From NCBI RefSeq assembly GCF_000764655.1, contig NZ_JRGL01000101.1:1-64000 (forward strand): 64,000 bases of DNA, in the 5' to 3' direction. This DNA comes from Aeromonas aquatica (lineage in GTDB: Bacteria; Pseudomonadota; Gammaproteobacteria; Enterobacterales; Aeromonadaceae). A program made the position numbers and the translations under genes. Shown one piece after another: positions 1-64,000 of the stretch (position 1 is its first letter; each line of letters opens with the position of its first letter). Below the pieces are notes generated by a model. That model did not search any database. It saw only the letters and a list, made by a program, of their open reading frames with translations, and was not told the DNA's origin.

Positions 1-84
1 CTCGCCTTTTTCAATCTGCTCGACCAGCGCCAGTTTAAAAGTCAGCGAGTAATCGCGCTGTGTCCGTTTCACACCTTGTCCCAT
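1..84 (-). CDS. IS3-family transposase OrfA, N-terminal 28 residues (partial)
   Basis: The reading frame starts at ATG 82-84 with GGAG six bases upstream and runs off the window. Its first residues (MGQGVKRTQRDYSLTFKLAL) resemble the N-terminus of IS3-group OrfA proteins, which carry a helix-turn-helix that binds the element ends. An in-frame ATG at 94-96 is an alternative start. OrfA is normally fused to the DDE-domain OrfB by programmed -1 frameshifting to make the active transposase, but that region is not in the window. Confidence 0.65.
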   Translation of the reverse strand, partial: MGQGVKRTQRDYSLTFKLALVEQIEKGE

Positions 85-137
85 CGGGGTCTCCATTTAT
101 TGAGGGGAAAGGTGTAAACCATATTCAGGACGGGACA
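1..137 (-). mobile_element. IS3-family insertion sequence, left end (partial)
   Basis: The window opens inside an insertion sequence whose transposase orfA reads leftward out of the window. The element's outer end is placed near 137 because the minus strand from there begins TGTCCCGTCCTG, which looks like an IS3-type terminal repeat starting with TG, about 50 bp before the orfA start. The rest of the element, its other end and the target duplication lie outside the window. The insertion is just downstream of the yfhL terminator and breaks no visible gene. Family assignment rests on the orfA N-terminus; the exact boundary is inference. Confidence 0.6.
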
Positions 138-143
138 GCGAAA

Positions 144-168
144 TAAAAAAAGCCGGGATCTCCCGGCT
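144..168 (-). terminator. Rho-independent terminator after trhP-yfhL
   Basis: The palindrome AGCCGGGATCTCCCGGCT at 151-168 is flanked by an A-run on the left and a T-run on the right, so it can work in both directions. It lies about 50 bp downstream of the yfhL stop on the minus strand and closes that operon. Confidence 0.8.
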
Positions 169-220
169 TTTTTTATTTCTTGAGGATGCTCTCTATGAGC
201 ATCCAACGCTTATCACGACG

Positions 221-1832
<1,612 letters not shown>

Positions 1833-2287
1833 GTTGGACTCTTTCTATCTGATTGCAAATCAGGACGACGCCACCTGATGGCGTCGTATTGGTTCATCTG
1901 TGATGCACGACGGTACTCGACGCACTGGCACCCGATGGGGTACACCCTGAGTATGAAATGGCTCGATACTCCTGATATACGGGGTGCGAGATTGTACTCG
2001 TCACTGGCCCATCATGCAATTTGAGCGGGTGACACAGGAGGTTCACGGTTGTTCATTTTACGCTCAGCTTGTCGATGCTAGGGTGTCGGGGCGCCGATGG
2101 AGGGAATTGTTGAGGGCAGAATGGATCTTTTCCGCTAAAAAGCCCCCTCTTCAAGTTGAAATTTTGTCCGACTCGGGAAAGAATGCGCGCTCGGTGATTG
2201 GTCCAGGGCGCGAGTGAATCGCAGCAGGACAAACCGGGAAAAAAACAGGTCTCAGGCCCACAGGAACAGGAACAATACAGGAACTTT
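1833..2287. other. Intergenic region between trhP and the L,D-transpeptidase gene
   Basis: This 455 bp region holds the divergent promoters and leaders of trhP (leftward) and the L,D-transpeptidase (rightward). A perfect inverted repeat ACGACGCCA/TGGCGTCGT lies at about 1864-1886 in the trhP leader, without a T-run, so it is a structured leader or operator rather than a terminator. ORFs across the rest have no recognisable product. AGGA near 2278 serves the downstream start. Confidence 0.5.
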
Positions 2288-3214
2288 ATGAATCCCCTTC
2301 GCATTGCCGCTTCGGCCCTTTTTTGTACTCTGACTCTGGTCAGCCAGCAGGCTTCCGCCGTTGAATACGTGCTGCCCGCCGCCAACAGCCGCCTGATCGG
2401 CGAGAATCAGGAGTACGTGGTGCCTGCGGATAATCGTCCGCTGGAGCAGATCGCCTCCGACTTCCAACTGGGCCTGACCAACATCATGGAAGCGAACCCG
2501 GGCGTTGACCCCTATCTGCCGACCCCGGGCAGCAAGCTGGTCATCCCCCATCAGCTGATCCTGCCGAATGCGCCGCGCGAGGGGATCGTCATCAACGTGG
2601 CAGAGATGCGTCTGTACTACTACCCGAAAGGCCAGAACGTGGTGCAGGTGCTGCCCATCGGCATCGGCCAGCTGGGGGTCAACACCCCGGAAAACTGGAT
2701 CACCAAGGTGGAGCGCAAGCGCGCCAACCCGACCTGGACCCCGACCGAGAACATCCGTCGCCGCTATGCCGCCCAGGGCAAGACCCTGCCTGCGGTCTGG
2801 CCGGCCGGCCCGGATAACCCCATGGGCCTGCATGCGCTCTACATCGGCAACCTCTACGCCATCCACGGTACCAACGCCACCTTCGGCATCGGTCTGCGGG
2901 TGAGCAGTGGCTGCGTGCGCCTGCGTGCCGACGACATCAAGTACCTGTTTGACAAGGTGCCGGTCGGTACCCGCGTCCAGTTCGTGAACCAGCCGGTCAA
3001 GTCCACCGTCGAGCCGGATGGCGGTCGCTACATGGAAGTTCATGAGCCGCTGTCGCGTACTGAGGCGGAGTTCAATTCCAGCGAATCCGTGCCCTTGCCC
3101 ATGACCCCGGCCATCACCCGCTTCATCGCCCACATGGACAGCGATTCCAATGTGGTCAAGCAGGTGCTGGAGCAGCGTAACGGCTTGCCGACCCGTCTTA
3201 ACCCGCAGGCCTGA
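2288..3214 (+). CDS. L,D-transpeptidase (YkuD/ErfK family), periplasmic
   Basis: A 308-residue exported protein of the ErfK/YbiS/YcfS/YnhG type. Residues 1-24 are a signal peptide ending QASA. A LysM-like segment follows at about 42-90 ([18 protein letters not shown]). The YkuD catalytic domain (about 95-245) ends with the active-site motif: His193 in AIHGTN and Cys209 in SSGCVRL. Such enzymes make meso-DAP to meso-DAP cross-links or attach Braun lipoprotein to peptidoglycan; sequence alone does not separate the two. The ATG at 2288 was preferred to upstream starts because it begins the signal peptide and has AGGA at the right distance. It is monocistronic with its own terminator. Confidence 0.92.
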
Positions 3215-3234
3215 TGGCCGCTGACGAGACAATG

Positions 3235-3268
3235 AACAACGGCGACCTCAGGTCGCCGTTGTTGTTTC
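3235..3268 (+). terminator. Rho-independent terminator after the L,D-transpeptidase
   Basis: AACAACGGCGACC, a 3-base loop and GGTCGCCGTTGTT form a 13-bp stem, followed by a T-rich stretch. It begins about 20 bp past the stop codon. Confidence 0.8.
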
Positions 3269-3313
3269 TGCCGTGGCCGAGCCTTGTCTGAGTGGTTGTC
3301 AGGGTGAATGCAC

Positions 3314-3688
3314 TCAGACGGCGGGCGGGGCATAGAGGGCGAGACGGTTGCCCTCGGTGTCTTCGATGATGACCCGGGAGCCGTGGCCGCTGCCGATGCT
3401 GTGCAGGGGTTCGAGCACCCGTCCGCCGAGTTTGGGCACCATCTGCTCGGCCTCTCTCAGGCGATCATTCAAGGCAAGGTAGATGAGGGGGCCAGTGCCG
3501 CCCGGTTGGTGGTATTCGTCCATGGGGCCGAGGCAGGCCGCCGCGTTGTTGCCATCGTGGCGCAGCATGGCGAAGCGTATCTCCTCCTGTATTGGTGTGA
3601 CCGGCACGTCGAGCAGGGCCGAATAGAAGGCCATGGCACGATCCAGATCCCGGGTCGGAATGTCGGCCCAGACCAGAGTGTTGTCCAT
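3314..3688 (-). CDS. VOC family (glyoxalase/bleomycin resistance-like) protein
   Basis: A 124-residue single-module VOC protein. It has the two beta-alpha-beta-beta-beta repeats of the fold: WADIPTRDLDRAMAFYSALL at the N-terminus, and a C-terminal strand set ending EDTEGNRLALY, where the Glu is a usual metal ligand. Members bind a divalent metal and act as lyases, dioxygenases or drug-binding proteins; the substrate cannot be told. The start at 3686-3688 was chosen because it gives the usual N-terminal domain edge. It stands alone downstream of pmbA, separated by that gene's terminator. Confidence 0.8.
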   Translation of the reverse strand: MDNTLVWADIPTRDLDRAMAFYSALLDVPVTPIQEEIRFAMLRHDGNNAAACLGPMDEYHQPGGTGPLIYLALNDRLREAEQMVPKLGGRVLEPLHSIGSGHGSRVIIEDTEGNRLALYAPPAV

Positions 3689-3771
3689 CTTCGTATTCTC
3701 CAGACGTTCCCGGCCGATGCGGCCGGTGGCTCTTAGAGGGTAGGAGTGGCCGCAGGGGGGCGCCAGCAGTG

Positions 3772-3800
3772 AAAAAACGGCGCCTGATGGCACCGTTTTT
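3772..3800 (-). terminator. Rho-independent terminator after tldD-pmbA
   Basis: On the minus strand AAAACGGTGCC, a 4-base loop and GGCGCCGTTTTTT form a stem with one mismatch and a T-run. It lies about 115 bp beyond the pmbA stop, after the decayed copy of the pmbA 3' end. Confidence 0.7.
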
Positions 3801-3837
3801 GAGTGGGGAAGAGAAGTGGTTTCCGCTCTGTATACAG

Positions 3838-3873
3838 TCACTTGCCTGCGATGTTCAGGCCACCGAAGCGGCT
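3838..3873 (-). repeat. Extra copy of the pmbA 3' end
   Basis: Read on the minus strand this encodes SRFGGLNIAGK followed by TGA. The real PmbA ends IRFGGLSIAGK and TGA at 3914, so the two stops are 76 bp apart. The copy is diverged at the DNA level but keeps the reading frame and stop. It is not part of an expressed gene as far as can be seen. Confidence 0.7.
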
Positions 3874-3913
3874 CTGCGCCGACGCGTCGCGACCCTCCTC
3901 ATCCTGGGCGTAG

Positions 3914-5254
3914 TCATTTGCCGGCGATGCTCAAACCACCGAAACGGATGAGGGGGGCATAGAAGCCCTTGCCATCGTCGTGGTGCAGTTGGTCGCCGAC
4001 CGCTTCCAGCTCCCCCAGCAGGCGGTAGAAGTTGCCCGCCACCGTGATGCCGCGCACCGGTTGAACGCGCACGCCATCACGGCACAGGAAGCCGGATGCC
4101 CCGAACGAGAAGTCACCGCTCACCGCATCGGCGCCCGAGTGCAGACCATCGAGCTTGACCAGCTCCAGATACTCGCCGCTCTTGACCTCGGCTTCCGAGT
4201 GAGGGCCTGTGCCAAACACCAGGTGGCGGGCCGTCACATCCAGCGCGCCGCGGGCACTGCGGGCCGCCGAGCCATTGCTGGCGATGCCGAAGTGGTGGGC
4301 GGTGGCGCTGTTGTGCAGCAGGCTCTTCAGCTCCCCCTCGCCGATCAGCAGCAGATCCCGGGTGGGGGCGCCTTCACCGTCGAACCCCTTGATGTTCATG
4401 CCACCCGGCATATAGGTCCGGCTCTCCAGGCTGAGCCAGCGGGAGGCAACCTGCTGCCCCAGCTTGTCCCGCCAGGGGTTGATCCCCTGCTGGGCCCATT
4501 TGCCGGAGAGCGCCGCCTGGAAGCAGCCGAACAGGCTGGCCAGCGCGTTGGGGGTGAAGATCGCGCCGTAGCGACCACTTGGCACCGCCTCACCGGCCAG
4601 CAGGGCATGGGCCACTGCGTGGATCTGCGTGATGAGACTCTGGCTGTCCAGCTCGTCGAAGCGGCGGACATATTGTCCCTGGGAGTGCATGGACTGGCGG
4701 CCATCGCGGGAGATCAGGGCCGAGCTGTAGCAGCCGACGCTGAACTCCTGATGCTGGCAGAGGGTGCCCCGGCTGTTGGCGAGCCAGAGCCGGCTCTCTC
4801 CCTCGAAGAAGCTGTTGTAGGGGGCGCCGGTCACATCGGGCTGCGCCAGCATGTCCGCCTCGAGGCGCAGGGCGAGGGCGATCTTCTCCTCCACCGGGGT
4901 GCCGTCAGGCTGATTGATCTCGGCGCAGTCGGTGCTGATCTGGCTGTCCTCGACCCGAATGGCCTGATCCGCATCCAGCTTGGCGAAGCGGCTGGCGTCA
5001 CAGGCATCCTGCAGCATGGCGGCCAGGGCCGCCTCGTCCAGCGACTCCGAGTAGGCGATGCCGACTCGGCCCTCCTTGATCAGGCGAATGCCGATCTGCT
5101 GGCTGCTGGTGACCTTGTATTCGGCGAGTTCGCCCTTGTCGGCCTTGAGGGAGAAGGCCTTGTCCCGATTGGCGATAAGATCCGCCTCGGCACCGAGATC
5201 GGCGACCTGGTTGAGCAGACGGCTCAGCAATGCATTCATATCGAGTTGGCTCAT
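3914..5254 (-). CDS. pmbA: Metalloprotease-partner protein PmbA (TldE)
   Basis: A 446-residue PmbA/TldE, the usual length. With TldD it forms a heterodimeric protease that degrades unfolded peptides and, in other bacteria, matures microcin B17 and inactivates CcdA. PmbA lacks the metal-binding HExxxH of TldD, and none is seen here. The start ATG at 5252-5254 overlaps by one base (TGATG) the stop of a duplicated tldD end just upstream, which probably preserves the original tldD-pmbA junction. It is the second gene of the leftward tldD-pmbA unit. Confidence 0.93.
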   Translation of the reverse strand: MSQLDMNALLSRLLNQVADLGAEADLIANRDKAFSLKADKGELAEYKVTSSQQIGIRLIKEGRVGIAYSESLDEAALAAMLQDACDASRFAKLDADQAIRVEDSQISTDCAEINQPDGTPVEEKIALALRLEADMLAQPDVTGAPYNSFFEGESRLWLANSRGTLCQHQEFSVGCYSSALISRDGRQSMHSQGQYVRRFDELDSQSLITQIHAVAHALLAGEAVPSGRYGAIFTPNALASLFGCFQAALSGKWAQQGINPWRDKLGQQVASRWLSLESRTYMPGGMNIKGFDGEGAPTRDLLLIGEGELKSLLHNSATAHHFGIASNGSAARSARGALDVTARHLVFGTGPHSEAEVKSGEYLELVKLDGLHSGADAVSGDFSFGASGFLCRDGVRVQPVRGITVAGNFYRLLGELEAVGDQLHHDDGKGFYAPLIRFGGLSIAGK

Positions 5255-5532
5255 CAGGCATTCCCCCCCACGAGGATGTTGTCTACCTTGAGTGGCGGCT
5301 GGCCGACCGAGGCCGGGATGGAAACTGAGCCCGGCAGGTTGTCAATTATGCTCATCAGACGTTCCCCCCACGAGGATGTTGTCTACCTTGAGCGGCGGCT
5401 GGCCGACCGAGGCCGGGATGGAAACTGAGCCCGGCAGGTTGTCAATTATGCTCATCAGACGTTCCCCCCCACGAGGATGTTGTCTACCTTGAGCGGCGGC
5501 TGGCCGACCGAGGTGGGCACTGAGCCCGAGAC
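5254..5532 (-). repeat. Three tandem copies of the tldD 3' end at the tldD/pmbA junction
   Basis: Units of about 100 bp have stops at 5455 (the real tldD), 5355 and 5254. Each contains the codons for VGQPPLKVDNILVGG. In the two extra copies the segment is preceded by ATGAGCATAATTGAC, which resembles the pmbA start (MSII versus MSQL), giving mini-ORFs at 5342-5455 (37 aa) and 5254-5355 (33 aa). The second mini-ORF stop overlaps the pmbA ATG exactly as the tldD stop overlaps the first mini-ORF ATG. This is a tandem triplication of the segment spanning the gene boundary. Confidence 0.9.
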
Positions 5533-6855
5533 AGAGCCGCACATGCCGGCGGCCAGCGCGAGATCGCGGCCCACCATGGAGATCTCCTTGAGCACCTGTG
5601 GTCCGGTGCCGATCAGGGTTGCCGATTTGAGCGGTTTGGTGATCTTGCCGCCCTCGATGAGGTAGGCCTCCTGCACGTTGAAGTTGAACTCGCCGGTACC
5701 CGGCTGCACCGAGCCGCCCCCCATCTTCCTGGCGTAGATGCCGTGCTCCACCGTGGCCAGCATCTCATCGAGCGAATGGTTGCCCGGCTCGATAAAGGTG
5801 TTGCGCATGCGCGAGGCGGGGGCGAAGCGATAGGATTCGCGCCGGCCCGAGCCGGTGCGGGCATGGCCGGTCTTCAGCGCTCCCATGCGGTCCACCAGGA
5901 AGCCGGTCAGCACCCCATCCTTGATGAGCTGGGTGTGCTGGGTCGCCATGCCTTCGTCGTCGACGTTGATAGAGCCCCAGGCGTTGGCCTGCAGGCCTTC
6001 GTCCACCGCGCTGACCGCCGGGTTGGCAATCAGCTCCCCCATCTTGTCGTGGAACACCGAGGCTTTCTTCGCCACCGAGGTGGTTTCCAGCAGATGGCCG
6101 CAGGCCTCGTGGAAGATGACGCCGCCAAAGCCACTCTCCATGATGACCGGCAAGTTGCCGCTCGGGCAGGGGGCCGCGCCGAGTTTCACCAGCGCCTGGC
6201 GGGTGGCGGTGAGGGCGAGCTCCCGGGGATCGATGAGGGCCGCATGCTCCCAGCCCATCAGGGCCCCGGGGGCCTCGTAGCCCATGCTCTGCTCGCTGCC
6301 GTTCTGGGCTATGGTCTGGGCCATGATGCGGTTGTAGTGGCGGCGGTCGCTGACCATGAGCCCTTCGCTGTTGAAGATCTCCACCTCCTGCTCCCAGCCC
6401 AGCGCATTGGCGGAGAACTGGCTCACCTTGGCGCTCTCGGTGCGGGCTGCGGTGTCCATGGCGTACAGGTAGGCAATCTTCTGCTCCAGCTGCTTGTCCG
6501 CCGATAACGGCAGCGCCACCGGGTTTTGGTCGGTGAAGCGGATGAAATCGAAGGCGGTGGCGGTCACCACGGGGTCACGCCTGTCCTTGGCCGCCAGCAG
6601 GCTGACGATGCGCAGCAGCTCGTCGCGATCCGCCAGATTGGTGTAGCCATACAGCACCTTGTGGCCGTAGCACAGCCGCACGCCTATGCCGAAATCGAGG
6701 CCGCCGCTGATATTTTCGATCTGGCTGGAGAGCAGGCTGAGCTGGCTGCGACGCTTGCGTTCCACGAACAGCTCGGCGAAGTCGGCGCCAAGCTGCAGCG
6801 CGTGATCGAGCACATCGCGGGCAATGGTGGGGGTCAGCAGGGAGAATGGGGTCAT
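5455..6855 (-). CDS. tldD: Metalloprotease TldD
   Basis: A 466-residue TldD. The zinc-binding motif HEACGH is at residues 249-254, in the sequence GVIFHEACGHLLETTS. TldD is the catalytic subunit of the cytoplasmic TldD-TldE(PmbA) peptidase. The ATG at 6853-6855 matches the family N-terminus (MTPFSLLTPT), and an upstream extension has no family resemblance. The C-terminus (VDNILVGGNV) is repeated twice in the spacer before pmbA, so the present 3' end may not be the ancestral one, but the protein reads intact. Confidence 0.94.
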   Translation of the reverse strand: MTPFSLLTPTIARDVLDHALQLGADFAELFVERKRRSQLSLLSSQIENISGGLDFGIGVRLCYGHKVLYGYTNLADRDELLRIVSLLAAKDRRDPVVTATAFDFIRFTDQNPVALPLSADKQLEQKIAYLYAMDTAARTESAKVSQFSANALGWEQEVEIFNSEGLMVSDRRHYNRIMAQTIAQNGSEQSMGYEAPGALMGWEHAALIDPRELALTATRQALVKLGAAPCPSGNLPVIMESGFGGVIFHEACGHLLETTSVAKKASVFHDKMGELIANPAVSAVDEGLQANAWGSINVDDEGMATQHTQLIKDGVLTGFLVDRMGALKTGHARTGSGRRESYRFAPASRMRNTFIEPGNHSLDEMLATVEHGIYARKMGGGSVQPGTGEFNFNVQEAYLIEGGKITKPLKSATLIGTGPQVLKEISMVGRDLALAAGMCGSVSGSVPTSVGQPPLKVDNILVGGNV

Positions 6856-7039
6856 AGCATATCCTTTTCTGGTCTGAGCCTGTTCAGGGCCGCCCCCGGC
6901 GCCGAGGGGGACTGGGGACGGTTTCATTGTTACAGACCTGTGCAAAAAAGTCGTCATGGCATCATGCGATGATACCGATTGGGGCAATCGGCTCGAGATC
7001 TGCACCCGAGCTGCCGGCGCTGCTGGCCGTCAGCCAGGA

Positions 7040-7345
7040 TCAGAGCAGTTCGTGGATCTCGCTCAGGATTTGGTCAACCCACTGCTCGATGCGGGGCTCG
7101 GTCTGGTCGGCACATTGGCTGGCATCGTCGAGCAGGCACGATCACAACAGTTCGTGGATCTCGCCGAGGATCTGGTCAACCCACTGCTCGATGCGGGGCT
7201 CGGTCTGGTCGGCACATTGGCTGGCATCGTCGAGCAGGCACGATCAGAGCAGCTCGTGGATCTCACCGAGGATTTGGTCAACCCACTGCTCGATGCGGGG
7301 CTCGGTCTGGTCGTACTGGTTGGCATCGTCGAGGGCCAGGCCGAC
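7040..7345 (-). repeat. Three tandem copies of the fldB 3' end, period exactly 102 bp
   Basis: The stops are at 7244 (the real fldB), 7142 and 7040, exactly 102 bp (34 codons) apart, so all units share one frame across the stops. Each encodes [14 protein letters not shown] followed by G/S-EIHELL and TGA. The two downstream copies read DDASQCADQTEP where fldB reads [11 protein letters not shown]. They are more alike to each other than to the gene. Stops and frame are intact in all three. Confidence 0.92.
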
Positions 7346-7762
7346 GAAGTGACGGCCATCGTCGATCAGCGCCTTGGAGGCGTCGAACTCGTAGCCTTCG
7401 TTCGGCCAGTAGCCCACCAGCTTGACGCCTTTTGGCACCAGCTGATCGTGCAGCAGGCCGAGGGCGTCCTGATACCATTCGCCATAGCCCAGCTGATCAC
7501 CCATGCCAAACAGGGCGATGATGCGTCCTTCCAGATGGAGATCGGCGATGTCCTCCCAGCGGGATTCCCAGTCTTCTTGCAGCTCGCCGAAGTCCCAGGT
7601 GGAGATGCCCAGGATCAGGATGTCGTACTCCTGCATGCGGACGAGGGGCACATCCTTGATGTTGTGGAGATCGACCAGCTCGGGGCCGATGAGGGCGCGG
7701 ATCTTCTCGGCGGCCATCTCGGTGTAACAGGTGGTAGAGCCGTAAAACAAACCAATCTTCAT
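7244..7762 (-). CDS. fldB: Flavodoxin FldB
   Basis: A 172-residue long-chain flavodoxin. The FMN phosphate loop is seen at the N-terminus ([16 protein letters not shown]), followed by the isoalloxazine loops around [16 protein letters not shown] and [17 protein letters not shown]. Flavodoxins carry single electrons to Fe-S and radical enzymes. The location beside and divergent from xerD matches fldB of E. coli, which is why fldB rather than fldA is preferred. The start was chosen at MKIGLFYG. Two extra copies of its last 30 or so codons follow the stop. Confidence 0.9.
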
Positions 7763-7996
7763 CTCGCTGTCCTTACCGTAAAACAGAGCCATCTCGTGTC
7801 ATCCCCTGTTTTTTGCGGCAAACAGGGCATACTGGCTTCTTAAGACACGCCGGGGTGAGCATGGCGGGCCAGGTGGAGGGGCGCCAGTCTAACAGATTGC
7901 GATTCGCCCTTCACCGGGCAAGGGGTCAGAGGCCATCACTTGCCGTGCCTCGGGACCACGCTACAATGGCGCACCCTTTGTCGAAGACTCAAGCCC

Positions 7997-8908
7997 ATGA
8001 CCAAGCCCGCTCCCGCCCAGCACAACCATCCCCTGATCGAGCCCTTCCTCGATGCACTCTGGCTGGAGCGTGGCCTGTCTGACAACACGGTCAGCTCCTA
8101 TCGCACCGATCTGGAGAAGTTTGCGCTCTGGCTCGATGAGCAGGGCAGCTCCTTGCTGCTGGTGGGGATGGACGAGATCCAGCACTACCTCGCCTGGCGG
8201 GTGGACAAGCAGTTTGCCGCGAGCTCCACGGCCCGCTTCCTGTCGGCCCTGCGCCGCTTCTATCAATATCTGAATCGGGAAAAATTGCGCGGCGACGACC
8301 CGACAGTGTTGCTGGAGGGCCCCAAGCTGCCCAAGAAGTTGCCCGCCGACTTGAGCGAGGCCGAGGTGGAGGCGCTGCTGGGGGCACCGTTGGTGGACGA
8401 TCCGCTGGAGCTGCGGGACAGGGCCATGCTGGAGCTGCTCTACGCCACCGGGTTGCGGGTCTCCGAGCTGGTGGGGCTCACCGCCGAGCACGTCAGCCTG
8501 CGCCAGGGGCTGGTGCGGGTGGTGGGCAAGGGCAACAAGGAGCGACTGGTGCCCATGGGGGAGGAGGCCGTCCATTGGCTGGAGCGCTACTACCGGGAGG
8601 GACGTACCCTGCTGCTCGGCGGCACCAGCTCGGACGTCGTCTTTCCCTCCAAGCAGGCCAGGATGATGACCCGCCAGACCTTCTGGCATCGGATCAAGCT
8701 CTATGCCATGCGCGCCGGGATCAGGGGGGAGCTCTCCCCCCACACCCTGCGCCACGCCTTTGCCACCCATCTGCTCAACCACGGCGCCGATCTGCGGGTG
8801 GTGCAGATGCTGCTGGGTCACGCGGATCTCTCCACCACCCAGATCTACACCCATGTGGCGAACGAGCGCCTCAAGACACTGCACGGCGAGCACCATCCGA
8901 GGGCCTGA
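7997..8908 (+). CDS. xerD: Tyrosine recombinase XerD
   Basis: A 303-residue XerD. All catalytic residues are visible: Arg154 (TGLRVSELVG), Lys178 (VVGKGNKER), His249 and Arg252 (HTLRHAFATHLL), His275 (LLGHADLSTTQIY) and the nucleophile Tyr284. With XerC it resolves chromosome dimers at dif under FtsK control. The start ATG at 7997 gives the normal N-terminus; upstream in-frame codons are not family-like. The order fldB, xerD, dsbC, recJ is the enterobacterial one, here with mscL inserted on the opposite strand. Confidence 0.95.
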   Translation: MTKPAPAQHNHPLIEPFLDALWLERGLSDNTVSSYRTDLEKFALWLDEQGSSLLLVGMDEIQHYLAWRVDKQFAASSTARFLSALRRFYQYLNREKLRGDDPTVLLEGPKLPKKLPADLSEAEVEALLGAPLVDDPLELRDRAMLELLYATGLRVSELVGLTAEHVSLRQGLVRVVGKGNKERLVPMGEEAVHWLERYYREGRTLLLGGTSSDVVFPSKQARMMTRQTFWHRIKLYAMRAGIRGELSPHTLRHAFATHLLNHGADLRVVQMLLGHADLSTTQIYTHVANERLKTLHGEHHPRA

Positions 8909-8958
8909 ATGCCTGCCCCTGACGAAAGCTGTCGTGCTTCGCCTGGAGCTTTCGCCCA

Positions 8959-8987
8959 TAAAAAAACCGCCTGGTGGCGGTTTTTTT
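8959..8987. terminator. Bidirectional terminator between xerD and mscL
   Basis: AAAAAACCGCC, loop TGGT, GGCGGTTTTTTT. The A- and T-runs on both sides let it end both convergent genes. Confidence 0.88.
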
Positions 8988-9011
8988 GCAAGTGCCGGGC
9001 AGGCCGCGAGC

Positions 9012-9422
9012 TTATTTGCCCTGCTGGGATTTCAGCAGATCGCGGATCTCGCTCAGCAGTTCCTGATCCTTGGTGGGACCGGCCGGGGCAGGGGCTTCCT
9101 CTTCCTGCTTCTTCTGCAGGGTGTTGACGGCCTTGAGCCCCATGAAGATGGCAAAGGCGATGATCAGGAAGTCGATGACGGTCTGGATGAATTTGCCGTA
9201 GGCGATGACCACGGCGGGCACCTCGCCTTCGGCGGCCTTCAGGGTCACGGCGAGATCGCTGAAGTCCACGCCGCCCAGGATGAGGCCGATGGGCGGCATG
9301 ATGACGTCACCTACGAAGGAGGAGACTATCTTGCCGAAGGCGGCACCTATGATGATACCGACCGCCATGTCGATGACGTTGCCTCTGGCCGCAAAGGCCT
9401 TGAACTCTTTAATCAGACTCAT
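9012..9422 (-). CDS. mscL: Large-conductance mechanosensitive channel MscL
   Basis: A 136-residue MscL, the same length as in E. coli. It has the N-terminal amphipathic helix and TM1 ([20 protein letters not shown], then [13 protein letters not shown]), a periplasmic loop, TM2 ([20 protein letters not shown]) and the C-terminal helix ending [10 protein letters not shown]. The homopentamer in the inner membrane opens under membrane tension during hypo-osmotic shock. The start at MSLIKEF was chosen over one four codons upstream by family length. Confidence 0.96.
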
Positions 9423-9682
9423 GTTCCCCTCCAAAAATGGGTTCTGAGCGGCCGCTACCGCTCCTTTGATTTGAATAATAAAGCATCAGGAAAACAGAGG
9501 GATGCCCTTGCTGTTGCCTGTTGTCCTGATTAGCTTGCTGGGCCTCGGCCCAATTGGCAACCTGCTGGAATGGGAATTTTTTGCATTCGCCACTATTAAT
9601 CAGTCTGTAATTTATGAGTTGGGCCACCAATGTCACTGGTTTACCGTATGAAACCTCTCGTTCATACCAAGTGAGTGAAATA

Positions 9683-10399
9683 GTGCACTATTTACTGCTG
9701 GGAATGATGCTGTTGTGCGCCTTTGCCGCCAACGCGGGGATGGATCCTCAACAATTGAAACAGACCATAGCCCAGCGTCTCGGCGTGCGGGTCTTCCTGA
9801 TCGACGAGACCCCGGTGCCTGGCCTCTTCCTGCTGGGCACGTCTCAGGGGCTGATCTACAGCGATGCCAGGGGCGACTATGTGCTGCAGGGCTCCATGCT
9901 GGATCTGGGTCACGGCATGAAAAATCTCACCATGCTGGACCAGCAACGCCAGCGCCGGCTGGCCCTGGCCCAGATCGGCGAGCAGCGGATGCAGCTCAAG
10001 GCTCCGCACGAGCGTCATCATCTCACCCTGTTTACCGAACTGGGTTGCCGCAACTGCCGGGCCACGCTGGATGAGTTGCCCATGCTGCAGGCGAGGGGGG
10101 TCAGTGTGCAGTTACTGCCGGTGCTCGGCCGCTTCGCCGATCTGGCCGATGCGCAGGCGCTCTGGTGCGATCCTGCGCTTCTGGGTGAACTCAGTCTCAG
10201 TGATCGTTTGCCTGCGGCCGGATGTAATGAGATCCTTGCCCATCATATCGGCCTGAGCCAGTGGCTCGGGATCAAGGCGTCACCGAGCTGGGTCCTGCCA
10301 AACGGGGATCTGGTGCGCGGTTACCAGCGCCCTGAACAACTGCTCAAGCTACTGGATCATATCGATGCCCCTGCAAATCCGTCGTCGTCCGCGAGTTGA
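9683..10399 (+). CDS. dsbC: DsbC-like thiol:disulfide isomerase with a CRNC active site
   Basis: A periplasmic protein of about 238 residues in the position of dsbC between xerD and recJ. The GTG at 9683 gives a signal peptide ending AANA; ATG 9614 and GTG 9671 are alternatives. An N-terminal dimerisation domain (about 20-100) precedes a thioredoxin fold whose active site is Cys122-Arg-Asn-Cys125, not the CGYC of DsbC. The cis-Pro loop reads ASPSWVL, and a second Cys pair (WCDP...AAGC) matches the structural disulfide of DsbC. Its 3' end overlaps recJ by 35 bp. The role as isomerase is inferred from fold and synteny, since the CxxC dipeptide sets redox potential. Confidence 0.75.
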   Translation: MHYLLLGMMLLCAFAANAGMDPQQLKQTIAQRLGVRVFLIDETPVPGLFLLGTSQGLIYSDARGDYVLQGSMLDLGHGMKNLTMLDQQRQRRLALAQIGEQRMQLKAPHERHHLTLFTELGCRNCRATLDELPMLQARGVSVQLLPVLGRFADLADAQALWCDPALLGELSLSDRLPAAGCNEILAHHIGLSQWLGIKASPSWVLPNGDLVRGYQRPEQLLKLLDHIDAPANPSSSAS

Positions 10400-12095
10400 T
10401 GATTCCCATCTGCCCGCCACCCTGCATCCCCTGCTTCGTCAAATCTTCGCCAGCCGCGGCGTGGAGGATCCCGCCCTGCTGGAGCGCAGCGCCAGCCAGC
10501 TGTTGCCGCCCCAGCGTCTGTTCGGCATGGAGCAGGCGGTGCCGCTGCTGGCCGCCGCCCTGAGCGCCCAGAAGCGCATCCTCATCGTCGGCGACTTCGA
10601 CTGTGACGGCGCCACCAGCTCGGCCCTGTGCGTGCTGGCGCTGCGGGCCATGGGGGGGAAGAGCATCGACTTTCTGGTGCCGAACCGCTTCGAATTCGGC
10701 TACGGCCTCACCCCGGAGATCGTCGAGCTGGCGGTGGTCCGGGGCGCCGAGTTCCTGATCACCGTGGATAACGGCATCTCCAGCATCGCCGGGGTGGCCG
10801 CCGCCAAGGCGGCCGGCATGCAGGTGCTGGTCACCGATCATCACCTGCCGGGTCATGAACTGCCCGCTGCCGATGCGATAGTGAACCCTAACCAGCGTGG
10901 CTGCGACTTCCCCTCCAAGTCCCTGGCCGGGGTGGGGGTCGCCTTCTACCTGATGGCGGCGCTCAACACCCATCTGCGCCAGACCGGCTGGTATGAGCGT
11001 CAGGGCATTCGCGTCCCCAATGTGGCGGACTATCTCGATCTGGTGGCCCTCGGCACAGTCGCCGACGTGGTGGCGCTGGATGGCAACAACCGCATCCTGG
11101 TCCATCAGGGGCTGCAGCGGATCCGGGCCGGTCGCTGCCGCCCCGGCATCCAGGCGCTGGTGGATGTGTCGGGCCGCGACGGTCGCCGCCTGTGCGCCGC
11201 CGATCTCGGCTTCGCGCTGGGCCCCAGGCTCAATGCGGTCGGCCGTCTCGATGACATGTCCCTCGGGGTCGCCTGCCTGCTGTGCGATGACATCAATCTG
11301 GCGCGCCAGCTGGCGGCCGAGATGGACAGCCTCAATCAGGAGCGCAAGGAGATAGAGCAGGGGATGCAGCAGGAGGCCCTCGCCACCCTGGAGCAGATCC
11401 GTTTTCGCGATGGCGAGGTGCCGTCCGGCATAGTGCTGCACAGAGACGAGTGGCATCAGGGGGTGGTGGGCTTGGTGGCCTCCAAGATCAAGGAGAAGTA
11501 CTACAGACCGGTGATCGCGTTTGCCGAGAGCAGCGACACCGAGCTCAAGGGCTCCGGTCGCTCCATCCCCGGCGTGCACCTGCGCGATGCGCTGGAGCTG
11601 CTCGATACCCGCCATCCCGGCCTGATGGGCAAGTTTGGTGGCCACGCCATGGCGGCGGGGCTGACCCTGCCCAAGGCAAACATAGAGGCGTTCGGCCGGG
11701 CATTTGAAGCCGTCATCGCCGAGCTGGTGACGCCGGAGCTGCTGACCGGGGTGCTGCTCACCGACGGCGAGCTGCTGCCGGACGAGCTCAGCCTGGAGCT
11801 GGCGGAGTTGATCCGTGCCTCCGGCCCCTGGGGCCAGGCCTTCCCCGAGCCGCTGTTCGACGGCGAGTTCGTGCTGGTGCAACAGCGGCTGGTGGGGGAG
11901 AAGCACCTCAAGCTGATGCTGACCACGGATTCCGGCCACGCGGTGGATGCCATCGCCTTCGGGGTCGATCTCAAGCGCTGGCCGGATGCCTCGGTGAAGC
12001 GGGTGCGGCTGGTCTATCGGCTCGATGTCAACGAGTGGCGCGGCAACCGCAGCGTCCAGCTGCTGGTAGAGCATCTGGAGGCCGCCGGTCTCTAA
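10365..12095 (+). CDS. recJ: Single-stranded-DNA-specific exonuclease RecJ
   Basis: A 576-residue RecJ. The DHH-family motifs are visible: VGDFDCDGATSSA, a second metal site in VTDHHLPGHELP, and the DHHA1 signature GSGRS (KGSGRSIPGVHLRDAL) followed by GGHAMAAGL. The 5'-3' ssDNA exonuclease acts in RecFOR recombination, mismatch repair and base excision repair. It overlaps dsbC by 35 bp, so the two are co-transcribed. In E. coli recJ is followed by prfB; here it ends at a terminator. Confidence 0.96.
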   Translation: MPLQIRRRPRVDDSHLPATLHPLLRQIFASRGVEDPALLERSASQLLPPQRLFGMEQAVPLLAAALSAQKRILIVGDFDCDGATSSALCVLALRAMGGKSIDFLVPNRFEFGYGLTPEIVELAVVRGAEFLITVDNGISSIAGVAAAKAAGMQVLVTDHHLPGHELPAADAIVNPNQRGCDFPSKSLAGVGVAFYLMAALNTHLRQTGWYERQGIRVPNVADYLDLVALGTVADVVALDGNNRILVHQGLQRIRAGRCRPGIQALVDVSGRDGRRLCAADLGFALGPRLNAVGRLDDMSLGVACLLCDDINLARQLAAEMDSLNQERKEIEQGMQQEALATLEQIRFRDGEVPSGIVLHRDEWHQGVVGLVASKIKEKYYRPVIAFAESSDTELKGSGRSIPGVHLRDALELLDTRHPGLMGKFGGHAMAAGLTLPKANIEAFGRAFEAVIAELVTPELLTGVLLTDGELLPDELSLELAELIRASGPWGQAFPEPLFDGEFVLVQQRLVGEKHLKLMLTTDSGHAVDAIAFGVDLKRWPDASVKRVRLVYRLDVNEWRGNRSVQLLVEHLEAAGL

Positions 12096-12126
12096 TATCC
12101 GCACCTCTGTCTACGTCGCTCAAGCC

Positions 12127-12155
12127 AACGGCCACCCTCGGGTGGCCGTTTTGTT
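12127..12155 (+). terminator. Rho-independent terminator after recJ
   Basis: AACGGCCACC, loop CTCG, GGTGGCCGTT, then TTGTT. The 10-bp stem begins 30 bp past the recJ stop. Confidence 0.82.
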
Positions 12156-12217
12156 ATGGGAAATGGGACGGGGGAGTTGACCCGTCTATGGCTTCACAGT
12201 TTAAGCTCTCTTTCATA

Positions 12218-12234
12218 GGGTCGACTGACGACCC
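12218..12234 (+). promoter_or_regulatory. Inverted repeat upstream of the MerR gene (candidate operator)
   Basis: GGGTCG-ACTGA-CGACCC is a perfect 6+6 inverted repeat about 20 bp before the MerR start codon. MerR-family regulators bind dyads in their own promoter spacers, so this is a plausible autoregulatory site. No matching -35/-10 pair was firmly identified. Confidence 0.4.
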
Positions 12235-12252
12235 GCACCAAGAGTGGTTGCC

Positions 12253-13434
12253 ATGAAAATATCCGAACTGGCGCGCCGCTGCGGCCTCGCCCGCTCCACC
12301 CTGCTCTATTACGAGAAGCTGGGGGTGATCGAGGGTGTGCGGGCTGCCAACGGCTATCGCCACTACGACGAGGCCGATCTGCAGCGGTTGCAGATGGTGC
12401 AGGCGCTACAGGCCGGTGGCCTCAGCCTCAAGCAGTGTCTAGCCTGCCTGGCGGGGGAGATCGATCAGGCTGCACTGCGGGCAAGGGTTGAGGAACTCGA
12501 CATTGAGCTGGCCCGCATGCAGCGGGCCCGGGATCTGCTGGCGGATCTGGCGGGCATGAGTGCTCACTCCGGCGAGGCGTTCAAGGCCTGGCAGCTGCAA
12601 CTGCGGCGAGAGGCGCCCCAGGCCTATTTCGACTGGGTGATGAGGCAGGGATTCAGCGAGAAGGATCGCTATCAGCTGCAGTGGCTCAGCAAAGACATGA
12701 ACGAACACCAGCGATACATTCGCGATTTCAAACTGCTGCTGGATGGCATGAGCCACTGGGGGCCGGGAGATCGCGCCTTTACCCAGCAGCAGTTCGAGGC
12801 CCTCGCCATGACCCCCAACCGCATCCTCGACATCGGTTGCGGGCGTGGCGCCGCCACCCTGGCGCTGGCTCAGGTGTGCGACGCCCCCATCCTGGCCATC
12901 GATCTCGATGAGACGGCCCTGGCCGCCCTCGATCGTTAGGCCAGGGCGGCGGGCTATGAGCAGGTGAGCACCCTGTGCGCCAATATGGCGGCCTTGCCCT
13001 TGGAACTGGCGCCCGCCGACCTCATCTGGGCCGAAGGTAGTGCCTACCTGATGGGCGTGGCCAATGCACTGAAAGCCTGGCGTCCGCTGCTGTCCGGCCC
13101 GGATGCCTGCATCGTGCTGAGCGAGCTGGTGTGGCTGACCGATACCCCGCCAATGGAGGCGCAGGCGTTCTGGCAACAGGCCTATCCTGCGATGCAGACG
13201 CTGACCGGTCTGCTCGAGACGGTGCAGGCGGCGGGCTATCGCTGCCTCTCCCACACCCTGTTGCCGACGGCGGCCTGGCACAACTATCTGGATCCTGTAG
13301 AGGCTAATCTGGCGCGCCATCGCGGCGAGCTGGGGGAGAGTGCAGCCTATCAGGATCTGAGCCGGGAACTGGCCATGCATCGCCAATATCTGGGCAGCTA
13401 TGGCTATGTGATCTGCTGCCTGCAGGCCGTCTGA
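12253..13434 (+). pseudogene. MerR-type regulator fused to a SAM methyltransferase, interrupted by an in-frame TAG
   Basis: Residues 1-70 are a MerR winged helix (MKISELARRCGLARSTLLYY) followed by a coiled segment. From about residue 190 a class I methyltransferase begins (ILDIGCGRGAATLALA, then LAIDLDETALAALDR). A TAG at 12937-12939 stops the frame after 228 residues. The same frame continues directly as ARAAGYEQVSTLCANMAALP and the rest of the methyltransferase to 13434. Total length would be 393 residues, with a single CAG-to-TAG change the likeliest cause. Either it is a nonsense pseudogene giving a truncated regulator, or a base-call error. The in-frame continuation without other damage suggests a recent event. 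Confidence 0.85.
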
Positions 13435-13476
13435 ACATCTCATCGAATGAACAGAGAGCCAACAGAGAAAAACAAC

Positions 13477-13980
13477 ATGAATATTCTTATTCGCCCCGAA
13501 GTGGGTACTGACCATGACGCTATCGAGGCGGTGACCGTTGCCGCCTTCCTCGAGGCACCCCATACCGACCACAACGAGCAGCAGATCATCCGCGACTTGC
13601 GGGTGGCGGGGGCACTCAGCCTGTCGCTGGTTGCCGAACGGGAAGGCCAGGTGGTCGGTCACCTCTGCTTCTCGCCGGTGACCATCACCGATGGCAGTCA
13701 GGGCTGGTTTGGCCTTGGCCCCATCGCCGTCTCCCCTGCGTTGCACGGCAAGGGGGTGGGCTCGCGTCTGATGGCGGCAGGTTTGGCCGCCCTCGAGGCA
13801 AATGGGGCGGCAGGTTGCGTGGTGCTGGGGGATCCCGGTTTCTACGGCCGCTTCGGCTTCCTGGCCGATGAGCGGCTGGTGCTGCCCGGCATACCGCCTG
13901 AGTACTTTATGGCCCGGCGGTTTAGGGATGAGCAGGCCCGCGGCGAGGTGAGCTATCACGCCGCCTTCCATCAGGGGTGA
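13477..13980 (+). CDS. GNAT family N-acetyltransferase (YhbS-like)
   Basis: A 167-residue GNAT. The acetyl-CoA-binding motif A is seen as GLGPIAVSPALHGKGVGSRL, followed by the late beta-strand GFYGRFGF typical of the YhbS subgroup. Start ATG 13477 fits the family N-terminus (MNILIRPE). It lies 42 bp after the broken MerR-methyltransferase frame and may share its transcript. The substrate is unknown. Confidence 0.85.
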   Translation: MNILIRPEVGTDHDAIEAVTVAAFLEAPHTDHNEQQIIRDLRVAGALSLSLVAEREGQVVGHLCFSPVTITDGSQGWFGLGPIAVSPALHGKGVGSRLMAAGLAALEANGAAGCVVLGDPGFYGRFGFLADERLVLPGIPPEYFMARRFRDEQARGEVSYHAAFHQG

Positions 13981-13990
13981 GAAGCAGGAA

Positions 13991-14019
13991 CAGGGGAGCC
14001 ATGGCTCCCCTGTTTTTTT
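13991..14019 (+). terminator. Rho-independent terminator after the GNAT gene
   Basis: CAGGGGAGCC-AT-GGCTCCCCTG followed by seven T residues, just past the stop codon. Confidence 0.88.
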
Positions 14020-14175
14020 GGGGGAGAGATGGTGAATATTCATTGCCAGCCTACGGTATCAGGCAGCGGTTTCATCTCCTGAACCTGGATTTTGGCCCGG
14101 CTGAACATGGGTTGGCGACCCGTTTTGTGATATATTCGGCTCCTTCCCCTTGCGTCCCCGAAGGAGCCTGATCCC

Positions 14176-14598
14176 TTGCCAGGCCTTGGTCGTTTACAGA
14201 CTGGGCTGATGTCTCTTTTCATCGCCTGCATCCTGTGGCTGGCGGCCCTCGCGGCGGCCGGGCTGGATGCATCCGTGCGCATCGCCCAAGCCGAGAGGCC
14301 GGTGGCGCAGCAGCTGTACGAGGCGTCGGACAGTCGACTGACCGAGGAGATCGGCCTGCCCCCCGGCGGCCAGTGGCGGCTCAGCTTCGAGCAGGGACGA
14401 CGGTTGGAAGGGGTCGATCCCGAGCGCTATCGTATGCTGCTGGCCTGGTTCCAGCACGACATTCAGGGCTGGCTCTGGGGCCTGATGTTCTTTCTGCCCC
14501 TCATCTACCTCAGGCAAGTGCCTGTTCACTTCGGCTATCTCCATCGGCGCCTGCTGGGGTGCCGCCATCTCAGATTCAGGTTCTGCCACGGCGACTGA
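14176..14598 (+). CDS. Small inner-membrane protein of unknown function
   Basis: I do not recognise this 140-residue protein. The proposed TTG start at 14176 has AAGGAG nine bases upstream; ATG 14209 is the alternative. A hydrophobic helix at residues 11-28 (MSLFIACILWLAALAAAG) is followed by a polar, probably periplasmic segment with an AERPVAQQLYEAS stretch, then a second hydrophobic helix (GWLWGLMFFLPLIYL). The last 30 residues are unusually basic and Cys/His rich (RRLLGCRHLRFRFCHGD). That could be read-on after a frameshift near 14510; an alternative frame there gives a more hydrophobic tail. It precedes nqrE by 171 bp. Confidence 0.45.
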   Translation: MPGLGRLQTGLMSLFIACILWLAALAAAGLDASVRIAQAERPVAQQLYEASDSRLTEEIGLPPGGQWRLSFEQGRRLEGVDPERYRMLLAWFQHDIQGWLWGLMFFLPLIYLRQVPVHFGYLHRRLLGCRHLRFRFCHGD

Positions 14599-14769
14599 CG
14601 GCCGGCTCGCCATCCCGCGCGTGCCCGACCCAGCGTCTTCCTCATTGCATTCGGCTCTCCGAGCCATGCTGATTGCCGCCTCTGCTCGTTGCCGCGCCTT
14701 GTGATCCCTGTCCCGCCAGCATGATTGCGGCCGGGACCAGACTGTCCGTGCAACCCGTGAGCCGACCCG

Positions 14770-15369
14770 ATGGAATATTACCTAAACCTGTTCATTCACT
14801 CGATCTTTGTCGAAAACCTGGCCCTGGCCTTCTTCCTTGGCATGTGTACCTTCCTGGCCGTATCCAAGAACATCAACACCGCCTTTGGCCTCGGCATGAC
14901 GGTGCTGGTGGTGATGGTGATCGCCATTCCCCTCAACAACCTGATCTACCGCCATATACTGCGCCCAGACAGCACCTTCCTCGGCGAGTTTGATCTCAGC
15001 TTCCTCGATTTCATCGTCTACATAGGGGTGCTGGCGGCGCTGGTGCAGGTGATGGAGATGGTGCTGGACAAGTATTTCCCTACCCTTTATCACGCCCTCG
15101 GCATCTATCTGCCGCTGCTGACGGTGCACTGCGCCATCTTCGGCGGCGTCATGTTCATGGCCCAGCGGGACTACGACTTCATCGAATCCGTGGTTTATGG
15201 GGCGGGGTCGGGGCTTGGCTGGCTGCTGGCCATCGTCGCCATCGCCGGCCTGCGCCAGAAGATGAAGTACTCGGACGTGCCAAAAGGGCTGCGAGGCATC
15301 GGCATCACCTTCATAGTGACGGGGCTGATGTCGCTCGGCTTTATGTCGTTTTCCGGCATCTCGCTCTGA
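14770..15369 (+). CDS. nqrE: Orphan NqrE-like subunit of Na+-translocating NADH:quinone reductase
   Basis: A 199-residue, six-helix membrane protein of the NqrE/RnfA family. It is closer to NqrE by motifs: [11 protein letters not shown] near the start, [17 protein letters not shown] near the end and the terminal [10 protein letters not shown]. The two cysteines that in NqrE help bind the [2Fe-2S] cluster shared with NqrD are present (Cys26 and Cys121). The usual NCAIFGG is HCAIFGG here. NqrE normally sits in nqrABCDEF, but none of the other subunits is nearby. It is therefore probably a diverged second copy, and whether it joins a Nqr complex is unknown. Confidence 0.85.
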
Positions 15370-15417
15370 GCGTCGGCTCGCCATGGCATGACGGAAGAGG
15401 GTTGATGACGGGGGCCA

Positions 15418-15939
15418 TCAAGCCAGCGTCTTGGCCATGTTGTAGCCCGTGATGTGAAAGCCGATCTCTTCGTAGAGCGCCCTGGCCCTCGGATTGTCAT
15501 AGGCGACTCTCAGCTTGATCTGGCTGACGCCAAGGCACTTCAAGTCGGCCTCCAGCACCGCCATGGCGGCCTTGCCATATCCCAGTCCGCGATGGGGCGG
15601 GAGTATGTAGAAGTCATAGATAAAGGTGGTGTGGGCGGCGCTGTCGAGGCTGTGCCAGAGATAGCCGGCAATGCCCGCCGTCGGTGCGACTGAGCTCCCG
15701 ACATTGTCACTCACTGGGATGATGCAAAGCAGGCTCTGGCCCGGCGTGGCGGCTCCTTGGGGCAGGTGTTGCAGCAAGGAAGCCTCGGCTTGTTGGCGGG
15801 CATAGGCCAGGGTCAGCCCGTGATTGCTGGCAAGATCCTGGGCGTAGTCGTCGATGAAGTAGTCGCGATAGGCGGGGAAAGCCGCCTCATCCATGGGGAT
15901 CAGACGAACGATAGGGGTTGGCATCGGAGCTTCACTCAA
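15418..15939 (-). CDS. GNAT family N-acetyltransferase
   Basis: A 173-residue GNAT. The CoA-binding segment is FYILPPHRGLGYGKAAMAV, and the C-terminal signature NPRARALYEEIGF is typical of the Acetyltransf_1 group. The start may be 15939 or ATG 15924 (MPTPIVRLIPM), which differ by five residues. It reads leftward and converges with nqrE. The acetyl acceptor cannot be inferred. Confidence 0.85.
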   Translation of the reverse strand: MSEAPMPTPIVRLIPMDEAAFPAYRDYFIDDYAQDLASNHGLTLAYARQQAEASLLQHLPQGAATPGQSLLCIIPVSDNVGSSVAPTAGIAGYLWHSLDSAAHTTFIYDFYILPPHRGLGYGKAAMAVLEADLKCLGVSQIKLRVAYDNPRARALYEEIGFHITGYNMAKTLA

Positions 15940-16021
15940 GGAAAGGGAGTCGCCACCTTAACCCCGGAATCGGGAATTAGCCAAGGGGTTGGCTGGGAGT
16001 GTCGAGTCCGACATGTTCAAC

Positions 16022-16050
16022 AAGAAGAGCGCCCTTGGGCGCTCTTCTTT
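16022..16050 (-). terminator. Hairpin terminator after lipA
   Basis: AAGAAGAGCGCCC-TT-GGGCGCTCTTCTT is a 13-bp near-perfect palindrome about 40 bp past the lipA stop. The T-rich arm forms part of the stem, so it is strong structurally but has only a short free U-tract. Confidence 0.7.
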
Positions 16051-16088
16051 TAGCAGGAGAGGTTATCTGACCCCTCTTTCGGGCGAGG

Positions 16089-17054
16089 TTATTTGACCTC
16101 TTCGCCCTTGGCCTGCAGATCCGCATGGTAGGAGGAGCGCACGAAGGGGCCGCAGGCGGCGTGGGAGAAGCCCAGCCCCATGGCGACATCCTTGAGCTCG
16201 TCGAACTCTGCGGGCGGCACGTAGCGCTTCACCGGCAGGTGGTGGCGGCTCGGCTGCAGATACTGGCCCAGGGTCAGCATGTTAACGCCGTGCTCGCGCA
16301 GATCGGTGAGCACCTGCACGATTTCCTCGTTGGTCTCGCCGAGGCCCATCATGACGCCGGACTTGGTCGGCACATGGGGGTGCATCTCCTTGATGCGGCG
16401 CAGCAGCTCCAGGGACCACTTGTAGTCGGCGCCGGGGCGGGCGACACGATACATGCGCGGTGCGGTTTCCAGGTTGTGGTTGAACACGTCCGGCGGGGTC
16501 TCGCGGAACACCTCCAGCGCCTGCTCCATCCGGCCACGGAAGTCCGGGGTCAGGATCTCGATGCGGGTCTGGGGGCTGTGCTCGCGGATCTGCTTGATGC
16601 AGTCGGCGAAGTGCTGGGCACCGCCGTCACGCAAGTCATCGCGGTCCACCGAGGTGATCACCACGTATTTGAGCCCCATCTCCTTGATGGTCAGCGCCAG
16701 CTTCTTCGGCTCGTCGGGATCCAGCGCCAGCGGGCGGCCGTGGGCCACGTCGCAGAAGGGGCAGCGACGAGTACAGATGGCGCCCATGATCATGAAGGTG
16801 GCCGTCCCATGGTTGAAGCACTCCGCCAGGTTGGGGCAGGAGGCTTCTTCACAGACCGAGTGCAGCTTGTTCTTGCGCAGGGTGCTCTTGATGTGCTCGA
16901 TCTTCTGGCTCGACGGCGGCAGCTTGATCCGCATCCAGTCCGGCTTGCGTAGCACTTCCTCGTTGGGATCCGGCATGAATTTCACCGGGATCAGGGCCAT
17001 CTTGTCGCCATCGCGCAGCTTGACGCCCGGCTCCATACGAACGGGTTTGCTCAT
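16089..17054 (-). CDS. lipA: Lipoyl synthase LipA
   Basis: A 321-residue radical SAM enzyme that inserts two sulfurs into octanoyl-protein to make the lipoyl cofactor. Both cluster motifs are present: the auxiliary [4Fe-4S] ligands Cys68, Cys73 and Cys79 ([12 protein letters not shown]) and the radical SAM CxxxCxxC at Cys94, Cys98 and Cys101 (CTRRCPFC). The closing RSSYHAD supplies the conserved serine ligand. The ATG at 17052-17054 overlaps the stop of a mini-ORF that separates it from lipB. It is the last gene of the long leftward block. Confidence 0.97.
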
Positions 17055-17143
17055 GATTCACTCTCGGTGTTTGTTATTGTCTGATTGATAGCCACCAGGG
17101 TCATCGCTGTGCCCTCATGGCCGCGCGGCATGGACGTGCTCAT
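17051..17143 (-). repeat. Chimeric mini-ORF duplicating the lipB/lipA junction
   Basis: A 30-codon ORF fits exactly between lipB and lipA. Its ATG overlaps the lipB stop (ATGA) and its TGA overlaps the lipA start (ATGA). Its C-terminal part, [11 protein letters not shown], copies the LipB end [11 protein letters not shown]. Its N-terminal part, MSTS...RGHEGTAMTLV, resembles the LipA start MSKP...[11 protein letters not shown] with gaps. It is the expected product of a tandem duplication spanning the gene boundary, now diverged. Whether it is translated or simply couples lipB to lipA translation is unknown. Confidence 0.75.
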
Positions 17144-17817
17144 GCCGCCTCTTCGGTATTGGTGATCGTTTGATAGCCGATCAGGCTGGCCAGCTCCATC
17201 ACCAGGATGGATTGCGCCTCGGCCACGCTCTGCGGGCCGCCCAGGGCGCTGGTCTGGGTCATGGCCATGCCCGCATAGCCGCACGGATTGATGCGCAGGA
17301 AGGGGGTCATGTCCATGTTGATATTCAATGCCAGGCCGTGGAAGGAGCAGCCCTTGCGGATGCGCAGGCCCAGCGAGGCCAGCTTGGCCTCCATACCGAG
17401 CGCGTTCTTCACGTAGACGCCGGGGGCATCGGCCTTGGCATAAGCCTCAATACCGCTCTTTGCCAGGGTGTTGATGATGGCGGTCTCGAGGCAGGTCACC
17501 AGCTCGCGCACCGTCAGCTTGCTGCGGCGCACATCCACCAGCACGTAGAGCACCAGCTGGCCGGGACCGTGATAGGTCACCTGGCCGCCGCGATCGCTCT
17601 GCACCACGGGGATGTCGCCGGGGGCGAGCAGGTGTTCGGCCTTGCCCGCCTGCCCCTGGGTGTAGACGGGATCGTGCTCCACCACCCAGAACTCATCGGG
17701 GGTGTCGGCGCAGCGCGTGTCGGTGAAGGCCTTCATGGCATCCCATACCGGTTGGTAGGGGCGGCGGCCCAACTGTCGGACGAGCAGCTGTGGCTGGGCA
17801 GGCGTTTGGAGTGACAT
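17140..17817 (-). CDS. lipB: Octanoyl-[acyl-carrier-protein] transferase LipB
   Basis: A 225-residue LipB that transfers octanoate from ACP to the lipoyl domains of 2-oxoacid dehydrogenases and GcvH, the step before LipA. Family motifs are [17 protein letters not shown] (substrate loop), the catalytic Lys in [18 protein letters not shown] and the catalytic Cys in NPCGYAGM. The start has family-typical spacing. It ends [11 protein letters not shown], and this end is repeated in the mini-ORF before lipA. Confidence 0.96.
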
Positions 17818-17902
17818 CTTTCCTCACTGACGGGCGCTTGAGCCGGCAAAAAACGGGATGGCAAATAATCGCTCGCCCCTGGGGCGGGGCGAGAGAGGTG
17901 AC

Positions 17903-18166
17903 TTACAGGACGTAGCGAACCAGCTCGATCTTGCCAAGTGCGGTGTACATGGCTTCGATGTGTTCCTTGCTCTGGGCGTTGACCGTCACCCGCACCGAGT
18001 GATAGTTGCCCTTACTGCTGGGCTGAACGGTCGGGCTGTAGGTACCGGGGGCGTGCTGCTGCAATACTTCGACCACCCTGTCCGGCAGGGCCGGGTCGGC
18101 CACGCCGAGCACCTTGAACGGGAACTTGCAGGGAAACTCCAGCAGTTCATCAAACTTGGTATTCAT
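17903..18166 (-). CDS. ybeD: YbeD/DUF493 family protein
   Basis: An 87-residue protein matching E. coli YbeD in length, N-terminus ([21 protein letters not shown]) and position between dacA and lipB. It has a small ferredoxin-like ACT-type fold in known structures, with no assigned biochemical activity. A hairpin CTCGCCCC/GGGGCGAG lies just after its stop at about 17873-17893 without a clear T-run. Confidence 0.93.
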
Positions 18167-18388
18167 TTACTCACCTTTTGGCGTCGTCATGAGACGACTT
18201 CATCTGTGATCTTGTATGGCCGATGAGGCATCAGGCCGCCAGTACCTGTCAATATGGGCATGACCCACGCCAGGATCAAGGTCCTGGCCGGTCGACAAGA
18301 CGTGGAAGTGCTGCTTTTTACCACAAATAGACCCTCGGCGGAACCTGCAGTTTGCAGGGTTATTCGCTCGCAATGGCCTTAACTGGAG

Positions 18389-18410
18389 AGCGGCGCCCAT
18401 TGGCGCCGCT
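18389..18410 (-). terminator. GC-rich hairpin after dacA (weak terminator candidate)
   Basis: AGCGGCGCC, a 4-base loop and GGCGCCGCT form a strong stem about 27 bp past the dacA stop. There is no run of U on either side, so it may be a processing or stability element. Confidence 0.4.
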
Positions 18411-18436
18411 CCTTTATCACTATTTTATGCTGTGGC

Positions 18437-19666
18437 TTACTTGAACCAGCTGGAGACCAGCAGCACCAGGTAATCCCACAGGCGGCTCACCAGCCCGCCT
18501 TCCTGTACCTCTTCGAGGGCGACCAGCGGAACCTGCTTGATCTCCTTGTCACCCTGTTTCAGGAATACGGTACCGACCCGTTGGCCCTTGGCCAGCGGTG
18601 CCTTCAGCTCGCTTTCGAGCTGGAAGTCGGCCTTGAGGTTGTTGCCCTGACCGCGGGTGACCAGCACGGAGACGCCTTGATCCACACCCAGCTTCACCTC
18701 GGACTTGTCACCCATCCAGATCTTCTGGGTGACCAGCACGGTGCCGGCCTTGTAGGGGGTCAGGCTCTGGAAGAAACGGAAACCGTAGGTGAGCAGCTTC
18801 TTGCTCTCGGCGGCGCGGGAACCTTCGCTGCTGGCGCCCAGCACCACGGCGATCAGGCGCATGCCCTCGTTGTTGGTGGCGGAGGAGACCAGGTTGTAGC
18901 CGACCTGGCTGACATGGCCGGTCTTGATGCCATCCACCTGCAGGGATTGATCCCACAGCAGGCGGTTACGGTTGTGCTGGGTGATGCCGTTGAACACGAA
19001 GGACTTCTGGGAGTAAACCTTGTACTCCTCCGGCAGATCGCGGATGAGCGCCTGACCCAGGCGAGCCATGTCGTGAGCGGTACTGTAGTGGCCCTCCGCA
19101 TCCAGACCGTGCGGGTTCATGAAGTGGCTGTCGTTCATGCCGAGCTTGGCGGCCCAGCTGTTCATCAGGCTGGCGAAGGAGTCGGTGCTGCCCGCCAGGT
19201 GTTCGGCCATGGCGACACAGGCGTCGTTGCCGGACTGAATGATGATGCCCTTGTTCAGATCATCGACCGAGACCTGTTTGCCCACCTCGATGAACATCTT
19301 GGAGGAGTCGGAGTAGTTCTTGGACCAGGCGTTCTGGCTGATGGTCACCATGTCGGTGCGCTTGATGTTCCCCTTGGCCAGCTCCTGGCCGATGATGTAG
19401 GAGGTCATCATCTTGGTCAGACTGGCGGGCGGCAGACGCTCTTCGGCGTTCTGCTCGGCCAATACCTGACCCGAGTAGTAATCGATCAGAATGTGGGCCT
19501 TGGCGGAGATCTCCGGCGCGGCGGGCACGACCATGGGCGCGGCGTTCAGGGTCGGCACCGGCTGGGCGGTCGGCAGGGCTGAATCCGGCGTCGGCACTGG
19601 CTGATTGGCCTGGGCGGTGGCGCTTAACAGGGAGGCCAGAATAACGGAGCGGGCAAATTTGGACAT
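18437..19666 (-). CDS. dacA: D-alanyl-D-alanine carboxypeptidase DacA (PBP5-like)
   Basis: A 409-residue low-molecular-weight penicillin-binding protein. The signal peptide is residues 1-20. The three active-site motifs are Ser82-Leu-Thr-Lys85 (PASLTKMM), Ser145-Gly-Asn147 and Lys248-Thr-Gly250. The C-terminal all-beta domain ends in an amphipathic helix (SRLWDYLVLLVSSWFK) that anchors it to the outer face of the inner membrane. A Pro/Ala/Val-rich linker at 21-55 precedes the catalytic domain and is longer than in E. coli PBP5. It trims pentapeptide side chains. It follows rlpA but has its own candidate promoter. Confidence 0.95.
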   Translation of the reverse strand: MSKFARSVILASLLSATAQANQPVPTPDSALPTAQPVPTLNAAPMVVPAAPEISAKAHILIDYYSGQVLAEQNAEERLPPASLTKMMTSYIIGQELAKGNIKRTDMVTISQNAWSKNYSDSSKMFIEVGKQVSVDDLNKGIIIQSGNDACVAMAEHLAGSTDSFASLMNSWAAKLGMNDSHFMNPHGLDAEGHYSTAHDMARLGQALIRDLPEEYKVYSQKSFVFNGITQHNRNRLLWDQSLQVDGIKTGHVSQVGYNLVSSATNNEGMRLIAVVLGASSEGSRAAESKKLLTYGFRFFQSLTPYKAGTVLVTQKIWMGDKSEVKLGVDQGVSVLVTRGQGNNLKADFQLESELKAPLAKGQRVGTVFLKQGDKEIKQVPLVALEEVQEGGLVSRLWDYLVLLVSSWFK

Positions 19667-19731
19667 CTTGAAATTCCTGGTGCCTGGATGGGGAGTACCC
19701 AAGTTAAAACAAGTTAAAAAAAGCGGGCTTC

Positions 19732-19740
19732 ACTATACCA
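19732..19740 (-). promoter_or_regulatory. Candidate extended -10 promoter for dacA
   Basis: On the minus strand TGGTATAGT matches an extended -10 element (TGn plus TATAGT), about 65 bp before the dacA start. No good -35 is seen, as is usual for extended -10 promoters. Confidence 0.4.
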
Positions 19741-19868
19741 GATGTGCTCGTCGGTCATAGTCCGACATGCGATCTGGACGGGTTTTTATGGCTTTCGGCT
19801 CGGCGTCACGCCGGGATACGACGTGACGCCTGGACGACTGGGTGGCCCAGGCGAGTGGGCCGCCCCTA

Positions 19869-20813
19869 TCAAGGAACGATAAAGGCCTGCTCCAGTCCAC
19901 CCTGACGGATCTGCTCCAGCAGGGGGGCTTGCTGATCCGCCGCGACCGGCCCCAGCAGGACCCGGAAGATGGCGTCATGGGCCACCACCTGGTAGGGCAC
20001 GCCATAGCGCTGGGTCATCACCTTGCCCATGGCCTCGGCCCTGGGTTGGGAGCCGCTCGCCAGCACCTGGATCATCTTGCCCTGGCCGGTCTGGGCCGCA
20101 GAGAGGGTGGAGGTCGCGGTGGCGGCGGCCTTGGACGGGGTGGCTGGCGCCGGCTTGGGAGCCGGTGCTGGGGTAGGGGCCGCAGGCTTGGGCTCACCCA
20201 GGAAGGCGCCCTCCTCGGCCGGGGCGGCCGGCTGCATGGGTTGCATAGGTGTCATGGGCACCATCTCGACCATCTGATCCGGGGTGTCGTTGATGAGCTC
20301 CAGCCGTACTCGCGCCTCGCCGTTCTCCACCATCTCCAGCTGCTTGGCGGCCGCATGGGAGAGATCGATCAGCCGATCGCTACCGAAGGGGCCGCGATCA
20401 TTGACTCGCACTATGGTCTCCAGCCCGTTGTCCAGGTTGGTGACTCTCACATAGCTTGGCAGCGGCAGGTTGCGGTGGGCTGCGCTGAACTGGGTGCTGT
20501 CCAGCACGTCGCCATTGGCGGTCTTCTGGCCGTCCAGCTCCTGGGCAAGCCAGCTGGCGGTGCCCTCCTCGCTGTAGTGCTTGATGTCGCGCCACACCTC
20601 GTATTTCTGCTTGCCAATCCAGTAGTCCCGGTTACCGCTCGCGCTCAGGGGTTCGGGGCGCGGGATGGCGCCGGTGGCCTGGGGGATCTCGATCACCTGA
20701 GGTTTTTCTTGCGGGGCGGGTTCCTCGGGCAGGGGGAGCTGCTCCGGTTGGCTGCTACAGGCGGCCAGCAACAAGGCCAGGCTGAGGGGGAGAAGTTTGT
20801 GGCTGTAATGCAT
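19869..20813 (-). CDS. rlpA: Septal ring lytic transglycosylase RlpA, lipoprotein
   Basis: A 314-residue lipoprotein. The lipobox LLAAC puts the lipidated Cys at residue 19. The RlpA double-psi beta-barrel follows at about 70-165 (EGTASWLAQELDG...NDRGPFGSDRLIDLSHAAA), with the catalytic Asp in NDRGPF. A Pro/Ala-rich linker leads to a C-terminal SPOR domain (about 245-314) that binds denuded septal glycan. The gene overlaps the mltB 3' end by 59 bp. Position and architecture fit RlpA, which cleaves naked glycan strands at division sites in Pseudomonas. Confidence 0.93.
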   Translation of the reverse strand: MHYSHKLLPLSLALLLAACSSQPEQLPLPEEPAPQEKPQVIEIPQATGAIPRPEPLSASGNRDYWIGKQKYEVWRDIKHYSEEGTASWLAQELDGQKTANGDVLDSTQFSAAHRNLPLPSYVRVTNLDNGLETIVRVNDRGPFGSDRLIDLSHAAAKQLEMVENGEARVRLELINDTPDQMVEMVPMTPMQPMQPAAPAEEGAFLGEPKPAAPTPAPAPKPAPATPSKAAATATSTLSAAQTGQGKMIQVLASGSQPRAEAMGKVMTQRYGVPYQVVAHDAIFRVLLGPVAADQQAPLLEQIRQGGLEQAFIVP

Positions 20814-21765
20814 AAGCGTCCTGGATGGCTTGACTGAGTTGATGCACCGCCATCGCATAGAGAGGGCTGCGGTTATAGCGGGTGATCACATAAAAATTGT
20901 GGCGCGCGACCCAGTATTCGGGCCCGTCTGCCTGCTCCAATGCCAGCAGTTTTACCGGCGTGTCCGGTGCCAGCGGGGTGGTTATCTCTACCCCAGCAGC
21001 GGCCAGTTCGGCCCATTGCTGCTTGAGGTCCGGACTGGGCGCCAGCAGGGTATCCACTGGTACCAATCCAATCAAGGCGGGTTCGACTACCGCCTCTCCC
21101 CACCGCCAGCGATGCTCGGCGAAGTAGTTCGCCACGCTGCCGATGGCATCGACCGGATTGGCGAACAGATCCCGTCGGCCATCCCCGTCAAAATCGACCG
21201 CGTAGTGGCGGTAGCTGGAGGGCATGAATTGCCCCATACCCATGGCGCCCGCATAGGAGCCCTTGAGATGGGTGAGCGACCACTTCTCCTCCCTGGCAAG
21301 CAGCACCAGCTGGGCGAACTCCTTGGCGAAGAACTCTGCCCGCGCCGGGTAGTGGAAACCCAGGGTGTAGAGGCTGTCGAGCACGGAATGGCGGCCCATC
21401 TGGCGGCCATAGAAGGTCTCGATGCCGATGATGGCGACGATGAGGGAGGCGGGCACCCGGTAGTGCTGCTCGGCCCGCGCCAGTGTCTCGGCGTGGCGTT
21501 GCCAGAAGCCGACCCCGTCCCGGATCCGCTCGGGGGTGACGAACAACGGCCGGTAGCGATGCCAGGGTTTGGCCTCCCAGGGGCGGGCTATGGTGTCGAG
21601 GATCTCCTGGCGCAGTCGAGCCTGAGCCGTCGCCGCTTGCAGCTCGGCAAGGGGCACGGCTTGCTGCTCTGCGAGCCGGCCGAGTTGCGGCGGCTCGGGG
21701 GCGGCGCTGGCTGGCAAGGAGCCGAGCGCCAGCGCACAAAGAGTGAGCCACCGCAACCGACGCAT
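20755..21765 (-). CDS. mltB: Membrane-bound lytic murein transglycosylase B-like protein (MltB)
   Basis: A 336-residue SLT_2 family enzyme. The signal peptide ends ASA, with no lipobox, so this copy is probably soluble periplasmic rather than a lipoprotein. The catalytic Glu lies in IIGIETFYGR, followed by SYAGAMGMGQFMPSSYR. It cleaves the MurNAc-GlcNAc bond, forming 1,6-anhydroMurNAc. Its start overlaps the rodA stop (TGATG) and its 3' end overlaps rlpA by 59 bp. The tail after QLSQAIQDAY is longer than in E. coli MltB. Within the rod-shape cluster it supplies cutting activity beside PBP2/RodA synthesis. Confidence 0.92.
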   Translation of the reverse strand: MRRLRWLTLCALALGSLPASAAPEPPQLGRLAEQQAVPLAELQAATAQARLRQEILDTIARPWEAKPWHRYRPLFVTPERIRDGVGFWQRHAETLARAEQHYRVPASLIVAIIGIETFYGRQMGRHSVLDSLYTLGFHYPARAEFFAKEFAQLVLLAREEKWSLTHLKGSYAGAMGMGQFMPSSYRHYAVDFDGDGRRDLFANPVDAIGSVANYFAEHRWRWGEAVVEPALIGLVPVDTLLAPSPDLKQQWAELAAAGVEITTPLAPDTPVKLLALEQADGPEYWVARHNFYVITRYNRSPLYAMAVHQLSQAIQDAYALQPQTSPPQPGLVAGRL

Positions 21766-22868
21766 CAGGCGAGCAATCTTCTGTGGGTCTGGATGGACAT
21801 CAAGATGCCGAAGCCCGCCATCAGGGTCACCATGGAGGTGCCGCCATAGCTCACCAGGGGCAGGGGCACCCCGACCACAGGCAGTATGCCGCTCACCATG
21901 CCCATGTTGACGAACACATAGACGAAGAAGGTGAGGGTCAGGGCACCGCCGAGCAGGCGCTCGAAGCTGTTCTGGGCCTGCATGGAGATAAACAGGCAGC
22001 GGCTGATGATGTAGAGGTAGATCACCAGCAGCAGGGCCACGCCCACCAGACCGAACTCCTCGCTGAACACCGCGAAGATGAAGTCGGTGTGCCGCTCCGG
22101 CAGGAACTCCAGCTGGGACTGGGTGCCCTGCAGCCAGCCCTTGCCGAACACGCCGCCGGAGCCGATCGCTATCTTGGACTGGATGATGTGGTAGCCGCGG
22201 CCGAGGGGGTCTTTCTCGGGGTCGAGCAGCATCAGCACCCGCTGGCGCTGATAGTCGTGCATCAGGAAGAACCAGAGCACCGGCATAAAGGCGCAGATCA
22301 GTAACACTGCGAGCCCGATCAGCCACCAGCTGATCCCCGCCAGGAAGATGACGAAGAAGCCGGAGGCGGCCACCAGGATGGAGGTACCGAGATCGGGCTG
22401 GGCCGCGATCAGCAGGGTCGGCAGCAGCACCATTACCAGGGCGATCAGCACGTGGCTGAACTTGGGCGGCAGGGAGTGACGGCTGAGCCAGGCAGCCACC
22501 ATGATGGGCATGGAGAGCTTCATCACCTCTGAGGGCTGGAACTTCATGAAGCCGAGATCCAGCCAGCGCTGTGCCCCCTTGCCGATGTGACCGAACACAT
22601 CCACCGCGATGAGCAGCAGCACCACCACGGTGAAGGTCGGTACCGACCAGCGCGCATAGAGAGAGGGTGGCAACTGGGCCAGGCCGATCATCAGGCCGAA
22701 GGCCAGACCACCACGCACCAGCTGGCGCACGATGGAGTCGAAATCCTGCCCAGAGGCGGAATAGAGCACCACCATGGAGAGGGTCATCAGGGCCAGCAGA
22801 CCGAGCAGCAGCGGCAAGTCGATGTGCAGGCGATACCAGATGCTCTGCTGGCGAGCGGAATTACTCAT
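21765..22868 (-). CDS. mrdB: Rod-shape SEDS glycosyltransferase RodA (MrdB)
   Basis: A 367-residue, roughly ten-helix SEDS protein. Signatures include [13 protein letters not shown]-type sequence ([15 protein letters not shown]), QPDLGTSIL with the catalytic Asp of the family, [17 protein letters not shown] in the large loop and [11 protein letters not shown] near the end. It polymerises lipid II glycan together with PBP2 in the elongasome. It starts 8 bp inside mrdA and overlaps mltB by one base. Confidence 0.96.
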
Positions 22869-24822
22869 TGGAGACGGCCTCGCTTGGTTTCTGACCCTGG
22901 CCCGGAGTCGGGCTCAGATCTGGCGTAGGGCTCGGGGTGGATGGTTTGGGGGCCGGCGGCAGCTGCGGCTCGGGCGGCAACAGATAGGCATCCAGCATCT
23001 GGCGTGCCACGGGGGCTGCGTTCTTACTGCCCCCCCCTGCGTTTTCCAGCACCAGGGCGACCACGGCCTTGGGAGCCTCGAAGGGAGCGAATGCAACGAA
23101 CAGGGCGTTGTCACGGTGCTCTACTTTGATCGCATTGGCGTTGTAGACCTGGTTCTCCTTCAGGCCGACGACCTGAGCCGTGCCCGATTTCCCCCCGGAG
23201 GTGTAGGGCGTATTGGCAAAGGCGTGGCGGCCACTGCCTTCACGTCCTTGGTTGACTCGCCACATTCCCTCTTTGGCTACCTGCCAATAGCTGTCACTCT
23301 TGGTCTTGAGTGCGATGTTGGGGTTGATAGGAGCGTTGACTACGCCATCTTGGGAAGCCGTGCTCTTGAGCAGGTGTGGCGTCACGTCGTGGCCGTTCTG
23401 GGTCAGGATGCTGATCGCCTTGGCCAGCTGGATCGGGGTGGCGCTCCAGTAACCCTGGCCGATACCGATGGAGATGGTGTCACCCTGGTACCAGGGTTGA
23501 CGCCAGCGGGCCATCTTCCAGTCGCGGGACGGCATGACCCCGCGGGTTTCTTCATACAGATCCACTCCGCTGTACTGGCCGAAACCGAACTTGGTCATAT
23601 AGGCGTGGATCTTGTCGATGCCGACCCGGTAGGCGAGATCGTAGAAGTAGGTATCCGCCGACACCTCGATGGCGCGATAGACATCGAGCCAGCCGTGGCC
23701 CCAACGGCGCCAGTCACGAAACTTCTTGGTGGTGCCCGGGATCGAGAAGCTGGGGCCGCCAAAATAACGGTAGTTGGGGGTGATGGCCCCTTCGTTGAGC
23801 CCCATCACCGACATCATGGGCTTGACGGTGGAGGCGGGGGCATAGATGCCCTGGGTGGTGCGGTTCACCAGCGGGCGCGCCGGATCGTTGAGCAACGCCG
23901 AATAGTTGGTGTTGGAGATGCCGGTCACGAACAGGTTGGGGTCGTAGCTTGGGCTCGACTCCATGGCCAGGATGGCACCTGTGTTGGGATCCATCATCAC
24001 GATGGCGCCTCGCTGGCCGGCCAGCAGCTCCTGCGCCTTCAGCTGCATCCTGATGTCGATGTTGAGGTAGATGTCCTTGCCGGGCTCAGGCGGCTGGAAC
24101 TTGAGGGTACGCACCACCCGGCCGCGGTTGTTGACCTCGACCTCCTGGTAACCCGCCACGCCGTGCAGCTGATCCTCGTAGAACTTCTCCACCCCCTGCT
24201 TGCCGATATCCTTGGTGGCGGCATAGTTGGCGAGCTTCTCTTCCTTGTCGAGGCGCTCCACGTCGCGGGTGTTGATCTTGGCCACATAGCCGATGGCATG
24301 AGTGAGGGTATTGCCAAACGGATAGTAACGCTTGAGGTAGGCCTCAATGCTGGCGCCCGGGTAGTTGTGCTGGTTGACCGAGAAGAGCGCGACCTGATAC
24401 TCGGTCAGCTTCTCGAACAGGGGGACTGGCTTGAAGCGGCGTTGGCGCTTGACCTCGGCCAGGAACTTCTCCTTGGTGCCTTCCGGCAGCGCCAGCAGGG
24501 TGATCAGCTCGTCGGCGGTCTGCTCCAGATCGCCGGTCTCTTCCGGCACTATTTCCAGGCTGTAGACGGGGCGGTTCTCGGCCAGCAGCACGCCGTTGGC
24601 GTCATAGATGAGGCCCCGCGGCGGCGCCACCGGCACGACCCGGATGCGGTTGTCGTTGGAGCGGGTCTGGTAGGTATCATAAGACTCTACCTGCAGGTAG
24701 TAGAGGTTGCCCAGCAGCACCAGCATGAGTACCACCATGCCGATGTAGGCCACCAGGGTGCGCCGAAAGAACAGACGTCCCTCGGCACTGTGATCGCGCA
24801 TCTCGATGCGATTCTTCAGCAT
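22861..24822 (-). CDS. mrdA: Peptidoglycan transpeptidase MrdA (PBP2)
   Basis: A 653-residue class B penicillin-binding protein. An N-terminal TM helix ([20 protein letters not shown]) is followed by the pedestal domain and the transpeptidase domain with all motifs: the Ser nucleophile in [18 protein letters not shown] as the SxN-type motif, and KSGTAQ. The C-terminus is extended by a Pro/Ser-rich tail (about residues 618-653) not needed for catalysis. It partners RodA, with which it overlaps by 8 bp. Confidence 0.96.
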
Positions 24823-24913
24823 GCCGCTACCTTATGGCCGACGAGGGGAAAGAGATCAACCACATGGGGCCACGCCCTGTGATCTGGCTGGGGATGTTCC
24901 AGATATTCATGGC

Positions 24914-25381
24914 TCATTCCCTGTGATACGGGTGATTGGTGGTGATGCTCCAGGCGCGATAGAGGCTCTCTGCTACCAGCACCCGCACCAGCGGATGGGG
25001 CAGGGTCAGCGGCGACAGGGACCAGCTCTGCTCGGCGGCGGCTTTGCACTCGGGCGACAGGCCTTCTGGCCCACCGACCAGCAGTGCGACGTCGCGGCCA
25101 TCCAGCTTCCAGGCTTCCAGCTGGGTGGCGAGCTGCTCCGTGGTCCAGGGCTTGCCCGGAATATCCAGGGTGACGAGGCGGGAGCGGCCGGCGGCGGCCA
25201 GCATGGCTTCCCCTTCCTTCTGCAGGATGCGGGGAATGTCGGCATTCTTGCCCCTTTTGCCGGCACCTATCTCGACGAGCTCGAACGGCATGTCTTTTGG
25301 GAAACGGCGACGGTACTCTTCGAAGCCATGCTCTACCCAGGCAGGCATCTTGGTGCCCACTGCAATCAACTGGATCTTCAT
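24914..25381 (-). CDS. rlmH: 23S rRNA pseudouridine-1915 N3-methyltransferase RlmH
   Basis: A 155-residue SPOUT methyltransferase, the same size as E. coli RlmH. The SAM-binding knot is visible as [12 protein letters not shown] and [22 protein letters not shown], and the C-terminus NHPYHRE is the family end. It methylates pseudouridine 1915 in helix 69 on assembled ribosomes. It lies between rsfS and mrdA as in E. coli. A 33-codon ORF bridges its stop and the mrdA start (see findings). Confidence 0.96.
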
Positions 25382-25388
25382 CTTTCTT

Positions 25389-25440
25389 TACACTTGCACC
25401 CTTGTATTACGCTTGCGCACTCTTATTGCGTTGGCACTTG
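25389..25440 (-). repeat. Degenerate 15-21 bp microrepeats at the rsfS/rlmH junction
   Basis: On the minus strand the rsfS end AGTGCCAACGCAATAAG is followed by AGTGCGCAAGCGTAATACAAG and GGTGCAAGTGTAAAG. These are three imperfect copies, the last two between the rsfS stop and the rlmH start. They may be a decayed triplication of the rsfS 3' end. The short length makes this uncertain. Confidence 0.4.
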
Positions 25441-25761
25441 GGCGCCGCCCCAGAGCTTTTCCAGTTGGTAGAAGTCGCGGTATTCATCCTGCATCACGTG
25501 GACTATGACAGATCCCATGTCCACCAGCACCCATTCACCGCTGAGCTGGCCTTCCACACTGAGCAGACTGAGCCCGGCGTGGCGTGCCTCGCTGGCCAGA
25601 TTGTGGGCGATGGCACTGACATGGCGACTGGAGTTGCCGGAGCAGACGATCATGGTGTCCGTGATGGTGGATTTGCCGCGCACATCCAGAGTGATGATAT
25701 CGCGGCCTTTCATGTCATCGATCTTGTCGACGATAAAGGCGAGTAATTCGTGGCCTTGCAA
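25423..25761 (-). CDS. rsfS: Ribosomal silencing factor RsfS
   Basis: A 112-residue Iojap-family protein that binds uL14 and blocks 30S-50S joining under nutrient limitation. Family motifs are [37 protein letters not shown] and the C-terminal [13 protein letters not shown]. The start is TTG at 25759-25761, preceded by AGGAG at a normal distance, and gives the conserved MQGHELL N-terminus. Confidence 0.95.
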
Positions 25762-25947
25762 TGTCTTCTCCTACTCTGTCCGGCGCGCTGCATAGCATCA
25801 GGGCGGCGGATTATATCATGGTCATTCCCGTTTCCCAGTCCGGCAAAGGGGAACGCATCCGGGGCTGCCTCATGGGAGGGCTAGCCCTTATTGATCACTA
25901 TAGTGCGCAACCGGACCGGACAATAGTCGCCTCGTCTCCGCTGCGCC

Positions 25948-26595
25948 TCAGGGTGTCGGCTGGTAGAGCCTGTGCTGCGCAATGTAGCCGGCCACCGAGG
26001 CCGGCAACAGATACCTGGGATCCTGTCCCGCCGCCAGCAGGGCTCTGAGCCGGGTGGCCGACAGCTCGATGGGCAGGTTGTCGCTAAGCCAGATGTACCC
26101 CTGACGATGGCGGTGCAGATCCTGAGGATATTGCGTCTGATGGCGGGCTAGCAGCTCGGCCACCTCGGTTGGGTAATCCGGTTGCCAGCCCGGGCGCAGG
26201 CTCACCACCAGATGGGCATAGTCGAGCAGTTCCCGCCAGCGATGCCAGCTCGGCAATGAGAGCAGCGAGTCCATCCCCATCAGGAAGCAGAGCGGGGTGT
26301 CCGGCAGCGCTTGCCTCAATTCGATGAGGGTATCGATGGTATAGGAGGGCGTATCTCGCCTTATCTCCCGCTCATCCACCCGAAACCCCGGGTTCTCCGC
26401 AGCCGCCAGCCTGACCATGGCCAGGCGTTGCTCGCTCGAGCAGAACGGGCTGGCTCTATGGGGGGGGATATGATTCGGGATGAGGCGGACTTCGGCCAGT
26501 CCCAGCGCGGCCCGGGCCTCGATGGCGGGACGCAGGTGGCCGATGTGGATGGGGTCGAAGGTGCCACCCAGGATCCCGATGGGGGCCTTCAACAT
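25948..26595 (-). CDS. nadD: Nicotinate-nucleotide adenylyltransferase NadD
   Basis: A 215-residue NadD that converts nicotinate mononucleotide to deamido-NAD. The nucleotidyltransferase motifs are GGTFDPIHIGHLRPA at the N-terminus and ELSATRLRALL near the C-terminus (the ISxTxxR-type motif). The ATG at 26593-26595 was chosen from the GILGGTFDP context. A second start-like copy (MLKAPI...) sits 77 bp upstream, where it overlaps the holA stop. The 186 bp to rsfS contain no gene. Confidence 0.95.
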   Translation of the reverse strand: MLKAPIGILGGTFDPIHIGHLRPAIEARAALGLAEVRLIPNHIPPHRASPFCSSEQRLAMVRLAAAENPGFRVDEREIRRDTPSYTIDTLIELRQALPDTPLCFLMGMDSLLSLPSWHRWRELLDYAHLVVSLRPGWQPDYPTEVAELLARHQTQYPQDLHRHRQGYIWLSDNLPIELSATRLRALLAAGQDPRYLLPASVAGYIAQHRLYQPTP

Positions 26596-26672
26596 GCGCT
26601 TGCCCCTGTTGGCTTGGGGAGGACTCTGGGGGGGAAACTGCCCTCCTGGGTATCGATGGGGGCCTTCAGCAT
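26589..26672 (-). repeat. Mini-ORF duplicating the nadD start at the holA/nadD junction
   Basis: A 27-codon ORF begins with the same MLKAPI codons as NadD, then MLKAPIDTQEGSFPP versus MLKAPIGILGGTFDP. Its ATG overlaps the holA stop in the form ATGCTGA and its own TGA overlaps the nadD start in the form ATGTTGA, so the two junctions are alike. Its tail ends GASAC where HolA ends EPASC. This fits an old tandem duplication across the boundary, shortened and diverged. Confidence 0.75.
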
Positions 26673-27700
26673 GATGCAGGCTCCAGCAGGGGGAGTGGGG
26701 TGGCATCGCGAAAACCCAGGGCGATAGTCTGCAACATCAGCCAGGCCTGCTCGGTGTCGAAGCGGCGCTGGGCGTCGTCGAGCCGGGCCATCAGCTGCCA
26801 TAGCTGCTGTAGCTTGCCAAACGGCAGCCGGGTCAGGGCCTGTTGAATGAGCTGCTGGCGGCTCTGCCAGATGCGCAGGCGGGAGAAATGCTCCACCAGC
26901 GGTTGGCCTGCCCGGGCGGCCAGGGCCAGCTCGGTGAGCTGCTCCAGCTCGCGGCACAGGGCCCAGGCCAGCATGCCGGGCTCGGTGCCCTCGGCCCGCA
27001 GCGCCAGCAGGATGCGCTGGGCCCGGTTCACCTTGCCCTCCAGCAGGCAATCGATGAGCTGGAACGGCGTGAAGTGGGCGTGGCGAATGATGGTCTCTTG
27101 CAGATAGGCGACGCTGATGGGCTGGGGCGGCGCCAGCAGGGTCAGTTTCTCTATCTCCTGGCTCGCGGCCAGCAGGTTGCCCTCATAGGCATGACACATG
27201 AAGTTGATGGCATCCGGCATCGCCTTGAGGCCGAAGCGCTGGAAACGGGCCCCCATCCAGCGCGGAAAGAAACGGGGCTCGGGGTGATTGACCGGCACAT
27301 AGGTGCCAATCTGCCCGAGCTTGTCGAACCAGGCCGCCTTCATCTGGGTTTGATTGAGGCGCGTACCCGAGAGCACCAGCAGCAGGTCGGGATGCAGCTG
27401 TTTGCCGATTTCCGTGATGCGGGTGGCGAGATCCTTGTCGACCTTGGCGGGCAGTTCCAGCTCGATGATCTGGCGGGCCGAGAACAGGCTCATGGCCTGG
27501 CAGGCATCGTAGACCTGGTTCCAGTCCAGCCCGGCGTCGACCACGAAGCTGTGGCGCTCATCGAAGCCTTGTTTGCTGGCCAGCTGACGAATGGCGTCGA
27601 TGGCCTCCAGTTTGAGCAGCGGCTCGTCACCGAAGATCAGATAGCAGGGCTTGAGCCCTGCCTTGAGATGGTCCGCAAACTGCTCGGGATAGACTCTCAT
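26666..27700 (-). CDS. holA: DNA polymerase III subunit delta HolA
   Basis: A 344-residue delta subunit of the clamp loader, which opens the beta clamp. The N-terminus MRVYPEQFADHLKAGLKPCY and the beta-binding region YDACQAMSLFSARQIIELEL, followed by LLVLSGTRLNQTQMK, match the family. The start at 27698-27700 follows family alignment. The first 30 codons are repeated 160 bp upstream as part of a junction duplication with lptE. Confidence 0.94.
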   Translation of the reverse strand: MRVYPEQFADHLKAGLKPCYLIFGDEPLLKLEAIDAIRQLASKQGFDERHSFVVDAGLDWNQVYDACQAMSLFSARQIIELELPAKVDKDLATRITEIGKQLHPDLLLVLSGTRLNQTQMKAAWFDKLGQIGTYVPVNHPEPRFFPRWMGARFQRFGLKAMPDAINFMCHAYEGNLLAASQEIEKLTLLAPPQPISVAYLQETIIRHAHFTPFQLIDCLLEGKVNRAQRILLALRAEGTEPGMLAWALCRELEQLTELALAARAGQPLVEHFSRLRIWQSRQQLIQQALTRLPFGKLQQLWQLMARLDDAQRRFDTEQAWLMLQTIALGFRDATPLPLLEPASC

Positions 27701-27713
27701 CGAGATACTCGCA

Positions 27714-27895
27714 TCAGAACTTGACCTGGCTGGGTTGATGGATTGCAAGGCCGCTGGCCAGCCCTGGCATCTTGAGCAGCGGCTCGTCACCGAAGATCAG
27801 ATAGCAGGGCTTGAGCCCTGCCTTGAGATGGTCCGCAAACTGCTCGGGATGGACTCTCATCAAGATACTCGCATCAGAACTTGACCTGGCTGAGC
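27714..27895 (-). repeat. 160-bp-period tandem duplication of the lptE/holA junction
   Basis: The sequences around 27611-27735 and 27771-27895 are nearly identical. They cover the end of lptE (SQVKF and TGA), the 13-bp spacer and the first 30 codons of holA. The copy next to lptE forms a 48-codon mini-ORF (27714-27860) that begins MRVHPEQFADHLKAGLKP like HolA and ends PSQVKF like LptE. Its stop stands in the same position relative to the holA ATG as the lptE stop does to the mini-ORF ATG. This is the least diverged example and shows the mechanism plainly. Confidence 0.93.
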
Positions 27896-28356
27896 TGACG
27901 GATCACCAGGCTCGCGGCCTGTTCCTGCATCTCCTTGCCGAGCTGCTCCTGCTCGCGGGAGGAGGCGAGGGCCGCATCCGGCTTGTTCAGGAAGCTACGG
28001 TTGAAGGTGATGGGGAAGACCTGAGTCGGCTTGCCCGGCATGCTGATGCTGAACTGGGTGCTGTAGCCCAGCAGGTACTCACGTTCCTGGCCGATGGCGT
28101 CGACGGAGGCAACCTGACTGCTGCTGCTGATGCCCGCCAGGGTCATCACCGGAATGCCCTCCTTGTCGGCCAGGCTCACCCCGGCAGCCTTGAGACGAGT
28201 GGTCACCATGCGATAGAAATCGCTCTTGTTGTCACCGACCACCTTCATGGTCATCAGCTCGGGGGGGATGGCGGTTCCCCGCATCTGAAAACCGCAGGCC
28301 TGCAGCAGCAGGCCCGTCAGCATGATGGCAATCCAGCGAGTAAGGGGCATGCCCAT
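27874..28356 (-). CDS. lptE: LPS assembly lipoprotein LptE
   Basis: A 160-residue outer-membrane lipoprotein. The lipobox LLLQAC puts the lipidated Cys at residue 21, followed by GFQMRGTAIPPEL, the conserved LptE start. It plugs the LptD barrel and is needed for LPS insertion. The start at 28354-28356 has AGAGGA six bases upstream; ATG 28350 is two codons later. It is separated from leuS by an intrinsic terminator-like hairpin, so only part of leuS transcription may reach it. Confidence 0.93.
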   Translation of the reverse strand: MGMPLTRWIAIMLTGLLLQACGFQMRGTAIPPELMTMKVVGDNKSDFYRMVTTRLKAAGVSLADKEGIPVMTLAGISSSSQVASVDAIGQEREYLLGYSTQFSISMPGKPTQVFPITFNRSFLNKPDAALASSREQEQLGKEMQEQAASLVIRQLSQVKF

Positions 28357-28379
28357 GTGAATTCCTCTTTGAATGATTT

Positions 28380-28406
28380 AAAAGACGGCGGGCCAGGCCC
28401 GCCGTC
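28380..28406 (-). terminator. Intrinsic terminator between leuS and lptE
   Basis: On the minus strand GACGGCGGGCC-T-GGCCCGCCGTC is followed by TTTT. It lies about 30 bp after the leuS stop and 25 bp before the lptE start, inside a block usually co-transcribed. It probably lets leuS be expressed above the downstream genes. Confidence 0.75.
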
Positions 28407-28435
28407 GTCATCGTTGGCGAGTGTCCGTTGCGGGA

Positions 28436-31015
28436 TCAGTTTGCAACGATGTTGAGCAATTTGCCCGGCACGTAGACCACCTTGCGCACTGTCAGGCCGT
28501 CGGTGAACTTCTGCACCGAGGCATCGTTCATGGCCAGCTTCTCGACCTCGGCCTGGCTTATTTCGGCCGGCACTGTCAGCTTGCCGCGCATCTTGCCGTT
28601 GATCTGTACCACCACCAGCTTTTCGGTCTCGACCATGGCGCTCTCGTCGGCCACCGGCCAGCCGGCCACGTCGATGTCCCCTTCCTTGCCCAGCATCTTC
28701 CACAGCTCGAAGCCGATGTGCGGGGTGATGGGGTAGAGCATGACCAGCACGGCTTCCAGCGCTTCCTGCATCAGGGCGCGGTCCTGCTCGCCGGTATCCA
28801 GCTTGGAGAGATTGTTCATCAGCTCCATGATGGCGGCGATGGCGGTGTTGAAGGTCTGGCGACGACCCACGTCATCGCTCACCTTGGCGATGGTCTTGTG
28901 CAGCTCGCGGCGAACGGCCTTCTGCTCGTTGCTGAGGGCGGCCAGGTTCAGTGCGGGGGCGGCACCTGCACTGACGTGCTCGAAGGTCAGACGCCACAGG
29001 CGACGCAGGAAGCGCTGGGCCCCCTCGACGCCGGAATCGGACCACTCCAGGGTCATGTCGGCCGGGGAGGCGAACATCATGAACAGACGCACGGTATCGG
29101 CGCCGTAACGCTCCACCATCAGCTGGGGATCGATGCCGTTGTTCTTGGACTTGGACATCTTGGTCATGCCGGAGTGGATCACCTCGCGGCCTTCATTATC
29201 CACCGCCTTGGTGATGCGACCCTTGTCGTCCCGCTCCACCTTGACCTCGGTCGGGCTGACCCAGACGTTGCCGCCCTTCTCGTCCTTGTAGTAGAAGGCG
29301 TCGGCCAGCACCATGCCCTGGCAGAGCAGGCGCTTGAACGGCTCGTCGCTGTTGACCAGGCCGGCGTCACGCAGCAGCTTGTGGAAGAAGCGGGCGTACA
29401 GCAGGTGCATACAGGCGTGCTCGATGCCGCCGATGTACTGATCCACCGGCAGCCAGTGGTTGGCGGCCGCGGGATCCAGCATGCCCTTGTCGTAGTCCGG
29501 GGAGCAGTAGCGGGCGTAGTACCAGGAGGACTCCATAAAGGTGTCGAAGGTATCGGTCTCGCGGAAGGCTTCCTGGCCGTTATAGGTGGTCTTGGCCCAG
29601 GCGGCATCGGCCTTGATCGGGCTCTGGATGCCGTCCATCACCACGTCTTCCGGCAGCAGCACCGGCAGTTGCTCTTCTGGGGTCGGTACCACTGTGCCGT
29701 CGGCCAGGGTCAACATCGGGATGGGGGCGCCCCAGTAGCGCTGACGGGAGACACCCCAGTCACGCAGGCGGAAGTTGACGGTGCGCTTGCCCTTGCCCTC
29801 GGCCTCCAGCTTGGCGGCGATGGCATCGAAGGCGGCCTGGAACTCGAGGCCGTCGAACTCGCCGGAGTTGAACAGCACACCCTTGTCGGTGTAGGCGGCG
29901 GCAACAACGTCCGGTACCTCACCCTCGGCGGGCTTGATGACGGCCTTGATCTCGAGGCCGTACTTGGTGGCGAACTCGTGATCGCGCAGGTCGTGGCCGG
30001 GCACCGCCATCACGGCGCCGGTGCCGTAGTTCATCAGCACGAAGTTGGCGACCCAGACCGGCACCTTGCGGCCATCCAGCGGGTGAATGGCATAGAGGCC
30101 GGTGGCCATGCCCTTCTTCTCCATGGTGGCGAGCTCGGCTTCGGCGACCTTGGTGTTCTTGCACTCTTCGATAAAGGCGGCAAGCGCCGGATTGTTTTCG
30201 GCGGCTTGCTGGGCCAAGGGGTGACCGGCGGCGATGCCCACATAGGTCACGCCCATGAAGGTGTCCGGACGGGTGGTGTAGACCTCCAGATGCTCGTCCT
30301 GGCCCTCGACCCGGAAGCTGATGTTGACCCCTTCGGAGCGGCCGATCCAGTTGCGCTGCATGGTCTTGACCATGTCCGGCCAACCGTCCAGGTTGTCGAT
30401 ATCGTTCAACAACTCCTCGGCATAGTCGGTGATCTTGATAAACCACTGAGGGATCTCTTTTTGCTCCACCGGGGTGTCACAGCGCCAGCAGCAGTTGTCG
30501 ATCACCTGCTCGTTGGCCAGCACCGTCATGTCATTCGGGCACCAGTTGACGGAGGAGGTCTTCTTGTAAACCAGACCCTTCTCATACAGCTTGGTGAAGA
30601 ACCACTGCTCCCAGCGGTAGTAGTCAGGCTTGCAGGTGGCCAGCTCCCGGTCCCAGTCATAGCCAAGCCCCAGCATCTTGAGCTGGTTCTTCATGTATTC
30701 GATGTTTTCGTAGGTCCAGGGGGCCGGCGCAGTGGCGTTCTTGATGGCGGCATTTTCTGCCGGCAGACCGAACGCATCCCAGCCGATGGGTTGCAGCACA
30801 TTCTTGCCATTGAGCCGTTGATAACGGGAGATCACATCACCTATGGTGTAGTTACGCACGTGCCCCATGTGTAGACGACCAGACGGATAAGGGAACATGG
30901 ACAGGCAGTAGAACTTCTCCTTGTCTACTTTCTCCACGGCCTTGAAGGTTTTCTTGGCATCCCAGTGCTGTTGCACTGCTGGTTCTATGGATTGGGGAAC
31001 GTATTGCTCTTGCAT
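28436..31015 (-). CDS. leuS: Leucyl-tRNA synthetase LeuS
   Basis: An 859-residue class Ia synthetase, against 860 in E. coli. HIGH appears as LHMGHVRNY and KMSKS as MSKSKNNG. The CP1 editing domain lies between (for example [18 protein letters not shown], the conserved editing-site region). The start at 31013-31015 ([11 protein letters not shown]) follows the family. It begins the long leftward block and diverges from ybeL. Confidence 0.97.
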
Positions 31016-31160
31016 TGGTGACATCCGGATCTGTGAAATGAATAGATAAATCAGCTGGGAAATCCCGATAGAATACCCATATCCTGCGGCGGCAACAACC
31101 GCCAGCATCCGCCGGGTCTCGGGCCGGCCATGATCAGCGAGTAGCAGAGGAGTAACGGCC

Positions 31161-31643
31161 ATGGACAAACGTCGACAAGGGTATGAAGCCTTCATCGCCC
31201 AGCTCAAGAAGCACTGGGAGGAGACGGAAGAGTTTCAGGGAGAGCGTCTCAACCGCATGATCGCCAAGGTGCAGGCGTACCTTGAAGCGGCCGGTGACCT
31301 GACCCAGGACGAACTGGCACTGATCGCCGAATACGTGAAACGGGATCTCGGCAACTATGACGAGGGACGGGCCGAGGCGCCGGAATCGGCCTTTATGCTG
31401 GCATTGAAAGATACAGTGTGGTCCTGGCTGGCGGACGTAACCGACCGCGCCCAGGTGGAGTGGAGCGAGCTGGCGGACGAGCTGGAGCACAAGGGCGTTT
31501 ACCGGGCTGGCGACTGGGTCGGGCTCGGGGTGCTGGTGTGCGACCACTGCGAATGGCGCCATACAGTACTGCACCCGGAACAGCTCGGCACCTGCCCCGA
31601 GTGTGGTGCCAACGAGTATCACCGCGAGCCGCTCTCTCCTTGA
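31161..31643 (+). CDS. ybeL: YbeL family zinc-ribbon protein (DUF1451)
   Basis: A 160-residue cytoplasmic protein. The N-terminal half is a charged helical region ([18 protein letters not shown]). The C-terminal half carries a zinc ribbon with two Cys pairs (VCDHCEW and [10 protein letters not shown]). It matches E. coli YbeL in family and in its place divergent from leuS. AGAGGAG precedes the ATG. No biochemical function is established. Confidence 0.92.
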
Positions 31644-31666
31644 GCCGCTGGCCACGACAGCACATG

Positions 31667-31695
31667 AAAGAGGCGCCCATGGGCGCCTCTTTTTA
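31667..31695. terminator. Terminator between ybeL and lnt
   Basis: AGAGGCGCCC-AT-GGGCGCCTCT followed by TTTTTA. It ends ybeL on the plus strand and can also end lnt on the minus strand. Confidence 0.85.
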
Positions 31696-31725
31696 TCGGG
31701 TTGGGTAGCCGGTCTATGACCCCGA

Positions 31726-33303
31726 TCAGAGGGTACGAGCCCAGGGATGGGCACGGGGGCGCAGGGCTAGCCCCAGTCCCAGCAGCAGGACGGCGATGCC
31801 ATACATGGGCCAGCTGCCAAAGCGCAGGTAAGGAGTCGAGCCGTGAGCGGGGCGCACCTCGGCTCGCAGCACCCCAGCCTCGAACTGCGGAAGCTGGGCT
31901 ATGATGCTGCCGTCAATCTCGGTGACGATGGTGATGCCGGTGTTGGTGTCGCGCAGCAGCGGGCGAGCCAGTTCGAGGGCGCGCATGCGGGCGATCTCCA
32001 TGTGCTGCCAGGGGCCAATGCTGGTGCCAAACCAGGCGTCGTTGGAGACGGTCAGCAGGAAGTCGGTATCCGGCTGCACGTTGCGGCGTACCTCGTCCGG
32101 GAAGATGATCTCGTAGCAGATGGCGGCGGCGAACTTGAGCCCCTTGGCGAGCAGGTTCGGTTGCACCTCGTCACCCCGGCTGAAGGAGGACATGGGCAGG
32201 TTGAAGAAGGGCGCTATGGGGCGCAACAGATCTTCGAAGGGCACGAACTCGCCGATGGGCAGCAGGTGGTACTTGTAGTAGCGGTTCTTGTGCTCGTAGT
32301 GGTAGGACTCCTTGCCGTCCAGATCCTGCACCCCCATGCCGAGCACTGTGTTGAAGAAGCGCTGCTGCTGGAGATCGTAGTGAATGATGCCCGCCAGCAG
32401 GCCGGTGTCGTTCACCTTCATCGCCTTGTCCAGGCTCTCCAGATAGGTGCCCATCTCCTTCTCGATGGCCGGGATGGCGGATTCAGGCCAGACGATGATG
32501 TCGGCATCCTGATTCTCGCGACTCAAGTCCTGATAGGTTCGTACCGTGGGGATCAGCGCCTCCGGATCCCACTTGAGGGACTGGGCGATGTTGCCCTGCA
32601 CCAGCGCTACTTTTACCGGCTCGCCCCGGGTCACCCAGTTCAGTTGCATCAGCCCCTGGGCGGTGCCCACCAGGGCAACGGGGACCAGCAGCCAGGCCGG
32701 CTTGCGGCTCTGCCAGGTCAGCCAGAGCGCGGAGGTACACAGCAGCAGCGCCAGTGTGATGCCCTGCACCCCGAGGATGGGGGCGAAGCCCTTGAGGGGG
32801 CCGTCGATCTGGGTGTAGCCGAACCAGAGCCAGGGGTAGCCGGTCATCACCCAGCCCCGCAGCCAGTCGGCCCCGAGCCAGAGCGCCGGGAAGGCGAGCA
32901 GCCAGCGACTCCAGTGACGACCGCTGAAGAAGCGGGCGAACAGCCAGCAGGCCAGGGTCGGGTAGAGTGCGAGGTAGGCGCAGAGCCCGGCCAGCAGCAC
33001 GAAGGCGACCGGCAACGGTATGCCACCGAACTCCGTCATGCTGACATGGATCCACCACTGTCCCGGCAGGAACAGCCCCATGGCGTAACCAAAACCACGC
33101 CAGGCGGCTTGCTTGGGGTTGGCCTTGTCCAGCAGGGCGTAGAGGCCGAGCAGAGACGGGATCACCAGAGGCCAATAGCCGAAGGGGGAGAAGGCAAGTA
33201 CGGCGATGGCGCCAGAGGCCAGGGCAAACAGGCTGATCAGGGGTTTCGATTTCACTGGGGCTAGGGGCTCGATTGGACTGAATGAAAGTTGAATGGCCGA
33301 CAT
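31726..33303 (-). CDS. lnt: Apolipoprotein N-acyltransferase Lnt
   Basis: A 525-residue inner-membrane enzyme that adds the third acyl chain to lipoproteins. Six or more TM helices in the N-terminal half lead to a periplasmic nitrilase domain: the catalytic Glu in VWPESAIP, Lys in the segment before KYHLLPIGEFVPFE, and Cys in AAICYEIIFPDE. A final TM helix closes it. The start at 33301-33303 gives the usual first helix; the upstream extension includes a hairpin and is not coding. Confidence 0.95.
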   Translation of the reverse strand: MSAIQLSFSPIEPLAPVKSKPLISLFALASGAIAVLAFSPFGYWPLVIPSLLGLYALLDKANPKQAAWRGFGYAMGLFLPGQWWIHVSMTEFGGIPLPVAFVLLAGLCAYLALYPTLACWLFARFFSGRHWSRWLLAFPALWLGADWLRGWVMTGYPWLWFGYTQIDGPLKGFAPILGVQGITLALLLCTSALWLTWQSRKPAWLLVPVALVGTAQGLMQLNWVTRGEPVKVALVQGNIAQSLKWDPEALIPTVRTYQDLSRENQDADIIVWPESAIPAIEKEMGTYLESLDKAMKVNDTGLLAGIIHYDLQQQRFFNTVLGMGVQDLDGKESYHYEHKNRYYKYHLLPIGEFVPFEDLLRPIAPFFNLPMSSFSRGDEVQPNLLAKGLKFAAAICYEIIFPDEVRRNVQPDTDFLLTVSNDAWFGTSIGPWQHMEIARMRALELARPLLRDTNTGITIVTEIDGSIIAQLPQFEAGVLRAEVRPAHGSTPYLRFGSWPMYGIAVLLLGLGLALRPRAHPWARTL

Positions 33304-33393
33304 CTTAACCGCAAACCGCGCCAACGGCGAGCCTCCCGATTTGGCACTGAATCCTGAGGGAATATGGAGGGGATGGTCTGGGTCAGAATGACA

Positions 33394-33416
33394 AACGCCC
33401 CTCAAGAGGGGCGTTG
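33394..33416 (-). terminator. Hairpin between corC and lnt
   Basis: On the minus strand AACGCCCCT-CTTG-AGGGGCGTT followed by TGT. The stem is strong but the T-run is short, so it is a possible partial terminator between corC and lnt. Confidence 0.55.
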
Positions 33417-33442
33417 ATAGACAGGACAAAAGCGGGGCGGGA

Positions 33443-34324
33443 TCAGGACTCCGGCTGGGCTGCCGCGTGATTCTCCGGGATCTTCACCTGCAGCTGTTGC
33501 AGGCGGCGTCTGTCTGCGTGCATCACCTTGAACAGGTAGCCGTCGAGCTCGATCTCCTCGCCCTTCTTCGGCAGGTGGCTGAAGGCGTGCATCACCAGGC
33601 CGCCGACGGTGTCCACCTCTTCATCGCTGAACTGGGTGCCGAAGAAGTCGTTGAAATCCTCGATCTCGGTGAGGGCGCTGACCGAGAAGACCCGCTTGCT
33701 GATGCGGCGGATCTCTTCCGGCTCGTCCTCGATGTCGTCGAACTCGTCATCGATCTCGCCGACGATGAGCTCCAGTATGTCCTCGATGGTCACCAGACCG
33801 GAGACGCCGCCGAACTCGTCCACCACGATGGCCATGTGGTAGCGCTCCTCGCGGAACTCCTTGAGCAGACGATCGACCCGCTTGCTTTCCGGCACTATCA
33901 CGGTCGGGCGCAGGATCTGCTCGAGCTGCAGCGGCTCGCTGGCGTGGTGGCCACCGAAGCCGAATGGCAGCAGATCCTTGGCGAGCAGAATGCCTTCCAC
34001 GTGATCCTTGTCTTCGTTGATCACCGGGAAGCGGGAGTGGCCGGATTCGATGATGACCGGCAGGAACTCGTCCACCGGTTGGGACTTCTCGATGGTTACC
34101 ATCTGGGAGCGGGGGATCATGATGTCGCGCACACGCAGCTCGGCAATTTCGAGCACGCCCTCGATCATGTCCTTGGTGTCCTGATCGATGAGGTCTCGCT
34201 CCTCGGCGTCGGCTATCACTTCCACCAAATCGTTGCGGTCTTTTGGCTCGCCCTGGAAGAGTTGGCTGAGTTTGTTTAGCCAGGTTTTCTTCGGCGAGCC
34301 GGTACTAGGGTGATCGTCGGTCAT
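33443..34324 (-). CDS. corC: CorC/HlyC family CBS-domain protein
   Basis: A 293-residue soluble member of the CorC (YbeX) group. The N-terminal segment (EERDLIDQDTKDMIEGVLEI) leads to two CBS domains (RDIMIPRSQMVTIEKSQPVD; VVDEFGGVSGLVTIEDILE) and the CorC_HlyC C-terminal domain. It has been linked to CorA-mediated Mg/Co efflux and more recently to ribosome and RNA metabolism, in keeping with its place beside ybeY and ybeZ. Its N-terminus lacks TM helices. Confidence 0.93.
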   Translation of the reverse strand: MTDDHPSTGSPKKTWLNKLSQLFQGEPKDRNDLVEVIADAEERDLIDQDTKDMIEGVLEIAELRVRDIMIPRSQMVTIEKSQPVDEFLPVIIESGHSRFPVINEDKDHVEGILLAKDLLPFGFGGHHASEPLQLEQILRPTVIVPESKRVDRLLKEFREERYHMAIVVDEFGGVSGLVTIEDILELIVGEIDDEFDDIEDEPEEIRRISKRVFSVSALTEIEDFNDFFGTQFSDEEVDTVGGLVMHAFSHLPKKGEEIELDGYLFKVMHADRRRLQQLQVKIPENHAAAQPES

Positions 34325-34423
34325 TTTCTCTCTTGGTTACTCGTTTGAACACATAGGGATTCTGGTCTGGCTATATAAGGATGATCGCAGTCTGTTTCAG
34401 TCAGGTGACCATCCCGGGTGCCT

Positions 34424-34515
34424 TTATGCTTCGACTTCGTCGTCGAGATAGGGATCTGCAAAGCCTAGCTCCTGCATGATGTCGCGTTCTGGAACTGCAC
34501 CATCTCATCGGCTTC
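34424..34515 (-). repeat. Diverged extra copy of the ybeY 3' end
   Basis: On the minus strand this reads [21 protein letters not shown] and TAA, against [20 protein letters not shown] and TAA for YbeY. The stops are 104 bp apart and similarity extends about 90 bp. Near the upstream edge (CAGTTCCAGAACGCG against CAGCTGGAACGCG) a small indel breaks the frame, so this copy is decaying. Confidence 0.85.
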
Positions 34516-34527
34516 GATTCGCCTTTA

Positions 34528-34995
34528 TTATTCGACTTCATCGTCCTGATAGGGGTCAGGGAAGCCGAGCTCCTGCATGATGTCGCGTTCCAGCTGCTCC
34601 ATCTCCTCGGCTTCCTCGTCCTCGATATGGTCATAACCTAGCAGATGCAGACTGCCGTGCACAACCATGTGAGCCCAGTGGGCCGCCAGCGGTTTGCTCT
34701 GCTCGAGGGCCTCGGCCTCGACCACCTGGCGACAGATCACCAGATCCCCGAGCAGGGGCAGTTCCATGCCGGGAGGTGCCTCGAACGGGAAGGATAGCAC
34801 GTTGGTGGGCTTGTCCTTGCCGCGATAGGTGAGGTTGATCTTGCGGCTCTCTGCCTCGTCCACCAGCCGTACCGTCACCTCGGCCTCCTCCTGGAAGCCC
34901 AGAATGGTGCCGTCGAGCCAGCCTTGCAGTTGGGCTTCCGTCGGCAGTCCTTCTGCTTGGGCGCAGGCCAGTTGCAGATCCAGGGTCACGCTCAT
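34528..34995 (-). CDS. ybeY: Endoribonuclease YbeY
   Basis: A 155-residue UPF0054 zinc metalloprotein. The motif [11 protein letters not shown] supplies the three His ligands. It takes part in 16S rRNA 3'-end maturation and 70S quality control. Its start overlaps the ybeZ stop (ATGA), so the two are translationally coupled. The acidic tail ends DPYQDDEVE and is duplicated downstream. Confidence 0.95.
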
Positions 34996-36047
34996 TGGGC
35001 ACTCTCTTCTCTTGAATTGGCTTTATTGGATTTGTTCGAGAGGGACTCGGCCTGGGCGGCGTCGAACGCCTCGTAGGCTTGCACTATGCGGGCCACCACA
35101 GGGTGGCGCACCACGTCTTTGGATTCGAAGAAGTTGAACGACAGGCCATCGACTCCTTGCAACACCTCCAGGGCGTGGCGCAGGCCGGATTTGGTGCTGC
35201 GGGGCAAGTCCACCTGGGTGATGTCGCCGGTCACCACCGCCTTGGAGTTGAAGCCGATGCGGGTCAGGAACATCTTCATCTGCTCCGTGGTGGTGTTCTG
35301 GGCCTCGTCGAGGATGATAAAGGCGTCATTGAGGGTGCGGCCGCGCATATAGGCGAGCGGTGCCACCTCGATGATGTTGCGCTCCATCAGCTTCTCGACG
35401 CGCTCGAAGCCCAGCATCTCGAACAGGGCGTCGTAGAGCGGGCGCAGGTAGGGGTCCACCTTCTGGGAGAGATCCCCGGGCAGGAAGCCGAGCTTCTCCC
35501 CCGCTTCCACCGCCGGACGGGTCAGCAGGATGCGGCGGATTTCCTGGCGCTCCAGGGCGTCCACCGCGGCGGCCACCGCCAGATAGGTCTTGCCGGTACC
35601 GGCCGGGCCTATGCCGAAGCTGATGTCGTGGCGCACTATGTTGGCGATGTACTGCGCCTGATTCGGGCTGCGGGGCTTGATGAGGCCGCGCTTGGTCTTG
35701 ACCGTCACCTCCTTGCCATAGGGCAGGGATGAGGCCTCTTCATCATCTTGCTCCAGCACCCGGGATTCTTGCACCGACAGGTGCACCATCTCCGGGGTGA
35801 TGTCGGTCACCTTGCCGCCCTTGAGGGGCAGGGTTTCCACATAGAGGTGCTTGAGGATGACGGCGGCGGCATCCACCTGCGCCTGCTTGCCGAGCACTTG
35901 AAAATGGTTGTCACGGTAGCTGATCTCGACGCCGAGGCGGCGCTCCAGCTGCTTGAGATTGTCGTCGAAGGGGCCGCACAGGCTGGCGAGGCGCTGGTTG
36001 TCGGCGGGCTCCAGGTGCAGATTCAGGGTCGAGATGTGTCGGCTCAA
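34992..36047 (-). CDS. ybeZ: PhoH-like ATPase YbeZ
   Basis: A 351-residue PhoH family protein. The Walker A is [11 protein letters not shown] and the Walker B region is [10 protein letters not shown]. An N-terminal KH-like domain occupies about the first 100 residues. It is the partner of YbeY in ribosome-linked RNA processing. The start is TTG at 36045-36047 with GAGG upstream; it gives the family-like [17 protein letters not shown]. Confidence 0.93.
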
Positions 36048-36102
36048 GGTGTCCTCGTCTCAGCTGTTCCGCCATCCGGCCGTGCCGGATGGCGATGGTT
36101 GT

Positions 36103-37536
36103 TCAATGGGGCCTGAAGGCGGCAACGCCCAATTCATCCGGTACGTTGTCCGGGCGGCGAGCCAGGATCTCCTGGGGCGCCGTGGCGATGCGCAGATTCA
36201 TTTCGTCCTCGCCGCGGATGAAGCGGCCACGCAGGGAGTAGGGGCGCACGTCGGTGATCTCCACGTCGGCGAAGCCACCAATCAGGCGGTGCGGGCCTTC
36301 GAAGTTGACCACCCGGTTGTTCTCGGTGCGGCCACTGAGCTGCATGGGATCCATCTTGGAGGGCCCCTCCACCAGGATGCGCTGCACCGAGCCCAGCATG
36401 GCACGGCCGATGAGCATCGACTGGTGATTGATCTGGTTCTGCAGCCGGGTGAGGCGGGCCTTCTTCACCTCCATGTCGACATCGTCCGGCAGATCCGCGG
36501 CCGGGGTGCCGGGGCGCGGGCTGTAGATGAAGCTGAAGCTCATGTCGAAGTTGATCTCCTCGATGAGCTTCATGGTGGCCTCGAAGTCCTCGTCCGTCTC
36601 GTTCGGGAAGCCGACGATGAAGTCCGAGCTCATGGTGATGTCGGGCCGCACGCTGCGCAGGCGGCGGATCTTGGACTTGTACTCCAGCACTGTGTGCGGG
36701 CGCTTCATCATGGTCAGGATGCGATCCGAGCCGCTTTGCACCGGCAGGTGCAGGAAGCTGACCACCTCTGGGGTGTCCCGATAGACCTCGATGATGTCAT
36801 CGGTGAACTCGATGGGGTGGCTGGTGGTGTAGCGAATGCGGTCGATGCCGTCGATGGCGGCCACCAGCCTGAGCAGCTCCGCGAAGGTACAGTGATTGTC
36901 ATCGAAGGTGGGGCCGCGATAGGCGTTGACGTTCTGGCCGAGCAGATTCACTTCGCGCACCCCCTGCTGGGCGAGCTGGGCGATTTCGTAGAGCACGTCG
37001 TCGAGCGGTCGGCTCACCTCCTCGCCGCGGGTGTAGGGCACCACGCAGAAGGAGCAGTATTTGGAGCAGCCTTCCATGATGGAGACGAAGGCGGTGACCC
37101 CCTCGGCACGGGGCTCCGGCAGGTTGTCGAACTTCTCGATCTCGGGGAAGGCGATGTCCACCTGGGCACCTCGCCCCTCCTGGACCTGCTTGATCATGGC
37201 GGGCAGACGATGGAGGGTTTGCGGGCCGAAGACGATGTCCACATAGGGGGCGCGCTGGCGCAAGTTTTCTCCCTCCTGAGAGGCGACGCAGCCGCCCACG
37301 CCGATCACCAGGCCTGGCTTTTTCAACTTGAGCTTCTTCCAGCGACCGAGCTGGTGGAACACCTTCTCCTGGGCCTTCTCGCGGATGGAGCAGGTGTTGA
37401 GCAGCAAGACGTCGGCCTCTGCGGGCTCCTCGGTCAGGGTGTAGCCGTTGCTGGCATCCAACAGATCCGCCATCTTTGACGAGTCGTACTCGTTCATCTG
37501 GCAGCCCCAGGTCTTGATATGAAGTTTCTTGCTCAT
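36103..37536 (-). CDS. miaB: tRNA-2-methylthio-N6-dimethylallyladenosine synthase MiaB
   Basis: A 477-residue radical SAM methylthiotransferase. The N-terminal UPF0004 domain binds one cluster ([11 protein letters not shown], then NTCSIREKA and GVGGCVASQ), the radical SAM motif is [15 protein letters not shown], and a TRAM domain closes the protein. It adds 2-methylthio to i6A37 of tRNAs that read UNN codons. It heads the leftward miaB-ybeZ-ybeY-corC-lnt unit and diverges from ubiF. Confidence 0.96.
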
Positions 37537-37793
37537 CGCTACTCTTGACTATTTTTGCTATCGACAGGGTCAAAGGACCGGCCATTTTACTCCTCAATCC
37601 CGGTGCTGACCAGTCTGGGGCCATCGGGCCCGCCACGGGACCGGTTGCCCCGCCAGTCGCGGCCTTGCCGCTGATCCGGCAAGGCAATTCGCCGCCTCTC
37701 TCCTGATTATCCCGCGCCCTTGCGCTATCATGCCTCCATTCGATTTAGCCTCTGGCTCCTCGCCTTGGGCGATCCTCTTTCAGGAAGCACGCT

Positions 37794-38957
37794 ATGGAAC
37801 ACTGTGATATCGCCATCGTCGGCGCCGGTATGGTGGGGGCCGCCACCGCCTGCCTGCTGGCGGCGCAAGGCCTCTCCATCCGGGTCATCGAGACCCAGCT
37901 GCCCGCGCCCTATGCCCCCGAGCAGCCGCTGGATCTGCGGGTCTCCGCCATCAGCCAGGCCTCGGTGGCCCTGCTGACCCAGGCCGGTGCCTGGCAAGGG
38001 CTGCAACAGATGCGGCTGTGCCCCTATCGCCGGCTGGAGACTTGGGAGCTGGACGGCTTCGCCACCCGCTTCGATGCCGCCGACCTCGGCCTGCCCCAGC
38101 TCGGCTACATCATCGAGAACCGGCTGGTGCAGCTCGCCCTGCTGAAGCGAATGGAAGATTTCCCCAACATCCAGACCCATACCCCAGCGGCGGTGACGCG
38201 GCTGCAGCAGAGCGCCGACCACGCCACCCTGCTGCTCGACGATGGTACCGAGCTGCAGGCGCGCTGGGTGCTGGCCTGCGACGGCGCCGAGTCGCTCACC
38301 CGCCGCCTCGCCGGGATCGGGGTGTCGCGCTTCGAGTATCGCCAGCACTGCATGCTGATCAACATAGATACCGACTTCGAGCAGGAAGACATCACCTGGC
38401 AGCAGTTCACCCCGAGTGGCCCGCGCGCCTTCCTGCCGCTGCCGGGCCGGCACGGCTCCCTGGTGTGGTACGACAGCCCGGCCCGCATCCGGGCCCTGTC
38501 CGCCATGAGCAATGAGGCCCTGACCGCCGAGGTGCGCCGCCACTTCCCGGCCCGGCTCGGCGGTTTCCAAGTGACCGGCAAGGGCAGCTTCCCGCTGGTG
38601 CGCCGCCATGCCAACGACTATCACGCCGGGCGGGTGCTGCTGCTCGGCGACGCCGCCCACACCATCAACCCGCTGGCGGGGCAGGGGGTCAACCTCGGCT
38701 TCAAGGATGTGGCCTGCTGGGTCGAGTTATTGCACAAGGCCGGCGGCGACTGGCACCAGCTCGCCCTGGCCGGGCGCTACGAGCGCCGGCGCCGTCCGGA
38801 CAACCTGCTGATGCAGTCGGGGATGGATCTCTTCTACGGGGTGTTCAGCAACGAGATAGGGCCGCTGCGGCTGGCCCGCAATCTGGCGCTCAATCTGGCG
38901 GACAAGGCGGGCCCGCTCAAGGAGATGGCGCTACGCTACGCACTGGGATTGGTGTGA
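37794..38957 (+). CDS. ubiF: 3-demethoxyubiquinol 3-hydroxylase UbiF
   Basis: A 387-residue class A flavoprotein monooxygenase of the UbiF/UbiH/UbiI family. The FAD motif is VGAGMVGAATACLLA, the middle DG motif is LACDGAES and the second FAD motif is LLGDAAHTINPLAGQGVNLG. UbiF is chosen over the paralogues because the gene is divergent from miaB, as in E. coli. It performs the C6-ring hydroxylation before the last O-methylation in ubiquinone synthesis. AGGAAG precedes the ATG. Confidence 0.9.
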   Translation: MEHCDIAIVGAGMVGAATACLLAAQGLSIRVIETQLPAPYAPEQPLDLRVSAISQASVALLTQAGAWQGLQQMRLCPYRRLETWELDGFATRFDAADLGLPQLGYIIENRLVQLALLKRMEDFPNIQTHTPAAVTRLQQSADHATLLLDDGTELQARWVLACDGAESLTRRLAGIGVSRFEYRQHCMLINIDTDFEQEDITWQQFTPSGPRAFLPLPGRHGSLVWYDSPARIRALSAMSNEALTAEVRRHFPARLGGFQVTGKGSFPLVRRHANDYHAGRVLLLGDAAHTINPLAGQGVNLGFKDVACWVELLHKAGGDWHQLALAGRYERRRRPDNLLMQSGMDLFYGVFSNEIGPLRLARNLALNLADKAGPLKEMALRYALGLV

Positions 38958-39111
38958 GAGGTAGCATTTTACACTGCTAGTTAATTAAGTGGTGGAGTAT
39001 CAATCCACCAGTCTGATGTATCTAGTGTTTTATATTGCCCAAGGGCAGCACCTTTGGTGATGTCGGCGGGCGCAAGGGTTGAACAGAGACGGACAATCGG
39101 GGAGCAAAGGG

Positions 39112-39678
39112 ATGAACAAGGCACTGCTGGTGATCGACTTTATCAACGATCTGGCCCACCCGGACGGGCGCATCGCCGCCTCGGCGGCCCATGTGGTGGA
39201 GCAGGATGCCATCACCCACGCGAATCAGGCGCTGGCTCATGCCCGCGCCCAGGGTTGGCTGGTGGTGCTGTTCAAGGTCGGCTTCGACGCGGGTTACAAG
39301 TTGCAGCCCAAGGGCTCCCCCATGTTTGGTCGTGCCCAGCAGTTCGGCGCCCTGTCGCTGGCCGACAGCGGCACCGACTTTCATCCCGCGCTGGACGTGC
39401 AAGCGGGCGATCTGGTGCTGACCAAGCCCAGAGTCAGCCCCTTCTATGGCACCGCGCTGGAGCCGGCGCTGCGGGCCAACCAGATCGATCACCTCTACCT
39501 GTGCGGGATCAGCACCAGCTGGGCCATTCAGGCCGCCACCCGGGATGGGCACGACAGGGATTACCGCATCACCATCCTCGAGGATGCCTGCGCCGCGGCC
39601 GATGCCATGGATCATCACGGCTCGCTGCGCATGCTCGGCCGCATCGCCGAGATCATCAAGGTGGCCCAGCTGAGCTGA
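39112..39678 (+). CDS. Isochorismatase-family cysteine hydrolase
   Basis: A 188-residue alpha/beta hydrolase. The catalytic triad of the family is visible: Asp9 (LLVIDFIND), Lys105 (LTKPRVSPFYGT) and Cys131 (YLCGISTSWAI). Members hydrolyse nicotinamide, isochorismate, N-carbamoylsarcosine and other amides; no feature fixes the substrate. The start ATG at 39112 has an AAAGGG-type site. It stands alone between ubiF and a cold-shock fusion gene. Confidence 0.87.
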   Translation: MNKALLVIDFINDLAHPDGRIAASAAHVVEQDAITHANQALAHARAQGWLVVLFKVGFDAGYKLQPKGSPMFGRAQQFGALSLADSGTDFHPALDVQAGDLVLTKPRVSPFYGTALEPALRANQIDHLYLCGISTSWAIQAATRDGHDRDYRITILEDACAAADAMDHHGSLRMLGRIAEIIKVAQLS

Positions 39679-39786
39679 AACCCTCGCTCTTATCGAGTCG
39701 CTCACATTTTGCTCATGGGCCGCTGTTGAAACCGCGTGGTTTTGGGGCAAGATGGCAGAAACAGAGCTGGCCACAAGGATGAGGGC

Positions 39787-40476
39787 ATGCGTTATCAAGG
39801 AAACATTGCGAGCTGGAACCGGGAGCGCGGCTTTGGCTTTATCAGGCCGCAGTCGCAGCCACAGTCATATTCACAACAAGAGCAGAGAGACGCGGATCTG
39901 TTCGTGCACGTCTCTTCCCTGACCTTCGACGGCACACCGCCGGAGGCGGGGGAGCGGGTCTCCTATCAGCTGGGCACCGGCAAGGATGGCAAGCCCTGCG
40001 CCCTGCAGGTGTTCTTCCCCGACCGGCCCCTGTCGCTGGCGGATGGATTCAGCCCAGCGCTGGAGCGGCCCTCCCCCACGCGCAATGAATCCAGCCGCTT
40101 GCCACCCTCCGCCCCCTCCATGGCGCAGAGCGCGACGCCTCGGCCCCGCAGACAACCCACCTACAGGCGCAAGAGCAACTGGCGCGGCAAGCTTATTCCC
40201 TTGCTGGTGCTGGCGGGCCTGTTCTCCATTTATTCCCGTTTCTCGGCCGAGTCGGTCTCGCCGCCGCCAGCTTCCTCTTTCAGTCAGGGAGAGAGCAGCG
40301 CCTCATATAGCACATCGCAGGCCCCGGTCTTCGCCCGTCAGTGCGACGGCCGGCAGTATTGCTCCCAGATGACGTCTTGTGAGGAGGCGACCTGGTTTTT
40401 GCAAAACTGCCCAAACATGAAGATGGACGGAGAGGGGGATGGTATCCCCTGTGAAGATCAGTGGTGCGGCCACTGA
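39787..40476 (+). CDS. Cold-shock domain, one TM helix and excalibur domain fusion protein
   Basis: A 229-residue three-part protein. Residues 1-70 are a cold-shock domain (MRYQGNIASWNRERGFGFIR carries RNP1, DLFVHVSSL RNP2). A Pro/Ser/Arg-rich linker leads to a single TM helix near 138-153 (LIPLLVLAGLFSIYS). The C-terminus is a Cys-rich excalibur module (CDGRQYCSQMTSCEEA...DGEGDGIPCEDQWC) with the DxDxDGxxCE calcium-binding pattern. This places a nucleic-acid-binding domain in the cytoplasm and a calcium-binding domain outside. Such fusions are known in proteobacteria; function unknown. Confidence 0.85.
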   Translation: MRYQGNIASWNRERGFGFIRPQSQPQSYSQQEQRDADLFVHVSSLTFDGTPPEAGERVSYQLGTGKDGKPCALQVFFPDRPLSLADGFSPALERPSPTRNESSRLPPSAPSMAQSATPRPRRQPTYRRKSNWRGKLIPLLVLAGLFSIYSRFSAESVSPPPASSFSQGESSASYSTSQAPVFARQCDGRQYCSQMTSCEEATWFLQNCPNMKMDGEGDGIPCEDQWCGH

Positions 40477-40571
40477 GTTGCCAAGGCCATCAGGCGAAGA
40501 GGCCAGCCCGTCCGGGTTGACCTCTTCTTGCCCTGCGCCGTCGGCAGGGAATGCCCATCAATCACCCTGCA

Positions 40572-41483
40572 TCAAGAGGAGAGGCTGGGCCTGGCCTCCA
40601 CCTCTGGATGTTCCGCCCTGACCAGTGCCAGGAAGCGATCGCGAATGGGATCGGCGAAGGTCGGATTCCACACCAGGCTGATCTCCCACTCCGAGTAGGG
40701 TCCCGAGAGGGGGTAGAGGGTCACGTCCGGACCGGCGATAAAGCTGACGCTGCGGGGCAGTATGGCGTTGCCGATCCCGGCGGCGACCAGGGCCACCAGG
40801 GTCTGGATGTCTTCCGCCTCCTGGATCATGCCGGTCAGCCGGTTGGCGCCGAGGAAGTTGGCGATCTGCTGGGTGAGGCCGGGACAGCGATGGCCCACCA
40901 TCTGCAACAGGGGCTGCCGGGTCAGCGCCCGCTCCACGTCGAAGGCGGCGGGGTCGGGCCCTATCAGCTGGGTCGGCACCGCCAGCACCAGCCGATCGGT
41001 CAGCAGTCGGTGCTCTTGCAGTTGCGGTGCCTGTGGCCGGCGCATAAAGCCGATTTGCAACTGCCCCGATAGCAACAGCTCGTGCTGGATGGCGGAGGGC
41101 ATGTCCTGCAGGTGCACCAGCACCTCGGGCACCTGCCGTTTGAAACGGGCGACCAGGGAGGGGGCCAGCACGAAACTCGACAGTCCGAAGCCCATCTTGA
41201 GCCGCCCGGCCGCGCCGCTTGCCAGCGCCAGGGCATGGTGCTCGAAGCCCTTGCCGTGCTCGACCAGGGCGCTGGCCTGGGTGAGCAGTTGGGCGCCGAT
41301 GGCGGTCAGCTCGGCGCCGTGGCGACCCCGATTGAACAGGGTGGTGCCGAGGCTCAGCTCCAGCCCCTGGATCTGCTTGGTGAGCGCCGGCTGGGTGATG
41401 AACAGCCGGTTGGCGGCCTCCCGGTAGTTGGCGGTCTCCGCCAGCGTCACGAAAGCCTGCAGCTGTCTCAGGTCGAATTTCAT
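40572..41483 (-). CDS. LysR family transcriptional regulator
   Basis: A 303-residue LysR protein. The N-terminal winged helix is textbook (MKFDLRQLQAFVTLAETANY, then LFITQPALTKQIQGLE), and a type 2 periplasmic-binding fold effector domain follows. It is divergent from a two-gene unit (small ORF and HAD phosphatase), which is the likeliest target by position. The ligand is unknown. Confidence 0.92.
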   Translation of the reverse strand: MKFDLRQLQAFVTLAETANYREAANRLFITQPALTKQIQGLELSLGTTLFNRGRHGAELTAIGAQLLTQASALVEHGKGFEHHALALASGAAGRLKMGFGLSSFVLAPSLVARFKRQVPEVLVHLQDMPSAIQHELLLSGQLQIGFMRRPQAPQLQEHRLLTDRLVLAVPTQLIGPDPAAFDVERALTRQPLLQMVGHRCPGLTQQIANFLGANRLTGMIQEAEDIQTLVALVAAGIGNAILPRSVSFIAGPDVTLYPLSGPYSEWEISLVWNPTFADPIRDRFLALVRAEHPEVEARPSLSS

Positions 41484-41598
41484 TCCGTTTGGTTATCCAA
41501 TGTGGCGATTTAGTGATTATAAATTATCTATCTACCTTGTTCTAATGAGGTTGTCACGGACCGACAGCCGGTCTGAACTGGGAACGAGGGATCACATC

Positions 41599-41844
41599 AT
41601 GCATACCGAACGCTATCTGTTTTTGATCAAGGGAAGCCTCATCATGGCTCAGCCGCTGGCCGCAACCGAGACGGGGGAACTGCTGACCAGCCTGTTGTCA
41701 CAGGGATTCGTGGTCGCCCCCTTGCTGGTGTGGGCGAGCGACACCGAACAGGCGATGGCCTGCTATGAGGGCAGGGCTCAGCGTCAGGCACTCTCCAGCT
41801 CGCTCTCCGGGGTCGAACCCGGGTTGGCGGGAGCGGCGACATGA
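41599..41844 (+). CDS. Small protein of unknown function, coupled to a HAD phosphatase
   Basis: An 81-residue ORF that I do not recognise. It begins MHTERYLFLIKGSLIMAQPL and contains a helical, mildly hydrophobic stretch (ELLTSLLSQGFVVAPLLVW). There is no signal peptide. Its stop overlaps the ATG of the next gene (ATGA), arguing for translation, and GC3 is high as in its neighbours. The start could also be ATG 41644. Confidence 0.55.
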   Translation: MHTERYLFLIKGSLIMAQPLAATETGELLTSLLSQGFVVAPLLVWASDTEQAMACYEGRAQRQALSSSLSGVEPGLAGAAT

Positions 41845-42503
41845 GTGCCATCGTCTTGCGGGCCAGGGCCCTGTTGCTGGACATGGATGGCACCCTGGTC
41901 AAGTCGACTGCGGGCGTGGAAACCGTGTGGCGAATCTGGTGCTGTCACCATGGGCTGGCGCCTGAGCCCGTGCTGGCCATGTGTCACGGGGTGCGGGCCA
42001 AGGAGGTGATCGAGGCACTGGCGCCCCAGCTGGACATAGCGCAGGAGATGGTCCGGCTGGACGAGCTGGAACTTGCGCACGCGGGAGTAGCCGAGCCCAT
42101 TGAGGGGGCTAGTACCCTGCTCCATGACTTGCCTGCCGATCGCTGGGCACTGGTCACCTCCGCCAGCCAGCGAGTGGCACGGGGTCGGCTTGCCGACGCC
42201 GGGTTGCCGCAGCCGAGGCTGATGATTGGCGGAGATGACGTGGTGCGGGGCAAGCCGGATCCCGAGCCCTACCTGTTGGCGGCGAGCCGGCTCGGCCTGG
42301 ACCCCGCCGACTGTCTGGTGTTTGAGGATGCACAGGCCGGCATCGCGAGCGCCCTGCAGGCCGGTTGTCAGGTGGTGCAGATTGGGGGTGAGCGTTTGCT
42401 CGATGCCGGGGTGAGCGGGTGGCTGAATGACTGGCGGCCGATGAGGGTGACCGAGGAGGAGGCGGGGCTCTTGCTCAGTCTGCCGAATCGCCTGCCTGGC
42501 TGA
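41841..42503 (+). CDS. HAD superfamily phosphatase (sugar phosphatase-like, subfamily IA)
   Basis: A 220-residue HAD hydrolase. Motif I is LLLDMDGTLVKS, motif II is WALVTSASQR, motif III is the Lys in VRGKPDPEPYL and motif IV is CLVFEDAQAGIASAL. It resembles the YfbT/GPP-type sugar or polyol phosphatases. It is translationally coupled to the 81-residue ORF before it and diverges from the LysR gene. Confidence 0.88.
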   Translation: MSAIVLRARALLLDMDGTLVKSTAGVETVWRIWCCHHGLAPEPVLAMCHGVRAKEVIEALAPQLDIAQEMVRLDELELAHAGVAEPIEGASTLLHDLPADRWALVTSASQRVARGRLADAGLPQPRLMIGGDDVVRGKPDPEPYLLAASRLGLDPADCLVFEDAQAGIASALQAGCQVVQIGGERLLDAGVSGWLNDWRPMRVTEEEAGLLLSLPNRLPG

Positions 42504-42520
42504 ATTCGGGGGAAAGGGGC

Positions 42521-42547
42521 AGAAAAAGGCCCCCTCGGTGAGGGGGC
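42521..42547 (-). terminator. Terminator after the nitroreductase gene
   Basis: On the minus strand GCCCCCTC-ACC-GAGGGGGC followed by CTTTTT. It lies just past the nitroreductase stop and also follows the HAD gene on the other strand. Confidence 0.8.
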
Positions 42548-42555
42548 GGGAGCGG

Positions 42556-43158
42556 TTAGCCGAAGACCCGGAAGCGAACCTCGTCGTCGATGAAGGTCTT
42601 GTCACCGGCCGGTTGCTTGATGCTGCCAAAGGGCATCTGGGCGCGCAGCAGCCAGCTGGCGGGCAGATCCCACTCCTTGCGAACCGCCTCGTCGATCAGC
42701 GGATTGTAGTGCTGCAGGGAGGCACCAATCCCCTCTTGGGCCAGGGCGGTCCAGACCGCGAACTGGGCGATCCCGGTGGCATGTTCGGACCAGATGGGGA
42801 AGTTGTCGGCATAGAGCGCAAATTTCTGCTGCAGATCCTGGATCACGGCCCTGTCTTCGAAGTACAGCACTGTGCCCGCACCCGCACGGAAGCTGCCATC
42901 CACCTTGGCCTCACTCTGGGGATAGGCCTCTGGCGGGACTATCTTCTTGAGCTCCGCCTTGACGATGTCCCACAGCTTGTGGTGCTCGGCCCCAAACAGG
43001 ATGACGGCGCGCGAACTCTGGGAGTTGAACGATGAGGGGCTGTGCTTGATGGCATCCTTGATGAGGGCGCTCAGCTGTGCCGGTGACTGGGACACCTGGT
43101 CACCCAGGGCATAGATGGTACGACGTACTTTGATCTGTTCGATAAACGGACTGCTCAT
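42556..43158 (-). CDS. Nitroreductase family protein
   Basis: A 200-residue FMN-dependent oxidoreductase of the YdgI/HBN1-like nitroreductase group. The FMN-binding start VRRTIYALG and the central SPSSFNSQSSRAVILFG motif are visible, as is IGASLQHYNPLID. Members reduce nitroaromatics or act in lipid and fatty-acid related stress. The start at 43156-43158 has GGAG upstream in the leader. Monocistronic. Confidence 0.9.
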   Translation of the reverse strand: MSSPFIEQIKVRRTIYALGDQVSQSPAQLSALIKDAIKHSPSSFNSQSSRAVILFGAEHHKLWDIVKAELKKIVPPEAYPQSEAKVDGSFRAGAGTVLYFEDRAVIQDLQQKFALYADNFPIWSEHATGIAQFAVWTALAQEGIGASLQHYNPLIDEAVRKEWDLPASWLLRAQMPFGSIKQPAGDKTFIDDEVRFRVFG

Positions 43159-43449
43159 AACATCTCCTTGGTTTACTGAATCATCGTCGCCAGTCATGGG
43201 CCATGAAGGTCATCTGGCTCCGATCTTTCGAGTCATCGACTATAACACCCTCTGCACGATAAACCGTCAACACAGGGTGATGAGTGTTTCTACTTTTTAT
43301 GGATATTCACATGAAGAAATCCGCAATAGCTCATCGGAGCTGATAATTCATCATTTGTCAGTAAAATGGATGTTAATGATTCCAATCAATATTTTTTCGG
43401 CGCATCCCACCATAGAATCAATCTGGCAGGATATTTTATAGAGGGTGCT

Positions 43450-44994
43450 ATGGCAGGCGAGATAATCAAACGGCGCTACTACGTGCTGACCCCGCTCTCC
43501 TTCCTGCTCGGCGCCCTGGTATTGATCGCCACCCTGCTGCTGGCCCTGTCCAGCTACCTGCGCAGCGTAGACAAGACGATTGCCGGCTATCAGCACATGC
43601 TCGGCTCCATCGAAGCCACCCTGATCCACGAGATGGTGCTGGCCAACCAGAGGCAGCTCGCGGTGCTGGAGGCTTCCCTGGACAAGACCGCCATCGCCAG
43701 GGGGGAGTCGGCCATCAATCCCATCTGGGCCATCGCTCACCAGTTCAAGCACGACGCTCACTACCTCTATTTCTACAATGCCCGTATCAACCGGGTCGAC
43801 AGCTACCCCGCCAGATCTGCGCCGCCGAGCTACCAGCCGAAGACGCGCCCCTGGTACCAGGCACTGGCCACCGACAGCGACAAGCTGATCTGGTTCGGTC
43901 CCTACCAGGACTACGACTCGACCAACCAGGCCCTGACCCTGATCAAGCGGGTCGAAGACGGCGAGGGGCTGCTGCTGGGCCTGCTGATGGTCGACATGTC
44001 GTTCGGCTCCCTGCAGGCAGCGCTGCGCAGGGCGCTTGGGGATGAGCAGGCCGCCATCCATATCACCGAGCGTCACTCCGGCCAGCTGGTGGTGGGGCAC
44101 AATCAGCAATTGTTGCCGGCTGCCGGGCCTGAGGCCGGATACGGGACGAGCGGGCTGGACGTGATCCGGCATGGCAGTCACCTCAGGCTGGCGCTGGCCG
44201 ACATCGACTGGGATCTCAACCTCTATCTGCCGCCGTCCCGATTTCATGACAGCCTGCGGGAGACCCTGCTGATGGTGATGCTGCCCGCGTTGGCCCTGCT
44301 CGGCATCTGGCTATGCAGCCTCATTTTCCTGGTGCGGATCTTTCGCCAGGAGCAGGCGTTGATCCAGGGCTCCCTCAACGACATCCGGCAGAGCACGGAT
44401 CCGATGGCCATCCCGCACAGGCAGCACACCTGGTTCGTGCACGGCAGCCTCGGCGAGATAGACCAGGTCAGGACCCATCTGCTGCAGGGGCAGGATGCGC
44501 TGTTGCAGGATCCCCTCACCGGCATCATGAACAGGCGCGCCTTCGATCAGGACCGCATCAGGTTGGAGCAGGAACAGATCCCCCACTGGCTGGTGCTGCT
44601 GGATCTGGATTGCTTCAAGCGGATCAACGACAGCTGGGGCCATGGGGTGGGGGATGCGGTGCTGCGCCGGGTGGCGACCATACTGGCGCGATCCTTTGGC
44701 AGCACCCAGGTCTATCGCATCGGTGGCGATGAGTTCGCCGCCCTGCTGCCCTGGAATAGCCTCGATATAGGCCCCAGTCTGGATCACCTCCTCACCCGGG
44801 TGCGAGAGCTGAAATGGCGGGAATTCAAGGAGCCCATCACCCTGAGTGCGGGTGGGGCCCGTTATCCGGATGCCGCGGATACTCTGTTCGAGCAAGCGGA
44901 CACCTGCCTGTACCAGAGCAAGCGACGGGGACGGGACTGTTGGCATCTGTGGTCGGAAAGAGAGGAGGCTGGCACCCTGGCTGCTCTGTCGTGA
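43450..44994 (+). CDS. Membrane diguanylate cyclase with extracellular Cache sensor
   Basis: A 514-residue protein. TM1 (FLLGALVLIATLLLALSSYL) is followed by a periplasmic dCache-like domain (about 45-275) with the typical TRPWYQAL motif, then TM2 (LMVMLPALALLGIWLCSLIF), a short linker and a C-terminal GGDEF domain. The active site is intact (RIGGDEFAALLP). No RxxD inhibitory site is seen five residues before it, so product inhibition through the I-site is unlikely. It should make c-di-GMP in response to a small extracellular ligand. The ATG at 43450 has GAGGG upstream and gives TM1 near the N-terminus. Confidence 0.92.
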   Translation: MAGEIIKRRYYVLTPLSFLLGALVLIATLLLALSSYLRSVDKTIAGYQHMLGSIEATLIHEMVLANQRQLAVLEASLDKTAIARGESAINPIWAIAHQFKHDAHYLYFYNARINRVDSYPARSAPPSYQPKTRPWYQALATDSDKLIWFGPYQDYDSTNQALTLIKRVEDGEGLLLGLLMVDMSFGSLQAALRRALGDEQAAIHITERHSGQLVVGHNQQLLPAAGPEAGYGTSGLDVIRHGSHLRLALADIDWDLNLYLPPSRFHDSLRETLLMVMLPALALLGIWLCSLIFLVRIFRQEQALIQGSLNDIRQSTDPMAIPHRQHTWFVHGSLGEIDQVRTHLLQGQDALLQDPLTGIMNRRAFDQDRIRLEQEQIPHWLVLLDLDCFKRINDSWGHGVGDAVLRRVATILARSFGSTQVYRIGGDEFAALLPWNSLDIGPSLDHLLTRVRELKWREFKEPITLSAGGARYPDAADTLFEQADTCLYQSKRRGRDCWHLWSEREEAGTLAALS

Positions 44995-45048
44995 CAGTAT
45001 CTGTCTGAGCGCCGTGAGAGAAAATGGGGCTGCGACAAATGAGACATG

Positions 45049-45088
45049 GGTCACAGGGGGGATGATTTCCCCTGTGACCTTTTTTTTT
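45049..45088 (+). terminator. Terminator after the diguanylate cyclase gene
   Basis: GGTCACAGGGG, a 9-base loop, CCCCTGTGACC and a run of nine T. Strong canonical terminator. Confidence 0.92.
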
Positions 45089-45243
45089 AGTTTTTTTTCA
45101 GATGGTTATCTTATTTTAACGATAGCTGTCGCGAAGGAGAGACAGTTTATCTGCCGGTTGAGATCCCGTTGCCCGGGTAGCGGAGTTTTTGGCGCTTTGT
45201 ATAGTGCAGGAAAATAATCAATCAGGTTTGACAGGAGTACCCC

Positions 45244-45729
45244 ATGGAGATGAAGCAATACGGTATGAGCGCAATGGCGCTGTTGGGCGCGCTGCTGTTG
45301 GGCAGTGGCCCGGTACTGGCCTCGGAGGATCTTAACACCGTACTGGGTGGCGGCCTCGGTGGGGTGGCGGGCACCATGATCGGCAAACAGCTGGGCGGGG
45401 ATACCGGCGCCCTGGTGGGCGCCGCCGTCGGTGGTGCGGCCGGTGGCGCCGCGACGGCGAACAAGGGTAACAAGAACGAAGCCGCCATTGGTGGCGCGGT
45501 CGGCGCCCTCGGCGGTGCCGCCATCGGCAAGAGCGTGGGGGGCGACACCGGTCGCTTGATCGGGGCTGGTGTGGGTGGTGCCGGTGGCGCCGCCATAGGG
45601 GCGAGAACCGGCGATGGCCACGAGTCCCGTGACAACTACAAAGGCGGCCGCCGTTACTATGATGACAACGGTTATCACCGTGGTCATCACAAGAAGCACA
45701 AGAAGCACAGATGGCACGATGACGACTGA
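45244..45729 (+). CDS. Glycine-zipper envelope protein with His/Lys-rich tail
   Basis: A 161-residue exported protein. A signal peptide ends near GPVLAS. Two glycine-zipper blocks follow (GGGLGGVAGTMIGKQLGG and GGAVGALGGAAIGKSVGG, each with GxxxG spacing), and a charged tail rich in His, Lys and Asp (HHKKHKKHRWHDDD) may bind metal. Such proteins sit in or on the outer membrane; OsmB and SlyB are distant analogues. CAGGAG precedes the start. TATAGT at 45200-45205 could be its -10. The exact function is unknown. Confidence 0.8.
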   Translation: MEMKQYGMSAMALLGALLLGSGPVLASEDLNTVLGGGLGGVAGTMIGKQLGGDTGALVGAAVGGAAGGAATANKGNKNEAAIGGAVGALGGAAIGKSVGGDTGRLIGAGVGGAGGAAIGARTGDGHESRDNYKGGRRYYDDNGYHRGHHKKHKKHRWHDDD

Positions 45730-45768
45730 TGTCATCCTGCCCATGACAGAGGGACCTGCGGGTCGCCG

Positions 45769-45803
45769 ATGCCGGTCAGCCAAGGCTGACCGGCATTTTT
45801 TAT
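45769..45803 (+). terminator. Terminator after the glycine-zipper gene
   Basis: ATGCCGGTCAGCC-AA-GGCTGACCGGCAT followed by TTTTTAT: 13-bp perfect stem. Confidence 0.92.
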
Positions 45804-45981
45804 GAGGTTTTCGTTGCATGACGTCTGCGGTATTCGGGTCAAGGGGGGTCGGTGCTTTGCCCCGCCGCCCTCGGTGGAAAACAGAGGAAGAAAATAACAA
45901 TCAAAACATCAATAAGATTAATATTTTAGAAATACAAAGGAGTTAGGTTAGCTGAACCTCTTACTCAATAAGGTTATTGTC

Positions 45982-47064
45982 ATGCCTATTCCCACACCTC
46001 GCCTCCTGAGCGTGGTGCTCTTTGCCCCCCTGTTGCTCTCGGCCTGCAATGAGAATGAGTCGACATCCCCGCCTGACTCTACATCGCATCTGTTCCACGA
46101 GCCCAGAGCCTTCGATCTCGAGGCGCATCGTGGCGGCCTCGGTCTCGTCTCGGAGAGTACCCTGGCGACCTTTGCCAATGCCCTTGAGATGGGGGTCACC
46201 ACCCTGGAGATGGATACCCAGATCACCCGGGATGGCATCGCGGTCGTGACCCATGATCGCAAGATCTCGGACAAGAAGTGCCTGGATACCGAGCCCGTTA
46301 GCCCGGGCGATCCCCAGTACCCCTACGTGGGGAAATATATCAAGGACCTGACTCTGGCTCAGGTGAAGACCCTGGATTGCGGCTCCCTGCCACTGGCCGA
46401 TTTTCCGGAACAGGTGCTGGTCCCCGGCGCCACCATGCCGACCCTGCAAGAGGTGTTCGCCCTGGTGAAGTCCTATCGGGCCGATCAGGTGCTGCTCAAT
46501 ATCGAGACCAAGGTCGAGGCCGCCGCGCCGGAGGAGACGGCCCCCCGGGAACTCTTCGTCAAGACGGTGCTCAAGGACATCCGTGACGCGGGCCTGATGC
46601 GACAGGCGACCATACAGAGCTTCGACTGGGGTGCGCTCATGCTGGTACGGGAGCTCGAACCCAGCCTGCCCATCATCGCCCTGACCAATGGCCAGCCGTT
46701 CCTGCAGGTTGGCATGCCGGGGGCCTCTCCCTGGCTGGGCGGTATCGACATCGATGACTTCAATGGGGATCTGGTGCAGGCCGTGGTCTCCTTCGGTGCC
46801 AATGCCATCTCCCCGGTGCACGGGGATCCTCAGGGGGGTCGTTACGGGGATCCTGGCTATGTGGAGTACACCACGCCGGATCTGGTCGATGCGGCTCACG
46901 CCGAGGGCATCAAGGTGATCCCCTGGACGGTCGACGATGAGGGCACCATGAACCGTATGCTGGAGAACGGGGTCGACGGCATGATCACAGACTACCCGGA
47001 TCGGCTGCGGGTGGTGATGGAGGCGCGGGGCATCCCGCTGCCACCCCCCGTCGCCCTGCGTTGA
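45982..47064 (+). CDS. Glycerophosphodiester phosphodiesterase family lipoprotein
   Basis: A 360-residue GDPD. The lipobox LLLSAC makes Cys22 the lipid anchor. Catalytic and metal residues are seen in FDLEAHRGGLGLVSESTL (HRG), LEMDTQITRDGIAVVTHD (Glu, Asp and His) and LLNIETKVE. It should hydrolyse glycerophosphodiesters such as glycerophosphocholine to glycerol-3-phosphate and an alcohol in the periplasm. AAGGAG is present in the leader, though 30 bp upstream. The preceding 180 bp are AT-rich, unlike the neighbouring DNA. Confidence 0.88.
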   Translation: MPIPTPRLLSVVLFAPLLLSACNENESTSPPDSTSHLFHEPRAFDLEAHRGGLGLVSESTLATFANALEMGVTTLEMDTQITRDGIAVVTHDRKISDKKCLDTEPVSPGDPQYPYVGKYIKDLTLAQVKTLDCGSLPLADFPEQVLVPGATMPTLQEVFALVKSYRADQVLLNIETKVEAAAPEETAPRELFVKTVLKDIRDAGLMRQATIQSFDWGALMLVRELEPSLPIIALTNGQPFLQVGMPGASPWLGGIDIDDFNGDLVQAVVSFGANAISPVHGDPQGGRYGDPGYVEYTTPDLVDAAHAEGIKVIPWTVDDEGTMNRMLENGVDGMITDYPDRLRVVMEARGIPLPPPVALR

Positions 47065-47146
47065 GGCGCAGAGCGGGAGACCGAGAACGATGCCAGTGAG
47101 GCACGCCAGTCAGCGACGCAGTATTCGTCGACTGGCGAAATACCAG

Positions 47147-47176
47147 AGGGGAGGCACTGTGCCTCCCCTTATTTTT
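47147..47176 (+). terminator. Terminator after the GDPD gene
   Basis: AGGGGAGGCAC-T-GTGCCTCCCCT followed by TATTTTT. Confidence 0.87.
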
Positions 47177-47240
47177 CGCGTTCATCCGGTCATGATGCTC
47201 GGCCGGCATCACCTGCGGGCTCCTCTTCCATGGCCAGGCG

Positions 47241-48197
47241 TCAGACCAGCCGATGCTGGCGTCGGCCGACGGCGAAGGCGTTGATATTGTCGATCAGCTG
47301 ATCGGCGAGGCGCTGCATCGACTCCGCGCTGGCCCAGGCCACGTGCGGGGTCAGGATGAAGTTGGGGTATTGCAGCGCTCGCATCAGCGGGTGGTCGGGG
47401 GGCGGTGGCTCCTGGCTTGCCACGTCGAAACCGGCACCGCCGAGCCGGCCGTTGGCCAGCGCCTCGAGCAGGGCCTGCTCGTCCACCAGGCCGCCCCGGC
47501 CCACGTTGATGAGCAGGGCGCCCGGCTTCATCATGGCCAGCTCCCGCTCCCCGATGAGGTGGCGGGTGTAGGGGGTCAGCGGGCAGTGCAGGCTGATCAC
47601 ATCCGCGCTCTGCAGCAGGGCGTCCAGCGGCAGCCTGTCCTCATCACCCACGGCGCCGACCTGGCTCTGGGCATAATAGACCTCCATGCCGATGGCGCTG
47701 GCGCGTTGACCCAGGGCCTGGCCCAGGGTGCCCTTGCCGATGATGCCGAGGCGCTTGCCGTGCAGATCCGAGATGGGGTGATCGAAGAAGCAGAACTGGC
47801 CGCTCTGCTGCCAACGCCCCTCCAGCAGGGACTGACGCCAGGCGAACAGGTTGCGCGACAGGGCCAGCATCAGCGCCATGGCATGCTCGGGGACCGAGGG
47901 GCCCGAGTAGTTGCGGATGTTGCACACCGCGACATTGGCGGCGCGGCAGGCTTCCAGATCCAGGTTGTCGCTGCCGGTGGCGGCCAGGGCGATCAGGCGA
48001 AGCTCGGGTAGCTGGGCCAGCTCGGCGGCGCCGATACGGATCTTGTTGATGATGGCGATGCTGGCACATCTGAGCCGCTCTACCACCTGCTCCTGCACCG
48101 TATTGGGGTAGCTCTGCCAGTGATGGGGAAAATCGGGGCGACCCAGCTTGATGCCGGCGTCCAGGGTGTCGCTGTCGAGAAACACGATTTGCTGCAT
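47241..48197 (-). CDS. D-2-hydroxyacid dehydrogenase, NAD(P)-dependent
   Basis: A 318-residue 2-hydroxyacid dehydrogenase, glycerate/hydroxypyruvate-type. The Rossmann motif is LGIIGKGTLGQALGQRA; the usual GxGxxG reads GKGTLG. Catalytic Arg (NVGRGGLVDE), Glu in the SQEPPPPDHPL region and His (LTPHVAWAS) are present. The start MQQIVFLDSDTLD was chosen by family length. Substrate is not certain. Confidence 0.9.
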   Translation of the reverse strand: MQQIVFLDSDTLDAGIKLGRPDFPHHWQSYPNTVQEQVVERLRCASIAIINKIRIGAAELAQLPELRLIALAATGSDNLDLEACRAANVAVCNIRNYSGPSVPEHAMALMLALSRNLFAWRQSLLEGRWQQSGQFCFFDHPISDLHGKRLGIIGKGTLGQALGQRASAIGMEVYYAQSQVGAVGDEDRLPLDALLQSADVISLHCPLTPYTRHLIGERELAMMKPGALLINVGRGGLVDEQALLEALANGRLGGAGFDVASQEPPPPDHPLMRALQYPNFILTPHVAWASAESMQRLADQLIDNINAFAVGRRQHRLV

Positions 48198-48315
48198 GAA
48201 GCCTCCTGCCATTGATGAGGCCATCATGCCAAAGATGGGGGCGGGCTGACCAGCCCTGCGGCCTGCTCGCGACCGTCACAACCTGGCCCGAATATGCCTA
48301 TACCCCGTGACTGGG

Positions 48316-49068
48316 TCAGATCCAGCCGAGGTGGGTCAGCCAGCCCTGGATGCGGGCGGGTGTCTCGTCCAGTTCCATCAGGGCGTAGGGGCGGTAGTTG
48401 AGTTTGTGGCTGCGGCGGCTCTCGCTCTTGCGCGCCTCGGCCGCCAGCAAAGGCCAGCGCCCCCCTTCCTCCTGATAGAGATCAAGGGTCGGAATGCTGG
48501 CCTGAGCCACCTGTTTTGCCAGGGTCTGGTTGCTCAGCTGATTGGGGAAGAAACCGTCGAGCAGCACCAGGGCATCGGGGGCGGGGAGTTGTTCGCTGGC
48601 GATGAGGTTGGCGGCCCAGGCCGCGCTGGTGCCCTGTGCCAGCAGCAGCTTGAAGCCGCCCTCCTGCAGCTTGGCATCGCTGAGTTTGACGATGCGCTCG
48701 GCAAATTGCTGGCGAAAGGCGTCCATGGTCTTCTGTTTCTTCTCTGCGGCCGGATCCAGCTCGGTCTGCTGAGGGGAGGGCAGCAGCAACAGGATATCGA
48801 AGCCGAGTCGGCCGAGATCCCGGGTCAGCTGCCACAACTGGCCGCTGCGCTGCCAGTCCGGCAGCAGGATGGCGAGCCCCAGGTAGTTATCGCTGCTGTG
48901 CCTGGCGAACAACACCGTCTGCTTGTCGACCTGGATGCTGGCTGGCAGACCTTTCCAGTCGGCCTCCTGCCAGTGGTCGAGCGGTGCGGGAGGCGCCTGC
49001 TCGCTGGCCGACAAGCAGTGGCTTGCCAGCAGGCTCAACAACAGCAGTGGTAAGGATAATCTGGCCAT
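48316..49068 (-). CDS. DUF3530 family exported protein
   Basis: A 250-residue protein with a signal peptide (LPLLLLSLLASHCLS). The mature part matches the DUF3530 group, which has an alpha/beta-hydrolase-like layout: a strand with FARHSSDNYLGLAILLPDW, a nucleophile-elbow-like LAQGTSAAWAAN and an ALVLLDGFFPN strand. The canonical GxSxG appears as QGTSA, so catalysis is uncertain. Periplasmic; function unknown. Confidence 0.75.
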   Translation of the reverse strand: MARLSLPLLLLSLLASHCLSASEQAPPAPLDHWQEADWKGLPASIQVDKQTVLFARHSSDNYLGLAILLPDWQRSGQLWQLTRDLGRLGFDILLLLPSPQQTELDPAAEKKQKTMDAFRQQFAERIVKLSDAKLQEGGFKLLLAQGTSAAWAANLIASEQLPAPDALVLLDGFFPNQLSNQTLAKQVAQASIPTLDLYQEEGGRWPLLAAEARKSESRRSHKLNYRPYALMELDETPARIQGWLTHLGWI

Positions 49069-49178
49069 ATGCGCTCCCCGGTTACTCGGGTTAACGGCGG
49101 CAGATCCTTTTTCTGAAGGGCGGCGATCGTTTTGCAGTGCCTGGTAGGGGGAAGGAGCAGACCCCTTCCCCCTGAGCC

Positions 49179-49790
49179 TTAACGTTGTTCCAGTCTGGCC
49201 AGCTGCCGATCGTGCAGGGGAGTGAACAGCAGCAGGGCGCTGATGGCTCCGATCAGGGCGCAGAACATGTCGGACTGGGTATCCCAGGGATCCCCCTGGG
49301 TGCCGAGGAACTCATCCGCCCCCTGACCCAGCGCCACCGCGGCGCCCCATTCGATCAGCTCATAGGTGGCGCTGATGGCCAGCACCACGCAGACCACCAG
49401 AAACGCCAGCATGCGTTTGCCCTGCACATGGTGGCCGCGCAGCAGTATCTCCCGGCAGGCCAGGGCGGGCACCAAGCCCTGGAAGAAGTGGCCAATCTTG
49501 TCATAGGGGTTGCGGCTGAGCTCGAACCACTGCTGCAGGTCGAAGCCGAGCGGCACCCGGGCATAGGTGTAGGCGCCCCCCAGGATCAGCACCAGGGCGT
49601 GCAGGAAGATGCCGAGATAGAGCAAGCTGGTGAGCGGGAAGCGCTCGTGGCTCAGGATCAGCAGCGGCATGACGATGAGCACGGGGATGACTTCCAGCAG
49701 CCAGGTCACGCGGTCATAGGGTTGCCAACCAGAGACTGTCAGTGCCAGCAAGGTGAGCAACAGCAGCAGGATTTTTTGATGAGATGTCAT
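49179..49790 (-). CDS. yjdF: DUF2238 (YjdF family) inner-membrane protein
   Basis: A 203-residue protein with about five to six TM helices. The family signature NPYDKIGHFFQGLVPALACR is present, with a later ATYELIEWGAAVALGQGADEFLGTQ-like motif. YjdF/DUF2238 proteins have no assigned activity; conserved Asp, Glu and His in membrane loops hint at a metal-dependent enzyme. It stands alone, downstream of efp on the same strand but behind a terminator. Confidence 0.85.
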   Translation of the reverse strand: MTSHQKILLLLLTLLALTVSGWQPYDRVTWLLEVIPVLIVMPLLILSHERFPLTSLLYLGIFLHALVLILGGAYTYARVPLGFDLQQWFELSRNPYDKIGHFFQGLVPALACREILLRGHHVQGKRMLAFLVVCVVLAISATYELIEWGAAVALGQGADEFLGTQGDPWDTQSDMFCALIGAISALLLFTPLHDRQLARLEQR

Positions 49791-49936
49791 AGGGAGCCCG
49801 TGATGAAGGAGAAGTCTGACTTCATGGTGTAGCCCCGATTGACGCGAGATGGAAGGGGGCGAGCGAATTCTCCCCCAACCTGCGGCTCACTGTCACTGAC
49901 CCGGGCTGAACAGCACTGGCGCTATTGCGCGCAAAG

Positions 49937-49962
49937 AAAAAGCGAGCCTGGGCTCGCTTTTT
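49937..49962 (-). terminator. Terminator after earP-efp
   Basis: AAAAAGCGAGC-CTGG-GCTCGCTTTTT, A/T-rich on both sides and so bidirectional. It lies 25 bp past the efp stop. Confidence 0.88.
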
Positions 49963-49986
49963 CTACACTGGCATGAAGCCGTCGGA

Positions 49987-50553
49987 TCAGTTGACGCGAC
50001 GCTTGAACTCGCCGGTGCGGGTATCGATCTCGATCTTGTCGCCGATCTCTACGAAGGCGGCCACGGCCAGCTCGTAGGTGGTGCCCTTCAGACGGGCAGG
50101 CTTGGTCACTTTACCGGAGGTGTCGCCACGGGCGGCCGGCTCGGTGTACTCAACTTCGCGGACGATGGTGGTCGGCAGCTCGACGGAGATGGCTTTCTCG
50201 TTGTAGAAAGTCACTTCGCAGATGTCTTCCATGCCGTCAACCATGTAGTTCAGCGCGTCACCCAGGTTGTCTTTCTCGACGTCGTACTGGTTGTACTCGG
50301 TGTCCATGAAGACATACAGGGGGTCGGAGAAGTAAGAGTAGGTGCACTCTTTACGCTCCAGTTGAACGACTTCCAGCTTGTCGTCAGCCTTGAATACGGT
50401 CTCGGTGGCGCTGCCGTTCAGCAGGCCTTTCAGCTTCATCTTGACCACGGCGGAGTTACGGCCGGATTTGTTGAATTCGGCTTTCTGGACCACCATCGGC
50501 TCGGTACCGATCATGACGACGTTACCAGCGCGGATTTCCTGTGCGGTTTTCAT
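49987..50553 (-). CDS. efp: Elongation factor P (arginine-32 type)
   Basis: A 188-residue EF-P that relieves ribosome stalling at polyproline. The tip of domain I reads [16 protein letters not shown], with Arg32 where enterobacterial EF-P has a beta-lysylated Lys34. This KSGRN loop is the class rhamnosylated on arginine by EarP, whose gene is immediately upstream. Domains II and III follow, ending [12 protein letters not shown]. The loop and neighbour together establish the modification type with good confidence. Confidence 0.97.
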
Positions 50554-50596
50554 GTAAAAATTCCTGTTCGTATACGGGCAGATAAAAACTGCCAGA

Positions 50597-51784
50597 TTAT
50601 ATACGGCTTTCTAAAAATTTCACCAGCCGAGTGACGAGATCCCCATCGGCAAGCAACTTCTGTGACCAGCTTCGCGCATGTTGTTGCCAAATAGTGCCGA
50701 ATTGTGGCCATTGGGCCCAGAGTTCGCGCACATCTTGCCCATGATTGAGGGCCTGGTTGAAGGCGCGCAGCCACTGGCCTGCTTGGGGCGGCAAGTCGGC
50801 CAGATAGTGGTCGAGAAAGTCATCCAGCTTGGCGATGTGGGCCAGATCGTCCTGGGGGTAGATGTGCCACAGGAAAGGGCGGGCCGCCCACTGGGCTCGC
50901 ACGAAGGAGTCTTCGCCCCGCACCAGGTTGAGATCGCAGCTCCACAGCAGCCGATCGTAGCCGGCCTGATCCGTCATCGGCAGCAGCTTGATGGTGAGAT
51001 GGCCCGAATGCAGCAGATCCCCGGCCTGGGCGGTGGGGGTGGCGTTTGCCAGTCCGGCACCGGTCAACACATCGCGGAGCGAACGGCCCAGCGGCAGCAG
51101 CAGGGTGATCGGGGTGGCGCCCTGGCACCAGCTCGCGACCAGGCTTTTCAGCGCCGGGCTCTCGTAGGTGAAGAGGCTGATCCTCAGCTCATCCTTCCCC
51201 TTGGGTGCCAATCCCAGGCCGGCCCAGTAGGCGGCAAGCCCCGCCTCGTCTTGTTGCCACTGCTCCCGCGCCGCGATCAGCCCCTGTTCGCACAGCAAGC
51301 CACCGGTTCTGGGGGTGAAGCCCGGGAAGAAGAAGTATTTATTGAGGCTCAGCTTGCCCACCCGCTGGGGGGAGGCGAGGCCGTGGCAATCCTCGACCCA
51401 GGCTTCGGCACTGAGGTATTCCAGATTGATCCAGCAGGGGGGCGGGCTCTGCTCGGCCATGGCCTGCACGAAAGGGGCGGGCAGTTCGCAGGCGAAGGCT
51501 TCGATGACGACCCTGGCCGGCACGATGTTGGGCGGCACTGTGTCATGCCAGCGCTGAACATAGATGCCCTCTATCCATTGACCATCCAGTGCAGGATCCA
51601 GCCCTGGGCAGATGCGGGCGAAGCTCACCAGATCGTCCACCCAGAGCCGGACCTGACCGTGGCCCTCCCGCTGCAACTGGCTGGCGAGTCGCCAGGTGAC
51701 GCCGATGTCGCCGAAGTTGTCCACGACGCAGCAGAAGATATCCCAGTCAAACGGGGGCAGAGAAAGAGGCGCAGGGGTTGCCAT
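50597..51784 (-). CDS. earP: EF-P arginine rhamnosyltransferase EarP
   Basis: A 395-residue GT-B glycosyltransferase that transfers rhamnose from dTDP-rhamnose to Arg32 of EF-P. The N-terminal motif [13 protein letters not shown] (residues 22-34) holds the Asp residues required for catalysis in characterised EarPs. [14 protein letters not shown] and the C-terminal [20 protein letters not shown] nucleotide-sugar region are also family hallmarks. It is 43 bp upstream of efp on the same strand, so the enzyme and its only known target are co-transcribed. Confidence 0.95.
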
Positions 51785-51883
51785 GGGTGGGCACCTATAT
51801 AAAAAAGAGACAAAAAAACCGGTGGGCAGGGTAGCACACCGGCTGACAGGCTTCTAACGGTCGGCATTGGGCCGAAGAGGAAC

Positions 51884-52927
51884 TTACTCCTTGCCGTAGA
51901 CGTTGTTTTCCTGCTCGCGCACCCGGATAAAGGTGGTGCGCTTGGTCAGTTCCTTGAGCTGGCTAGCGCCTACATAAGTGCAGGTTGAGCGCACGCCGCC
52001 GAGGATGTCGCGCACTGTATTTTCCACCGGGCCGCGATAGGGCAGCAGCACGGTTTTTCCCTCGGAGGCGCGGTAATCTGCGACGCCGCCGGCGTGTTTG
52101 TCCATGGCGCTGGACGAGCTCATGCCATAGAACTTCATGAAGGGGGTGCCATCCACATCCACCACTTCACCGCCGCACTCCTCGTGGGCCGCCAGCATGC
52201 CCCCCAGCATCACGAAGTCGGCGCCGCCGCCAAACGCCTTGGCCACGTCACCCGGGCAGGTGCAGCCGCCGTCACCGACGATCTGGCCACCGAGGCCGTG
52301 GGCCGCATCGGCGCACTCAATGATGGCGGAGAGCTGGGGATAGCCGACCCCGGTCTTGACCCGGGTAGTGCAGACAGAGCCCGGGCCTATGCCGACCTTG
52401 ACGATGTCGGCGCCGGAGAGGATCAGCTCCTCCACCATCTCGCCGGTGACCACGTTGCCCGCCAGGATGACGTGGTGCGGGCAGGCCTCGCGGATCCTGC
52501 GCAGGAATTCGACAAAGTGCTGGGAGTAGCCGTTGGCCACGTCCACGCAGATGAAGCGCAGGGCGCCTGACATGGCGAGGATCTGGCGAGTCTTGGTGAA
52601 GTCCTCTTCGGAAGTGCCGGTAGAGACCATCACATGGCCGAGCAGGGCCGGATCGGTCTCATTGACGAAGGTTTGCCACTGCGCGAGGCTGTAGTGCTTG
52701 TGTACCGCCGTCATCATCTCGAAGCCGGCCAGGGTTCTGGCCATGGCGAAGCTGCCGACCGTGTCCATGTTGGCGGCGATGACGGGCACCCCCTGCCACT
52801 GGGTTTGGGTGTGCTTGAAGGTGAACTGACGGGTCAGGCTGACTTGGGAACGGCTCTTGAGAGTAGAGCGCTTGGGGCGGAACAGGACATCCTTGAAACC
52901 GAGCTTCAAGTCTTCTTCGATACGCAT
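51884..52927 (-). CDS. guaC: GMP reductase GuaC
   Basis: A 347-residue NADPH-dependent GMP reductase (GMP to IMP plus ammonia). The catalytic Cys is in [18 protein letters not shown], and the phosphate loop [19 protein letters not shown] is intact. Length and the N-terminus [18 protein letters not shown] match GuaC rather than IMP dehydrogenase, with no CBS insert. The leader carries a terminator-like hairpin 65-100 bp upstream of the start, suggesting attenuation. Confidence 0.96.
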
Positions 52928-53332
52928 TGCGAATTCCTTATTGAGCCTTGTGTGATACGTCACTTTTGCAGTGGGCAAATTGTCGGCAGGCACAAAAAAA
53001 CCGCAGGTTTTCAAGGCCTCCGGTTTACAACAGTCTAGGGAAAAATCCCGTCAGAACAAGACTGATAATTCACGAAGCCTTGTGTTAGCCTTTGGCGTCA
53101 CAACCTGAGCGCGGCAGTGGGGGTCATCCAGCACCTTTTCGATGCCGACCGCTCCTCGCCTTATTCCCACCTCAACGCCTTCCTGGCCAGATGCTGTCGC
53201 GCCACTGGCCCGCGCCGCAGCCGGGTTCCCGGCTTTATCCGCTACGCGAGTTTTGCCAGTTGACAGTCGCCATGGCGCTGCCCACTCTGGCAGGGCGGGC
53301 CATTGCCGGTCCGCCCCGATGAGGAAGACAAC
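52928..53332. other. guaC / retropepsin-like gene intergenic region
   Basis: This 405 bp region holds the guaC leader with its hairpin and the promoter region of the rightward gene at 53333. A 48-codon ORF at 53117-53263 (GTG start) reads GVIQHLFDADRSSPYSHLNA and has natural-looking composition, but I recognise no family and see no clear ribosome site. It may be a remnant of a lost gene. Confidence 0.4.
52994..53026 (-). promoter_or_regulatory. Terminator-like hairpin in the guaC leader (candidate attenuator)
   Basis: On the minus strand AAACCGGAGG, loop CCTTGAAAA, CCTGCGGTTT forms a 10-bp stem with one G-G mismatch, followed directly by further T residues (TTTTTTT in total). No minus-strand gene lies close upstream whose transcript it would end. 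It therefore probably terminates early transcripts of guaC itself. The controlling signal is unknown. Confidence 0.5.
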
Positions 53333-53848
53333 GTGTCCGGATCACATAAATTTCGCTGGTTGCTGTTGGCCAGCCTCTGCTTGTCACCCGGCATTTGGGC
53401 CGCCCCGACCGTCTATGGCTGGATCGAGAAGGGATTGATCATGCCGGATGCGACGTCGGCGAAGCGGGTGGCGGTGAAGATGAAGCTCGATACCGGCGCC
53501 CTCACGTCGTCCCTGGATGCGCGCGCCTTGCAGCACTTTAAGCGCGATGGCAAGCCCTGGGTGCGCTTCACCCTGGTGCTGACCGATGCCAACACCGACA
53601 AGGAGGTGATGCAGACCCTAGAGCGCCCGGTGGAGCGCAGCGTGACGGTGCGCGGTGCCGGTGGCATGGAGGAGAGACCCACGGTGACCATGTCCATCTG
53701 CCTCGGTGACAAGGTTTATCAGGAGTGGTTCACCCTGCGGGATCGCAGCGACATGAACTATCCGGTGCTATTGGGGCGCCGCTTGCTGGCCGAGCTGGGG
53801 CCAGTGGACTCCAGTCGTACCTTTACCGTGCAACCCAGCTGCGATTAG
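53333..53848 (+). CDS. Exported retropepsin-like (RimK-associated, putative zinc protease family) protein
   Basis: A 171-residue protein. The GTG at 53333 is chosen because GAGGAAG precedes it and it starts a signal peptide ending GIWA. The mature domain has the aspartyl-protease-like motif KLDTGALTSSLDA and a later MNYPVLLGRRLL strand, as in the family annotated as putative ATP-dependent zinc protease (DUF785). These have a retropepsin fold with a D-T-G-A motif and no ATP site. Most members are cytoplasmic partners of RimK; this one is exported. Function unknown. Confidence 0.8.
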   Translation: MSGSHKFRWLLLASLCLSPGIWAAPTVYGWIEKGLIMPDATSAKRVAVKMKLDTGALTSSLDARALQHFKRDGKPWVRFTLVLTDANTDKEVMQTLERPVERSVTVRGAGGMEERPTVTMSICLGDKVYQEWFTLRDRSDMNYPVLLGRRLLAELGPVDSSRTFTVQPSCD

Positions 53849-53886
53849 CGGCCAACTTGCTGGCGTTGAGTCGCTATCTTGTCGAT

Positions 53887-53917
53887 GTAAAAACGGCCCA
53901 TGATGGGCCGTTTTTAC
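53887..53917. terminator. Bidirectional terminator between the retropepsin-like gene and qseC
   Basis: TAAAAACGGCCCAT followed by ATGGGCCGTTTTTA: a near-perfect palindrome with A- and T-runs, serving both convergent genes. Confidence 0.9.
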
Positions 53918-53919
53918 AT

Positions 53920-55380
53920 TCAGGAATGGGCAGAGGGCGCATCGATGTGGTGGGGAATGGGCAGCCAGATGCTGACCTCCAACCCGCCGTGGGGTCGGTT
54001 GTGCACGTCGAGATCCGCGCCATGCAACTCGGCGATACGCCGGACGATGGCCATGCCGAGCCCCACCCCATCCCCCTGCTGGGGATTGACCCGATAGAAG
54101 CGCTCACACAGGCGTGACAGCGCCGCGGTGGGAATGCCGGGGCCGCTGTCCCTGATATCCACCCTGATCCTGTTCCCCTCTGCGGCGATCATCACCGCAA
54201 TTTCGCCCCCTGCCGGGGTGTAGCGCAGGGCGTTGTCGATGAGATTGCCAAACATCAGGTCCATCAGCACGGCTTGCCCCATCACCTGCAGATGCTCTTC
54301 CCCCTCCAGCGAGAGCTGTTGCTCCTTCTTGAGGGCGAGCGGCGCCAGGGTGGCGAGTGTTCCTTGCAGCAACTGGCTCAAGTCCAGCCGGTTCAGGGCC
54401 GGTGTCTGCTGGTTGTCGATGCGGGCCTGGGTCAGCAGCTGGCGGATCAGCCGATCGCTGCGATCGAGGGCCAGCAGCATCTTGCGCAGTGCCTGCTCCC
54501 GAGTGGCATCGTCCTCGGCCGCCATCAGGTTCTCGCTGTGAATGCGTAGCACCGCCAGCGGGGTGCGCAGCTCGTGGGCCGCCTCGTTGGTAAATTGCTT
54601 CTCCCGCTCTATGGTGTCGGCCAGGGTGTGCATCAGTCGGTTGATCTCGTTGACGATGGGCGTCAGCTCCTCGGCCTTGAGGCTCAGGGTGAGCGGGCTC
54701 AGGTTGGCGGGATGGCGTTCACTGATGGCCTGGGCGACCTGGCGCAACGGGGACAGGCCGGCCGAGACCAGCCACCACAGCAGGCCGAGCAGGAAGGGCA
54801 GGGTGATGAACAGCGGTAGCATGGTCAGGGTGGCCATGCTGCTGGCCAGCTCGCCGCGCTCATCGTCCCGCTCCGCGACGATGAGCCAGGTGCGCTGATC
54901 CTCGTTGTAGAGGGTGAAGGTGCGCCACTCGTGGTGATCCTTGGTCTCACTGTTGAAGCCGCGCTCCAGAGTAGTCAGTGGCTGGGCTGGCGCGCTCGGA
55001 GAGCGCAGCAGGATGGCACCCCGCTCGTCGAGCAGCTGGAAGTAGAGATTGCGTTCGAACTCATGACCGTAGGGGGTGAATTCGTTGTCCCGCCCCAGCT
55101 GGCTGAAGCTGCGCTTCTCCTGATGGGGGTCATCGGGCACGGCCTGCTCCCACTCCTGGTAGACGGCCCCGTTGCTGGGCAGCTCGCCGCGTTGCTTCAG
55201 ATAACGGCTGAGCAGCTGGTTGGTGATGCGGGCGGACTGGGCGAGGCGGGCATCGAACAGCTCTTCCATCTCGTGGTTCGCTTCGAGATAGCCGATGAAG
55301 CCGCTGACGGCCAGGCTGACACTGACCAGAGCCAGTATCCCGGCAAGCAGGAAGCGGCGGATGGAGCGGACGCGAGTCAT
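53920..55380 (-). CDS. qseC: Sensor histidine kinase, QseC-like
   Basis: A 486-residue kinase. TM1 (FLLAGILALVSVSLAVSGFI) and TM2 (LPLFITLPFLLGLLWWLVSAG) enclose a periplasmic sensor of about 140 residues. HAMP-like and DHp regions follow with the phospho-acceptor H-box NEAAHELRTPLA, then an HATPase domain (NLIDNALRYTP; DSGPGIP). The N-terminal MEELFDARLAQSARI is typical of QseC/PmrB-type kinases. The start overlaps the regulator stop (ATGA). Assignment to QseC rests on overall similarity of both partners and is tentative; ligand unknown. Confidence 0.8.
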   Translation of the reverse strand: MTRVRSIRRFLLAGILALVSVSLAVSGFIGYLEANHEMEELFDARLAQSARITNQLLSRYLKQRGELPSNGAVYQEWEQAVPDDPHQEKRSFSQLGRDNEFTPYGHEFERNLYFQLLDERGAILLRSPSAPAQPLTTLERGFNSETKDHHEWRTFTLYNEDQRTWLIVAERDDERGELASSMATLTMLPLFITLPFLLGLLWWLVSAGLSPLRQVAQAISERHPANLSPLTLSLKAEELTPIVNEINRLMHTLADTIEREKQFTNEAAHELRTPLAVLRIHSENLMAAEDDATREQALRKMLLALDRSDRLIRQLLTQARIDNQQTPALNRLDLSQLLQGTLATLAPLALKKEQQLSLEGEEHLQVMGQAVLMDLMFGNLIDNALRYTPAGGEIAVMIAAEGNRIRVDIRDSGPGIPTAALSRLCERFYRVNPQQGDGVGLGMAIVRRIAELHGADLDVHNRPHGGLEVSIWLPIPHHIDAPSAHS

Positions 55381-56093
55381 GAACGGGGCGATCCTTCGGC
55401 GCTTGAGGCATTGCGTTGCGAGTCAATCTGCGACTCGATCTGCGGCACTATATACCCCACCCCGCGGATGTTGCGGATGAGTTCGGAGTAGAACTTCTTG
55501 CGCAGGTGGTGGATGTGCACCTCCACCGCGTTGCTCTCGGCCCCTTCATCCCAGCCATAGAGACTTTGCTGCAGTTGCTCCTTGCTCAGCACCCGGCCGC
55601 ATTGGCTCACCAGCTCCTGCAGCAGTTTGTATTCGTGGGGAGTGAGCCGGACGGGCTCGCCCTGATAGGTGACCTGCTGGGCATCGGGGTGGATCAGGAT
55701 ATCCCCGTATTCCAGGCTGGCCTGCGCCTGCCCCTTGCTGCGGCGCACCAGGGCGCGCAGGCGGGCATTGAGCTCCTGCAGGGCGAAGGGCTTGACCATG
55801 TAGTCATCGGAGCCCGCATCCAGCCCGACCACTCTATCGTCGAGGGCATCGCGGGCGGTGAGGATCAGCACGGGTAGCTGATATCCCTCCCGGCGCAGCT
55901 TGCGCAGCAAGCTGATGCCATCGATGTCCGGCAGGTTGAGATCCAGGATCATGGCGGCAAACTCGTCACTCTTGAGTGCGGCGAGGGCCGGCAAGCCCTG
56001 TTGCAACCAGTCCACGGTGTAACCGCTGTGACGAAGGGCATCCTGCATGCCATCCCCCAACATCACATCATCCTCTACCAACAGGATCCGCAT
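55377..56093 (-). CDS. qseB: OmpR-family response regulator, QseB-like
   Basis: A 238-residue regulator. The receiver domain has Asp51 (ILDLNLPDIDG) as phosphorylation site, with the acidic pocket VEDD and Lys in YMVKPFA. The winged-helix C-terminus includes VRLTPHEYKLLQEL and SNAVEVHIHHLRKKF, very like QseB. The C-terminal tail after GVGYIVP is a 20-residue polar extension. It pairs with the kinase gene that overlaps its stop. Confidence 0.85.
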   Translation of the reverse strand: MRILLVEDDVMLGDGMQDALRHSGYTVDWLQQGLPALAALKSDEFAAMILDLNLPDIDGISLLRKLRREGYQLPVLILTARDALDDRVVGLDAGSDDYMVKPFALQELNARLRALVRRSKGQAQASLEYGDILIHPDAQQVTYQGEPVRLTPHEYKLLQELVSQCGRVLSKEQLQQSLYGWDEGAESNAVEVHIHHLRKKFYSELIRNIRGVGYIVPQIESQIDSQRNASSAEGSPRS

Positions 56094-56180
56094 CTTTGTC
56101 GTTCTCCATCCATCAAATAGTCGCCATCAGACAGGCAGACGGCTCCAGTTTACATCATCGAGGAAGCAGGATGGCACTCA

Positions 56181-56999
56181 TCACTTGGCGTTGTGGCCGG
56201 TGATGCCGGGCTGCCCGTGGCGGGCATAGTGTTTGATGACTGCTTGCTGGCGGGCAAGCAGCCGGTCGACCAGCCAGGGACAGAGGGCGTTGAGGCGCAC
56301 CATCATCGCCTGCGGCCAGCCGAGCCAGCGGCGGCGGGTCTCGTTGCACAAGGCGATGACGGCCTGCTCGGCCACCACATAGGGGCTATCGATGGGGGTG
56401 CCAAGGGCCACGTTCATGGCGTAGGCGGCCTCGGAGTCCAGCCGGGTGCGGGTGGTGCGCGGGGCGAAGTGGAGCACCCTGATGCCCGAGCCTTCCAGCT
56501 CACGGCCGAGGGCCTCGCTAAAACCGTGCAGGGCAAACTTGCTGGCGCAGTAGACGCTGTAACCGGGGTGGCCGACGGCCCCCAGATTGGCCCCCACGTT
56601 CATGATGACGGCGGGTTTGCGCATCCTCGGCAGCAGGGCGCGGGTGAGTTGGATGGGGGCCTCGATGTTGAGGCGCAGCTGGCGCTCGACCTGCTCCGCG
56701 CTCTGATCTTCCAGCCAGGCGAACTGGTTGGTGGCAGCGTTGTTGATCAGCACGTCCAGCCCTTCATCCAGCATGGGGTGTTGCAGCAGGCTGGCCCGCT
56801 CGGACGCCGAGCCGAGATCGGCGATCACTATCTGGTGCCGATCGGACTGAGTCAGATCCCTGCGCAGTCGCTCCAGTGCGACTGCCCTGCGGCCCTGCAA
56901 CAGCAAGTACGCACCCTGCGCCGCCAGCTCCTGAGCCAATGCTTCGCCTATCCCGCCGCTGGCACCGGTGAGCAGCACGCGTTTTCCTTGCAGTTTCAT
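56181..56999 (-). CDS. Short-chain dehydrogenase/reductase
   Basis: A 272-residue classical-type SDR. The cofactor motif is LLTGASGGIGEALAQ, NNAA is at LDVLINNAATNQF, and the catalytic Tyr-Lys are in YSVYCASKFALHGF. The usual catalytic Ser region reads VIMNVGANLGAVG, with no Ser at the expected place (IxNxxS is INVGAN here), which may reduce activity or change chemistry. The C-terminal extension (about 215-272) resembles acyl-chain SDRs. Start at 56999 by family. Neighbours give no pathway. Confidence 0.85.
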   Translation of the reverse strand: MKLQGKRVLLTGASGGIGEALAQELAAQGAYLLLQGRRAVALERLRRDLTQSDRHQIVIADLGSASERASLLQHPMLDEGLDVLINNAATNQFAWLEDQSAEQVERQLRLNIEAPIQLTRALLPRMRKPAVIMNVGANLGAVGHPGYSVYCASKFALHGFSEALGRELEGSGIRVLHFAPRTTRTRLDSEAAYAMNVALGTPIDSPYVVAEQAVIALCNETRRRWLGWPQAMMVRLNALCPWLVDRLLARQQAVIKHYARHGQPGITGHNAK

Positions 57000-57237
57000 G
57001 ATGAGATGTTCATCCCTAAGAGCAGACCGAGAGAAGGCGCAATCCGGCCTGGGTTTGGGGCCATGAGGGCCGCCGACCCGCACCTGTTGCTCGCAAGAAT
57101 AAGGGACCAGGCTTAAGGAACCCTTAAGGGAGGCATAACAGTCCACTACGAACGGCCGAGCAGGGGGGACAAAATCCCTTGCCAGCGACCGAGGGGGCAG
57201 GCACCCTGCCGGGCATTCGTTCAACGCGAGACTCCTT

Positions 57238-57879
57238 ATGGCTTCCTCCCCCTGCTGCCCACTCTGCGACCATCCCAACAGTTATTCTCTGCCCGTTGCC
57301 GGCAAGCATTACCATCGCTGTCTCGGCTGTGAGCTGGTCTGGCTGGATCCGGCCTTCCATCTGGCGCCGGCGGCGGAGAAGGCGGTCTACGACGGACACG
57401 ACAACCAGGTGGACGATCCCCGCTACCGCGGCTTCCTGATGCGGGCCTTCGGGGAGGTGCTCGCCCGGGTGCCACCCCCGGCCAGCGGCCTCGACTTTGG
57501 CTGTGGCCCCGGCCCTGCGCTGATCGCCATGGGACGGGAGGCGGGCTTTGAGATGGCGGGCTACGACAAGTTCTACGCCGACGAGCCCGAGTTGCTCAAT
57601 CGGCAATATGACTTCATCACCAGCACCGAGGTGATCGAGCACATCGCCGATCCGCGCAGTGCGCTGGACGGGCTTTGGGATTGCCTGAGATCCGGCGGCA
57701 TCCTGGTGCTGCAGACCCAGCGGGTGCTCGGTGACGAGCGCTTCAGGAGCTGGCGTTACCGCCACGATCCGACTCACATCGTGTTCTTCGCCGAGGCGTC
57801 GTTTCGTGCCCTGGCGGATCGCTGGCAGGCAGAGGTCCAGTTCCCCCATGCGGATGTGGCCGTCATCACCAAACCCTGA
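57238..57879 (+). CDS. Class I SAM-dependent methyltransferase with N-terminal zinc-finger-like motif
   Basis: A 213-residue protein. It opens with two Cys pairs (CCPLCDHPN, then HRCLGCELVWLDP), a small zinc-ribbon-like unit seen in many bacterial methyltransferases of unknown target. The methyltransferase_23 core follows: LDFGCGPGPALIAMG (motif I), STEVIEHIADP and GGILVLQTQRV. Substrate unknown. It precedes ycaQ by 69 bp and may be co-transcribed with it. Confidence 0.85.
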   Translation: MASSPCCPLCDHPNSYSLPVAGKHYHRCLGCELVWLDPAFHLAPAAEKAVYDGHDNQVDDPRYRGFLMRAFGEVLARVPPPASGLDFGCGPGPALIAMGREAGFEMAGYDKFYADEPELLNRQYDFITSTEVIEHIADPRSALDGLWDCLRSGGILVLQTQRVLGDERFRSWRYRHDPTHIVFFAEASFRALADRWQAEVQFPHADVAVITKP

Positions 57880-57947
57880 GTCAGCCGTTTTCATTTGGCC
57901 ATGAGTTGGGCATGCTGGGAGCCTGTTACCAAGGAGCTGGTATCCCC

Positions 57948-59165
57948 ATGTCGATCCCTCATCTCTCCCTGCAAGACGCCCGTCACCTGCAACTCGCGGC
58001 CCAGGGGCTGTTGACGCCCCCCAGGCGCAAGGCGCGACCGGCCGACGTGCTGGCCTGCATTCAACGCATGGCGCTGCTGCAGATAGACACCATCTCAGTG
58101 GTGGCGCGCAGCCCCTATCTGGTGCTGTTCAGCCGCCTTGGCCAGTACGAGCCCGCCTGGCTGGAGCAACTGCTGGCAGGAGGTGACATCTTCGAATACT
58201 GGGCCCATGAGGCCTGCTTCGTTCCCCGCGAGGACTACCGGCTGCTGCGCCATCGCATGCTGGATCCCGCCGCCATGGGCTGGAAGTTTTCGGCTAACTG
58301 GCTCGCGGCTCATCAGCAGGAGATAGGCCAGATCATCGAGCGGATCCGCGAGCATGGCCCGGTGCGCGCCGCTGACTTTGAACGCAAGGAGGGCAAGGGC
58401 AATGGCTGGTGGGACTGGAAACCGGAGAAGCGCCACCTGGAGGTGCTGTTCACCGCCGGCCAGCTGATGGTGCGCGAGCGGCGCAACTTCCAGCGGGTCT
58501 ACGATCTCGCCGAGCGGGTGCGTCCGGACTGGGACGACGGCCGGGACTTGCCGAGCTCGGAGCAGGCGCAGAGGGACATGGTGCGTACCAGTTGCCGGGC
58601 GCTGGGACTGGTCAAGACCGGCTGGGTGGCCGACTACTATCGCCTGCGCCGTGGCAAGTACGATGCCCTGCTCCATCAGCTGGCGGACGAGGGGGAGCTG
58701 CTGCCGGTGCGGGTCGAGGGCTGGCAGCACGGCGCCTTCGTCCACGCCTCCCTGGCCGATGAGCTGGCGCAGGCGCAGGCGGGTTCCCTCAAGGCGACCC
58801 ATACCGCAGTGCTCTCACCCTTCGATCCCCTGGTGTGGGATCGCAAGCGGGCCAAGGAGCTGTTCGACTTTGACTACCGCATCGAGTGCTACACCCCGGC
58901 TCCCAAGCGCCAGTACGGCTACTTCGTGCTGCCCCTGCTACACCGGGGCCAGCTGGTGGGCCGCCTCGATACCAAGGCCCATCGCAAGGAGGGGGTGTTC
59001 GAGGTCAAGAGCCTCTATCTGGAGGCAGGGGTCAGGGTGACCAATATACTGGCGCAGGATCTGGCCAGGGTACTGCAGAAGCTGGCGGACTGGCACCGGA
59101 CGCCGATCCTGCAACTTGGTGCCATCCCCGCGCCCCTGTTGGCGCTGTGGTCCAAGGCGTCCTAG
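57948..59165 (+). CDS. ycaQ: DNA interstrand crosslink glycosylase, YcaQ family
   Basis: A 405-residue winged-helix DNA glycosylase (HTH_42/AlkZ superfamily). The catalytic loop reads LLQIDTIS, the Q-phi-D form found in YcaQ-type enzymes rather than the QxQ of Streptomyces AlkZ. Other hallmarks are YWAHEACFVP and LSPFDPLVWDRKRAKELF. In E. coli YcaQ unhooks nitrogen-mustard crosslinks and removes alkylated purines. The ATG at 57948 has AAGGAG upstream. Confidence 0.9.
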   Translation: MSIPHLSLQDARHLQLAAQGLLTPPRRKARPADVLACIQRMALLQIDTISVVARSPYLVLFSRLGQYEPAWLEQLLAGGDIFEYWAHEACFVPREDYRLLRHRMLDPAAMGWKFSANWLAAHQQEIGQIIERIREHGPVRAADFERKEGKGNGWWDWKPEKRHLEVLFTAGQLMVRERRNFQRVYDLAERVRPDWDDGRDLPSSEQAQRDMVRTSCRALGLVKTGWVADYYRLRRGKYDALLHQLADEGELLPVRVEGWQHGAFVHASLADELAQAQAGSLKATHTAVLSPFDPLVWDRKRAKELFDFDYRIECYTPAPKRQYGYFVLPLLHRGQLVGRLDTKAHRKEGVFEVKSLYLEAGVRVTNILAQDLARVLQKLADWHRTPILQLGAIPAPLLALWSKAS

Positions 59166-59215
59166 TGGACAGGCGTCATCGCTAACTCATTGCAGGCAAA
59201 TAATGCAGGCAAATA

Positions 59216-59250
59216 AAAACCGGGCGCCTTGGTGAGAGGCGCCCGGTTTG
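59216..59250 (-). terminator. Terminator after frdABCD
   Basis: On the minus strand AAACCGGGCGCCT, a 7-base loop, AGGCGCCCGGTTT then TTATTT. It lies 25 bp past the frdD stop. Beside it (about 59191-59216) a 13-bp unit ATGCAGGCAAATA occurs twice in tandem. Confidence 0.88.
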
Positions 59251-59274
59251 GCGTGTCGATCTGGTAGCTGCTTG

Positions 59275-59634
59275 TTACTGGAGAACCAGCACCATCAGCA
59301 GGCCGACGGTGATGGCGGACACCAGGAAGGCGAAGCCATAGAACACATAGTGGTGCAGCTTGGTGGTGTGGATCCCAAGGTCGTGCAGGCCGTGGTAGAT
59401 ACGGTGCATGCCGTGCCAGATCGGCAGGGCGATGATCACCAGCAGGATGCAGGCACCCCACCAGGAGCTGGCGAAGGCGTGTACGCGCTCAAAGCTCATG
59501 GTCTCCACGTCCATGATGCCCATGGGCACCAGCAGACCGGTAATGAGGACAATCACCGGCAGCAGCATGGCAACCACCATGCCACCGGCACCAAAGAGTC
59601 CCCAGTAAATGGGTTCGTCAGAACGTCTCATCAT
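59275..59634 (-). CDS. frdD: Fumarate reductase membrane anchor subunit FrdD
   Basis: A 119-residue hydrophobic protein with three TM helices. The start RRSDEPIYWGLFGAGGM is the FrdD hallmark, and SFERVHAFASSWWG followed by LPIWHGMHRIYHGLHDLGIH match too. With FrdC it binds menaquinol and anchors FrdAB to the cytoplasmic face of the membrane. Last gene of the operon, 8 bp after frdC. Confidence 0.96.
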   Translation of the reverse strand: MMRRSDEPIYWGLFGAGGMVVAMLLPVIVLITGLLVPMGIMDVETMSFERVHAFASSWWGACILLVIIALPIWHGMHRIYHGLHDLGIHTTKLHHYVFYGFAFLVSAITVGLLMVLVLQ

Positions 59635-59642
59635 TTATCTCC

Positions 59643-60041
59643 TCAAGCCACGATGATCAGGATCAGCAGGGATACCACCGCCAGTGCCACGTATTGGGCG
59701 ATGACAATCGGCTTCTCCGGCACCAGGTCTTCACCGCGGAAGATGCGCATGGCCTTGGGCGCCAGGGCGAACCAGGTCTTGGCGTGGAACAGGCAGGCTG
59801 CCAGTGCGATGACGTGGAACAGGATGGCGATTGGGCTCTGCAGGGATTCCAGCCAGCCGTTGAACGCTTCCTGACCCTGGACCAGGCGCATCAGCCCCCA
59901 CATCAGCACCACGGCGTAGATGGAGACGAAGATACTGGTGCCTTCGCGGATCATGTAACCGGTGTAGAAGGCGTTCTTCAGCCACCAGTCTTTCTTCATT
60001 TCGCGCACGTAGGGCTTACGTTTGCTATTGGTGTTGTTCAT
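59643..60041 (-). CDS. frdC: Fumarate reductase membrane anchor subunit FrdC
   Basis: A 132-residue FrdC with three TM helices. KRKPYVREMKKDWWLKN near the N-terminus and FHAKTWFALAPKAM are conserved; the latter includes residues near the quinone sites. It forms the membrane domain with FrdD and lies 16 bp after frdB. Confidence 0.96.
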   Translation of the reverse strand: MNNTNSKRKPYVREMKKDWWLKNAFYTGYMIREGTSIFVSIYAVVLMWGLMRLVQGQEAFNGWLESLQSPIAILFHVIALAACLFHAKTWFALAPKAMRIFRGEDLVPEKPIVIAQYVALAVVSLLILIIVA

Positions 60042-60057
60042 GGTCTCACTCCTGGTC

Positions 60058-60792
60058 TCAATCCGGCTTGAACATGGCGATCATGTAGTCCTTGGCGCTC
60101 TCGACCTTGCCAAGCTGGATGGCGGCGGCCGGATCCACGCCCTTGGGACAGACGTCGGAACAGTAGCCCACGAAGGTACAGCCCCAGACGCCTTCGTCCT
60201 GGCTGAGGATCTTCATCCGCTCTTTGGACGCGCCATCGCGGTTGTCGGCGTTGTAGCGATAGGCCAGTGCCAGTGCCGCAGGACCGGTGAACTTCTTGTT
60301 GATGCCGTACTGCGGGCAGGCGGCGTAGCACAGACCACAGTTGATGCACATGGAGAACTGGTGATACTTCGCCATGTCAGCCGGGGTCTGGATGTACTCG
60401 CCGTCGCACAGGTTACGCGGCTCAGACGGGATGATGTAGGGCTTGATGCTCTCCAGCTTCTCGATGAAGTCGGACATGTCGACCACCAGATCGCGCTCGA
60501 TCGGGAAGTTGTTGAGCGGCTCGATCTTCATCTTGCCCGGCAGATAGTCCCGCAGGAAGGTCTTGCAGCCCAGCTTCGGAATGCCGTTGACCATCATGCC
60601 GCAGGAGCCGCAGATCGCCATCCGGCAGGACCAGCGGAAGCTCAGGGTGGAGTCCAGCTGATCCTTGATGTACTGCAGCGCGTCCAGCAGGGACATCTCT
60701 TTCAGGTAAGGAACCTGGAAGGTCTGCATCCAGGGCTCGTTGTCCTGCTCCGGTCGGTAGCGCAGGATCTCAATTTCGATCATCTCAGCCAT
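60058..60792 (-). CDS. frdB: Fumarate reductase iron-sulfur subunit FrdB
   Basis: A 244-residue subunit carrying three clusters: the [2Fe-2S] ligands in [16 protein letters not shown] and the later KLGC, and the [4Fe-4S]/[3Fe-4S] ligands in [12 protein letters not shown] and [14 protein letters not shown]. It relays electrons from the membrane quinol to FrdA. The start [12 protein letters not shown] matches E. coli and overlaps the frdA stop by 8 bp. Confidence 0.97.
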
Positions 60793-62569
60793 TCTTCTTA
60801 GCCTCGTCTTGTTTCTCACCCTCGGAACCGTACACACGTTTTGCCGGTTGGGATTTAGTGATCTTCACATCGGAGTAATCGATGGTCGGGACGCCTTCCT
60901 GGTTGTAGAAGGAGAGGGTGTGCTTGAGGAAGTTCACGTCGTCGCGATCCTCGTAACCGTCCAGACGCTGGTGGGAACCACGAGACTCTTTGCGGTTGAT
61001 GGCGGAGTGCGCCATGGCTTCGGCCACGTCCAGCATGTAGCCCAGTTCGATGGCGTACAGCAGATCGGTGTTGAAGACGGAGGACTTGTCGTTGATCTTG
61101 ACCTTCTTGTAACGGGCTTTCAGCTCGTTGATCTTGTCGATGGTGCCCTGCATCAGCTCTTCGGTACGGTAGATACCGACCCCGGCTTCCATGGACATGC
61201 CCAACTCATTGCGGATATCGGCCGGGTTTTCGGTGCCGTCGATGTCGAGCAAGGAGAGGTGCTGCTTGATCAAGGCCTCGGCCTTGGCGGCCAGGGCGGC
61301 GGTGTCGCCGTGGGCCTGGGTCTTGGCGAATTCACCGGCGTGTTCACCGGCCACCTTGCCAAAGACCACGATCTCGGACAGGGAGTTGGAGCCCAGACGG
61401 TTCGCGCCGTGCAGACCGACGGAGGCACACTCGCCGAGGGCATACAGACCCGGCATGCGAGTGGCGCACTGGCCGTTGGTCTCGATGCCACCCATGGTGT
61501 AGTGGGCGGTCGGACGGACCGGGATGGGCTCCTTGACCGGATCCACACCCACGTAGGCCTTGGCCAGCTCGCAGATGAAGGGCAGACGCTCCTTGAGGTA
61601 CTTCTCGCCCAGATGGCGCAGGTCGAGGTGAACCACGTCGCCCATGGGGCCCTGGATCACGCGGCCTTTCTGCTGCTCTTGCCAGAATGCCTGGGAGAGG
61701 CGATCGCGGGGACCCAGCTCCATGTGTTTGTTCTTCGGCTGGCCGACCGGGGTTTCCGGGCCCAGGCCGTAGTCTTGCAGGTAGCGGTAGCCATCCTTGT
61801 TGAGCAGGATGCCACCCTCACCACGACAACCTTCGGTCATCAGGATGCCGGTGCCCGGCAGACCGGTCGGGTGATACTGGACGAATTCCATGTCGCGCAG
61901 GGGCACGCCGTGGCGGTAGGCCAGCGCCATGCCGTCACCGGTGACGATGCCACCATTGGTGTTGTAGCGATACACGCGACCGGCGCCACCGGTGGCCAGA
62001 ATGACGGACTTGGCCTGGATGAAGCGGGTGATGCCGTTCTGGATGTCGAAGGTCAGGACGCCTTGCACGCGGCCATCTTCCACGATCAAGTCCATGCAGA
62101 AGTGCTCGTCGAAGCGCTTGATGCTCGGGTACTTGATGGAGGTCTGGAACAGGGTGTGCAGGATGTGGAAACCGGATTTATCTGCGGCGAACCAGGTGCG
62201 GGGGATCTTCATCCCGCCGAAGGCGCGTACGTTGGCCTTGCCATCCGGCTTGCGGCTCCAGGGGCAACCCCAGTGCTCGAGCTGGACCATCTCCTTGGTG
62301 GCGTTGTTGACGAAGTAGTCCACCACGTCTTGCTCGCACAACCAGTCGCCACCGGACACGGTGTCGTTGAAGTGGTTTTCGAGGGAGTCATCATCACGGA
62401 CGACGCCGGCGGCGCCACCTTCTGCGGCCACTGTGTGGCTGCGCATCGGGTAAACCTTGGAGATCAGGGCGATCTCCAGCTCAGGGTGGGCCTCTGCTAT
62501 GGCGATAGCGGCACGCAGGCCACCACCACCGGCACCGATGATGGCGACATCGGTCTTGATAATATCCAC
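60785..62569 (-). CDS. frdA: Fumarate reductase flavoprotein subunit FrdA
   Basis: A 594-residue catalytic subunit. FAD is attached covalently at His45 in [11 protein letters not shown], and the dinucleotide-binding start is [13 protein letters not shown]. The active-site regions [33 protein letters not shown] and [11 protein letters not shown] are all intact. The chosen start is GTG at 62567-62569, preceded by AAGGAGG five bases upstream; the ATG-initiated extension 11 codons earlier would contain that ribosome site and is not family-like. The enzyme reduces fumarate to succinate in anaerobic respiration. A candidate FNR site lies upstream. Confidence 0.97.
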
Positions 62570-62602
62570 ATCTGCCTCCTTAGGGATAGATTTGCTGGGC
62601 AC

Positions 62603-62644
62603 GATTTTGCTCGATTAAAAAAATTCAGGCTTGATGCAAGTCAA
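62603..62644 (-). promoter_or_regulatory. Candidate FNR-activated promoter of frdABCD
   Basis: TTGATGCAAGTCAA at 62631-62644 matches the FNR consensus TTGAT-N4-ATCAA with one mismatch. On the minus strand CAAAAT at 62604-62609 could be the -10. That places the FNR dyad near -41.5 of a start around 62596, the class II activator position, with a leader of about 27 bases. Anaerobic FNR activation of frd is established in E. coli. Confidence 0.65.
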
Positions 62645-63045
62645 ACTGGTTTGTTTTAGTGCGTGGCAATGGTGGTTTTTACTGTAACCACCCCATTCCT
62701 TGGATAAAAACGCCGTCATTATCGCCATCCATCAGTCATCCGGATCAGCCATTAACATTGCTATGGTTATTTTAACCCCAAGATTATATGTAGTTTTCTT
62801 TCAAAAAAATGAGAAATGCCTCTCTTTTTAGGTATTACCCATAAAGTTTTTAAGTTTTTTATCAAAAATATTTAATAATAATTATTCTCATGCCTTTTGC
62901 ACGTAAAAAGACTTCAAAAAAGTAATGCGAATATAGTGGAGTTGAGGCACGAATAGGCTGTATGTGACCTGAATGGAGAGGGGCGTCACAAAAATGACCG
63001 GGGTGGTCATCTGGTAATAACTACTGAAACAAAAGGGTTTTTACG

Positions 63046-63070
63046 AAAAAAAGGGCCTGGATGGCCCCTT
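63046..63070 (-). terminator. Terminator after the chemoreceptor gene
   Basis: On the minus strand AAGGGGCC-ATCCA-GGCCCTT followed by TTTTTCG, 14 bp past the stop. Confidence 0.8.
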
Positions 63071-63083
63071 GGTTTGGGTGGTC

Positions 63084-64000
63084 TCAGATGCGGAACATGC
63101 CCACCTGATTGTTCAGCTCACCTGAAATATTTTTAAGTTGAGCCGACAGGTTGCGGGAGCTGTCGGCATCCACCGCCAGCTCGTCGGAGACGTCCTTGAC
63201 CGCCTGGATGTTGCGGCTGACCTCGTCGGTCACCGCCCGCTGCTCCTCGGCGGCACTGGAGATCTGGGTCGCCATGTCGGAGATCTGATTGATGGAGGTG
63301 GTGATCTGCTCCAACGCCTGAGTGGCATCGTTCGCATCTTCCACGCTGTTCTGGGCCAGCAGTTGGCCCTCGTGCATGGTGCTGACGGCGCCCTGAGTGT
63401 TGCGTTGCAGGGTCTCTATCATGCTGCGGATCTCGACGGTGGAGCTGTGGGTACGCTGGGACAGCACCCGCACCTCGTGCCACCACCGCGAAGCCGCGGC
63501 CCTGTTCACCGGCCCGGGCGGCCTCGATGGCGGCGTTCAGCGCCAGCAGGTTGGTCTGCTCGGCGATGCCCTGGATGGTGGAGAGGATGGTGTTGATCTC
63601 CTGGGCGTTCTTCTCCAGCTCCTGGATGATGCCGGAGGCCTGCTTGACCTGGGTGGCGAGATCCGTGATGGAGCGCTGGTTGCGGGCGATCACCTGCTTG
63701 CCGTGCTCACAGCTGCTGGAGGAGCTGCGGGCCGCATCCGCGGTCTGCTCGGCGTTGCTGGCCACCTCCACCGCGGTGGCGGACATCTCGTGCACCGCTG
63801 TGGCGATCTGGGAGATCTCGTTCTGCTGGCGCGCCAGACCCTGGTTGGACTTCTCCGCCATGTCGTGGGACGACCTGGCCTGCTGGTTCAGCTGCCCGGA
63901 GGAGTTGGAGATGTCCTGTACCATCACGTGGATCCGCTCGATGAAGGTGTTGACGTGTCTGGCGACCGTGCCCACCTCGTCTTCCCGCTCGATCTTGATG
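63084..64000 (-). pseudogene. Methyl-accepting chemotaxis protein, 3' part, frameshifted in the signalling tip
   Basis: The gene enters from beyond 64000 with the end of a HAMP domain ([16 protein letters not shown]), followed by the long coiled-coil signalling domain. The hairpin tip reads [20 protein letters not shown] then GRGFAVVA, after which the frame is lost. The expected [13 protein letters not shown] continues in another frame as [13 protein letters not shown] to the stop at 63084. The DNA GTGGTGGCACGAGGTGCGG is two bases shorter than a GTGGTGGCCGACGAGGTGCGG-type sequence, at about 63477-63484. As written the protein would end with an aberrant C-terminal half. True pseudogene or a sequencing error cannot be told apart here. 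Confidence 0.8.

Follow-up and report, generated by a model that had tools for sequence, protein, structure and literature searches.

Duplicated gene junctions in Aeromonas operons and the chains of overlapping mini-ORFs kept between neighbouring genes

The window analysed here, a 64,000-nt stretch of the Aeromonas aquatica genome, carries short repeats where one gene gives way to the next, which raises the question of how such repeats arise, why they sit at gene boundaries and what becomes of the mini-ORFs that some of them place between intact genes. Tandem copies were located in the window with TRF and an ungapped lag scan. Strong copies were recovered at tldD/pmbA, fldB, lptE/holA and ybeY, and weaker ones at pmbA, holA/nadD and lipB/lipA (the last below the lag-scan threshold in the window), all three of which are backed by relatives, confirming the first-pass annotation in its claim of tandemly duplicated gene ends at seven sites. 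The ybeY duplication stands as well, with a period measured by lag scan as 101 rather than the 104 originally given. The window arrays consist of head-to-tail copies with a constant period (Table 1).

Table 1. Tandem copies and mini-ORFs at gene boundaries of the window
Feature	Position	Strand	Description
Decayed copy of pmbA 3' end	3836..3871	-	lag 76, resident copy 3912-3947; 83% over 36 bp
tldD/pmbA tandem array	5249..5513	-	period 100/101, 95-100% identical; resident tldD end followed by two extra copies ahead of pmbA
tldD/pmbA mini-ORF, second	5254..5355	-	33 aa; stop overlaps pmbA ATG (TGATG)
tldD/pmbA mini-ORF, first	5342..5455	-	runs 14 nt past the next start; scored as a broken chain
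fldB 3'-end array	7031..7333	-	period 102, 93%; resident stop followed downstream by two extra copies; non-overlapping boundary
lipB/lipA mini-ORF	17051..17143	-	30 aa; ATGA (-4) overlaps at both ends; end matches lipB end of insert-free species
holA/nadD repeat	26550-26596, again at 26627-26673		period 77, 77% over 47 bp
holA/nadD mini-ORF	26589..26672	-	27 aa; -7 overlap reproduced at both ends
lptE/holA tandem duplication	27612..27932	-	period 160, 89%
lptE/holA chain mini-ORF 3	27697..27714	-	5 aa; 4-nt overlap with holA ATG
lptE/holA chain mini-ORF 2	27714..27860	-	48 aa; HolA-like beginning, LptE-like end
lptE/holA chain mini-ORF 1 (MRVS)	27860..27874	-	start within lptE stop (TGATG)
ybeY 3'-end extra copy	34420..34489	-	lag 101, 86%; resident copy 34521-34590; boundary not overlapping

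Tandem copies exceed chance. Across 29 Aeromonas loci (601 kb, from 27 species, one further strain and one MAG), the lag scan returned 38 hits in 21 loci, harmonics counted, and none at lags of 2000-2480, while 541 kb of the window's genome yielded 30 loci compared with one at shifted lags. The same boundaries are duplicated repeatedly, both across these 29 loci and in 30 loci from the 36 genomes searched; the pmbA 3' end, for instance, is duplicated at a lag of 75-82 in four other Aeromonas loci. At tldD/pmbA, 24 of 30 loci have no insert and show a direct TGATG overlap, although these 30 are the best of 36 matches, which leaves out the most divergent Aeromonas.

Loci with gene-end tandem duplications number 24 in 541 kb of the window's genome (44/Mb). 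Six other Aeromonas genomes, sampled over 800 kb, hold 13 (16/Mb), and eight control genomes, among them E. coli K-12 and one from another genus of the Aeromonas family, hold one in 980 kb (1/Mb). Enrichment relative to E. coli and other genera was thus upheld in the comparison that had been named as its refutation test, run here on samples of genomes. The rate is very uneven within the genus, because five single-contig Aeromonas genomes hold only 3 such loci in 400 kb. The window is no special cluster, since 21 of the 24 loci fall in the 477 kb outside it (after tRNA masking); tldD/pmbA was classed as intergenic in this count and is hence absent from the 24. Loci overlapping an ARAGORN hit (tRNA and 5S clusters) were dropped, two in the window's genome, one each in G068, G092, G022 and E. 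coli, and three in G048. In one dropped locus of the window's genome (C24:110875), an 87-bp part of the unit is nearly unchanged in many genomes. At the sole control gene-end locus (G048), both copies lie mostly within coding sequence.

The copies avoid gene interiors. Only 3 of 30 loci in the window's genome are gene-internal, where 19.2 would be expected; for the 29-locus set the observed figure is 1 of 25 and the expected one 17.2. Gene starts are approximate here because genes in unannotated stretches were called by a simple codon-usage script. Gene-internal loci number four in G057, one in G091 and one in each of the controls G022, G042 and G026; intergenic loci number one in G057, two in G091, one in G092 and three in control G026. 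A 3' end is involved in 20 of the 24 gene-end loci of the window's genome. The first-pass view that tandem duplications cross gene boundaries and leave both genes intact is supported.

Where neighbouring genes overlap, the inserts hold chimeric ORFs whose beginning resembles the downstream gene and whose end resembles the upstream gene, with the stop/start overlap reproduced, as the first-pass annotation had described. We scored a chain as intact when overlapping mini-ORFs, or an in-frame fusion, ran unbroken from the upstream stop to the downstream start, allowing steps of -8 to +3 nt (-9 to +3 for mrdA/rodA) and not counting gaps below 12 nt as inserts, a minimum that excludes holA/nadD of A. 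popoffii (+2); tldD/pmbA of G040 was excluded for a run of N. At six overlapping boundaries (-1, -4, -7 or -8 nt), the chain is intact or fused in 69 of 72 inserts: 24/24 at lptE/holA, 13/13 at holA/nadD (six as fusions), 6/6 at mrdA/rodA, 5/5 at rodA/mltB (two as fusions), 17/19 at lipB/lipA (broken in A. popoffii and A. sobria) and 4/5 at tldD/pmbA, where the window's own chain is the broken one, its first mini-ORF overrunning because a G run is shorter by one G and the frame is shifted. The overlap type is specific to each boundary and in most cases recurs along the chain. Of the six holA/nadD fusions, five (L025, L026, L029-L031) lack a start codon where NadD begins in the alignment and may be nothing more than in-frame variation in how long the NadD N-terminus is; leaving them out gives 64/67.

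Such a chain is found in 16 of 97 gaps, with or without copies, at four non-overlapping boundaries. When insert interiors were shuffled at fixed length, about 25 of the 66 at the boundaries other than mrdA/rodA kept a chain (sum of per-boundary means), and in simulations of neutral decay on six inserts at 10-25% divergence the chain stayed intact in 2-46% of trials. The Fisher value for the contrast between boundaries, 1e-27, overstates the case because it treats related species as independent; by our estimate perhaps 10-20 independent lineages stand behind the chain count. Substitutions in the long mini-ORFs are mildly biased to third positions, an excess too weak to make selection at the peptide level evident in them. 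Keeping of the ORF applies to boundaries whose genes overlapped originally. At fldB, which does not overlap, lags among relatives obey no frame rule (63, 98, 102, 129, 130, 133, 165 and others), and ybeY reaches four copies, resident included, in A. rivipollensis. From the sequence comparisons, we infer that chain keeping reflects selection on translational coupling, and the earlier suggestion of a relay between coupled genes gains comparative support.

The history of the copies differs among boundaries. In 29 lipB/lipA sequences (28 relatives and the window), the genes are separated by 79-98 nt in 19 and overlap directly by 4 nt in 10, and in all 19 insert-bearing sequences the native-like lipB end is the distal copy; the old lipB end thus appears to have remained beside lipA, with lipB now carrying a recoded end. 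The distal copy is closer to the native end in 0/15 cases at lptE/holA, 3/5 at rodA/mltB and 3/6 at mrdA/rodA, and at tldD/pmbA the two copies do not differ in likeness to the native end, with 0.83 for the resident and 0.80 for the distal copy (n = 6 inserts). A general division of labour between copies, one serving as protein end and the other as start signal, was rejected as a rule, as it fits only lipB/lipA. Alternative termini, also anticipated by the first-pass annotation, do occur: LipB of A. bivalvium is predicted to run on into the mini-ORF, and MltB of A. lusitana and A. molluscorum has an in-frame N-terminal extension. Long lptE/holA units, like rodA/mltB copies, vary from 0 to 2 extra among relatives.

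The spread from near-identical to strongly decayed copies had been taken to mean that duplications constantly arise. This reading was not supported, as the breakpoint side is old in several arrays and similar junctions are present in distant species. Twelve arrays of the window's genome were picked by hand, of which five matched along their full unit, which precluded scoring; in four of the seven scorable ones, breakpoint segments retain 67-76% identity (z 3.4-4.8) beside adjoining cores of 85-97%, and the breakpoint segments of the other three show no clear diverged homology. We take the arrays to be old duplications that have undergone copy-number turnover and probably some horizontal movement, rather than products of steady new formation. 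The proposal that copies act as gene-conversion donors is compatible with cores that stay like the resident end. Comparison of a few junctions by eye gave no convincing motif common to different boundaries; one candidate for breakpoint microhomology, TGAACA near C4:124457, was seen by eye.

These observations are probably best explained by old junction duplications that turn over through homology in their cores, with the relay mini-ORFs at overlapping genes kept by selection on coupling. The units would be duplicated gene junctions, many of long standing, whose periods mostly fall within 60-165 bp. A duplication that holds a stop, or a stop and the next start, would survive because it leaves both genes whole, while one within a gene would be lost. 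Recombination inside the well-matched core could then expand and contract arrays, keeping the core like the resident end as the breakpoint side diverges, and homologous recombination may have moved some arrays between species. At overlapping genes, every duplicated junction would bring its own stop/start overlap, making the insert a mini-ORF linked at both ends, and selection for termination-reinitiation coupling would purge chain-breaking variants, leaving one to four relay mini-ORFs open or fused in frame. A bolder version, about which we are doubtful, makes the inserts relay cistrons maintained and passed between species, which would set the ratio of the coupled genes and free the upstream end from start-signal duty; the mini-ORFs would be translated, evolve as short peptides and occasionally supply new protein ends.

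Copies might instead differ at birth, a foreign gene end having entered by transformation through recombination in the gene body and an illegitimate join downstream, so that the foreign 3' end precedes the native one. The rodA gene of A. lacus fits, with a displaced copy like its own clade and a resident end like other clades, but this signature, for which rodA was the one gene examined, is clear in that species alone among the five that bear arrays there; A. rivipollensis is suggestive, A. molluscorum shows the opposite and two are uninformative. The distal position of the native-like lipB end in 19/19 agrees with this origin, as does fldB of G078 and G082, where the end of the resident gene in one genome recurs in the distal copy of the other; however, recoding after duplication also accounts for the former and array contraction for the latter, and at lptE/holA it is the resident end, not the distal one, that resembles insert-free species in 15/15. 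We regard such an origin as unlikely.

A little less likely still is a purely neutral account, in which purifying selection on the genes dictates location and mini-ORFs are open only because they are young or freshly homogenised. The boundary bias demands nothing further, many arrays lie at non-overlapping boundaries with no frame rule, and several cores exceed 90% identity. Youth does not explain why all four 101-nt lptE/holA inserts, at 69-87% identity to their template, are open, nor why the A. rivipollensis lptE/holA insert terminates at the holA overlap even though its frame, as judged by eye, has changed; the contrast in chain keeping between overlapping boundaries and gaps elsewhere also opposes it. 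Scars or attachment-site duplications from mobile elements targeting gene 3' ends would suit the prevalence of 3' ends noted above, yet are very improbable: at the boundaries read, copies are directly adjacent with no integrase-bearing element between them (fully sequenced inserts at overlapping boundaries reach at most 314 nt), units span stop and start codons, and periods vary freely at one gene. An assembly or sequencing artefact is the remotest explanation: the window belongs to a draft of 171 contigs and a run of N interrupts tldD/pmbA in one relative, yet gene-end arrays are present in the single-contig assemblies G057, G068, G072 and G091 and many copies differ by 5-30%.

Junction duplication under coupling selection would mean that overlapping genes have been shifted apart, apparently without being uncoupled. 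Gene pairs with 0 to 4 relay ORFs form a natural series in which reinitiation could be measured, and the inserts may supply bacterial operons with short ORFs and new protein ends; in Aeromonas annotations, gene-end repeats and tiny ORFs should not be written off as errors. A literature search returned no description of the pattern, with most subscription papers outside its coverage.

VNTRs and other short tandem arrays under concerted evolution show head-to-tail units, copy-number differences and cores that stay alike, all of which the Aeromonas copies share; in contrast, the Aeromonas units are junctions of core-operon genes, nearly confined to boundaries, with similar ones in distant species. 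At rodA, four of six copies from five species match the resident end of their own genome better than any resident end of another species and two do not, with some margins being one base in 100. Homology-facilitated illegitimate recombination in transformable bacteria could set a second, divergent gene end beside the first, but at lptE/holA the foreign and native ends do not stand in the order it predicts. According to PMC10666635, which shows a steep dependence on distance, a 38-nt gap in three E. coli gene pairs lowered reinitiation by 80-100%, and for coupling the upstream gene's last 15 nt were enough; synthetic operons cited there stayed coupled across 73 nt and across 150-850 nt, which means that a gap is not necessarily fatal. 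Coupled overlapping pairs (ATGA/TGATG), as treated in PMC6728339 and PMC10666635, show the same overlaps in the same kind of gene pair, with an overlap or very short gap preferred; Aeromonas differs in having one to four extra mini-ORFs derived from the neighbours' own ends, with coupling here presumed from sequence. Studies of overlap origin (PMC4161906, PMC3887535) share the topic of how unidirectional overlaps arise and change; one of them appears to invoke loss and replacement of start or stop codons, whereas in Aeromonas the overlap itself appears to be duplicated.

We compared the tandem copies of gene ends listed in the first-pass annotation with the output of TRF and an ungapped lag scan of the window, which is the opening 64 kb of contig C4 in an Aeromonas draft assembly of 171 contigs and 4.58 Mb. 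Named copies at tldD/pmbA, fldB, lptE/holA and ybeY were recovered, as were those at pmbA and holA/nadD, although more weakly, and the ybeY period, previously put at 104 bp, was measured as 101 bp. The lipB/lipA copy fell under the lag-scan threshold but was confirmed by comparison among relatives. At the tldD end (window 5342-5513), the G run of the middle copy is one base shorter, breaking the frame of the relay (overlapping mini-ORFs, or an in-frame fusion, leading from the upstream stop to the downstream start); the missing base may reflect a sequencing error, or the run may be prone to slippage.

Scanning 541 kb of this genome (score at least 24, lag 50–300) returned 30 loci versus 1 at shifted lags, and only 3 of the 30 were gene-internal versus 19.2 expected under random placement. 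Two tRNA-overlapping loci were removed ahead of the count by class, which gave 24 gene-end loci, 3 gene-internal loci and 1 classed as intergenic (tldD/pmbA). The gene-end loci lie mostly outside the window (21 of 24) and mostly involve a 3′ end (20 of 24). A 36-bp-period repeat is situated within a single called gene at about 30657-31206 of contig C26 of the same assembly. In partial-genome samples, gene-end loci occur at 44 per Mb in this genome, 16 in six other Aeromonas genomes and 1 in the controls. Because these samples are fractions of genomes and the rates clearly differ within the genus, gene-end copies can be said to recur in Aeromonas, but not uniformly. Other tandem classes in the controls comprised one gene-internal locus each in G022, G042 and G026 and three intergenic loci in G026.

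Gene-end tandem loci in sampled portions of other genomes
Genome	Group	Gene-end loci	Sample
G057	Aeromonas, single contig	10	400 kb
G068	Aeromonas, single contig	1	80 kb
G072	Aeromonas, single contig	1	80 kb
G073	Aeromonas, single contig	0	80 kb
G091	Aeromonas, single contig	1	80 kb
G092	Aeromonas, single contig	0	80 kb
G022	control, same family	0	100 kb
G042	control	0	120 kb
G013	control	0	100 kb
G026	control	0	80 kb
G048	control	1	140 kb
G009	control	0	120 kb
G056	control	0	120 kb
E. coli K-12	control	0	200 kb

A HolA search supplied 29 Aeromonas loci with flanks of up to 10 kb (27 named species, one unnamed strain and one MAG). Matches were found in 21 of the 29 in a scan of 601 kb, with none at shifted lags, and recurred at lptE/holA, rodA/mltB, ybeY/corC, leuS/lptE and miaB/phoH. 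Among the best 30 loci from a tldD search of 36 Aeromonas genomes, 6 carry an insert at tldD/pmbA and 10 carry downstream fldB copies at lags of 63 to 165. Two more boundaries of this genome, picked for high identity and then looked for in 30 loci, have copies in 3 and 4 of them, this genome counted in; a third picked in the same way was a tRNA locus already excluded from the counts. In one relative (locus L159, genome G040), tldD/pmbA contains an N run whose flanks resemble the 59-bp insert type, probably an unresolved array.

Six species, including A. simiae, A. diversa and Aeromonas sp. RU39B, have no lptE/holA insert, and there the genes overlap by one base. The other 24 of 30 sequences have 13–313 nt between the genes, and in all 24 this interval is bridged, lptE stop to holA start, by an unbroken chain of one to four mini-ORFs (4–53 aa) whose steps are almost all TGATG. 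A 14-bp unit with a four-codon ORF (MRVS or similar) is present there in one or two copies in 17 of the 30 sequences (L012-L040 and the window). The chain is likewise kept at rodA/mltB (5/5, including two fused in frame to MltB), holA/nadD (13/13, six counted as fusions), lipB/lipA (17/19), tldD/pmbA (4/5, one N-run case excluded) and mrdA/rodA (6/6). The two rodA/mltB inserts in frame with mltB, each of 135 bp (L013, A. lusitana; L037, A. molluscorum), would give MltB an N-terminal extension derived from a duplicated start. In L025, L026 and L029-L031, nadD is apparently extended upstream in frame, beginning at a GTG that overlaps the holA stop by 7 nt; these five holA/nadD fusions are doubtful because the aligned NadD start lacks a start codon. 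Across all six overlapping boundaries the chain is kept in 69 of 72 cases, or 64 of 67 without the doubtful fusions, the window's own tldD/pmbA being among the three broken. The junctions within the chains mostly copy the boundary's native overlap (-1, -4, -7 or -8). At four non-overlapping boundaries, with or without copies, a chain spans 14 of 68 gaps of 12–450 nt (ybeY/corC, leuS/lptE and miaB/phoH) and, at fldB/tldD, 2 of 29 gaps of up to 700 nt. When insert interiors are shuffled with their length held constant, about 25 of the first 66 chains would be expected. Under simulated decay to 10–25% divergence, six inserts keep the chain in 2–46% of trials. Because the species share ancestry, these contrasts exceed the independent evidence; nonetheless, the pattern holds at six boundaries.

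At lipB/lipA the sequences compared suggest that duplication parted two roles, that of protein end and that of start signal. In the ten gapless sequences, lipB has an A-rich end (GC 0.40) running into the lipA start. This stretch adjoins lipA in the 19 gapped sequences, where its identity to the native ends averages 0.90; the resident lipB end there encodes a similar peptide from other codons (0.60 identity). In gapless A. bivalvium (L028), LipB appears to reach its end by in-frame run-on through a former mini-ORF, giving a new protein end. This role split is not general, since lptE/holA is the opposite (distal copy nearer the native end in 0 of 15) and the remaining boundaries are mixed.

Breakpoint homology was sought in 12 arrays of this genome, of which 5 match across the whole unit. 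Of the other 7, 4 have breakpoint segments that are diverged gene copies (67–76% identity, z 3.4–4.8) beside cores of 85–97%, and nothing clear was found in that segment in 3. Repeated crossing-over inside the core would let an array grow and shrink while keeping the core alike; the gene would be harmed by crossovers in the segment that has diverged. We infer that crossing-over of this kind could account for a diverged breakpoint side next to an alike core. By eye, the first ~20 bases past the rodA stop are near-identical in A. lusitana, A. rivipollensis, A. bivalvium, A. lacus and A. molluscorum, and the mltB start itself varies among these five. Derived bases are held in common at ybeY (five sequences) and near position 65827 of contig C4, to which the window belongs (four). 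We read the junctions as old and the cores as younger. Copies of rodA are nearest their own resident end in 4 of 6 cases and not in the other 2. A. lacus has a resident rodA end nearer other clades and a displaced copy nearer its own clade, which suggests transfer; for this signature A. rivipollensis is suggestive, A. molluscorum opposite and two species uninformative.

Three of the processes discussed here are known: termination-reinitiation, tandem duplication and concerted evolution. Searches of an open-access library turned up no description of gene overlaps that are duplicated and retained as relay mini-ORFs, nor of their frequency in Aeromonas. Coupled overlapping gene pairs are treated in PMC6728339. 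In PMC10666635, reinitiation in three E. coli gene pairs fell by 80–100% with a gap of 38 nt, and the upstream gene's final 15 nt were enough for coupling; synthetic operons cited there show coupling across 73 nt and 150–850 nt. An insert left untranslated would probably weaken coupling, and an open relay of putative mini-ORFs need not do so.
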